DNA of 64,000 nucleotides from Morinoia aosen (taxonomy: Eukaryota; Arthropoda; Malacostraca; Amphipoda; Talitridae). Both the position numbers and the translations under genes were made by a program. Shown piece after piece: positions 1 through 64,000 of this stretch. Below the pieces are notes generated by a model. The model made no database searches and was not told the origin of the DNA. It saw only the letters and a program-made list of their open reading frames with translations. The stretch spans positions 44,431,842 to 44,495,841 of the forward strand of contig CM059569.1 of the NCBI GenBank assembly GCA_030386875.1, written 5' to 3'. The first letter of the stretch is position 1; the number at the start of each line of letters is the position of its first letter.

Positions 1-560
1 AGTGGGAGAAACAGGAAGTAAGAAAGAACGGAAGAAAGAAAGAAAGAAGAAAGAAAAAAGAATATATTCACCATAAAATAAATTCAAAATTCAACTTTGG
101 AATTCCAAATGTCTTAAAATAACGATTCCTAGTTGCCAAAAGTCAGTGGGTAACCCACCGACCGTCGTCACTCTTGCATCCCGTGCACTGTGTGTGTGTG
201 TGAGGCGACGAACAATATTCGAAGATTTTTTTCAATGGTGATCCCGCAAGCTTCAAATTTGAATTTAACTACAAAGAACCAGAAATTAATTTAAAAATAG
301 TCAAAAATTAGTTACAAATTAGCCACAAATTAATTACAAAATGATGAAAAATTTGTAACAAATTAATTTTAACGTAATTACAAATTAATTACATATTAGT
401 TACAAATTTGCAATCGTAAATAAAGTCAATCTCCTTTGAGCATACTTCAATTGCATGTACGCAGGCTTAGCGCATGAAAGGAAAAAGGCGTCGTTCAATG
501 AAAAAGTGAGTAATTTGGAAAATGCATATTTTTGTGTATGGTGTACAACCCTTCCACACA
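1..560. other. Intron upstream of first visible exon
   Basis: Contains a GAAA microsatellite (about 21-60), a short GT run (about 190-203) and an AT-rich stretch (about 295-412) where AATTAGTTACAAATTAGCCAC-like words recur. No coding signal seen. Confidence 0.6.
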
Positions 561-907
561 CCGTGCACTATCACCACCCCAACTCGCCGCCCCCCCCCAC
601 CCCCACTCACCCCTCCTCACCACCCCCTACTCATCACCCCCACTCACCACACACCGAAGGGCGACCTACCTCTCTTTACCCCCACTCACTCCCATAGAAG
701 GAGGACCTGCCCCTCTTCCCCCCCATTCACCCCCACTCACCACCAGCATTCAATACCACCACCACTCACCACCACCCCCCACACTCATCCCCCACACGCA
801 CTTACCACCGCCCACACTCACCACCTCCACTCACCACCCCCACTCACTACCACCCCCACACTCACCACCCCCCACACTCACCATCCCACTTACCACCGCC
901 CCCACAG
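560..907. repeat. CA/C-rich repeats with decoy copies of exon 1 start
   Basis: Made of CCCCCACTCACCACC-like words forming a long polypyrimidine-like lead-in to the exon 1 acceptor. Two copies of the exon start are embedded, at 653-678 and 693-718; the second keeps an AG followed by AAGGAGGACCTGCCCCTCTT. Confidence 0.75.
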
Positions 908-1111
908 AAGGGGGACCTGCCCCTCTTCACCGCCATCGAGTCCGGCAACTCAGGTCTGGTGAAGGAGCTGCTGTTCCACCACGCCAAGGACCAGGTGCGC
1001 GACAGCAGGACCAAGACCAAGGACACCGCCCTCCATGTCGCCTGCTGGAAGAAGGACACCGAGCTCGTCAGGGTCCTCGTCGACGCTGGCAGCATCGTCG
1101 ATGCCAAGAAT
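908..1111 (+). CDS. nompC: nompC exon 1 of window: two ankyrin repeats
   Basis: Acceptor CCCACAG ends at 907 and donor GTGAGT starts at 1112; the exon begins and ends in phase 0 (68 codons). It encodes an ankyrin repeat starting [18 protein letters not shown] and a second with [20 protein letters not shown]. The phase-0 acceptor means at least one earlier coding exon lies outside the window. Degenerate copies of the exon start lie upstream (653-718), and copies of its tail with donor lie downstream. Confidence 0.9.
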
Positions 1112-4100
1112 GTGAGTACCATCTTCTGGCTCTTTGGGAGTTTTAGGGTTGGTTAGGTTGGGTTAGGTTGGGTTTGGTTAGGTTAGGGTTGGTTAGGTTG
1201 GGTTTGCTTAGGTTAGGTTCATGTTAGTTTAGGTCTATGCTAAAAATGATAGTGCAGCCTTGTGGTTTTTTGGAAATTTTGTTAGGTTGGGTTTGGTTAG
1301 GTTAGGTTTGGTTAGGTTAGGTTTGGTTAGGTTAGGTTTGGTTAGGTTAGGTTTATGTTAGTTTAAGTTGGTGGAAAAAATGGGAGTGCAGCCTTGGGGT
1401 TTTGGAGAATTGTATGTTTGGCTAGGTTAGGCCGATGATAAAAATGTAAGTGCAACCTTGTGGCTCTCCGGGAAGTTTTAAAGTTGGTTAGGTTGGGTTT
1501 GGTTAGGTCGATGCCAAGAATGTGAGTGCAAGCCTTGTGGCTTTTTGTGAATTTTGGGTTTTGGTAGGTATGGTGAGGTTTGGTATTGTTAGTTTAGGTC
1601 AATACAAAAAATGAGAGTGCAGCCTATGGTTTTTGGGAAATTTTAGGATTGGTTTGGGCTGGTTAGGTCGATGTCAAATATGTGGGTGCAGCCTTGTGTT
1701 TTTGGGAAATTTTAGGATTGGCTGGTTTTGGTTAGGTCGATGTCAAATATGTGGGTGCAGCCTTGTGTTTTGGGGAAATTTTAGGATTGGTTGGGTTTGG
1801 TTAGGTCGATGCCAAATATGTGGGTGCAACTTTGTGTTTTTCAGGTGGAATTTTGATTTTGCGCCAACGTGACCTTTCGAGAAGATTTGTGTTTGCTGAG
1901 ATTTCAGGGATGCAGTGGTGTAAACTTATTATTTTTAATGGGTGTCCAGTGTGCTGTTATACAATCCGAAGATTTTTGCGCAACAATCTTGAATGTTAGT
2001 GTAGGATGTTGCTGTATTTATTGTGCTACCGGGATTTCAGTGGTACACATGCCTCTTATTTAGATGTTGTAACCTATATTATAAATATTGCAATGATATG
2101 TATGGAAAAAATAATATAGTAGAAAAAGATTCTAAGAGGAAATAGCATAGAAACACTGGGACAGGTTATACTTTTTTATGCAAAATTTTAGAAAATATTT
2201 ACCTGCCCTTACATGAAAATTGTAGCATAAAGACTTTAAGCCTTACTAATACATACAATGATCCCAATCATGCCTCTGTCCAATGATTAATATTACAATA
2301 ATTGACTATAAAATTATCAGGTTTTAATCACAGAAGTTGGCAAAGAAATGCATTAAGCTTCGTAGCGTAGATACGCACACCGCACCCTGCGCTTCATTTA
2401 CTGAAAGAAATTCAATACAAAAAACAGTCATTTTCTTGAAAAACGAAGCTATGAAAAATACTATCTTTTACCGAATAATTTTGGAAATAATTTATGTTTT
2501 CGTTTATTTAATAAACAACTCAGCGGGCCTCAGCCACATCAATCGCAGAAGAGAAGCGTAAAATGTATCCATTCGTCGCCTCTGAGAAAATGTTTCTTTT
2601 CTTGTGAGGTTTAAATTATTTATAGAATGATTTTGAAATTATTTAACCAGGATTTTTCCAATGAGTCTTGGGGACACTTCACAAAATCGAAAGCAGTAAA
2701 GAAATAAGCATATTGTGGTCACCATGGATGGAAAAGTTCTTTCACTATTCTCAGGGCAAAATTTTTGCGTTAATGTAAAGTAAGTTTTTAGTGATAGATT
2801 AGATAATAAATTTTTATCTGATGACAAAATTTATCTTCACTGCACTGACGCAGAAACTTTTCTGCGAGAAATTGAAAGAACTCTTGCCTTCACGGTGAAC
2901 AAATTATGTTTAGTTTTCGTTGAATCCGCTTTAGGAAGGTGCCTCTCGCCTTTTAATTCAGAAAACTAGGAACTCCTACGAAAAACGTTCATTTTATTAA
3001 AAAAACAAATTCTGAGAAGAATATTTTTCTAAAAATTCGGAAACGAATTTACATATAAGTCTATTTACTACTTTAAATGCCTACATTGGCTCATATTTAG
3101 GCAAACAATTCTCTGCAAATGAGGATAACTATCATCGTCATCGTCTTCATTAGGATTGCATCTGAAAATGATTGAGATTTCTGACCTGCAATGACGGTTT
3201 TGTTGCACCAAGCTAGAGCAGCGCTGTCTCTGATGAAAGCTGCCTTCCTAGAACTAACGATCTACTCACATCTGAAACCTCAGTCTATGATAATACCTCC
3301 CATTAACGAAAGCCAAACCAAGAATACGATCAGAATGAATCCAGTTCTGAAGACTATTTAAGAAAGAAAGATGTCCTACATAGAGGATACTGCATCCAAG
3401 AACGCGAGCAATCTACAAAGAAGGGTTTGACTCGAAACTGACTCTAGCGTCTTTGTCTGACGTGTGAGTGTCAGACCCAAGATGTCAAAGAAGTCAAAGT
3501 CCTGAGAAACTGACACTAGCGTCTTTGTCAGATTGACGTGTGAGTGTCAGACGCAAGATGTCAAAGAAGTCAAAGTCCTGAGAAACTGGCACTAGCGTCT
3601 TTGTCAGATTGACGTGTGAGTGTCAGACGCAAGATGTCAAAGAAGTCAAAGTCCTGAGAAACTGGCACTAGCGTCTTTGTCAGATTGACGTGTGAGTGTC
3701 AGACGCAAGAAGTCAAAGCCCGGAATTCTCACGAAGAGTTCACAGAACAACGCCAAACAAAACTCGCTGTGACTTCCACAACAGGGAGCGACGGCCGCAA
3801 CGTAATGACTTCAACACAAAGAACCAAAAATTCACGAGCGGCGACAGAACTGCCGTGTGTTTGGGCGCAGCTTTGAGAGAGATAGCCTCATATCCTATAT
3901 ACCCAGAATTTGGTGTATTGGGGCTGCATAACGCATGTGGTGTACTGAAGATACATAATTCATCCGAGATCAGGGTGTACAAAGCACCTGCTCGACTCGC
4001 GTACAAAGAGTGCACGTTTTTGCGTGCACTTTTCTTCTTTGTGCCGGATGATCATGAGCATTACGCAGCGTGAGTTAGGAAGGAAGTGCTCTAATTGTCG

Positions 4101-7100
4101 CCGCTTTGTCTCATCACAGGACCGCGTGCCCTGAGGAAGCCCTTTGTGTGAGCCGCCTCAGCGCGGGTTGGGGATTGTGGGTGGGGAGGAGCTGGGTAGT
4201 GGGGTGTTCAGGCTGAGGGTTGGGGACTAACTGGGTGGTGGAGAATTGTGGCTGAGGGTTGGGGAGGAGCTGGGTGGTGGGGAATGGTGGCTGGGGTTGG
4301 GGAGGAGCTGGGTTGTGGGGAATTGTGGCTGAGGGTTGGGAGGAAAATGGTGGTGGGGAATTTTAGCTGAGGGAAGGGGTATCCTAACTGAGGGTTGGGG
4401 AGGAACTGCTGGGGAAATGTAGCTTAGGGTTGGGGAGGAACTGGGTGGTGGGGAAATGTAGCTGAAGGTTGGGGCGGAAATGGGGGGTGGGGAATTGTGG
4501 CTGGGGGATGGGAGGAACTGGGTGGTGGGGAAGAAGGAAGATGCAGAAAAATATGCAGGAAAAGGAAACGAAGGCTTAGGCTTTCCCAGAAAATTACTGA
4601 CAGTGATAGCACGCTCAATATAATTAATGATCATAGATTATTGCACGCTTCATATAATTAATGATCATAGATTATTGCACGCTTAATATAATTAATGATC
4701 ATAGATTATTGCACGCTTAATATAATTAATGATCATAGATTATTGCACGCTTAATATAATTAATGATCATAGATTATTGCACGCTCAATATAATTAATGA
4801 TCATAGATTATTGCACGCTTCATATAATTAATGATCATAGATTATTGCACGCTTAATATAATTAATGATCATAGATTATTGCACGCTTAATATAATTAAT
4901 GATCATAGATTATTGCACGCTTAATATAATTAATGATCATAGATTATTGCACGCTTAATATAATTAATGATCATAGATTATTGCACTGTCACGAGAAGTC
5001 GTCCCTTCACCTCCTTGTTAACAATTCATTAACAAGAAGATCAGGTTCTCGGAATAGAGGAATGGCACACCTCCAGGCTATATACACAACACAAATTAAA
5101 TGAATTATCATCGGCAATTACAGCACATATACTAAAATAAAGGTACTCATCGGGGATCGCTGACCCACTTACGCAGCGCATTTTCTGGGCGCCCTCCGTT
5201 GCATTACGATCGATTGCTTCTAATATTGTGGGGCATGATACACAGGGTGAATTATGCTTAACATTTATAATTCCCAGCTATAAGTAATACAAACATCAAT
5301 GAGCGCACACACAATGATTGGTGTTAGGAACAATTCCAATTAAGTAATGCAAGCAAATAGCATACGTCAAATGACCTACTGCACATAATTACACAGAAAT
5401 TTGGCTGGCCAGCCTTTAACCGCAGATTGCTTATGCATCCAAACACAACACAAATAATGCCTACAATGTCTCAGCGCCCCCCAGCAGCCCAGTAGGCGAA
5501 GGTCACTTCAATCACAAAATTCGTCCGCGACTCGCTTCAGTTCAAAGGCCTGTCTTGTGCACTGTTCAGAAAATGTCAAGTGATGACGTCATCTTGCTCA
5601 TTACGTTTCAGCATGTTCACACGTCGATTCCCTTCATTCGAGCTGATCAATCCTCAGATGTATGACTGAATTACAAAAAGACCGTCCCGCCTGTCAAAGA
5701 TAAAAATTTAACTCGTTACTTTTTTTTTAAGCGCATCAATGACTGAATGACAATGAATTATCGCAATATTTATCTCAGCTCTATCTTTACTCTTTCTTTT
5801 TAAGAAATGCATGTCTTACCCTCCCTTCTAGTGCAGCATCTCCATGTTCCATCAATAACTCCCACGGTGGGTTATGTTTTGATAAATTTCCCCTTTGTGA
5901 ACGTGGTGACGGGAACACGTAAATTTTCTGCAAGTGAAACGAGAATGTGTTACTTTCTGGATTACATTATAGCGTGAAACTTAGTATAATTTTCAATATA
6001 GCCACTTTTCTTATTATTGCGCTTGTTATTGTGAACACACCCGCGTTTCTAGGTTGCACCTCGCGTTACGGTTTCGCCGGCCGAACTGTCCATTGTGCCT
6101 AAGACGCCTTGAGCCCTGGCGCATTCTCTTCGAGGGTTGTGCACTCTTACCTTCGGCCTATGAGAATCTTAGGAGCCTCGGAGTGCCCGCCTACCTCTTT
6201 TCTAATTGGTAGTGCCGCCGCTTGCCTTTATTTCTTTCTTAGCATCATTTTTCTTCTCACGCTCAGCTCCTTCGAACCGACCGTTGGTTTGCCGACTCTC
6301 TCGGTCTGAGTGTCTCGATTTATCTTTGACTACAAGGCGACTTTGTTCGCGCTTGGGTAGGCGTTTTTTCGACCGTATCGAGTTTCCCAAGGCTCGCTCG
6401 CATAACCACAACATAGGCCCCTCCAGAAACAAGACACACTGTAAACATACATCGTTTGGCTCTCGCACCTTATCACAGCCTCCTAACATTGCTGAGTTGA
6501 AAGAAAACATACAGGCGTAAAAACATACATGTTGAAGCGACATAAAACATTCATGTTGAAGCGACATAAAACATTCATGTTGAAGCGACCCCTCTGGCTG
6601 CTGGGATTATCTGAGATATTTCAAGACACAACTCTTTACGTAAGCACAATTTGTTACATTACATACAATTACAAGAATTTTTTATTTTTAATTCGCAAAA
6701 TTTGATCATTCTGAACATATTCTCGACAGCACGCTCAATATAATTAATGATCATAGATTATTTTTAATGAGCTGATTTAAGCTTCCCTAACGCCACAAAA
6801 ATTGTTCCAAAGAGATGAAATAGGAAGGCACTATTTAGTGCAGAGATTTAGGAATTGGGTGTCTATGCACATACATAGGAAGTGGAGAAAGAATCACAGG
6901 AAGTTGGGAAAAGAAGTTTATGGAACAAAAAAAGGTTAAAAAAGAATGTAGTAGGTGCTGAATTGCCGGATGACGGGAACCGAAAAAATTGACCCGTAGC
7001 AAAACAAACAAAAAACCATTCTGTTCCTACAAAAGGATGGCCTACCTAACCTTGAAGACATAACAGGTCTGCATGATACAGCAAGTCGCCTGGGACAGAC

Positions 7101-10100
7101 AGTAAAAGTAAAACAGTCTGCATAAAATATAAAGTCATATAGCACAGACGGTAAAAGTAAAAAAGTCTGTGTCAAATATAAAGCCCCGTGGTACAGACAG
7201 TAAAGAAAACAGGTCTGTACACTACAGCAAGTCACTTATCACAACAGGTCTGCACAGGACAACAATCTTCCATCAGGTGCGCCACTTCCTCAAATGACCT
7301 CTGATATACCCCCCCTCCCCCTCCTTCTGGGGCACTGTCCCCCCCCTCCTTCTGGGGCACTGTCCCCCCCCCCCCCCCTTATTGTTGTGTCATCCATTAT
7401 TCAATGGCGAACGGCGAATATATTTTGTGTTAGAAATGTTTCAAGAAAATGCTTGAAAAAAATGTTTGATTGAAAATATTTTTCATGAAAATATTTCATG
7501 GAAGAATTTCACAAAATATTCGATAAAAAAAATATTTCACAAAATATTTGATAAAAAATATTTCACAAAAAATATTCAACAAAAGTGTCTTTTTAAATAT
7601 TCATTTTTCCTGTTAAATATTTTCCTGTCATATATTCTAAAAAAATATTCTTGCGCAAAACAACTAGACGAAATCCTGAGTTGGAAAAAAGTCTCAGGCT
7701 TGCGTTCATTATCTAATATATTTTTTATTGCCCTTTAATGTCAGATGAATACAGTACACATTTGATTTACCCCTCATGAATATGCACTTCACACATGAAT
7801 GCAATTTTGATAGTGATAAGTCCTTAACAAATTGGCTTTATCGAGTTGCACATGTTGTGTATGTGTGCTGCCGCTAGCTCATGTGTGTTTGAGGGCACAC
7901 ATGTGTGCTGGCGTCAACATTCCCCACACAACCCCACAGGCGGCGGGGAAGACGCCACTGCACATCGCTGCCGAGGTTGGGGACGATGCAACAGCCAAGT
8001 TTTTCTACAACATCCACGTGAACCCCAACATCATCGACAACCAAGGTGAGATGTGCATCACATCACCACAACCAAGGTGAGATGTGCACCACACCACCAC
8101 AACCGAGGTGAGATGTGCACCACACCACCACAACCAAGGTGAGATGTACATCACATCACCACAACCGAGGTGAGATGTGCACCACACCACCACAACCAAG
8201 GTGAGATGTGCACCACACCACCACAACCAAGGTGAGATGTGCACCACACCACCACAACCAAGGTGAGATGTGCACCACACCACCACAACCAAGGTGAGAT
8301 GTGCACCACACCACCACAACCAAGGTGAGATGTACACCACATCACCACAACCAAGGTGAGATGTGCACCACACCACCACAACCAAGGTGAGATGTGCACC
8401 ACACCACCACAACCAAGGTGAGATGTGCACCACACCACCACAACCAAGGTGAGATGTGCACCACACCACCACAACCAAGGTGAGATGGACACCACACCAC
8501 CACACCCCCACACCACCACAACCAAGGTGAGATGGACACCACACCACCATAACCAAGGTGAGATGTGCACCACATCACCACAACCAAGGTGAGATGGACA
8601 CCACACCACCACAACCCCACACCACCACAACCAAGGTGAGATGGACACCACACTACCACACCCCCACACCACCACAACCAAGGTGAGATGTGCACCACAC
8701 TACCACAACCAAGGTGAGATGGACACCACACCACCACAACCCCACACCACCACAACCAAGGTGAGATGGACACCACACCACCATAACCAAGGTGAGATGT
8801 GCACCACATCACCACAACCAAGGTGAGATGGACACCACACCCCCACACCCCCCCACCACCACAACCAAGGTGAGATGGACACCACACCACCACACCCCCA
8901 CACCACCACAACCAAGGTGAGATGGACACCACACCACCATAACCAAGGTGAGATGTGCACCACATCACCACAACCAAGGTGAGATGGACACCACACCCCC
9001 ACACCCCCACACCACCACAACCAAGGTGAGATGGACACCACACCACCACACCCCCACACCACCACAACCAAGGTGAGATGGACACCACACCCCCACACCC
9101 CCACACCACCACAACCAAGGTGAGATGGACACCACACCCCCACACCCCCACACCACCACAACCAAGGTGAGATGGACACCACACCACCACAACCCCACAC
9201 CACCACAACCAAGGTGAGATGGACACCACACCACCACACCCCCACACCACCACAACCAAGGTGAGATGGACACCACACCCCCACACCCCCACACCACCAC
9301 AACCAAGGTGAGATGGACACCACACCACCACAACCCCACACCACCACAACCAAGGTGAGATGGACACCACACCACCACACCCCCACACCACCACAACCAA
9401 GGTGAGATGTGCACCACATCACCACAACCAAGGTGAGATGGACACCACACCCCCACACCCCCACACCACCACAACCAAGGTGAGATGGACACCACACCAC
9501 CACACCCCCACACCACCACAACCAAGGTGAGATGGACACCACACCACCACAACCAAGGTGAGATGGACACCACACCCCCCCACCCCCACACCACCACAAC
9601 CAAGGTGAGATGTGCACCACACTACCACAACCAAGGTGAGATGGACACCACACCACCACAACCAAGGTGAGATGGACACCACACCCCCACACCCCCACAC
9701 CACCACAACCAAGGTGAGATGGACACCACACCACCACAACCCCACACCACCACAACCAAGGTGAGATGGACACCACACCACCACAACCAAGGTGAGATGG
9801 ACACCACACCCCCACACCCCCACACCACCACAACCAAGGTGAGATGGACACCACACCACCACAACCCCACACCACCACAACCAAGGTGAGATGGACACCA
9901 CACCACCATAACCAAGGTGAGATGTGCACCACATCACCACAACCAAGGTGAGATGGACACCACACCCCCACACCCCCACACCACCACAACCAAGGTGAGA
10001 TGTGCACCACACCACCACAACCCCACACCACCACAACCAAGGTGAGATGGACACCACACCCCCACACCCCCACACCACCACAACCAAGGTGAGATGGACA

Positions 10101-13100
10101 CCACACCCCCACACCCCCACACCACCACAACCAAGGTGAGATGGACACCACACCACCACAACCCCACACCACCACAACCAAGGTGAGATGTGCACCACAC
10201 CACCACAACCCCACACCACCACAACCAAGGTGAGATGTGCACCACATCACCACACCCCCACAACCACGGTGTGGTGCTGCTATAGATAATCACGACCAAC
10301 ACCACAACGTCAATACGCCCAGGGCTGGGATTGCATGACTGGGGAAGCTTTGCAATCTGTGCGAGGTGGGGAGTGTGGGGAGTGTGGGGAGTGGGGGGAG
10401 TGGGGGGAGTGTGGGGAGTGAGGGGAGTGTGGGGAGTGTAGGAAGTGTGGGGAGTGTGGGTAGTGTGGGGAGTGTGGGGAGTGTGGGAGTGTGGGGAGTG
10501 TGGGAAGTGTGGGGAGTGGGGGGAGTGTGGGGAGTGTGGGAGTGTGGGGAGGGTGGGGAGTGTGGGAAGTGTGGGGAGTGTGGGGAGTGTGGGGAGTGTG
10601 GAGAGTGGGGGGAGTGTGGGAGTGTGGGGAGTGTGGGGAGTGTGGGGAGTGTGGGAGTGTGGGGAGTGTGGGGAGTGTGGGGAGTGTGGGGAGTGTGGGG
10701 AGTGTGGGGAGTGTGGGGAGTGTGGGGAGTGTGGGGAGTGTGGGGAGTGTGGAGAGTGTGGGGAGTGTTGGGAGTGTTGGGAGTGTGGGGAGTGTGGGGA
10801 GTGTGGGAGTGTGGGAAGTGTGGGAAGTGTGGGGAGTGTGGGGAGTGGGGGGGAGTGTGGGAAGTGTGGGAAGTGTGGGGAGTGTGGGGAGTGTGGAGAG
10901 TGTGGGGGGCGTGGGGAGGGCGTATAGATTTGTTTAGCATCGATAGAATGTTTTGTAAATAATTCCCTAATGTTCGTGATATTTGATGCCACATTTTCTC
11001 AATATTCAGAAAAATATGTTTCGTACTTTTTGAAGAAATGATTTCATTGTTATTTAGAAAAAGTATTTCATAAATATTCAAATATTTGATTTTTAAACAC
11101 TGTGTGGCTGCTAAGTAATTGACGGCAATTTTATAAGAAGCGACTAAGCTTTCTCTAAATATTATTCACTAGTGTACACGACAAGTCAAAAATGACGGGA
11201 TTCGATAGTTCCTTAAATAAGTCTCCAGATATGGATGGCAAACAAATACAGCATGTCCCACAAAAACCCGAACCGAGTATTTATACCCTTATCAGCAAAA
11301 CCATCATAAGAATACTCGTATCAGCAATACCATCATAAGAATACCCGTATCAGCAATACCATCATAAGGTTACCCGTATCAGCAATACCATTATAAGAAT
11401 ACCCGTATCAGCAATACCATCATAAGAATACCCGTATTAGCAATACCATCATATGAATACCCGTATCAGCAATACCATCATAAGAATACCCGTATCAGCA
11501 ATACAATCAAAAGAATACCCGTATCAGCAATTCCATCACAAGAATTCCCGTATCAGCAATACCATCATAAGAATACCCGTATCAGCAATACCATCATAAG
11601 AATACCCGTATCAGCAATACCATCATAAGAATTCCCGTATCAGCAAAACCATCATAAGAATACCCGTATCAGCAATACCATCATAAGAATACCCGTATCA
11701 GCAATACCATCATAAGAATACCCGTATCAGCAATACCATCAAAAGAATACCCGTATCAGAAATTCCATCACAAGAATTCCCGTATCAGCAATACCATCAT
11801 AAGAATACCCGTATCAGCAATACCATCATAAGAATACCCGTATCAGCAATACCATCATAAGAATACCCGTATCAGCAATTCCATCACAAGAGTTCCCGTA
11901 TCAGCAATACCATCATAAGAATACCCGTATCAGCAAAACCATCATAAGAATACCCGTATCAGCAATACCATCATAAGAATACCCGTATCAGCATTACCAT
12001 CATAAGAATACCCGTATCAGCAATACCATCATAAGAATACCCGTATCAGCAATACCATCATAAGAATACCCGTATCAGCATTACCATCATAAGAATACCC
12101 GTATCAGCAATACCATCATAAGAATACCCGTATCAGCAATACCATCAAAAGAATACCCGTATCAGAAATACCATCATAAGAATACCCGTATCAGCAATAC
12201 CATCATAAGAATACCCGTATCAGCAATACCATCAAAAGAATACCCGGTCAGCAATACCATCATAAGAATACCCGTATCAGCAATACCATCATATGAATAC
12301 CCGTATCAGCAATACCATCATAAGGTTACCCGTATCAGCAATACCATCATAAGAATACCCATATCAGCAATACCATCAAAAGAATACCCGTATCAGCAAT
12401 ACCATCATAAGAATACCCGTATCAGCAATACCATCATAAGAATACCCATATCAGCAATACCATCATAAGAATACCCGTATCAGCAACACCATCATAAGAA
12501 TACCCGTATCAGCAATACCATCACAAGGTTACCCGGATCAGCAATACCATCATAAGAATACCCGTATCAGCAATACCATCATAAGAATACCCGTATCGGC
12601 AATACCATCATAAGAATACCCGTATCAGCAATACCATCAAATGAATACCCGTATCAGCAATACCATCATAAGAATACCCGTATCAGCAATACCATCATAA
12701 GGTTACCCGTATCAGCAATACCATCATAAGAATACCCGTATCAGCAATACCATCATAAGAATACCCGTATCGGCAATACCATCATAAGAATACCCGTATC
12801 AGCAATACCATCAAATGAATACCCGTATCAGCAATACCATCATAAGAATACCCGTATCAGCAATACCATCATAAGGTTACCCGTATCAGCAATACCATCA
12901 TAAGAATACCCGTATCAGCAATACCATCATAAGAATACCCGTATCAGCAATACCATCATAATTTTGTTTGGAATCAAATGCTTATGGTATCATACGAAGG
13001 TACTACTGATACGGGAAAACAAATAACATGTTCGAGTTTTTGTGGGACATGCTGTATATCCATCCTTAAAGTACTCGCGGATAAAATGTTTTCGTACTTG

Positions 13101-16100
13101 TGCACTGGTGAACTTCGTATCACAGATACGGTCATTGAGCCATCCTTATGAGCGCCACAGAGAGAGGCAACCAAGCAATTTAAAGTGTTCTATGAGTTCC
13201 CTATTGTAATAACATAAGAGAAATAACGCACAAAACATATATTTTATTATTTATAAATTTTATGGAACACCTGGTGTATTTTCACCCATATAAATGAAAG
13301 TGATGATGATAATGATGCTGATAGTTGTGGAATACTTGATAAATACTCTTATTTTAATGCCTTTAGTCAGAAAGAGCGGTATCCCTTCTACAGGTATGAG
13401 GGTGAGGGATCAGAGGGATGAGGGAGCAGAGGGATGAGGGAGCAGAGGGATGAGGGAAGGAACACTTGACCTCCATTGAAACAGTGGACGTGACCTCATT
13501 ATGTCCATCTGACCTCACGCACCGCCACACAATAGGACTCAACTACCCTGATTCGTGACGAGTTTTCTATGCCCCCCAGCACGCCAACATGCAAAAAGAT
13601 CGGCGTCAAGACGATTCCTTTTGTTCAAATTTCCGACTCGTCTGACTCTAAATTGCTACGATGCTGACTTTTTTTGTCTCTAGAATTCACGTGTTCAGCC
13701 AGCGACAATTTGCTTGTTGAAGTTAGCCGAACAAATGCGACACAATGCAGGACCTAACCCAGATGTTTCTTCGTTCGGGAGGTTGTTTTTGTTGAGTTTT
13801 TTTTTGTTTGGTCACAATGGAGGAGTGGGAGACGGGAAATGTAGTTTTAATGTTGAGAGCTTAGCATTTTTAGTTGCAATACTTAGATAATTCGCAATGG
13901 ACCAGGGAGGGACGGGAAATTTAGCTTGGCTATGGAGTGTTTTAGCATTTTTTGAAGTAAAAATTTGAAAATCGTGTTTGCTTGTAAGTTTGGTTGCCAC
14001 CGTCGACACGCTGGTCCCAGTAATGCCATAGGTCAAAACTCAGTGCCCTTTGTTTAAAAAATACAGGGCACTTGTGGGTTATCTGTCACCTCTTGTTTAG
14101 GGGTAAAAGTGCTTTTAGGGGTAAAAGCATTTTTTGGGGGGGAAAAAGTGAAAAATGAAATGTAATTTTTTGTGGATATTGAATTAATGTTCTGGTCAGT
14201 ATGAATGAATTTTTCATGTGAGATGGTATCTTTGTTGATTTATATTTATTTCTGATAAAATTTATCTACCTTTTATTATTTATAATAAATCTTTGGGACT
14301 TTCCTCTTCAGTTCTTGGAAAGTCCCAGAGATTCATTTGGCCTGAAACAAAACAAAAAATAGAAATAATGCAAATTAATAATAATTCAATTAAGCTAACC
14401 TAACCTAAACTAACCTGAACATCAAAAGCAAACCAAAAATTAACAGTGGTGACAGATAACCCACAAGTACCAAATACAGTGAATGAGGTAGATACGTCAC
14501 TTTGGAAACGATTCCTAAAGGTAAAAATGGTGTTGATTTTTGAATGTATCATGGATACATGATGCCAAAAGGCTAGGACCAGCCAGGAGCGAGGATTTTT
14601 TTGTGTTGAAATCATGTGTTGCCTTCATCTGATGATTCCTGCAGAAGTTGAAACCCAAGTCATAATACGAACTTCATTTTTAACTGCGGTGGAGGCGCAG
14701 TAGAAGAAACAAGGTAGGGTCAAACCAGTCTTTTTTTCGTCGACCGTGTGGCAATGCTGACGTCTCGGCAACAGACCAATAGCAGCGCGCATATTGCATC
14801 TGGCAACACTGCTAGCCTCAGACTGGCACCGCTATTGGCCTAACGACATGTCGCAATGGTGACGTCATGAAGTAAATTTGAAATAAAGCATTTCTATTGG
14901 CTAGCCGAACAAGAGGAAGTGTATTTTCACCCATAGAAACGACCCTACCTTGTTTCCTCTACCGTGCTGCTAAATGTATGTGATTTACGTAGATGATCGC
15001 AACGTGTAGCCAGGATACAAAAGAAGAGAGAAAGGGGCTAAGAATTTGAAGAAAAAATTGTGATGATTTGGTAGTGGTACGAGTATGGTGTAGCTTGGAT
15101 ACGAGCACCCCATACATATACCTGTATGAAACTGGAGGATCGTGTGTACAGAAGAACCACACATTTGTGAGGGACTTGAGTATCGCATTCGTTCATTTCC
15201 CTGCCCTACATCCCCATTATACCCTCATATTCCCCTTCCAGTATCCCTCATTTACCCTGTATCCAGTATCATTACCTGCTCCTTTAGCCCTCTTCCAGTA
15301 CCCCCCCCTCCCTTTCACTACCCTCACCCCATTACCCCAGTAACCCCATCCTTTCACTACCCTTACCCACCCCTCCCACCACCTCACCCCTGACCCCCCA
15401 CCCCCCCACCGCACCCCAGACCGGACCCCGCTGCACACGGCGGCAGAACACGGCAACACGGCCATCGTGGAGCTGCTGTCGGACAAGTTCAAGGCTTCCG
15501 TCATGGAGCGCACCAAGGACGGCTCTACCCTCGCCCACATCGCCTCCCTGCACGGCCACCCCGACACCGTGCTGAGCTTCCTTAAAAAGGGTGTGTTGTG
15601 TTGTGTAGTGTGTAGTGAGTGTTGCAGAGTGTGTGTGTAGTATGTGTAGTGTGTTGTGTTGTGAGGTATATTGATGTGTTGTGTGTGTTGTGTGGTGCGT
15701 GTTGTGTGTGTCGTGTGGGTTGTGTGGTGTGTGTGGTATGTGTTGTGCGTGCTGTGAGTGTCATGTGAGCTGTGTATGCCGTGTGTCTTGGCGTGTGCTG
15801 TATACAATACGGAATTTATTTGCTGACTGTGTGTAGCACCGTGTGTAGTGTCGTGTTTGAGTTGTGTGAGCGTGACTGTGTGGGCTGTGTGAGCCTAATA
15901 ACATAGCCTTAAAGTAAATATTTAGGCAAAAAAATTAATATCCGTGAGTAAAGATATTCACTCTAAAGGTCGGCGCTCATTGACATCTGTGCCTATGAAT
16001 TTTTGTACGGCATCCTCACAAGTCTGTAAGTTTACAGAAAATGAATGAAATGAAATCAGTTTATTTCCAATAAAGTTTAAACATGAAATGTTGACAACAT

Positions 16101-19100
16101 TGGTTTTTAAAATATTTTAACATTAATCTTTAGCTGTTACTTACACATGGGTATCGTAATACCCATGTCACGTAATGGCATTAAGTAGATTTCTTGTGGC
16201 CTGGAGTCTCTCCTACTAACGCTTCTCTGATGCTCGTACTTTCAGAATAGAGTAGATACACGGAGCAGTATTAACGGATCTAAAAAATTCCTTATACCCA
16301 TCTTTTGTACTTCCTTGATGTGGTGCCCTCCCCTACCCCTTTTTGGAGTGCCTTCTGGTGTGGTGCCCTCCTCCCTCCCCCTAATACCTTCCCACCTCCT
16401 TCAAGAGTAAAAATTAGTGTGGTGCCCTCCTTCCTCCCCCTCACACCACTCCCTGCCCTCCAGGGGTACCCCTGCACATGCCCAACAAGGAGGGCGCCCG
16501 CTGCCTGCACACGGCGGCACAAGCCGGCCACATCGGCGTCGTCAACACCATCCTCGCCAAGGGCGAGCACGTCGACGTGCCCACCAACGTCAGTGTTGTC
16601 TTGTTGCGCTGCCTTTGTCGTAGTGACGGTGTTACATTGTGTCATAGTGTTATGCTTTGTCATTATGAGGGTGTTACACTATGTCATAATGTTACGCTTT
16701 GTCATAATGGTACACTTTGTCATAATGTTACACTTTGTCAAAATGACGGTGTTACAATGTATGTAACACTTTGTCATAGTGACTGCGCTGCATTTTGTCA
16801 TAACGATGGCGTAACTTTGATGAAATGCTTACAGCTTCCACGTAAATTTTCTCTAACAATACCTATGTAAAATGTAAAAATGGAAATGTAAAATATCTAA
16901 AAACTGATTGTAAAGAACTATGTATAAAATGTGTTTCAGATCATACATGTACCTTAGCGTATTTGTGCACGAGTGCACAACAGCTGTCGTGTATTTATGT
17001 TGCTAGCCTAATCATTTAAATTTGAAAAAAATTAAAACAAATAAAATAAAACCTTGCCGTCATGGTAGTATCGATGATAACATGACGCAAGGATATTTTT
17101 ATTACTGTAAAAAACGTATCCTTTCATCCTAACTATAATTAAAACTAGCATAATTGGCTAGTAAAATTGGCAATTCCACTCCCACCTACGCAAGTCAAAT
17201 ACATCCACGCCTTGAAAATATATTTCATACAGGATGCAGCATTCAATCCTGCATTTTTAGGCTTCCATAGCCTTGTCGAAATGCAGGATTGAATGCCTCA
17301 CCCTGAATTTTGCCATAATTTCCGGTCTAACTTTTTCGCCGCCTGCATGCATGTTTTTCGCTGCCTATGCGATTTAAGCGATTAAATCGCTTAAGTGGCG
17401 AAAAACATGCATGCAGGAGGCGAAAAAGTTTGCCTTTATTTGATCCGATCTTTATTTAAAGCCGACCTTTACTTGAAATTAAATAGATTGGATACACGGC
17501 GCTGCACATCGCCGTCAAGGCCAACAAGCCCGGCATGGTGGAGACACTTCTTGGCTGGGGAGCTAGTCTCCGGATACAAGGTTTGTTACCACCAGTGTGG
17601 GGTCTGTTACCACGAGTGTGGGGTCTGTTACCACGAGTGTGAGGTCTGTTACCACGAGTGTGGGGTCTGTTACCACCAGTGTGGGGTCTGTTACCACGAG
17701 TGTGGGGTCTGTTACTACGAGTGTGGGGTCTGTTACCACCAGTGTGGGGTCTGTTACCACCAGTGTGGGGTCTGTTACCACCAGTGTGAGGTCTGTTACC
17801 ACGAGTGTGGGGTCTGTTACCACGAGTGTGGGGTCTGTTACCACCAGTGTGGGGTCTGTTACCACCAGTGTGGGGTCTGTTACCACCAGTGTGGGGTCTG
17901 TTACCACCAGTGTGGGGTCTGTCACCACGAGTGTGAGGTCTGTTACCACCAGTGTGAGGTCTGTTACCACGAGTGTGAGGTCTGTTACCGCGAGTGTGAG
18001 GTCTGTTACCACCAGTATGGGGTCTGTTACCACCAGTGTGGGGTCTTTTACCACCAGTGTGGGGTCTGTTACCACGAGTGTGAGGTCTGTTACCACGAGT
18101 GTGGGGTCTGTTACCACCAGTGTGGGGTCTGTTACCACGAGTGTGGGGTCTGCTACCACTAGTGTGGGGTCTGTTAGCAAGAATGCATAGGCTGTTACAA
18201 CGAATAACAGTGCATCTAATTACTCTCCCAAGAAAATTTTTTTGACAAACCAATTTTTTACAATTCTATATACATTTTATCTTGTTTAGAGTTCGCAATG
18301 TTTTTACGGTCCTAATGCCATTTTTTCTAGAGCTGAACAATTCAAGCTCAATTTTTGCCTACAAATGCATTGATCCGCAACGCAACCTTTATCTAAACCT
18401 TTTCGCCTTCAAATGCTCTGATTCATTACGGTACTTTCATCTCAGGCTTTACGCCTTCAAATGCTTTGATCTGTAACCTTTATCCAAGGCTTTACGCTTT
18501 TAAATGCTTTGATCCATTACGTTAACTTTATCCAAACCTATACGCCTTCAAATTTTGACGACCTTCGTTCACTGGAATCCTCCTCCTACCACAGGCGGGC
18601 CGGCCAAAGAGTCAGCCCTGCACTTGGCGGCACGCGTACGTGACGGAGAGAAGTGCGCAGAGATGCTGCTCAAGTCGGGCGCTGATCCGAACCTCCAAAA
18701 GTTCGACGGCCAAACCCCTCTCATGCTGGCTGCCTACCACGGCAACAGCAGGGTCATGAAACAGCTTATTGAGTACGGGGCAGATCCTGTGGTCAGGTCT
18801 ACGGTGAGGATATAGAATCTCCAACTTAAAATTAGTCCGCTGAATCAGGGTTATGAAACTGCTTATTTAGTACAGAGCAGTTCCTGTCGTTAGGTCTACG
18901 GTGAGGATATAGAATCTCCAACTTGAAATTAGTCCGCTGAATCCCTGGCTTAACACTTTGACCGCAACGTGCACCACCGGTGGCCACGGAGGGGATTTTC
19001 ATGATGCTGCTGACCGACCAGTAGTCACAAACTCAATTTTCATATGTACTTAATTAAAGCTGAATGAATGCACGATCCAGTTAATGTTTGCTATTTTCAA

Positions 19101-22100
19101 ACTTACTCACAATTGACTTTAGGTTTTAGTTTAATATTCAATTTCAGTACAATCAATTGCGATCAAAGTGTTAAAGTTTCTCTGCAGAATCACGGACTAA
19201 AAACTTGTCTTAACGCGTTAACTGCGGCGGGTTAAACTGAAGTTCAGTGTTCAACTTAAATTAGAGTTGTTTTTTGTGATGAATTTTGGAAACGACCATT
19301 AAATACATGGTGCCTTTTATTAAGTTTTTATGAAAATTGCGTTTGTGACTGCTGGTCGGTCTACAGTATTATGAAAATCCCCACAGTGACCACCGGTGGG
19401 TCCCTCTACAGGAAACGTGTTAAACGAATTTTGAAATTTTTGGGAAAGATACGCCGACAAGAAAAGTTTACAAATCTCGATTCTACCATCAGTAGAAAGA
19501 ACGCTTTTGAAGAATGCGATCATTTCTACTTCAAAAGTGTTATGATGACTCGGATACAAAATTTGTCCAAGACGAAATGTAAAGTTTGTCCAAACAAAAT
19601 TTAAAATTTAGACAAGATGCGTGGACTGGAAATGTTCAAAATTGACGTCTCTGTCAATCGGTAAAACGACGTTTATGAAGAATGCGATAATTTTCTCTTT
19701 GTAAAAGTTTTGTGGTCTTGATGTGTGTGCTGTACAAGAAGACAGAGGATTCTCTGACGCACATGTCTCAAAGGAACACAATTTGTTCGCAGTTAAAGCT
19801 GACGCATTCTCTATAAACTTTAGATATTAGATTTCTGATCTATGTACGAGAAGTGATATTTTCAATTCCTTGTCAAATTGTGACTGGTGCTGAAGCCCCG
19901 CAGGGCTTCAGTCACGGGAAATAAACCCATTGAAGCGAACTAAGGGTGTCGTGCTGGCAATATGAACACGGTAGCGGTGTGTTCTAACCCTTTACTTCTC
20001 TTTTCAGGATGAGTTTTATTGGAAAGTCTTCGGAAATTACTACCAGTATTTAATTTACGTCTGCTTGACCTACTCGAATAGTGTTCGTTAACCCAAGTGT
20101 AATCAAATCTACTGCGAGGATTGAAAGCATTAATGGAATGATTGATGTTAATTTGGATGGCTTCAGCATATCAAAACGTAAATATCAATCATAGCTTTTG
20201 ATCTCTCATACAAGTTCTGACCTCAGTATATGAAAACACAAATACTATCAATAAATTTCAAGTGCTCATTCAGGTTTATCGTCTTCCATAGAATACGGAA
20301 AAATTTTCAGTGCTACTGAGAAAGACCTGGTACCTTTATCCCGTTCTTTTGCTGAATAAGAAAATCCTACGCTGCTACTGAGAAATTTTGCTTAAAATTA
20401 AAAACCCAAAGTGCTGTTGAGAGAGAATTGGTGTACTGATTACATTTTTATTGATGTATGAGTTAACAGAGTAACACTTCGCTGCAGAACGGCGAGACGG
20501 CGCTGCACTTGGCGTGCGAGACCTGCCGTGTGGACGTGGCCAAGAGCCTCCTCGAGTACACCATCAGGAAGAGCGGAAGGGCGGCCGTCATCAGTGTGGT
20601 GGACACTCCTGTACGTTAACATTACTAGTATATCTATTCTATAATAAGAGCGGTGTCTGTCTATCTCTCCGAAGCCAGCCGAAAGTGTGTCTATACTATT
20701 ATAAGAGCCGCGTTCGTCCGTCCGTCTGTCTGTCCGTGCGTCACACCCACCAGCCTGCAGTGTGAGATGAGCGTAGCTGTGATACAAGCTTAATCAACTC
20801 CACAATTCCCGGGGTATTAACCCAACAGATCGAGTAGGAATGAATATCACGTGTATTTTTAGGAAATAGGAACGTGTGTCACGTGATTGGTCGAACTCTA
20901 TTATACACTCGTCCACCCCCTTTATTTAAAATAAGTAAGAAAACGAAATGAAAGAAAGGCCGGCAGAAATAACAAATTTTCAATCTCCAGAGAGTTGATG
21001 AGGCCAAGCGCACACGTCCCGTTAAAAATGTACAATAATGTTCGACAAATCACATGACACACGTTCCTATTTCTTAAGAATTCACGTGATATTCATTCAC
21101 GAATCTGATTGATTAATACTCTGGAAATTGTGGCGCTGATGCAGCTTGTATCACAGATAAGCTCATCACACACTGCAGGCTGGCTTCGGACGGACGGACG
21201 CGGCTCTTATTATAGGATAGATTTTTGACGGGCCGTGAGCACTCGGCCTCATCAACTCTCGAGATATTGATCTTTTTTATTTCTTACAGGCTTTCTTTCA
21301 TTTCGCCTTCTTTAATATTTCAAATAAAGTGAGGTGGACTTGTTACTTATAACATTTCGTTGTTCTTTAATTTATATTATCACCCAGAACCTGAAAGGGG
21401 AGACACCACTGCACTATACAGCCCGCATAGTACCAGGCAGCAAGAGCAAGACGGACCACTCTAAAGAGATGGCGGCGCTTTTGCTCAGCAACGGCAAAAA
21501 CATTGGAGCTCAAACTCACGAGGTCTGTGATGGTGCTGGTTGTAAATACTTAGATAATTGTGAACTGTGCGAGATCGTGAGTCGAAAGTCAATAATTGGG
21601 AAATACCAGTGTGAAATTGGGAATCAAAAGTCAGTAATTGGGAATGATGTGAGATTGGGAGTCAGTCAATAATTGTGAACTATGTAAGATTGTGAGTCAA
21701 AAGTCAATAATTTTAAACTATGTGAGATTAGGAGTCCGTTCATTTGAGACCCGTTCATTCTAAAGTCATTCTATAAATATTCATTGTCCGTTCATTCTAG
21801 ACTCGTTCATTCGAGTCATTCTATGAATATACGGGATCTAGATTTGCTAATACTCTAGTTTTCGAATCGTTAATGTAGAGCGGAATTTTAGACCTGTTAA
21901 CGCAGCTCCTGGTTTTTACTGCAGACAAAGGAGACGCCTTTCCACTACGTGTGTGTGTCTGGAAACGAGGCCGTGCTCACAGAGATGCTTGCTCACGTTC
22001 CTCCATCCAAGGTGAGCACCATGCTCAACGTGTCTCCTCTAGATTGAGCACTATGCTCACGTGCTCCTCTAGAGTGAGCACTACCCTCATTTACTTCTTT

Positions 22101-25100
22101 CTAAGGTGAGCGCAATGCACACAGGCATCGTCTAAGGTGAGCACTATGTTCACGTGCTCCTTTAGAGTGAGCCATATGCTCACGTATTTCTCTCGAAGGT
22201 GAGCGCAGTGTACACAAGCCTCGTCTGAGGTGAGCCCTATGTTCAAGTGCTCTTCTAGAGTGACCACTTTGCTCACGTGCTTCTCTTTAAGGTGAGCCCG
22301 GTACTCGCCTCCCCCGTATAAAGTGGACGTGAATTGATACCCTTGGCAATCAATAACTAACTAATAACTAATACAGAAATTAATACTTTTAATGCAACAG
22401 TGGTAGCGTGGATAAGGGCCCTGTCATTTGAACTTTAAATTTACCTGAGATCCTTACCTTCAAAGCAACCATCCTAATCGACTAAAAATTGATTATTTGA
22501 ATTGAAAAAATGTCTCCGGAACTAATTCTAACTGGCAACAAAAAGAGAATTGTACTGTAAAATTGTTCCTTTTAAAGACAGTTGGGGTGGAATAGGCTGT
22601 CCTACAAAAGTTGTTGGATGCACCGCTAGTTTGATATAGAAAAATGATACAAGCGCAAGTGATATATTGTAACAAGAAGTCCACGAAAAATACTCCCTGT
22701 ATTTCACTTACTTCTGTTCTGAAGTGCAGGGCAATTTTTGTTTCGTACCAGGTACAAAGCTACGGAAATGCTCCCTCATGAACATTAAATTGCACAGTTT
22801 ATTTAGATACTAGAGCTGAAATAAGCCGTTCTTCAAATCTTGGGGGATGCACCACCGGATAGATATAAAAAAAATGATACCATTGCGAATGAAATACTTC
22901 AGCAAAAAGTCCACGGATATTACTCCCAGTATTTAACTTACTTTTGCTTAGAAGTGAAGGGCTATTTCCGACGCATGCCAGGTACAAAGCTACGTGAACG
23001 CCCCTACCCGGAAGGGCTGGTCGCCGCTGCTGTCCGCGGCAGACTGCGGTCACGTCAACATCGTCAACATGCTGCTCGACAACCACGCTCGCGTTGACGT
23101 CTTCGACCACGACGGCAACGCAGCGCTCCACCTCGCCGCTGCCAAGGGCTTCGAGCCGGTGAGGGTGTTGGGGGATATGTGATTTGGTGGATATTCGATA
23201 GTTTGGGAGGATAATTTGGTGGGTGAAGGATGGTTTGGGGAATAAAGAATGACTTGATGGATAAATTATACTTCTGTGGATAAAAGATAATTTGTCGGAT
23301 GAAGGATAATTTGGTGTTTAAAAGATAATTCGCGAGGATTATTTGGTGGACAAAGGATAATTTGGTGGATAAAGCATAATTTGGGAGTATGACTTGGCGG
23401 ATACATAGAGTGATTAGTCAAACAGTGCATAAATAATTAAAACAATCAGAATAACTTAAATTTTTATAGCAAATGAATTGTTTTAAGAAACGATTGTTCG
23501 GATTTTCTACCATGGACAGCAAAAAACTTTTAGAGTATGGAGAAAATTTGGAAAATCAAGTTTAATTTTGACTTACCTATTCTCGAAAATAAAATCAGGA
23601 AAAATATCCTAAATTTTAAAATTCATTGTAAATATAATTGAAACAAACTGAGTATTTTTCGTTCAGGTGAGCGACGCGTTGCTGGCACACAAAGCTTTCG
23701 TGAACGCGCGCAGCGTCGCAGGACTGACTGCCCTACATCTGGCAGCCGTAGGAGGCTTCACCTTCCTCGTGAAGGACCTCATCCACGAGCACAACGCCCA
23801 GAAGGATCCTTTGTCGCTGGTAGGATACCTGGAGATTTGTTAGTAGTATCAGGGCTTCGGGGTAATTGTCGTTTTCTCAGGTAAAAATGTAGGGTGAGTA
23901 ATATCAGGACTTCGGGGTAATTATTTTCTCAGGTGTAAAAGTAAGCTTATTCACATCAGGACTTCGTGTTAATTGTTGTTTTTTCAGGTATAAAAGTAGG
24001 AATTTGTGTCAAGTGTTGTTATCTCTGGTATCAAAGTTTTGCGTGATTCAATAAGTTACTTTTGGTTTCGACAAAGTGTGATTGCTCATAGGTCACTAAA
24101 TTAGAGGCTACTTTCAGGTTCATTGGATTCTTATTTCAAAACACTTGAGTCTTTAACTTCAAGTCTGTAATATTCGGGCACTTGTGTCTCTAATTTCAAT
24201 GCGCTTGTGTTCCAAATTTCAGTGCCTGAAATTAGAGATGTGTATCTTGATTTTCAGGGCTTTTTTAATTCTACTTTCAAAACACATGGGTCCCTAATTT
24301 CAGAGAGCTTGCGGGAATATTTGGATTTCTTATTTCAAAGGCTTTACCCGGACTCTTGAATTTTTTTCAGAGGTTTCAGATCTTTAGTTCGTTACACGAA
24401 GTAGGAATGGGATTAAATTTGAATCTTTTTTACAAAATTTGTGTGTGTACTGCTTCAGTGCATGAGGCTACCGACCCACCGTCAGTTGCATGGTGTGTGT
24501 TACTAAATGTTCAAAGAATTGTCTACTGATATTTTCTAGTTTGAAATATCATTTCAAATACCTTAAAGAGCACGGTTATTTGTACCTCGGTAGTTCAAGC
24601 ATCAATGCATGACAGCTTTTGTTAAATCAATTTTTTACTTTAAAAATAGTAATCAGTGAAAAATATTGTGCATTTTTTTAAAACGCGATGAGCTGTAAAG
24701 CTAATATTCTAGTTTTTAACCAACCATATCATTAACGTATGTACAGAAAAAGTCGAGTTAGTAGTTGGAATGCTAATGGAACTCAACGGAATGCTAACTA
24801 CTTAGGAGATTAGAGTGCCACTGAAGCTGCTTTGCGTGCAGACGAAAACGACTCCCATGCACATGGCAGCTGAGCTATAGTTCAGAAAAATAAAGTGCTG
24901 CAAAGTGTGTTTGCAATAATTAAGAAGATCAGAGTGCTGACTCAGCATGTTGCGTGCAGACGAAACAGACGCCGCTGCACCTGACAGCAGAGCAATAATT
25001 TCTCCCCTGCACCTGGCAGCTGAAATATAATTTAAAATTTTAGAGTGCTGCCAAGTATGTTTGCAACAATTTAGAAGTTTAAGCTAACAAATCATGTTGC

Positions 25101-28100
25101 GTGCAGACGAAGCAGACGCCGCTGCACCTGGCAGCCGAGCACGGCCAGCTGGAGGTGTGCGAGTCGCTGCTGGAGCTGGGGGCGGACCCCAACGCCACCA
25201 CGGAGGAGGGCAAGAAAGCCGTCCATCTGGCCGCCATGCACAACCACTCGGACGTGGTCAAGCACTTCCTCAAGATGTCGCCTGAGCTCGTGTCCACCGC
25301 GGACAAGGTGGGTCGCGTGACGCCTGAGCTAGTGTCCGCCGCGGACAAGGTGGGTCGCGTGACGCCTGAGCTCGTGTCCACCGCGGACAAGGTGGGTCGC
25401 GTGACGCCTGAGCTCGTGTCCACCGCGGACAAGGTGGGTCGCGTGATGCCTGAGCTCGTGTCCACCGCGGACAAGGTGGGTCGAGACGCCTGAGCTCGTG
25501 TCCACCGCGGACAAGGTGGGTCGCGTGACGCCTGAGCTCGTGTCCACCGCGGACAAGTTGGGTCGAGACGCCTGAGCTAGTGTCCACCGCGGACAAGGTG
25601 GGTCGCGTGACGCCTGAGCTCGTGTCCACGCGGACAAGGTGGGTCGAGACGCCTGAGCTCGTGTCCACCGCGGACAAGGTGGGTCGCGTGACGCTTGAGC
25701 TCGTGTCCACCGCGGACAAGGTGGGTCGAGACGCCTGAGCTCGTGTCCACCGCGGACAAGGTGGGTCGCGTGACGCCTGAGCTCGTGTCCACCGCGGATA
25801 AGGTGGGTCGAGACGCCTGAGCTAGTGTCCACCGCGGACAAGGTGGGTCGCGTGACGCCTGAGCTCGTGTCCACCGCGGACAAGGTGGGTCGAGACGCCT
25901 GAGCTCGTGTCCACCGCGGACAAGATGAGTCGCAACTCAAAACGCATAAACTTCAGGGATTTTGACTAACGTAAAAACTGCACTGGCGTACGTCTGCGAG
26001 TTGATTTCTACGGCGTTGGTTTCTTTGGCAGTTACTTCGGTAGTTTTTGCCTTTAGTCTCGGCGGCATTGGCTTAACATGTCTCCCGAGTATTGGGGCGC
26101 ATGCGTGCCACTAGGTAAATGTCTCATTCACGTACCTGTATAAATGAACGACATTTCATCTGGTTCGTGATTTTTTAAAAAATAACTGCTATCATACGAA
26201 GTGAAATGTTATCGTGTAATCGTATTTTTCCTATTTCTTAGGAGGGATGAAAATGTTTTCGAACCGCTAAGTTGATTTCGTAATTCTGCTATTTACAACC
26301 CAGCCAAAGCAACTGTTAACAACCGCGGGAACGCGGTGAACGAGCTAAGATGGATTGACTTCAATGGGATGGATTTCCGCTCAGTTGCATTCAACTCACT
26401 GACTTCCGCTGTGCTGGCTTCAGTGACGTTGACTTAGTTTTCACTATTTTGGCTTCACCGCATTGACTTCCGCTTTGGAGGCTCCAGCTGAATCAGTTTC
26501 AGTGGTGCTGAATTCAGAAAAAAGGCTTCTCCTGAATTGTGGTGCAGTGTTGGTGCTGTTATAATTCTCCTTAGAAATGATCATCCCTATTCGAGCGTCT
26601 TAGAGCGAACCATCAAACAGGTAAAAGTTCTTAACTAATACCATTTTAGGTGGAAAGTAAAGCAGCCAGGATAAAAAAACAAAATTGGAGAGACCGTCTT
26701 CTGATTAATTATTCATTGTGTACTGGTTATAGCAGTCGCTTCTGTCATGATTTTTTCAGTTAATTTGTTTTTTAATTTTATTGGATGATGTTTCAGAATA
26801 CGAGTAATCATGGTAGACTATCAATAGCCAGAATCGAATTCATTGATGAAATCGCTTATCATTCACAGTATTCACCCATGAATAAGTTTAACCTTAACAT
26901 CTTCCGTGCGTCGCTCACAGCTAAATCAAAATTGTGAAGTTACACGGTCCTCTGGGTTCAAATAATTAAATTCCTTCATTCAGCTTTTCTCTTTGGCAAA
27001 GATTTGACGCAGCAAAAGCAGTAGAGACAGGAGCACATGAGCATGAGGGTTGCACCAGCCAAGAATCCCACCACACTCGCCACTACAGCCCAAAGTTCCA
27101 ACAGTTCCCGGTCACACACAGCCTGGACGGTGAAAGCCGTTGGCAAAAGGGGCGGGGCGTCGTCACGGCGACGGACAGCGTGCTCTACCCACATGCTGGC
27201 CCGCTCAGCCGGGCTTTCGCGCTCGTTTCTCATCATGCCTGAAATTTTCTTCATCTTCTCGGAGTAACTGAAAAAATGATGTTCAAAACTTAATGCCGTG
27301 TTCATGAATATTAAGTACAACATTCAGCAAGAAAATGAACTTAAATTTATCGAGCGCCTCTGCCTTTACTCCGGGAAAGCCAGCTATTCTGACGAAATGC
27401 TTTTTGAAGTATTTGGCGTTCTGTAGTATCTGAGAGCGATAACATATAGTTTGTTCTTTTAAAACGTGTGAAAAGACAAATATCATTCACGCTGCACTAA
27501 AAATTATTCAATTGAAACTTAAAAATCTATTTCGGACACCTAACATCATCAGCTCGTTGCCACCGATAGGCTAATTATTGTTGCTTATTATTGAAGACAC
27601 TCTAAAATAATTATATTAGTTACGCATTTAGATTCGTTCAAGCAAAAATATCTGTTATGTAAGCCACAGATCTATATTTTGAAATGAATGCGAGGTCAAG
27701 CCACGCATCTTATGTTGAGATTAGTTTTTTTGGTTCACAATTTCACCTTCCGTTGTCTGGCTTGGCTCAAATTCGACAAGCATTGACTGGATTCGGCTAT
27801 CTTGGATCGGTTAGGCACTTTATGTTATAAAATCATTTACAATGAAACTTGACAACGCTGCTCAAAGTTATGCGATGATTTTAGACTTAATACTTTTGTG
27901 GTCACCGTGCCCGAGTGGTTGAGAGGGCGCACCTTTTACGAAGAAGGATCGCTAGTTCGAATCCCGGCATTGCCTCCCGGTGATTCTCCCCGTTGGGAAA
28001 AGGGAAAACTTAGCCATATTTCCCGCACTTTAACCAGGTGTCGGAAATGGGTACCATTTTAACCGAGGGTAACTGTCATTGCCTCCTCATATTAGCTATG

Positions 28101-31100
28101 AAGAATTGGAAAAAACAATACACGTTCAACAGGATATGAATCACGGTTAATTGGAATAAAACATCCTTAATACTAAGGCACTTACGAAGGCTCCTGGATG
28201 AGAGCAGATGCTGCCTCGAGTAATTCATCCGTGGTAGCTGTCCTCCAGTCTACAATTCTCGCGACTTCGAGCTTTTCGAGCTTCTGAGCGTTTTTTTCCT
28301 GGTCGAGGGCAACCGGCAAAGCGAGAACCGGCACGCCGAAGTGCACCGCCTGCTGTATTGCTGATGTGCTGCAGTACGAGATGAAAAGAACTGTTCTGCT
28401 GTCGCCTGTTCAGAAACAGAACATTAAGTCACTGATCTTTCTCAAAAGTGGGAATAATTTCAACAAAAAACTTTTCTTGGCTTTTTGAGAATTAATATTC
28501 TTGAGCCTAGCATTGTGTAGCATAAAATTATATAATTATATACTAAGGCAATATTCCTCTTATGGGGATGGGGACAAAGATGAATCAGTGCGAGTGTACA
28601 ACCGCCCGAGGATGGGCAGAATCTATTTCTGGCCAACCTTTGGGCTTGGAGTAGGCCTAATTTACGAAGACCGTAAGACAGATAATTAGTTCTGAAAGTT
28701 ACTAAAGTTACTTCAGACGATGGTACTCTACAACTTGCGTCAATAACTTACGATTGCTATTAAAACCATCTTTCAATATTTTTCTCTTTACGAAAAGAAT
28801 AAAATTAGCACTTCCCTTGCTTAAGAGCCCCGTATCCAGAGTTAACACCTTAAATTGCAACGAATCGCAGTTGCTAATTCAAAAACTACAAGCAAAAGGC
28901 CTCCCTCGCCGAGCAAAAGCACTTCATGAAATCACAAAGCAAGTAAAGAGACTAGCTATGATATTAAATTGAAGTATTAAGCAAGTCTGCGTACAGTGTG
29001 TGGAATTTAACACAAATTCATATAATTGAAGATTAAGTATATTGTTAACAGTGGCTTGAAGAACACGACTGCGTATTCATTTTCAAAGCAATTTCCATCA
29101 TCACATAAATGGTTCATTACTGAAGCGTTATATCCAAAGCAAACTCGGGGTTTAACGTCCATGGATTTTCTGTAGGTAAATATTCCGAAGTAAAAAATGT
29201 CATTAAATGTTACGAATTCTCTACAGTCAGAGTCTTATACATAATTCTCTTCGTCAGAACTTAAGCCCAGCCACTCAAGGCATCACCATGCTACTTCCAG
29301 ATCTACGTTCAGTAACATTACCCAGAATGTCCTGCTGAGGCATGTTTTTCCTTTTGTAGACGTTGTCCTTGTTTTGAAGGTCCACACCTTCGTACTGCCA
29401 CAATGTCAGGTACGGAAGTTGCCCCAGGGCTTCAAGGAGAGCTTCCTGTAATGTTGGTATCGTTGGTCACCTTGTATCGTACGACCCTGAGGCGCCCTCA
29501 TTTTTGTCCATACATTTTGTCCATCATTTGCAGCCTTTTTAATCTACGAACTTTGAATACTTCGTAATGTCTAATTCAAAAGTAAGAGTATAAGCACAAT
29601 CGTTCAGTTCTTGTATTTGTGTCTAAGGTTGAAAGATGCTCCAAAACTCTTTTGAACGTGGACGATTCTGTTTGCCCATGTTGTCATACCTTAGATCCCT
29701 CGCTGCCGGCCAGTTCTCACCTTCAACGGCTTGGGTATGAAGGAACTTTTCATGTAGCTGCCAAGGCTCACGTAAATTATACCTTGGCCTCCGTAGACTC
29801 TCCATAACGTCTCGATTTCCTGGAAAACAATCTTACTGTAAGGAATTTCGAGCATGAAGCGAAATGGAATTGTTTATTAATGTGAAAAAATTATAACTTT
29901 CAGTTGGTTCTAACCTAGATGAAAGCTGTCTATGCTACAGCAGGTTTACCTCGTGTAATCATTTAATATAAAAATCCCACATAGCTTTATTGATCTGGTA
30001 AAAAAGCTATTCTTCCCAAATTAGAATCGAGTACCTACACCGTCGTCGAGATTAAGAGGGTCAGTTTTTTATTCTGAGATCGTATTTTAAAACAACTTAC
30101 ATTTTTGCAGCTGTACAAATGCTAGCGTAAGTTTTGTGAACTTGGCTCTGCTAAGTGCTAGCGTAAATACTAAAGTTTTACATTTTTCAAATAAATTTAA
30201 TGTGAAAACTACTCCTTTCACCCAAAAAAAAAACAAATAACTTAATCAAGTCGGTTTAGAAGAACTTATGCCATTGGCTGTAACTCTGCGACTTCATAAA
30301 ATCTAACCTTTGATGGCTTCACTGAAGTTTAGTATCCTCACTATCACACCAGTATCCTAACTACCACAGGTGTGTGTGTAAAGCACGGTAGAGGAAACAA
30401 GGTAGGGTTATTTCTATGTTGGAAAATATACCTCCTCTTATTCGGTTAGCCAATAGAACGGCTTCATTTCTAACTTACTTTATGACGTCTCCATTGCGAA
30501 GTGTCGTTAAGCCAATAGCGGTGCCAGATTTTGGGCTAGCAGTGTTGCCAGATGCAATATGAGCGCTGCTATTGATTCGTTGCCGTAACGTCAGCATTGC
30601 CACACGGTCGACGAAAAAAGACTAGTTTGGCCCTACCTTGTTTCTTCTACCGTGGTATAAAGGTTGTTAAGAGGCGCACCTGAGGCAGAGACTGATGAGT
30701 CTGTTTGATGCCCAGCCCTGCCACCTCCACCTGTCCAGGTTTTAATCCGGTAGCTGGGCCATCCAGCAGCTTATGGGCGTCCAGCAAATTCAAGCGGCTC
30801 TGGAAGAGGAACCTGTGCAAGGGGAACAGCAAAAATTGAAATTATAGGAGGAAATATCAGGATAATCAATTTACGAAATCAAGGGAAAAAGTATCAAGTT
30901 TAAAAATTTAGGAAATAAAAGCAGGAAATATCAGGATAAACAATTTAGGAAACCATAGCAGGAAATATCTGGATAATCAGTTTAGCAAATCATAGTATGA
31001 AATATAAAGATAATCAATTTAGGAAATAATATCAGGAAATATTAAGAAATTCTAGTAAAACAGCAATGTTTTGTCTACCGAGCAGAACTTGAGTAGCATC

Positions 31101-34100
31101 TTCTGTTGTCGGAATATAAAAGAATCTTTCCATCGGACGTTCAATTCCTTTCTTATGTTCGTTCTGATTCGTGATTAATATAGATTATTTTAATTCATAG
31201 CAGTAAATATCCGTATTGAATAGTCTTGAATCACAACGTACAAGTTGGAAAAATAGAACGGCTGTCTTGAGAGATGCTACTCTAGCTGAGGGGCTCATAC
31301 AATAAAGGGCGTGGATTTTTATCTATATTTAACAGTTAAAATATCATGGTTTTGAGTTGATATGATGGGCATATTTACCTAACTATGAAGCGATGGATCT
31401 CTAGATTTTTTATACAGTTCGACTGGCCGTTTCATTTCTAACACAATGCAAATAGTTCAATAGCATGAAAATATGAGCCCGTTGTACCGGTCGGTCTCTT
31501 CCCTCTGTCTGATAAATTATACTATACTGAGTGCGCATGACTTACGTTACTATGCACACAAATAAAAGTAAAAGTGTTGTATTAATTTAGGGATCGTAAC
31601 TCATCTTGAAAGGAAAAGGATCCGAAGAAAAAGGTGTCTATTTTTGTCTTAACTGAAAAAATAGGCTGCTTGAAGTACAATGCATTGGATAAAATGCATT
31701 ATGGAGACAATGCATTATGACAACAAAGATTGAAATTGCGTCGAAAATACAGTTGTTCAACTCCTTATATCTAGGCACTGTAGGTTTGGTTTTTTAGCGG
31801 TACAGTTGTCATCGTCACAGCGACTTGTGTCCTGTTGTCATCGTTACTCTGACTTGGGTCCTGTTTTCATTGTTACAATGATTTGGGTACAGTTATCGTT
31901 ACAATGACTTGGGTCAAGCTGTCATCGTCCCAGCAACTTTCAATAAAGCTTAACTTAGAATAAAAATGACAGCAAAGACAGCGGATTTAACAATCATTTG
32001 AATTCGTTAACGTTTCGGTTTCAGGCTCCAACCTAATTTAGGCTTAAACTTACTCATCCAAGCCTGTGAATCGAGGGCTGAAGGTCTTCAGGAGCTTCCT
32101 GGCGTGGGGATGGACCCTTGATGACTCAAACTCCGTTTTGTTGAAGTCGAGCAAACTGAGGACAAACTTATCCATCAGGGAGTAAGACCCAAAGTAAGGG
32201 GCATCAAGGGCGGGGTTAACCGACAAACTGTGGTCGTTGAGAGCGTTGGAGACGATGTAATGTTCTGCCCCTTGGCTGTAGAAGGAGACCAACACCCCTT
32301 GGAAGCCCTTCAGAAAGGGGTAAACCAGCTCGTTGAGGAACTCGGGTATGACCACTGCGTCGTATGCTGCAGGCTGCAAGTTGTCCCTCGATCGCTTGTC
32401 TGGACGGTCTTCCCAGAAAGCCTTGGCTGTCGCGTCCAACACGGCGACAGCGTGTGACTCCAACACGGATGAGTTCACAGCGAACAAATTCAGGTTCTGC
32501 AGCAGCTTGAGTTTCGGAGACACTTTGATGATGGTGAAGTTTTGGTGAGAGAAGGTCGGGGGGTACGATGAGAGCATCGTGACGTGGTGACCTCTACGGA
32601 TGAGGCTCCTGGCCACGTCACAAAGGGCGTCTCTGACGTGTATGGTGGTCACAGGAGCCGCCAGCAGTACGTTGTATGCGTTAACGTCACTTACACCGTG
32701 CGTCAGCAGCGACGTCACCGTCAGGATGAACATGCCAGCGAAATTCATGGCGTGCATTATGGAGTAACTGATTCAGAAAAGTCGGACTGGTAATTTGTGG
32801 TTTCTAATTTCGTACAAAAAAATGACGATTCGCAGTTGTTTTGATATCGAATGAACACGGAACTTTTTGTATCTATGATGTTTAGTTCAATATGTAGAAT
32901 TTAATCGAGAATGCGTCACGAGTATTAGTTTCATCAAAATCAATTTAATGGCTGCTAGGAACAAAATCAATTTAGTGTATTTATTTTCACTGCAGTATGA
33001 TTGCTATTTTTGCAATTCTTACGGTAAAAATTGCACGCCGCAAATTATACGATTCTGAAATGATCAATATCTACTGACAAGGTCACGATTAACTTTAAAA
33101 TGAATTCACAGTTTGATAATGGGATATTTCATTGATGGGCTGAAGATCTCACTCTGACAGGGTTACCCGGCCAACACACAAACCTGAAGCTTCACTGCAG
33201 CAATATTGAATACAAAATAAGGCCATGTTTACCATAAACACTGCTACCAGTTCATCATTGGGTCACACTCAACCAGTACTCATCAGTGTGAGTCTTGCCT
33301 AGCGACTGAACCTTCACGAGTGCTTGAGTGGATCAATCGCTGCTGATAACGAGTTAAGGGTCATCGAAGGATATCTCATTCTCGAGGTTACGCTCAAGGG
33401 TCACTCGTTATCAGATTATCTCCGGCAGTGACACTCAACCAGCAATGAATTAGGGCTACTTGACTGTGAATGATACATCATTCATGTACATATATCATTC
33501 TACTGCTACTGATTAATGATGTAATATTCATGTTCGCGTATCATTCTAATTCACGTACCTGTCATTCAACTGGGAATGATGAATGATGTATCATTCACGT
33601 ACGTGTCTCATTCTACTGCTAATGATGAATAAGGTATCATTCATGTACATTTCTCATTCTACTGTGAATGATGTATCATTCATGTACATGTATCATTCTA
33701 CTCCGGATGATGAATGATGTATCATCCATTCACATCTATTAATCTACTCGGCAATCTAGTGAGGGGGTTCGTTCGAAACGCGATCAGATAGAAAATGAGA
33801 TACTTGTTGAGTTGTTGAATGAATATGTAATTATGCACACGGTATTGTGCGCCCATGTTCTACAGAACGGGATTTTATTCTAAACTAGAATGAGTTTAAC
33901 TTGCGGTATTTAAGGCAATTTGGTTTTAGGCGATCGCTTGAACATCTGGTGAGGAGATTTGAGTGGATGACGATTTCTCCCCGTTGGGAAAAGGAAGAAC
34001 TCAGCCACCATTCCCCACTCTACCCAGGTGTCGGAAATGGGTACCGGCTTGACCGGGGGTAACCGTCATGGCGTCCTGGTGTTAGGCATAAGGCATTTGA

Positions 34101-37100
34101 ATGATTGGATGGCATAAAGCAGCCTTTGACGGTCTCGAACACGTGGCCTAAGGTAGGATTCCTCGGCATGGCAGGTAAAAAATAGGTTATTCTGAATAAA
34201 TCAGTGGTCGTTAAACATGTGTTTGTAGTGCTCTACCCTAGTTACCCCTCAAATCTCGATTCTAGTCATTTCATGTTCAGTAATCCTAAAATGTACCAAT
34301 GTAAATTTATTCAATAAAGAGTTCCAACTTCAAAAAAAAAAAACGGAACTCAACAGCCGAAGCAGGAGCACCTGGCCTTACATGTGGTGACCCCAGACCA
34401 ATCACCATTCACCAGGTGACCTCAGAACCATCGCCGGGTCACAACCCCGATGACTCCAACGCGATCACCGACGGGCCAATGCCTCAACATTGCCGGTCCC
34501 TTACATGTTCATTGTTTTGATGCGTATTACTATACCCAAAAAATTGAACGTATAGAAAAATAAAGATTGTACTCCCATTTTAATCATATCTTCATTTTTT
34601 ACGTTTATTTAATAGTCTTTTAATATGGTTTCATTGTTTTCATGTTATTAATATACTCAAGAAATTAAACGAATATAAAAAGTATACAGTGTACCTTCAT
34701 TTTTATTTATCTTTTTCATTATAACATGCATTTGCTACAAGGTAATTTTCTTACTTCAAAGCATGAATTTGAAATTTGAAAAACAGTCAAAAACTTTTTG
34801 CGCAGGACGGTAGCTGCTCTTTAGAGGGTTTTTGAATAGGTCGTAATACCGATCAATTTTACTCAATTTTTTTCTACCTTTACTCAATTTTTGCTCAATT
34901 TTTACTGAATTTTTACTGGATTTTTACTCAATTTTTACTCAAATTTTACTCAAATTTTACACAATTTTTACTCAACTTTTACTCAACTTTTACTCTATCT
35001 TGATTTCTTTTATCAGAGGCTCAAAGAATGCAGATACCGATTACATTCACGGAATAACTACAAATGCGAAGCACGATAATCAGCGAGAAGATGTAGGTGT
35101 TCACAGGTGTTCAGATATTTACTTCTATTCAATAAAATGCGAGAACATTTTCTTGTATACTTTTATAGCAATTCGATTTTACGGAGACTGTGCGTAATTT
35201 TAATTTTCTACTTTATTGATTTATTTTGTTATTTAGAATACTAAATATGTAAACGAAAAAAACCCTCTTCCACGAGGCTTTATTAACGATGCTTAATTAA
35301 CGATTAACGATGCTTAATTAACGATTAACGAGGCTTAATTAACGATTAACAAGGCTTAATTAACGAAGATCTTCTGGAAAATTTGGAGAAATAAAATTTC
35401 TGAGAAAATAAGAATGATAACAAATGAGAGAGATGATATTTTAAGAACCTATAATGAATTTATGTTTTTTAAATGTATATTCTTTATTTAGATGTTTTTA
35501 ATTATATCCATCAACTTCAAGGTATGAAAATATCAATATGCACATAAGCTAGAAAGTATAAAAATACCAGTATACCCATAAACTTGAATGTTTGAAGATA
35601 TTATTATAATCATAAAGCACAATACACTTAGACCGCACCCTCATGTTCCCATCTTATTCCTTTGACATCATTTATCCCCTACCTGTTCAATTCCGGCACT
35701 TCGAATCACGAATTCCAATTATGAAATCCCGTTAAAATTTGCGGGGAGCAGGACGGCAACACGTGCGCTCACATCGCCGCCCTGCGCGGGTCTGTGGACG
35801 TGGTGCGGGAGCTCATGAAGCACAACCCGAGCATCGTGACGGGGGGGCGCAACCGGGGGTACAGCACCCCCCTCCACCTCGCTGCTGAGGGGGGCAACGC
35901 TGAGCTCGTCGAGTTCCTCGTCACCCACGGCGCGTCTGCCACTCTCGAGGACGGGGTACTTGTTTGTTGGAACTTTTGTTCTAATTTTACGGGGTACTTG
36001 TTTGTTGGAACTTTTGTTCTAATTTTACGGGGTACTTGTTTGTTGGAAATTTTGTTCTAATTTTACGGGGTACTTGTTTGTTGGAACTTTTGTTCTAATT
36101 TTACGGGGTACTTGTTTGTTGGAACTTTTTGTTCTAATTTTACGGGGTACTTGTTTGTTGGAACTTTTTGTTCTAATTTTACGGGGTACTTGTTTGTTGG
36201 AATTTTTGTTCTAATTTTACGGGGTACTTGTTTGTTGGAACTTTTGTTCTAATTTTACGGGGTACTTGTTTGTTGGAACTTTTGTTCTAATTTTACGGGG
36301 TACTTGTTTGTTGGAAATTTTGTTCTAATTTTACGGGGTACTTGTTTATTGGAATTTTTGTTCTAATTTTACGGGGTACTTGTTTGTTGGAAATTTTGTT
36401 CGTATTTTTATGGGGTACTTGTTTGTTGGAACTTTTGTTCTAATTTTACGGGGTACTTGTTTATTGGAGTTTTGTTCTAATTTTACGGGGTACTTGTTTA
36501 TTGGAATTTTTGTTCTAATTTTACGGGGTACTTGTTTGTTGGAATTTTTGTTCTAATTTTACGGGGTACTTGTTTGTTGGAACTTTTGTTCTAATTTTAC
36601 GGGGTACTTGTTTATTGGAATTTTTGTTCTAATTTTACGGGGTACTTGTTTGTTGGAAATTTTGTTCTAATTTTACGGGGTACTTGTTTATTGGAATTTT
36701 TGTTCTAATTTTACGGGGTACTTGTTTGTTGGAAATTTTGTTCTAATTTTACGGGGTACTTGTTTGTTGGAACTTTTTGTTCTAATTTTACGGGGTACTT
36801 GTTTATTGGAGTTTTGTTCTAATTTCACGGGGTACTTGTTTATTGGAATTTTTGTTCTAATTTTACGGGGTACTTGTTTGTTGGAACTTTTGCTGTAATT
36901 TAACGGGGTGCTTGTTTGTTGGAACTTTTGTTCTAATTTTACGGGGTACTTGTTTATTGGAACTTTTGTTCTAATTTTACGGGGTACTTGTTTATTGGAA
37001 TTTTTGTTCTAATTTTACGGGGTACTTGTTTGTTGGAACTTTTGCTGTAATTTTACGGGGTGCTTGTTTGTTGGAATTTTTGTTCTAATTTTACGGGGTA

Positions 37101-40100
37101 CTTGTTTGTTGGAACTTTTGTTCTAATTTTACGGGGTACTTGTTTATTGGAATTTTTGTTCTAATTTTACGGGGTACTTGTTTGTTGGAACTTTTGTTCT
37201 AATTTTACGGGGTACTTGTTTATTGGAACTTTTGTTCCAATTTTACGGGGTACTTGTTTGTTGGAAATTTTGTTCGTATTTTTACGGGGTACTTGTTTGT
37301 TGGAACTTTTGTTCTAATTTTACGGGGTACTTGTTTGTTGGAAATTTTGTTCGTATTTTTATGGGGTACTTGTTTGTTGGAACTTTTGTTCTAATTTTAC
37401 GGGGTACTTGTTTGTTGGAAATTTTGTTCGTATTTTTATGGGGTACTTGTTTGTTGGAACTTTTGTTCTAATTTTACGGGGTACTTGTTTGTTGGAAATT
37501 TTGTTCGTATTTTTATGGGGTACTTGTTTATTGGAATTTTTGTTCTAATTTTACGGGGTACTTGTTTATTGGAGTTATGTTCTAATTTTACGGGGTACTT
37601 GTCTATTGGAATTTTTGTTCTAATTTTACGGGGTACGTGTTTATTGGAGTTTTGTTCTAATTTTACGGGGTACTTGTTTGTTGGAAATTTTGTTCGTATT
37701 TTTATGGGGTACTTGTTTGTTGGAACTTTTGTTCTAATTTTACGGGGTACTTGTTTATTGGAATTTTTGTTCTAATTTTACGGGGTACGTGTTTATTGGA
37801 GTTTTGTTCTAATTTTACGGGGTACGTGTTTATTGGAGTTTTGTTCTAATTTTACGGGGTACTTGTTTGTTGGAAATTTTGTTCGTATTTTTATGGGGTA
37901 CTTGTTTATTGGAATTTTTGTTCTAATTTTACGGGGTACTTGTTTATTGGAGTTTTGTTCTAATTTTACGGGGTACTTGTTTATTGGAATTTTTGTTCTA
38001 ATTTTACGGGGTACTTGTTTGTTGGAACTTATGCTGTAATATTACGGGGTGCTTGTTTGTTGGAACTTTCGTTCTAATTTTACGGGGTACTTGTTTGTTG
38101 GAACTTTTGCTGTAATTTTACGGGGTGCTTGTTTGTTGGAACTTTTGTTCTAATTTTACTGGGAATATGTGTGTTGGAATTTTTGTTCTAATTTCTCAGT
38201 GTATTTTTTTCGCTATAGCATGCATGTTTTTCGCCGCCAACGTGATTTAAAAACTTGGGCGGCGAAAAACATGCATGCAGGCGGCGAAAAAGTGAAACTG
38301 GGCTTACGAGGTACTTGTTTAAAGAAACTTTTGTTCTAATTTTATGGGGTACTTGTGTGGTGGAACTTTTGTTCTAATATCACGTGTTGTGTATTTTGTA
38401 CTGCAATTTTATTTAACGTTTTGATTTTTTTTAGTTCGTCTTTTCGAGAGTTTTTTTCATTTTGCAATCTAGAAAACATTGATGCTTTTGTGTAAAACAT
38501 TCACTAATGATTTCAATCATTTTATCTCTTCTACTCAATGTTTGTGCGTTTATCTATGGACAATTCATTTTTTATCAAGTTAATTATATAATTTTAAATT
38601 TGCAGAAAACAAGCATTTTTTCCGAATGAAATTGCAGCGAATATTTGAACGTGTTGTCTCTTTAACCTCATTTTATGAGCTGATTTATATATCTGATTCG
38701 AATACCTTCAATAACGAGGCACTTGTACTCTGAATTGCATTTTGTTGTTTGAAGTATCGTGTCGTTTCAACCTCAAAATTTTCGAAAATTATATTTTTTC
38801 GATCTAATGGCTCTTGAAGATGAGTACTTGTGATCTTAGATGAATTTGTGTGTTTTAAGTTGGATTTTTTAATTTAAAGTGAAAAGACATTTTAAAAGGA
38901 CATAATTAATGACAAAATTAATTTACACATTCCTACTCCCACTCTTACTCCCCAATCCCAACTACCCACTCCCCACTCCCAAATCCCCACTCCCCACTCA
39001 TCACTCCCAACCGCAGTAGAGTAACACAAGTGTAGTAAATACCGTGATGGTTGTAAATTATATCAACCGTTCAGAAGTAACATAACCGTTGTAAAATAGC
39101 ATAGAGGTTGTGAAATGGCATAACGGTTGTAAAGTACGGTTACGGGTGCCCGCAGCAAGGGCTGACGGCCGTACACCTGGCGGCGCGGTACGGTCACCTG
39201 GAGGTGCTGAACGCGCTGGGCGACACCCACCAGGACCTGGGCATCTTCAGCAGGAAGCTGGGCATGACGGCCCTCCACATCGCTGCCCACTACGGCCAGA
39301 CAGGTGGGTGCACTACGGTCAAATATGGGGATGGCATGCTACGGTCATATACGGGGGTGGTAGACTACGGTCATATATGTAGGTGGCATACTACGGTCAT
39401 GTATTTGAGAGGTGCATTACGGTCATATATGTGAGAAGCACACTACGGTTTTAAAAGTTGGCAGATAGTGACAGGTGTGGCAGGAGTCACACTACGGTCA
39501 TATAAGTGGGTGGCACACTACGGCCAGACAGGTGGGGCACGCTACGGTCATAGGAGTTGGTGGTACACTACGGTCATATAAGTGGGCAGTCACACTATGG
39601 TCATAGAAGTGAGTGCCCCACCGTAGTTGATTGTACGTAGTTCGTAGATCCTGTGTTGTTTGTTTGCAGCACAAAAACAACAAACAACATGCAGCCAACA
39701 GATTTTCCCCAATGATCCACGCGTAAACGATCCTGGATAATTTGCACAATACACAAATACAACGAACAACATGTCACCAAAATGCTTTTCCTCACAATTT
39801 ACGCGTAAACGATCCAGGATTATCCCCACAAGACACACAACACGACGAAAATTTGTAAATAATTGGTGTTTCATTATGATTGGGAATATATTATTCAACA
39901 TTATTCGCACGAGACAAAAAAACAAAGAAACATCACGACGCCAAAATATTTTTCCCGTTGATTGGGAATATGCGTTCTAGCGTTATTTGCGTACGACAAA
40001 AATCAGCAAACAACACAACACCAACACGCATTTTTGCAACAGAAATCTTACGGGCACGACACCAAAATCTATTTATAACGACAGAAATCTTACGCGAGCT

Positions 40101-43100
40101 GCTGAGCCACATCCAAGCGACGGTGAAGTCTGTGCCCCCTGCAGCGAAGGGGGGCAAGCCCTTCATCCCTGACCTGGGGGCAGAGTCGGACCTGACCCCC
40201 CTCCACCTGGCCGCCTACAAGGGCAACGAGAACGTCATCAGGGTCCTCTTCAACTCCGTCGGGGTCGTGGCGGACGTCAAGTCCAAGATCCATGTGAGGG
40301 GAGCTGTGATATTTAAGCAATTGAAATAGTTTATTTTATTTATTGATGTTGATAGGTCCTTATTTTAGCTGTCAGTATTTGCGCGGTGGCATTTCATTGG
40401 TGGATATAGTTTTTGAAAATAATCTTCATTTCAGTTTGCAATGTTTGCGTGGGGATACTTCATTGGTGAATACACTTTTCACTTATTTTAGTTATTTAAA
40501 TTTCTGTGGGGACACATCAATGTTTGCGTGATGATATTTCATTGATTCCGAGCTGGGTCAAGTCATATTCTGGGATGAGTCAAGTCTCCACAATTCAATA
40601 ACACAAAGATTGTGCCTGTGTAGGTTGTACTTATAAATGGGAACGAAACTTTAAAGCTTGATAAAATCGTGGCATCATGAGTCATCTCTGGCGTCACTCA
40701 TCTTCAACCAAGTGGAAAATAAAATTTCAGCCTCAGGAGTATTTTTGGCCTGCCTACGAAACAGCTATATTGTTATCCATCTAGTTATTGAAAATGGAAT
40801 CAAAATACTTCGTTTTAAATATGTCAGAAATATATGGTGCTGCTTCTGTAGGTTATCGTTAAATTATTTCACAAAATTATTTATGTTTGCAGTCGTGGAA
40901 TAGTTCGCATTCGGTGATAAAAGGCTAATTTATTCTGTTTCAATCTTCTGTGCGGTTAAGACGTTTATCAGCACCTTGATCCACACACGCACACACACCG
41001 TACAATATCTCTAACACAAAGTGATAGTGACGCTCAGTTTCAAACTTCAGAACTTGTAATGTTTTAGACCTTGTAATACTTTAGAACTTGTTTTGTTTTA
41101 GAACTTGTAATGTTTTGAAACTTGTAATGCTTTAGAACTTTTAATGTTTTAGAACTTGTAATGCTTTAGAACTTGTAATACTTTAGAACTTGTAATGTTT
41201 TGAAACTTGTAATGCTTTAGAACTTGTAATACTTTAGAACTTGTAATGTTTTGAAACTTGTAATGCTTTAGAACTTGTAACGCCGTGTGCAGCACTACAT
41301 ACCGCTGCACATGGCTTGCATCAACGGCCATACGAACGTGGTCGGGCTCCTGCTCTCCAAGTCTGCAAAGCAGGTAAGCATTATTATTTATTCATTTATC
41401 TATGAATTAATTTTAATTTATATTTTATTTTTTCATTTTGTTATTATCATTGTATTGCTAAGCTTGTTTATTTTGTTATTCGAGTTCTGTATTATGAATA
41501 AATTCTGGGGTGTAAAATTTTGTTAGTTCTTTGACGGTGCAGAAGCATGCACAAGGAGATATTTTAAATTAAGGTGATTTAGATGATGGTCAATGTTAAT
41601 TAGGATGATTCCAATGATGAATGATTTTGTCTTAGTTCTTCCTCTTTAGCTCAGGTCAAAGTTACTCTGATATTTTGAGTGCTGGGGAAAATGGTGTTGT
41701 GTTACATTTAATCTGTCAATAGTTTGATTTTTCGTGTTAAACTATAATAATTCAAGGATAAAGTGGTGTGAAGTTCCAATATTTTTTGTATTTATAATTC
41801 ATAAAAACAAACTACATAATTACCCGCCCAACCCCCCTTGGCCAGGTGCGCACTTTAAAGTCTTTAATGACCTACTTTCTAATGCCTCCCCAGGTGCACA
41901 TAGCAGACAAGAAGGGCAGGACGGGCCTGCACATCGCCGCGACGCACGGTCACTACGAAATGGTGGCCCTCCTGCTGGGGCAGGGCGTCGAGCTGGGGGC
42001 CAAGGACAGGGTGAGTGGGGGCAGGGCGTCGAGCTGGGGGCCAAGGACAGGGTGAGTGGGGCAGGGCGTCGAGCTGGGGCTAAGAACAGAGTGAGTGGGG
42101 CAGGGCGTCGAGCTGGGGGCTAAGGACAGGGTGAGTGAGATTAAGAGCAGGGTGAAGGGGATTAAGAGCAGCGTGATGAGGACTAAGGGCTGGGAGATGG
42201 GGATTGAGAGCTGGGTGAATGAAGCTATGGGGTGAGTCACTGGGACGAAGAAATTGTGGATGAGATTAAAAACAAGTTGAGGGAGACTAAGGGCTGGATG
42301 AGGAGAAATTAAGGATTGAATGAAGCGACTGCACCTAATTGGAATTGAGGGCAGGGACACAAGCTGAGTGAATCATCTTTAAGCCACCAACTTTTTTATT
42401 AGCAGCAGGATAAAAAATTATTTGCTCCTCAGGTACTTGGAAGAATTATGATGTTTACAGTTATAATTGGCAATGTAGAATTTAATGCAGTTTTGTTTTG
42501 TTACAGCACTTTTTTTCAATTCATTGCTGTCCAGTTTTTCAGCATCTACTACTTTCTTCTTCAACTTAAATCTTGTTTCATAAACTTCTTTCTCAACTTG
42601 CTGGTTCTGAGTACTTTGTGCGGTTAGATTCCACGTTTCCTGACCTCCATACTAAGTGGGGCCTTCCTCTTTCCTCTCCTTGAACATCTTCGGTCTGGTG
42701 AGAGAGGCTAAAATAGCTTATAATCAATGAATCATTTGAATTCATCTCCGGTACAGTGACATTAAGGCAGTTTGGTATATTTGAAATTTTATACTCAAAT
42801 ATAATAATTTAATTTGATTTTATAATTTTTATACTACAGGGGTCAGAAAATGGCTTTATATTGAAATTTTTGTTGTGAAGAGATGTTAAGAATACTGAAG
42901 CTTAGAGAATTTCCTTAGCGATTTAACTGAGTTTTTCACGCACTATTCATAGTGTTCCGCTAGTTTTCCGACTGGAAAATACGCGCATTTGAGTATTTAA
43001 AATAATGACGAACTCTCTCTAACTGGGATATGGTCGCCTCTCTGCAGAATAGGAGCATCCATATTGGAGTGCACGCAATCGAGGTTATTTTCTAACTTCA

Positions 43101-46100
43101 CGAAATATTTCGCCTACTGCAGGAGGGATGGACACCATTGCACTACTTAAAATATTTCCTAACTTCATGAAATATTTCACCTGGGGCATGAGGGTTGGAC
43201 TCTACTCAAAATATTTTCTAGCCACGAAACATTTGGCGTGCTGCAGGAGGGCTGGACGCCGCTGCACTACTCAGCCAAGATGGGTCACATCAGGGTGGTG
43301 CGGCTGCTGACAGAGGCGGGGGCGCGCACAAAGGACAAGACCAACGAGGGCAAGATCCCCATCTGCTACGCCGCCGCCTACGACCACGTCGAGGTCTTCT
43401 CCTACCTCATACAGAAGGATCTCGACTCCTATGAGCTCCTCAGGGACAAGAAGGTGTGCTGGTGGCGGGTGTTTGCTAGTGTTGGGTGGGTTACTCGCTA
43501 GTGCTTACTAGTTGCTAGTGTTAACAATAGTGTCGGGTGGGTGAGTGGCTAGGTGTTTGTTAGTGGGTAGCGTGGCTTCGGTGCTGAGGGAGTTGGTGGC
43601 TAGTGTTAACTTGTGTTGGGTGGGTTAGTGGCTAGTGTTTATTAGTGGCTAGTGTTGCTACAGTGATAGGTTGGTTGGTGGCTAGTGTTAACTTGTGGTT
43701 GGTGGGTTGGTGGCTAGTATTTATTAGCAACCAGTGGTACTACAGTGATGGGTAGGTTAGGTGCTAGTGTTTGTGCTACCACTTAGTGGGTTTGTGGCTA
43801 GTGTTTGCTACTATGCTGGGTGAGCTGGTAACTAGTGTTTTCAGTGGCTGGGAAGTAACATCTGGGAATCGTTGGGGTAGTATCGTTGAGTGTAACCGTA
43901 AAAATTTTGTACTGGTTCTCACTACTTGAAAACTGGCATCGGATAAATACGCGAAAATATGGAACATTAAATCGAGATCTAAGATTTTGTAGCTAATAAT
44001 TGAAATGATGATAGCTGAAAGTAAAGCGATAATGATGAAGTATTACCGCACCACAACCTTCACTAAAATTTACGAGGATGAAGAAATATTACTACAACTT
44101 CATTTCATTAGGCGATGATAATAAACTATTACTACAGCCTTTATTAAAACACACGATAGCGCGGAAATAATACCATAACTTCATCAAAATGTGCGATAAT
44201 AATGAATTATTAATTCAACCATCGTCAAAACTTACGATCTCGTGGAAATATCAACAAAACTTCATCGCAACTCCCGATAATATAAAAATATTAAAAGATT
44301 CCCACAACCCCATTACAAATCGCGAAAATATTAAAATATCCCCACAATCTCACGACAATATAAAAATATAACATGCCCCACAACTCGGTGATGACCGCAA
44401 CGCGTTTCAGTTCGTGCACGACCTGACGGTGATGTCGCGCAAGTATGCCCACCAGCCGATGCAGGAGTACGTGCTGCTCTCCCCAGCACCGCCTGACATC
44501 GCGCACAAGCTCTCGCACACGCTGCTGCATCTGTCCGAGACGGTGGGTGTGTGGGGTGTGGGGTGTGTGTGTGGGTGTGTGTGTTGGTGTGTGTGTTGGT
44601 GGGATGTGTGTGGGGTGTGTGGTGGGGGGGTGTGGTGGTGGGGGTGGTGATGATCGATGGTGATGATGATGATTGATGATGATGGCGATGATGATTAATG
44701 GTGATGATGATTGATAATGATGATGATGATGATGATGATAATGATTGATGATGATGGTGGTGATCATTAATGGGGATGATGATGATTGATGGTGATGATG
44801 ATGGTGATGATAGTGAAGCTACATTTGACACATCGGGAGGGTTTGTGTTTTATAATACTGATGGTGATGATGGTGTACTGTGATGCGTCCAAAATAATGA
44901 AAGCAGAGCGATATACTTTGATGATGAGAATGATGCAATGTTTGGGAGACATTTCCTTTATCATTTTGTGTACAATTATCGTTTCGAATTGATTGTTTAT
45001 TCCATTCTATTGCCATTATTTATAATAAATGGTCAGGACAGGAACATAACGGTTGAAATTCACGCAAAAAACTTTATGAAAAATAAGAAAAACGTTCAAA
45101 ACTTATCAGAAAAAATATTATTATGCAACATCCGCTTTGCACTAGCGCTGTTAAATTGTGAGACGTGGTTTTTGTGGAATTTCTTTTTCGTTATTCTGAC
45201 TTCCTGTGTACCATACAAATGCAAGCGACTTCCTGTGTACCATACAAATGCAAGCGACTCCCAGTGTACCATACAAATGCAAGCGACTTCCTGCGTACCA
45301 TACAAATGCAAGCGACTCCCTGTGTACCATACAAATGCAAGCGACTTCCTGTGTACCATACAAATGCAAGCGACTTCCTGCGTACCATACAAATGCAAGC
45401 GACTTCCTGTGTACCATACAAATGCAAGCGACTTCCTGTGTACCATACAAATGCAAGCGACTTCCTGTGTACCATACAAATGCAAGCGACTTCCTGTGTA
45501 CCATACAAATGCAAGCGACTTCCTGTGTACCATACAAATGCAAGCGACTTCCTGTGTACCATACAAATGCAAGCGACTTCCTGTGTACCATACAAATGCA
45601 AGCGACTTCCTGTGTACCATACAAATGCAAGCGACTCCCTGTGTACCATACAAATGCAAGCGACTTCCTGTGTACCATACAAATGCAAGCGACTTCCTGT
45701 GTACCATACAAATGCAAGCGACTTCCTGTGTACCATACAAATGCAAGCGACTTCCTGTGTACCATACAAATGCAAGCGACTCCCAGTGTACCATACAAAT
45801 GCAAGCGACTTCCTGCGTACCATACAAATGCAAGCGACTCCCTGTGTACCATACAAATGCAAGCGACTTCCTGTGTACCATACAAATGCAAGCGACTTCC
45901 TGCGTACCATACAAATGCAAGCGACTTCCTGTGTACCATACAAATGCAAGCGACTTCCTGTGTACCATACAAATGCAAGCGACTTCCTGTGTACCATACA
46001 AATGCAAGCGACTTCCTGTGTACCATACAAATGCAAGCGACTTCCTGTGTACCATACAAATGCAAGCGACTTCCTGTGTACCATACAAATGCAAGCGACT

Positions 46101-49100
46101 TCCTGTGTACCATACAAATGCAAGCGACTTCCTGTGTACCATACAAATGCAAGCGACTCCCTGTGTACCATACAAATGCAAGCGACTTCCTGTGTACCAT
46201 ACAAATGCAAGCGACTTCCTGTGTACCATACAAATGCAAGCGACTTCCTGTGTACCATACAAATGCAAGCGACTTCCTGTGTACCATACAAATGCAAGCG
46301 ACTTCCTGTGTACCATACAAATGCAAGCGACTTCCTGTGTACCATACAAATGCAAGCGACTTCCTGTGTACCATACAAATGCAAGCGACTTCCTGTGTAC
46401 CATACAAATGCAAGCGACTTCCTGTGTACCATACAAATGCAAGCGACTTCCTGTGTACCATACAAATGCAAGCGACTTCCTGTGTACCATACAAATGCAA
46501 GCGACTTCCTGTGTACCATACAAATGCAAGCGACTTCCTGCGTACCATACAAATGCAAGCGACTTCCTGTGTACCATACAAATGCAAGCGACTTCCTGTG
46601 TACCATACAAATGCAAGCGACTTCCTGTGTACCATACAAATGCAAGCGACTTCCTGTGTACCATACAAATGCAAGCGACTTCCTGTGTACCATACAAATG
46701 CAAGCGACTTCCTGTGTACCATACAAATGCAAGCGACTTCCTGTGTACCATACAAATGCAAGCGACTTCCTGTGTACCATACAAATGCAAGCGACTTCCT
46801 GCGTACCATACAAATGCAAGCGACTTCCTGTGTACCATACAAATGCAAGCGACTTCCTGTGTACCATACAAATGCAAGCGACTTCCTGTGTACCATACAA
46901 ATGCAAGCGACTTCCTGTGTACCATACAAATGCAAGCGACTTCCTGTGTACCATACAAATGCAAGCGACTTCCTGTGTACCATACAAATGCAAGCGACTT
47001 CCTGCGTACCATACAAATGCAAGCGACTTCCTGCGTACCATACAAATGCAAGCGACTTCCTGTGTACCATACAAATGCAAGCGACTTCCTGTGTACCATA
47101 CAAATGCAAGCGACTCCCTGTGTACCATACAAATGCAAGCGACTCCCTGTGTACCATACAAATGCAAGCGACTTCCTGTGTACCATACAAATGCAAGCGA
47201 CTTCCTGTGTACCATACAAATGCAAGCGACTTCCTGTGTACCATACAAATGCAAGCGACTTCCTGTGTACCATACAAATGCAAGCGACTTCCTGTGTACC
47301 ATACAAATGCAAGCGACTTCCTGTGTACCATACAAATGCAAGCGACTTCCTGCGTACCATACAAATGCAAGCGACTTCCTGTGTACCATACAAATGCAAG
47401 CGACTTCCTGTGTACCATACAAATGCAAGCGACTTCCTGTGTACCATACAAATGCAAGCGACTTCCTGCGTACCATACAAATGCAAGCGACTTCCTGTGT
47501 ACCATACAAATGCAAGCGACTTCCTGTGTACCATACAAATGCAAGCGACTTCCTGTGTACCATACAAATGCAAGCGACTTCCTGCGTACCATACAAATGC
47601 AAGCGACTTCCTGTGTACCATACAAATGCAAGCGACTTCCTGTGTACCATACAAATGCAAGCGACTTCCTGTGTACCATACAAATGCAAGCGACTTCCTG
47701 CGTACCATACAAATGCAAGCGACTTCCTGTGTACCATACAAATGCAAGCGACTTCCTGTGTACCATACAAATGCAAGCGACTTCCTGTGTACCATACAAA
47801 TGCAAGCGACTTCCTGCGTACCATACAAATGCAAGCGACTTCCTGTGTACCATACAAATGCAAGCGACTTCCTGTGTACCATACAAATGCAAGCGACTTC
47901 CTGTGTACCATACAAATGCAAGCGACTTCCTGCGTACCATACAAATGCAAGCGACTTCCTGCGTACCATACAAATGCAAGCGACTTCCTGTGTACCATAC
48001 AAATGCAAGCGACTTCCTGTGTACCATACAAATGCAAGCGACTCCCTGTGTACCATACAAATGCAAGCGACTCCCTGTGTACCATACAAATGCAAGCGAC
48101 TTCCTGTGTACCATACAAATGCAAGCGACTTCCTGTGTACCATACAAATGCAAGCGACTTCCTGTGTACCATACAAATGCAAGCGACTTCCTGTGTACCA
48201 TACAAATGCAAGCGACTTCCTGTGTACCATACAAATGCAAGCGACTTCCTGTGTACCATACAAATGCAAGCGACTTCCTGCGTACCATACAAATGCAAGC
48301 GACTTCCTGTGTACCATACAAATGCAAGCGACTTCCTGTGTACCATACAAATGCAAGCGACTTCCTGTGTACCATACAAATGCAAGCGACTTCCTGCGTA
48401 CCATACAAATGCAAGCGACTTCCTGTGTACCATACAAATGCAAGCGACTTCCTGTGTACCATACAAATGCAAGCGACTTCCTGTGTACCATACAAATGCA
48501 AGCGACTTCCTGCGTACCATACAAATGCAAGCGACTTCCTGTGTACCATACAAATGCAAGCGACTTCCTGCGTACCATACAAATGCAAGCGACTTCCTGT
48601 GTACCATACAAATGCAAGCGACTTCCTGCGTACCATACAAATGCAAGCGACTTCCTGTGTACCATACAAATGCAAGCGACTTCCTGTGTACCATACAAAT
48701 GCAAGCGACTCCCTGTGTACCATACAAATGCAAGCGACTTCCTGTGTACCATACAAATGCAAGCGACTTCCTGTGTACCATACAAATGCAAGCGACTTCC
48801 TGTGTACCATACAAATGCAAGCGACTTCCTGTGTACCATACAAATGCAAGCGACTTCCTGTGTACCATACAAATGCAAGCGACTTCCTGTGTACCATACA
48901 AATGCAAGCGACTTCCTGTGTACCATACAAATGCAAGCGACTTCCTGTGTACCATACAAATGCAAGCGACTTCCTGTGTACCATACAAATGCAAGCGACT
49001 TCCTGTGTACCATACAAATGCAAGCGACTTCCTGTGTACCATACAAATGCAAGCGACTTCCTGTGTACCATACAAATGCAAGCGACTTCCTGTGTACCAT

Positions 49101-52100
49101 ACAAATGCAAGCGACTTCCTGTGTACCATACAAATGCAAGCGACTTCCTGTGTACCATACAAATGCAAGCGACTTCCTGTGTACCATACAAATGCAAGCG
49201 ACTTCCTGTGTACCATACAAATGCAAGCGACTTCCTGTGTACCATACAAATGCAAGCGACTTCCTGTGTACCATACAAATGCAAGCGACTTCCTGCGTAC
49301 CATACAAATGCAAGCGACTTCCTGTGTACCATACAAATGCAAGCGACTCCCTGTGTACCATACAAATGCAAGCGACTTCCTGTGTACCATACAAATGCAA
49401 GCGACTCCCTGTGTACCATACAAATGCAAGCGACTTCCTGTGTACCATACAAATGCAAGCGACTTCCTGTGTACCATACAAATGCAAGCGACTCCCTGTG
49501 TACCATACAAATGCAAGCGACTTCCTGTGTACCATACAAATGCAAGCGACTTCCTGTGTACCATACAAATGCAAGCGACTCCCTGTGTACCATACAAATG
49601 CAAGCGACTTCCTGTGTACCATACAAATGCAAGCGACTTCCTGTGTACCATACAAATGCAAGCGACTCCCTGTGTACCATACAAATGCAAGCGACTTCCT
49701 GTGTACCATACAAATGCAAGCGACTTCCTGTGTACCATACAAATGCAAGCGACTCCCTGTGTACCATACAAATGCAAGCGACTTCCTGTGTACCATACAA
49801 ATGCAAGCGACTCCCTGTGTACCATACAAATGCAAGCGACTTCCTGTGTACCATACAAATGCAAGCGACTTCCTGTGTACCATACAAATGCAAGCGACTC
49901 CCTGTGTACCATACAAATGCAAGCGACTTCCTGTGTACCATACAAATGCAAGCGACTTCCTGTGTACCATACAAATGCAAGCGACTTCCTGTGTACCATA
50001 CAAATGCAAGCGACTCCCTGTGTACCATACAAATGCAAGCGACTCCCTGTGTACCATACAAATGCAAGCGACTTCCTGTGTACCATACAAATGCAAGCGA
50101 CTTCCTGTGTACCATACAAATGCAAGCGACTCCCTGTGTACCATACAAATGCAAGCGACTTCCTGTGTACCATACAAATGCAAGCGACTTCCTGTGTACC
50201 ATACAAATGCAAGCGACTTCATGTGTACCATACAAATGCAAGCGACTCCCTGTGTACCATACAAATGCAAGCGACTCCCTGTGTACCATACAAATGCAAG
50301 CGACTTCCTGTGTACCATACAAATGCAAGCGACTTCCTGTGTACCATACAAATGCAAGCGACTCCCTGTGTACCATACAAATGCAAGCGACTCCCTGTGT
50401 ACCATACAAATGCAAGCGACTTCCAGTGTACCATACAAATGCAAGCGACTCCCTGTGTACCATACAAATGCAAGCGACTTCCTGTGTACCATACAAATGC
50501 AAGCGACTTCCTGTGTACCGTACAAATGCAAGCGACTCCCTGTGTACCATACAAATGCAAGCGACTTCCTGTGTACCATACAAATGCAAGCGACTTCCTG
50601 TGTACCATACAAATGCAAGCGACTTCCTGTGTACCATACAAATGCAAGCGACTTCCTGTGTACCATACAAATGCAAGCGACTTCCTGTGTACCATACAAA
50701 TGCAAGCGACTTCCTGTGTACCATACAAATGCAAGCGACTCCCTGTGTACCATTCAAATGCAAGCGACTTCCTGTGTACCATACAAATGCAAGCGACTTC
50801 CTGTGTACCATACAAATGCAAGCGACTTCCTGTGTACCATACAAATGCAAGCGACTTCCTGTGTACCATACAAATGCAAGCGACTTCCTGTGTACCATAC
50901 AAATGCAAGCGACTTCCTGTGTACCATACAAATGCAAGCGACTTCCTGTGTACCATACAAATGCAAGCGACTTCCTGTGTACCATACAAATGCAAGCGAC
51001 TTCCTGTGTACCATACAAATGCAAGCGACTTCCTGTGTACCATACAAATGCAAGCGACTCCCTGTGTACCATACAAATGCAAGCGACTTCCTGTGTACCA
51101 TACAAATGCAAGCGACTTCCTGTGTACCATACAAATGCAAGCGACTTCCTGTGTACCATACAAATGCAAGCGACTTCCTGTGTACCATACAAATGCAAGC
51201 GACTTCCTGTGTACCATACAAATGCAAGCGACTCCCTGTGTACCATACAAATGCAAGCGACTTCCTGTGTACCATACAAATGCAAGCGACTTCCTGTGTA
51301 CCATACAAATGCAAGCGACTTCCTGCGTACCATACAAATGCAAGCGACTTCCTGTGTACCATACAAATGCAAGCGACTTCCTGTGTACCATACAAATGCA
51401 AGCGACTCCCTGTGTACCATACAAATGCAAGCGAACAAATAACACCTCAACAATATAACTCCAGCTGCGGTGCAACACAAGCACCACAACAACGCAACTG
51501 TGGTGCAACACAAGCACCACAACAACGCAACTGTGGTGCAACACTAGCACCACAACAACATAGCTACCTTACAACACAAGCACCACAACAACACAGCTGT
51601 AGTACAACAAAAGCGCCCCAACAACACAGCTACAGCTGCAGCACAACAAAAGCAGCAATATCTCGTCACCAACATCCCATTGACAAAAACAATTACAACA
51701 ACATACAAATAACCGTGCTGGCGAAGGAGAGCCAGAAAGACTTGATCGAGTCACAATAACGTCTATAAAGGCAACACAATCACATTAACGTCAAAAAATC
51801 AGCATCATCACAATAAATGTACAACACTATCACATTCACGTCACTAATTGCACCACCATTAACGAAAACAATTACAACAACGTACAACTAACCGTTCAGG
51901 AGAAGGAGAGCCAGAAGGACCTGATCGAGGCGTCAGTGTTCGCAGAGGAGCTCGCCACGGAGCTGGTGGCCATCACGTCCTCCTCCTTCAGCCCCGGCGT
52001 GCTGCTGCGAGCTCTCGACGGCCGCGGTATTGCGCTGCTCGACTCGCTCATCGAGCACGAGCAAAAGATGGTCAGGCTCGCTCGACAGCCGCTGGCTACT

Positions 52101-55100
52101 ATAGCCGGGTGTTGCGGGGGTGCAATAGAGTAGGAGAGTGTATCAGGGTTTGTTGAAATGGGATGTTTGCTTGGGTTGAAGTAAGGGAAAGTATTGAGCT
52201 TTATTGAAATGGGGCATTTGGCTTGGCTGAAGTCAAGGAGTATATCAGGCTTTTCTGGAATATTTGGCTAAACTAAGAGAGTACATTAGGCTATAGTGAA
52301 ATGAAAGAAGAATTATCTTAACTGAAATAAGAGAGCGTATTAAGTGAGGTTGAAGTATGGTAGCATTTCGAGCTTTACTGCTAAAAGAGGGTTTATTCGG
52401 CCTGACTGAAATAAGGAAGTCTATCAGGCTTCACGGAAATGATAGGGTATAGTTGGTTTCCCTGAAATAATATCAACAGGCTATTTTATGAACATAAAGT
52501 AAAACAGTTATGACTACTGTAAGACACTGCAAGATTCGTTTTTTTGTCTTTGATTTTATGTTGTTTATATAAACTTTAAGGTAAATTGTACTCCAATTTC
52601 ACCTTTGACGGTAAAGCATTTTCTTCTGAAGCGTTTGTAGTTAAAACTACGCAATTTATTTGGGAACTGAAGAAAGAGCTGCGGTAATGACACTGTGGTG
52701 GTCAGAAATGGTTTACCCTGCAGAATTGATGCTTACTTCTATTTGTAGCGATACTTTCACAAATGATTTATGATTTCTACCATCATTTTAACACATATAA
52801 ATATATTTCGAAAGAGAGAATTAAGGACTCCTGTTCAAAATATAACGAAGCACTCCGTGTTTCTAATGTTAGGCTTCAGTTTCAGCGATTTTTTTTTAAA
52901 CCCCTTTATCAATTTATATGCTACCCTTCTTGTTCCTCCGGTTTCACCGTGGAAGAAATATGAAAACAGTAAGAAATGGATTTTACGTTAAAGAGAAATA
53001 CTAATCCCTTACAAATGGTTAATTATGCAGATTGAAGTTGAAAGGTAAATCTAGTCATTAGTAGCAGTTGGTACAGCAAAGTAAAGTTGATGAGTAAAAT
53101 TCGTCCTAAGTAAAATAGATGACAAAAACTTTCAAAAGTTATGCTGAGAAGAAATGTTAGATGCTAGTAAAACTGTAACAAAAACATATTAAAGTAACAT
53201 TGAAAAGAAGTACCAGTTCTTAGTAAAACCTAACAACCAAAACCTAATAAAGTAACATTGAAACGAAATACTAGTTCCAATTAAGAACTAGCAGCACTAA
53301 CTTTGTAACGCAACATCAAAAACAAGAACTTTTGATTCCCGTGCAGGTGATCGCACACCCGAGCGTGCAGCGCTACCTCAATGACGTGTGGATGGGGAGC
53401 CTCAAGTGGCCTGCGTGGAAGATGGCGGCAGTCTTCCTGGTGTGTCTCATTATACCACCCGTCTGGCTGTTCTTCAGGTGTGTCTCATTATACCACCCGT
53501 CTGGCAGGTGTGTCTGGATCTTTTTTAGGTGTGTCTGCCAGTGTTCATAGCTTGTGATATTTTTTCATGATTCCTCCATATTTTAAGTCATTTTATCCTT
53601 GTACGAACTCTTTACAGCTCTGTTCAAAAATTTGTCAGTTCTGTCTACTTCCTCAGTCTATTTCCCCTGTCTACTTTCCCTCACTCTGTTTGCGCGCCCT
53701 AATACCATTTTTTTGGATATAGGTGAGTTTTTCTTTTTTTGCATTGTTTCTTTTGTTTCTTTTTTCTTTAACGCCCTGAACTTTTTTACCCTCCCCATTA
53801 TAAACTAATTTTCTAAATAAACGGTTTTCTTTCTTTTTTCCTTTCTTAACGGCGTGAATTCTGTTATTCCTTCCCAACAGCCTGCCGCTGCCGCACAAGT
53901 ACTACCGCATACCGTTCACAAAGTTCCTGTCGTACCTGGTGTCCCACTGCTACATGCTCCTCCTCATGATACTCATGGTCGTCACGCCGCTCAGCCCCAT
54001 CTGGGAGCTCACCGACCTCATGCCAAGATGGTGGGTCCATTGAACATTTATTTTTTTCGAACTTGGAAATTTAACGGAATGAGAATTAAAATAGTTTTAG
54101 TTTTTAAATCTAACATGATGAGAATTAAAACGGTCGTTTCACCTCTATCGATTTAGTTTGATCGTTCAAATTGATCATACTGCACATTGACACGTTATTT
54201 ACTTATTTTTGAACTTTAAAATTCATCTCTCTGCGAATTAAAACTGTCATTTTGCCTTCACCAATTCATTTTTTAATATAAAAAAAAATTCATTCGTAGT
54301 CATTTTACCTCTAGTAATTTATTTTGAATTAAAAAAGTTTTCTTTTTCTTGAAAGTTATCTTGTTGCCCTTTTAATGATTAAGAAATTAGAGTTGCTGAT
54401 GTTCCATATATTGTGCACCATTTAATTTTATATAAATTTGAAGTAATGATTGGAGGCATATTCTACCGCGTGTCTGTTAAGACTCCCAGTAAATCTTGTG
54501 AAAAGTTGCGCTGTATCAACAAGGTTGAAAAATTGCGCCACTCCATCACCTTGAAAGGATGTCTATGTTCATGAAAAAAAGATTTAATGTTAAATAAAAT
54601 ATTAAATGGTTATTTATCAGTTTTTGCTTCATATTTAATTATTTTGAACCACGATTCTTCATAAAAAAACCTATTCTGGACTTCCATGCCGATTTAAACG
54701 CGCTACTCATCTAACATTCACGTACTATTCGATTATACGCATGGCTGATGCTATTTAGGTCATCAAATTTGTAAATTTTTAAAACATAAATTAAATATGT
54801 TAAGTATCGCATAGGTTACCAAATTTTTAAATTTTCTCTTAGATAATCTCTTGATAACAGGCCGCCTGAAAGTAACTTAAATACTGGTTTCATTTACCGT
54901 AGACTTATTAGATGCTCAGAAGTAACTTAACACTGGTTTTGTTTACCGTAGACATTTTACCCTCTTCCATATTCTCATTCTCTCAATTTTGACGGTGACA
55001 TTCTCAAAGATATGTCACCCAACACAGTTTTTTTATCTGCATACCTGTAACCATGGTTGCAGGCACGAGTGGATGTTGCTGGCATGGTTGAGCGGCAACC

Positions 55101-58100
55101 TGGTTGCTGAACTAACCAGTCCTGGTGATCGCACTGGACTTGGTTGGATAAAAGTCTTCGTGTTGATGTTCGGTGGCATGGGCGTGCTGACGCACGTGTT
55201 TGGGTTCCTTTATTACGGACACCAGGGCCCTCTGCAGGAGATACTTTACGTGAGGTAATAACTGGCAGGAGATACTTTACCTGAGGTAATGACTGGCAGG
55301 AGATACTTTACGTGAGGTAATGACTGGCTGGAGATACTTTACGTGAGGTAATGAATAGCTGGAGATACTTTACGTGGGGTAATGACTGGCAGGAGATACT
55401 TTACTAGAGGTAATGACTGGCAGGGGATACTTTACTTGAGGTAATGACTGGCAGGAGATACTTTGTGTAGGTAATGACTGGCAGGAGATACTTTACTTTC
55501 GGTAATGACTGGCAGGAGATACTTTACTTTCGGTAATGACTGGCAGGAGATACTTTACTTGAGGTAATGACTGGCAGGAGATACTTTGTGTAGGTAATGA
55601 CTGGCAGGAGATACTTTACTTTCGGTAATGACTGGCAGGAGATACTTTACTTTCGGTAATGACTGGCAGGAGATACTTTACTTTCGGTAATGACTGGCAG
55701 GAGATACTTTGTGTAGGTAATGACTGAAGAGAGTTCATAGTTCTAATAGCGGAAATATAAATAAAATTTCAGGGTTCAAATGCATGTGGTTATAGAAAGT
55801 CTTATTAATATTATACTCCTGCGGTAAATTTAGAGCTATTTATGCCATATTACATGTACTATGTAAAATACAGATACAGAGACATCTTTGCTAAATATTA
55901 ATACGATATTATGAACAGTTATGGTTGCAGAGTCTGAACGTCTGAAGACATAATGAAGATCAAAAGCTTACCTACACACAATTGAATAATATGCTATAAA
56001 ATTTTGAAGCTTTTTGGGTGGTGGTCTAAAATCAAATCAATAACTTTTCGAAAACTAGCTCAAGTTTTTCGTGGAACAAGTAATCAACTCACGGTGAGGA
56101 TAATTGTATTATGATAATTGCAACCCAAATTTTTGAAGTAATCAGAATTAATTCAGTATTCAATTGAATAAGGCTCCAGAACGATGAAAACCAAGCATTA
56201 AAATAAACAGATAATGCGATTGAAAGTAGACCTAAGAAACTTCTCGTAACTTTTTTTTAAGTAAATTAAGGTAACTGCCTAACGAATTAAGTAACTGTTC
56301 ATTCATTATGAGAAAATTATGTTTTCTAATTAAAATATCTCAAATTCCTGCTATATACTCTCAGTAAATATGACTTCTATGACATTGCATCTCAATTAAT
56401 ATTGCCGTTCTGAAAACGTAACTGCTTAGAGTAAAAACCAGCGACCCTAAAGCGCTTATAGGAACGTTAAATTTCCTGTCCAACGCTGAATATCCAGTTC
56501 TCGCACGCTTTTCTCTTTTTCTGTCTATCAACGCTGTCCTTCTGTCCACCAACGCTGTCCTTCTGTCCACCAAGACTTTTTTGTAGCTTTTTTCCCAGTG
56601 CTATTCCTTTCCTGTCCTCCAATGGCGCTAATCATTCAACGGATGCTGTCCCCCTGTGTACCAACTGTCTTCCTGTCCACGAACTGTCCTGTCCTCCAAC
56701 TTTCCTCCTGTCGGCCAATTGTTTTTTTCTATCATCTAGTTTCTCAATTATTCTTCTGTTCCCCTATTATCCTTCTGTCCAACTGTCGTCCTGTTCAACT
56801 GTCCTCCAACTGTCCTGCCACTAACTGCCCTCCTGCTCCCCTACTATCCTTTTGTCCAATTGTCGTCCCGTCCAGCTGTCCTCCTGTTCACCTGTACTGT
56901 CCAACTATCCTCTTGTCCAACTGTCCACCAACAGTCCTTCTGTCCAACTATCCACCAACTGCCCTGTCCACCACCTGTCCACCAACTGCCCTGTCCACCA
57001 CCTGTCCACCAACCCCCCAGGAATGTGCTGATAGGCTGTGGGCTGCTGCTGGCCACGGTGCAGCTGCTGGACTTCCTCTCGTTCCACAACCTCTTCGGTC
57101 CGTGGGCGGTGATCATCGGCAAGCTCATGGTCGACTTGGGCCGATTTTTGGTCATCCTGGCCATCTTCATGTTCGGGTTCACGATGTACCTCTCGGCCAT
57201 CTACAACCCCATCAGACCCATCTACACCGGGCGCAACTCGACCCCTGTTGTGGGGTCCGGCTACCCTCCTTTTGGTTCGTTGGGGGTGTCTGTCTGGTGA
57301 GGTTTGGGGTATCTGGTGAAGTTGGGGTATCTGGTGAGGTTGGGGTGTCTGATGGGGTCATGATTGATTGGGGTATCTGGTGAGGTCATGATTGGTTGGG
57401 GTGTATGATTGGTTGGGGAATATGATGTCATGATCAATTTTTTGGCTTCCAGAATCACCGCTTTACGAAGAAGTATTTTGTGTCTAATTTTGCATCTATT
57501 ATTCGTGGATTACAGGATCAATTTAAACATTTAAAGTCTTTATGAGAAAATTTATTTCTAAATTATTCTAAGGTATTGAATATATGAGGACGATAAATAA
57601 TTATATTACAATGTAAAACAATCAAATATTAAAAAACTGAGAGAGGACATATATGTATGTCCATTGGGACTCATGGGAACACAGATTTAAAGAGGACATA
57701 TATCTCCAGTTAGACTTATGGTAACATGGAATGAAAATAAACATTCATAAATAGCCAGTTGAACTTTTGAGAGGAGCAAGGTCAGAAAAAAGTGGAATGT
57801 TAAGTACAGTAAGACCAGAAAATGTTAATTATTATGTATTTCACGCAGAGGCTCCTGTGCAAGACCCGGTCTCGACAGCAGAGCTACTCTTCTTTTCCTT
57901 GTTCGGTCTGGTGGAGCCAGACTACATGCCGCCCTTCTACAGTCACCCCTTCTGGGCTAAGGCCCTAATGAAGGTGCGTCTCTTGTCCCTTCCGGGCCAA
58001 GACCCTTATGAAGGTGCGTCTCCTGCTTCCTTCTGGGCCAAAGCTCTAATGAAGGTGCGTCTTTTCCCCTTCTGGGCCAAGGCCCTCTTAAAGATTACTC

Positions 58101-60649: not shown

Positions 60650-61254
60650 AAAGACACTGGGGCGTTGAATTTGTAATGGGGATTTCATGAAGAAAAGAAA
60701 GGCTAAGATGAAGAAAAAGGCACTTAAGCATTGAATTTGTAATGGGGTGTTGTCGGATGGGGGTTTCATGGAGAAAAATAACGTTAAAGTGATATACTCG
60801 AATTTCTTTGGAATTTCTTTGAGAGCAGTTACGTTTAAATAATGGATTCGCAAACCCAGGGGACGGAAAGTTATTTTTTGGATGTTGGATGTACAAAAAA
60901 CTCCAGAAATTATAAGAAAATGATTAGTGTCTATCTCATGTTTTGTAGACGGTACCAAAAATTGAACACCGAGAAAATTAATACCAAACAAAACACTCCT
61001 ATTAAAAAATGAGCTTAATGAAGTATTGTCAATGTAAATTAGTAAGCTTTTGCGAGTTACACACTCGCTTTCTTACTTTATTAGGAAACTTTTATTTAAG
61101 TTACAGGATAAGAATTATAGAACCTAATACTCTCCCGAGGCCATTTCAGCACTTGTATTCTTGAAGCTTTTTAAAATCCTGCAAAATTACGTGAGCTATG
61201 AGATATGACTGCTAGGGCTGCGTGACTTGATGAACTAAAAAGGAGCTTTTTGTA
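60650..61254 (+). other. nompC 3' UTR and downstream
   Basis: Starts with a ~75 bp degenerate duplication containing TTGAATTTGTAATGGGG (60666, 60728). No further coding exon seen. Confidence 0.55.
61001..61006 (+). promoter_or_regulatory. Candidate poly(A) signal of nompC
   Basis: ATTAAA about 350 bases after the nompC stop, the nearest variant signal I could see; a canonical AATAAA occurs only at ~62699. Confidence 0.25.
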
Positions 61255-62420
61255 GCATTCTTACAATCTACGTACTGTGGTGCTCTCACGGTTGGTATCA
61301 TCGTTCCCTGCTACGCTGGCCCGCCAAAGATGGTGATGCTACCATGAGTAGCAGTATCATCTGTTGGTATCCCTGCTAAGCTGGTACACTAAAAATAGTG
61401 ATACTACTGAGAGTAGCAGCACCATCTGTTGGTATCACTGCTACGCTGGTACACTGAAAATAGTGATGCTACTGAGAGTAGCAGCACCATCTGTTGGTAT
61501 CACTGCTACGCTGGTACACTAAAAATAGTGATGCTACTGAGAGTAGCAGCACCATCTGTAGGTATCACTGCTACGCTGGTACACTAAAAATAGTGAAACT
61601 ACTGAAAGTAGCAGCACCATCTGTTGGTATCACTGCTACGCTGGTACACTAAAAATAGTGATACTACTGAAAGTAGCAGCACCATCTGTTGGGATCACTG
61701 CTACGCTGGTACACTAAAAATAGTGATGCTACTGAGAGTAGCAGCACCATCTGTTGGTATCACTGCTACGATGGTACACTAAAAATAGTGATACTACTGA
61801 AAGTAGCAGCACCATCTGTTGGTATCACTGCTACGCTGGTACACTAAAAATAGTGATGCTACTGAGAGTAGCAGCACCATCTGTAGGTATCACTGCTACG
61901 CTGGTACACTAAAAATAGTGATGCTACTGAGAGTAGCAGCACCATCTGTAGGTATCACTGCTACGCTGGTACACTAAAAATAGTGATACTACTGAAAGTA
62001 GCAGCACCATCTGTAGGTATCCCTGCTATGCTGGTACACTAAATATAATGATTTCAATAAGAGCAGCAGCGCCATCTTTTGGTATCACTGCTACTCTGAC
62101 GCCGAAATTATACCACCATGAGTAACAGCGCCATCTTTTGGTACCGTTGCGACACCAGCACACTAAAAATAGTGATGCTACTGAGAGTAGCAGCACCATC
62201 TGTAGGTATCACTGCTACGCTGGTACACTAAAAATAGTGATACTACTGAAAGTAGCAGCACCATCTGTAGGTATCACTGCTATGCTGGTACACTAAATAT
62301 AATGATTTCAATAAGAGCAGCAGCGCCATCTTTTGGTATCACTGCTACTCTGACGCCGAAATTATACCACCATGAGTAACAGCGCCATCTTTTGGTACCG
62401 TTGCGACACCAGCACACCCA
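61255..62420. repeat. 65 bp satellite, ~17 units
   Basis: GTAGCAGCACCATCTGTTGG plus TATCACTGCTACGCTGGTAC and a CTAAAAATAGTGAT stretch. A ~255 bp higher-order block with GCGCCATCTTTTGGTATC is duplicated (about 61990-62160 and 62245-62415). Confidence 0.92.
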
Positions 62421-62830
62421 TAAAAGAAACACCACTGGAAGTAGCATGCTTGTACCATCGAGTATGCAGATCGTAAACCCCAAAAACTTCACATTTGAAC
62501 TGCGGTGAACATAGAGTGCAGACACATAGTCTGCACACAAAAAATCATATATCACTGTTGTTTTGACCGGGAAAAACGTGCAAGATACTTTTAAAATTAA
62601 TTTCAAAAATTGAAAGCTTAGGCTGTTTTTGATGCATTGCACCCATGAAATTTTATTTATAGATATCCCACTCCTTGTGCCGTCCTATATTTCGGCACAA
62701 TAAATGTAGATTTATTTGTGATAGAGTATTTTAGTTGTACATATGTGAGAGTGCAAACGCGCGATTTTTTTGGAGCGATGTTTAAGAACACAGCGACAGC
62801 ACCCAATAATTTGGTGTGATATAAGATACA
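62421..62830. other. Unique 3' flank
   Basis: No gene or repeat recognised. Confidence 0.45.
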
Positions 62831-62849
62831 AACAATAAGTGCTCTATTA

Positions 62850-63175
62850 CACGGCGGCCTTAGTGTCCACGTAACTAGCCGTGACGGAGCTAGCCATTGA
62901 GTCGCTAGCCGTGATGTAACTAGCCATGAAGTTACTGACCGTGATATAACTAGCCATAGCGTAATTACCAGTGACGTAACTAACCGTGGAGTTAATAGCC
63001 GTGGCGTAACTACCAGTGATTTAAATAGCCATGTGTACAGTAACTAGTTATGGAGTAACTAGCCCTGACGTAGTTAGCCATAGCATAGCTAGCAGTAACG
63101 TAACTAGCCATGGAGTTACTAGCCATAGCTTAAATACCAGTGAGGTAACTAGCCATGGTGTAACTAGCCGTGCCT
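62850..63175. repeat. GTAACTAGCCATGG-type repeats
   Basis: About 20 degenerate 15-18 bp units such as TAACTAGCCGTGACG. Confidence 0.85.
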
Positions 63176-63489
63176 ATCTGCCTAAACTAGCTCGCTTTCC
63201 CACCGGTTTTTGTTCATGTTTTTTTGTTGAGCTATTTGAAAACGTCCCTAGCATCGAAGTTTTTGTATTTGTAACTGCCCCTGATATGTGAGCTGTTTGT
63301 AAATATGACGGTCTATTGGTGTTCGTAACTGTCGCTTGTAGACGTGTTGTTTGTGTATGTAAGACTTTAGTATGTAAGCTGTTTGTACTAGATACTGTCT
63401 CTCGTGTTCCAGGTGCTCGGTTTATGTGTGCATTGGAAGTTGAAACGAAATGTGCGTGTTTTGTTACCATGTTGACTCACAATGGGCGT

Positions 63490-63812
63490 GTTTGATGCAG
63501 CATACCATGATGCAGTATACCATGATGCAGCATACCATGATGCAGTATACCATGATGCAGCATCCCACGATGCAGTATACCATGATGCAGTATACCATGA
63601 TGCAGTATATCATGATGCAGCATGCCATGATGCAGCATACCACGATGCAGTATACCATGATGCAGTATACCATGATGCAGCATACCATGATGCAGCATAC
63701 CACGATGCAGTATACCACGATGCAGTATACCATGATGCAGTATACCATGACGCAGCATACCACGATGCAGTATACCATGATGCAGTACACCATGACGCAG
63801 TATACCATGTCG
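63490..63812. repeat. 15 bp ATGCAGTATACCATG satellite
   Basis: About 21 units. As 15 is a multiple of three, several frames stay open on both strands; these are not genes. Confidence 0.93.
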
Positions 63813-64000
63813 ACACACAAACACAACAGGCATGCTTTAGAAAACCTCAATGCTTCTGCTTGCGATAGCTCTACGCGGTCTCTAAACAACCAACATTCCT
63901 GAAAATTGCTTTGCTGTTTCACTGAATGCCCAAAGTCCCGGTAGCTATTGCTGCTGCTAATGTAACTTATCGTATTGCTCTTAGTGCTAAAATTATAGTA

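Follow-up and report, generated by a model that had tools for sequence, protein, structure and literature searches.

The plus strand of the window (the whole stretch of 64,000 nt that was analysed) carries nompC, a touch-channel gene. In PDB, the joined translated exons have as best match 5vkq_A, Drosophila NOMPC (E 7e-237), and the C-terminal half (the second exon set) matches NOMPC with an E of 2.1e-116. The best eight protein matches are all from malacostracan crustaceans at 65–68% identity (names as abbreviated: penaeid, Procambarus clarkii, Eriocheir, Cherax, Scylla, Armadillidium vulgare, Macrobrachium and Petrolisthes cinctipes). In a tree of 14 rows, the window protein is sister to Armadillidium with support 98/97, both branches being long and only one isopod being included; the host is thus probably a peracarid. 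A tRNA scan and an Rfam scan of the window gave no matches each.

Spliced alignments of three malacostracan orthologues (P0001, P0002 and P0006) agree on every edge of the 27 internal introns between donor 1111 and acceptor 60408, and we number the exons with 908–1111 as exon 1. The acceptor of exon 1 differs by orthologue: it is 908 according to P0001 and the first gene model and 698 according to P0002 (698 is one of the upstream edge copies), and the match of P0006 starts at 919. P0006 also adds doubtful introns beyond 60565. Exon 441–505 of the first gene model is spurious and was rejected. Several early edges were refined (20598 to 20610, 57249 to 57274, 57851 to 57849, 60383 to 60408, and the acceptor of the last-but-one exon from 59765 to 59786); the repeat-coverage test and the listing of Tandem Repeats Finder (TRF) arrays used the early edges (with acceptor 59786), and the array-position, edge-scoring, orthologue-alignment, BLAST and composition tests used the refined ones. 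All results concern one gene, which was picked for looking remarkable.

Many introns of this gene carry copies of the exon edge that they adjoin (Table 1). We aligned each edge (40 exonic plus 12 intronic nt) to 300 nt of its own intron, using as control the same edge against the matching part of the other 26 introns (702 mismatched pairs per side). The own-intron score is higher than all 702 control pairs for 10/27 donors (8045, 18803, 22011, 25307, 35955, 39303, 42010, 53477, 55254 and 57973) and 6/27 acceptors (22982, 25107, 40085, 43247, 51900 and 58516). At the 99th percentile of the controls, where 0.27 are expected, there are 13/27 donors (15590, 17580 and 44542 are added) and the same 6 acceptors. 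Acceptor 908, which lies outside the set of 27, scores 52 as compared to at most 16 in other introns. The copies are in direct orientation within the adjoining intron, and 12 out of 14 edge alignments are 74–91% identical. The exon-edge tandem copies are confirmed as real: the preliminary description had counted about 12 donors and 7 acceptors, and we find 10–13 donors and 7 acceptors (the six plus acceptor 908), with 1 to 60 counted copies at donors, in agreement with its range from one extra copy (exons 6 and 21) to tens (exons 2 and 13). Its claim that each array arose separately holds as well, given that copy offsets vary from ~26 to 230 nt and that edges score at most 27 (acceptors) and 25 (donors) against other introns, versus up to 79 and 83, respectively, against their own.

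Table 1. Exon-edge copies and donor-side arrays in nompC. Intronic copies are counted if within ~30% mismatch, so lost splice sites may be under-counted; a slash within a sequence marks the exon edge.
Feature	Start	End	Strand	Description
Exon 2 donor (8045)	8037	10267	+	31-nt unit ACAACCAAG/GTGAGATG...; 56 intronic copies, GT kept in 56/56
Exon 6 donor (18803)	18749	18943	+	97-nt unit including 55 exonic nt; one extra copy, GT 1/1
Exon 9 donor (22011)	22000	22297	+	diverged copies of exon end plus GTGAGCAC; 2 counted, GT 2/2; score 28
Exon 12 donor (25307)	25279	25933	+	40/42-nt unit, 29 exonic nt; 15 intronic copies, GT 13/15
Exon 13 donor (35955)	35951	38194	+	38-nt unit, 5 exonic nt; 60 intronic copies, GT 59/60
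Exon 14 donor (39303)	39285	39615	+	diverged copies of CACTACGGCCAGACAG/GTGGGT; 4 counted, GT 4/4
Exon 17 donor (42010)	41976	42222	+	~41-nt unit, 35 exonic nt; 3 intronic copies, GT 3/3
Exon 21 donor (53477)	53444	53505	+	24 nt of exon end unchanged (24/24) in intron, offset 38
Exon 23 donor (55254)	55234	55726	+	31-nt unit, 21 exonic nt; 12 intronic copies, GT 12/12
Exon 25 donor (57973)	57947	58086	+	40-nt unit, 27 exonic nt; 2 intronic copies, GT 2/2
Exon 1 acceptor (908)	572	935	+	exon-start copies at -251 and -210, AG kept in 1/2; TRF array 572–906
Exon 10 acceptor (22982)	22673	22994	+	copy at -230 nt, AG kept, with a 138-nt spacer before the edge copy
Exon 12 acceptor (25107)	24852	25141	+	duplication of a ~150-nt unit that includes the acceptor and 35 exonic nt
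Exon 15 acceptor (40085)	40014	40094	+	one copy 42 nt upstream, AG kept; score 28, weakest acceptor case
Exon 18 acceptor (43247)	43086	43271	+	copy ~125 nt upstream, AG kept; 64 nt between copies
Exon 20 acceptor (51900)	51677	51929	+	copy at -179 nt, AG lost, with a 105-nt spacer before the edge copy
Exon 26 acceptor (58516)	58375	58553	+	71-nt unit with acceptor and ~40 exonic nt
Exon 1 donor (1111)	1143	1403	+	array from +32 nt, TTAGG-like units, no clear exon sequence
Exon 3 donor (15590)	15591	15790	+	GT-rich array starting at donor; borderline edge copy, score 24
Exon 4 donor (16588)	16613	16756	+	array from +25 nt, without exon sequence
Exon 5 donor (17580)	17580	18176	+	21-nt array, 28 copies, starting at donor; borderline edge copy, score 23
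Exon 8 donor (21522)	21554	21830	+	two abutting arrays from +32 nt, without exon sequence
Exon 11 donor (23819)	23842	24037	+	array from +23 nt, without exon sequence
Exon 18 donor (43453)	43514	43771	+	array from +61 nt, without exon sequence
Exon 19 donor (44542)	44542	44649	+	GT-rich array starting at donor; borderline edge copy, score 22
Exon 20 donor (52070)	52136	52253	+	array from +66 nt, without exon sequence
Exon 24 donor (57274)	57293	57426	+	array from +19 nt, without exon sequence
Exon 26 donor (58741)	58751	58997	+	array from +10 nt, without exon sequence
Exon 27 donor (59929)	60002	60367	+	array from +73 nt, ending 40 nt before acceptor 60408, without exon sequence

With the 28 exons as BLAST queries against the window (E up to 0.05), 10 exons have intronic matches, all in the adjoining intron and at most 12 nt from the exon edge; beyond these there are ankyrin exons that match one another and a single 21-nt match of exon 7 on the minus strand (E 0.006). 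The edge copies of exons 2, 9, 10, 13, 15 and 21 are missed by BLAST and rest on copy counts and edge scoring. We note that a duplication within an exon would stay in the exon, so the restriction of copies to edges reflects the anatomy of tandem duplication and is not evidence for a hotspot.

The copy next to the exon aligns with the eight orthologues at each of the ten duplicated donors, exon 6 least closely (the protein stretch TSPDLVTTADK belongs to one example of such donor-edge alignments), so at donor edges the exon is taken as the source and the intron as the holder of the copies. Judged by this conservation, the exonic copy looks ancestral at the duplicated donors. The exon 12 donor copies are 94–100% identical to the exon edge (BLAST). 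The count for exon 13 includes at least one copy past the end of the TRF array, and at exon 21 the one counted copy (9/30 mismatches, GT 1/1) is separate from the unchanged 24-nt stretch. As compared to the array interior, the first copy is slightly more diverged at exons 2, 5 and 23 (segmentation is poor at exon 2) and less so at exons 12 and 13; the array of exon 17 is too short for this comparison. On the acceptor side, AG is kept in 8 out of 11 counted copies, and three of the six acceptor copies are separated from the edge by 64–138 nt of other sequence, i.e. they are not strictly tandem now.

The position of the arrays was tested against chance with TRF arrays of score >=50 (also 80 and 100), the donor zone being defined by a first array that starts at most 80 nt from the donor. 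Out of 27 introns, 21 have such an array start, with 7.5 expected when the same arrays are placed at random in the same introns and none of 20,000 simulations reaching 21. Higher thresholds give 21 (score 80) and 20 (score 100), again with 0/20,000 each. In the six introns outside this set, the first array starts at +100, +252 and +164 in three, and the other three (20610, 41373 and 54030) have no array of score >=50. Under the same within-intron null, the acceptor zone is occupied in 12/27 introns as compared to 7.6 expected (p 0.024) at score 50, in 9 (p 0.08) at score 80 and in 8 (p 0.12) at score 100. When the 70 arrays are instead rotated circularly along the gene, a null in which exons are not avoided, 4.3 are expected on either side (maximum 12 for donors and 11 for acceptors) versus 21 donors and 12 acceptors observed. 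As controls, array ends are found in the donor zone in 0/27 introns, and array starts in the acceptor zone in 4/27. The array excess is mainly on the donor side, and the acceptor excess is weaker.

We also tested repeat coverage, using 24-nt windows with 18 matches and a near copy within 400 nt, at 27 donors and 28 acceptors (908 included). Near copies are found for 42.8% of intron windows (37.5% with the copy to the right) and for 5.0% of exon windows. Coverage at the junctions is not raised: 7–10/27 donors and 5–7/28 acceptors are repeated, versus 37.5% of intron windows. Since the exon body is hardly repeated, a junction can lie only in the end copy of an array, and array ends are raised at junctions. 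Of intron windows, 5.3% are left end copies. Donors are end copies in 6–10/27 cases (p 1.2e-3 to 6e-7 versus all introns, over 15 mutually dependent settings from three thresholds and five exon overlaps, in a window chosen as remarkable), and acceptors in 2–6/27 (p 0.31 to 1.3e-3; at threshold 20, 2–5/27 with p 0.31 to 0.005).

Array starts range from -54 nt (in the exon) to +73 nt (in the intron) relative to the donor, so the hot zone is wider than the junction. Clear exon copies go with nine of the 21 donor-side arrays, whereas exon sequence is borderline in three (at 15590, 17580 and 44542) and absent from nine; as 12 of the 21 thus carry at best a borderline match to the exon, the junction is not the only seed. 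TTAGG, which the units near exon 1 resemble, is the arthropod telomere motif. The preliminary description had proposed that exon ends promote local duplication. Preferred sites do exist in nompC, with 21/27 donors marked and donor-like decoys at background level (see below), and this part of the proposal is retained for this gene; its focus on the exon end as such is too narrow, considering the width of the zone, the predominance of donors and the arrays that lack clear exon sequence.

The GT motif was considered as a seed and rejected. As decoys we took 120 GT sites with at least 7/9 matches to the donor consensus at more than 300 nt from junctions. Only 1–3% of them are left array ends, which is like background, versus 26–44% of true donors, depending on offset; ~54% of the decoys lie inside arrays, and of the 63 outside arrays three are left ends. 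Among true donors, 7/27 score below 7/9 against the same consensus. With decoys at background, it is the authentic exon end, not the motif, that marks the site.

Repeats of this kind have been described before. Tandem repeats across exon-intron boundaries are named mirages in lancelet Adh3 and are also found in the lancelet globins BflGb6 and BflGb9, according to passages of PMC3087553, and passages of PMC3902484 cite mirages for lancelet TnC and compare them with PGBD5 repeats. In the lancelet globins, as related in these parts of PMC3087553, RT-PCR indicates that regular splicing is undisturbed, AG and GT are found in many but not all copies, copy number differs between haplotypes, and the boundary copy of BflGb6 is reported as excluded from homogenisation; the authors call the mechanism unclear and suggest a general phenomenon in cephalochordates. 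The nompC repeats are similar in that a unit in tandem direct orientation spans the exon-intron boundary (10/27 donors, and 6/27 acceptors plus 908), duplication can affect the donor or the acceptor end of an intron, the length of the copies differs between loci (10–160 bp in the lancelet passages, to be compared with the nompC offsets given above), many copies keep AG or GT, and the authentic end copy belongs to the gene. They differ in the arthropod host, in the 17 boundaries within one gene, in the arrays at most donors (21/27) with up to 60 copies, and in a donor bias that has been measured. RT-PCR support and haplotype length differences are features of the lancelet cases as given in that source, whereas the nompC case is known from one genomic sequence and protein conservation. 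The earlier impression that so many events in one gene look new has to be given up as far as the kind is concerned, as it is that of the lancelet mirages (PMC3087553 and PMC3902484, in the passages cited). Our searches of the open-access full-text literature met, among the papers listed, no gene with most introns starting in such arrays, no measured donor bias and no arthropod case. Nor did they meet exon-edge repeats in crustaceans, including the passages of the Parhyale genome paper (PMC5111886) whose relevant content is on repeats and intron sizes; this is not proof of absence. The phenomenon is known in kind (mirages); what the papers listed did not offer is a case of this density, with a donor bias or in an arthropod.

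We read the nompC repeats, with a probability of about 0.6, as mirage-type minisatellites that stem from repeated local duplications in tandem, for which authentic exon-intron edges are preferred sites. Short stretches at the edge, mostly on the side of the 5' splice site, would duplicate directly in tandem, and slippage or unequal exchange may then lengthen the arrays within the intron. Where the duplicated stretch spans a donor, the original exon and donor would remain intact and the exon-proximal copy would stay in use, so that the event would be close to neutral. The first donor is probably the one used in splicing, the extra copies, duplicate AG and GT sites included, would leave with the spliced intron, and purifying (coding) selection would hold the exon-proximal copy. 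The preference for edges would stem from mutation that is biased towards authentic exon ends, through chromatin, transcription or composition where exon passes into intron, and not from selection or from differences in survival. More speculatively, authentic 5' splice sites might be germline hotspots of tandem duplication in this crustacean lineage through transcription, splicing-linked pausing or exon-intron chromatin, not through the GT motif, with most introns genome-wide growing outward from their donors; this wider version we hold only tentatively.

The best rival to a mutational bias is a bias in survival, which we consider unlikely. Arrays would form evenly, those next to exons would last as transposon insertions and large deletions reaching the exon are purged, and those in mid-intron would be broken up. 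The introns are long and repeat-rich, and end copies are rarer at more than 300 nt from junctions (2.8% of windows, as compared to 5.3% of all), as survival would have it. However, the donor excess is also found in introns of at most 1300 nt (14/20, null 6.1; longer introns 7/7, null 1.5), it fades within one to two hundred nt, and some arrays look young, such as that of the exon 12 donor with its near-identical copies.

It is rather improbable that we are looking at an ordinary repeat-rich genome, in which ~40% of introns lie in arrays and an edge copy is a geometric consequence of contact. The overall repeat coverage and its lack of increase at junctions are as expected from such a genome, but left end copies at 5.3% of intron windows do not account for 6–10/27 donors, and both the rotation and the within-intron nulls are rejected for donors.

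Selection for function, in which arrays near donors would enhance splicing or supply spare donors through G/T-rich tracts and extra U1 sites, is improbable to a similar or greater degree. G exceeds C in the first 150 nt of 20/27 introns (pooled skew ~+0.3) versus 6/27 for the last 150 nt, and the donor GT is retained in nearly all counted copies, both of which would suit a function. On the other hand, the edges have no match to other introns, several donors with arrays are weak (GTACTT, GTTTGT), and GT at exons 2 and 13 is not visibly better retained than neighbouring positions, which fits young or homogenised arrays rather than selection. Of 72 copy spacings (first 16 per array), only 14 can be divided by three (eight belong to exon 12), and the other 58 mean that most distal donors would shift the frame. 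Composition was also considered as a cause of the arrays and set aside. The skew is not merely an effect of the arrays, because introns without donor array are mixed: over the first 150 nt, G-over-C skew averages +0.33 where a donor array is present (21 introns, 16 of them positive), and the six introns without one have -0.11, +0.82, +0.38, +0.29, -0.11 and +0.02 (three clearly positive). Over the 27 introns, we also observe an excess of T over A along with that of G over C at intron starts (the GC skew is still +0.16 at 150–400 nt), and of C over G at intron ends.

Introner-like elements are families of related sequences. Such elements, named in a list in the consulted part of PMC4974935, share with nompC the repeats tied to splice sites in many introns, and differ in that nompC edges are without match in other introns, with scores no higher than those given above. 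The same part of that paper presents AGGT tandem duplication (the Rogers model) as a route of intron gain, with a potato RdRp case, and the preliminary description had brought this model forward. Both involve local tandem duplication carrying splice signals, and many nompC units carry AG/GT; still, that the arrays are remnants of intron birth is very improbable, for the model expects an intron bounded by duplicates of one exonic segment, and in BLAST (E up to 0.05) the copies near donors come only from the upstream exon and those near acceptors only from the downstream one. The copies sit in existing introns and no new intron is seen, so the intron-gain model is not adopted. Least credible is an assembly artefact from stuttered or misjoined long reads: very long near-identical arrays (e.g. 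215 copies of 29 nt) are hard to assemble, but an assembly is unlikely to invent several low-copy duplications and edge alignments as diverged as most of those described above.

If duplication favoured at authentic edges is true beyond one gene, it would mean a mutation process at the DNA level linked to the authentic splice site, a feature normally read only in RNA. It would also provide a measurable route for intron lengthening and for the appearance of cryptic splice sites, and a natural test of how the spliceosome chooses among dozens of identical donors. The nompC case extends a phenomenon reported in lancelets to an arthropod.

Other repeats are found in the window. Intron 19 contains 215 copies of a 29-nt unit at 98% identity (45198–51434); no forward frame is interrupted by a stop in this array, which yields spurious ORFs of more than 2000 codons (e.g. 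44884–51756) that a gene caller might report. An inverted repeat (ATGCATG...CATGCAT) is visible by eye in intron 4 (17281–17420), with a similar stretch at ~38154–38336 in intron 13; translated ORFs of the two stretches share 11 residues, possibly reflecting a small dispersed element. In the 10-kb intron 12, the ORFs 27853–28059 and 33889–34059 share SPRWEK..LSH and may be copies of one dispersed repeat. Downstream of nompC there are arrays at 61308–62352 (65-nt units), 62871–63169 (60-nt) and 63493–63809 (15-nt), so the high density of arrays is not confined to introns.
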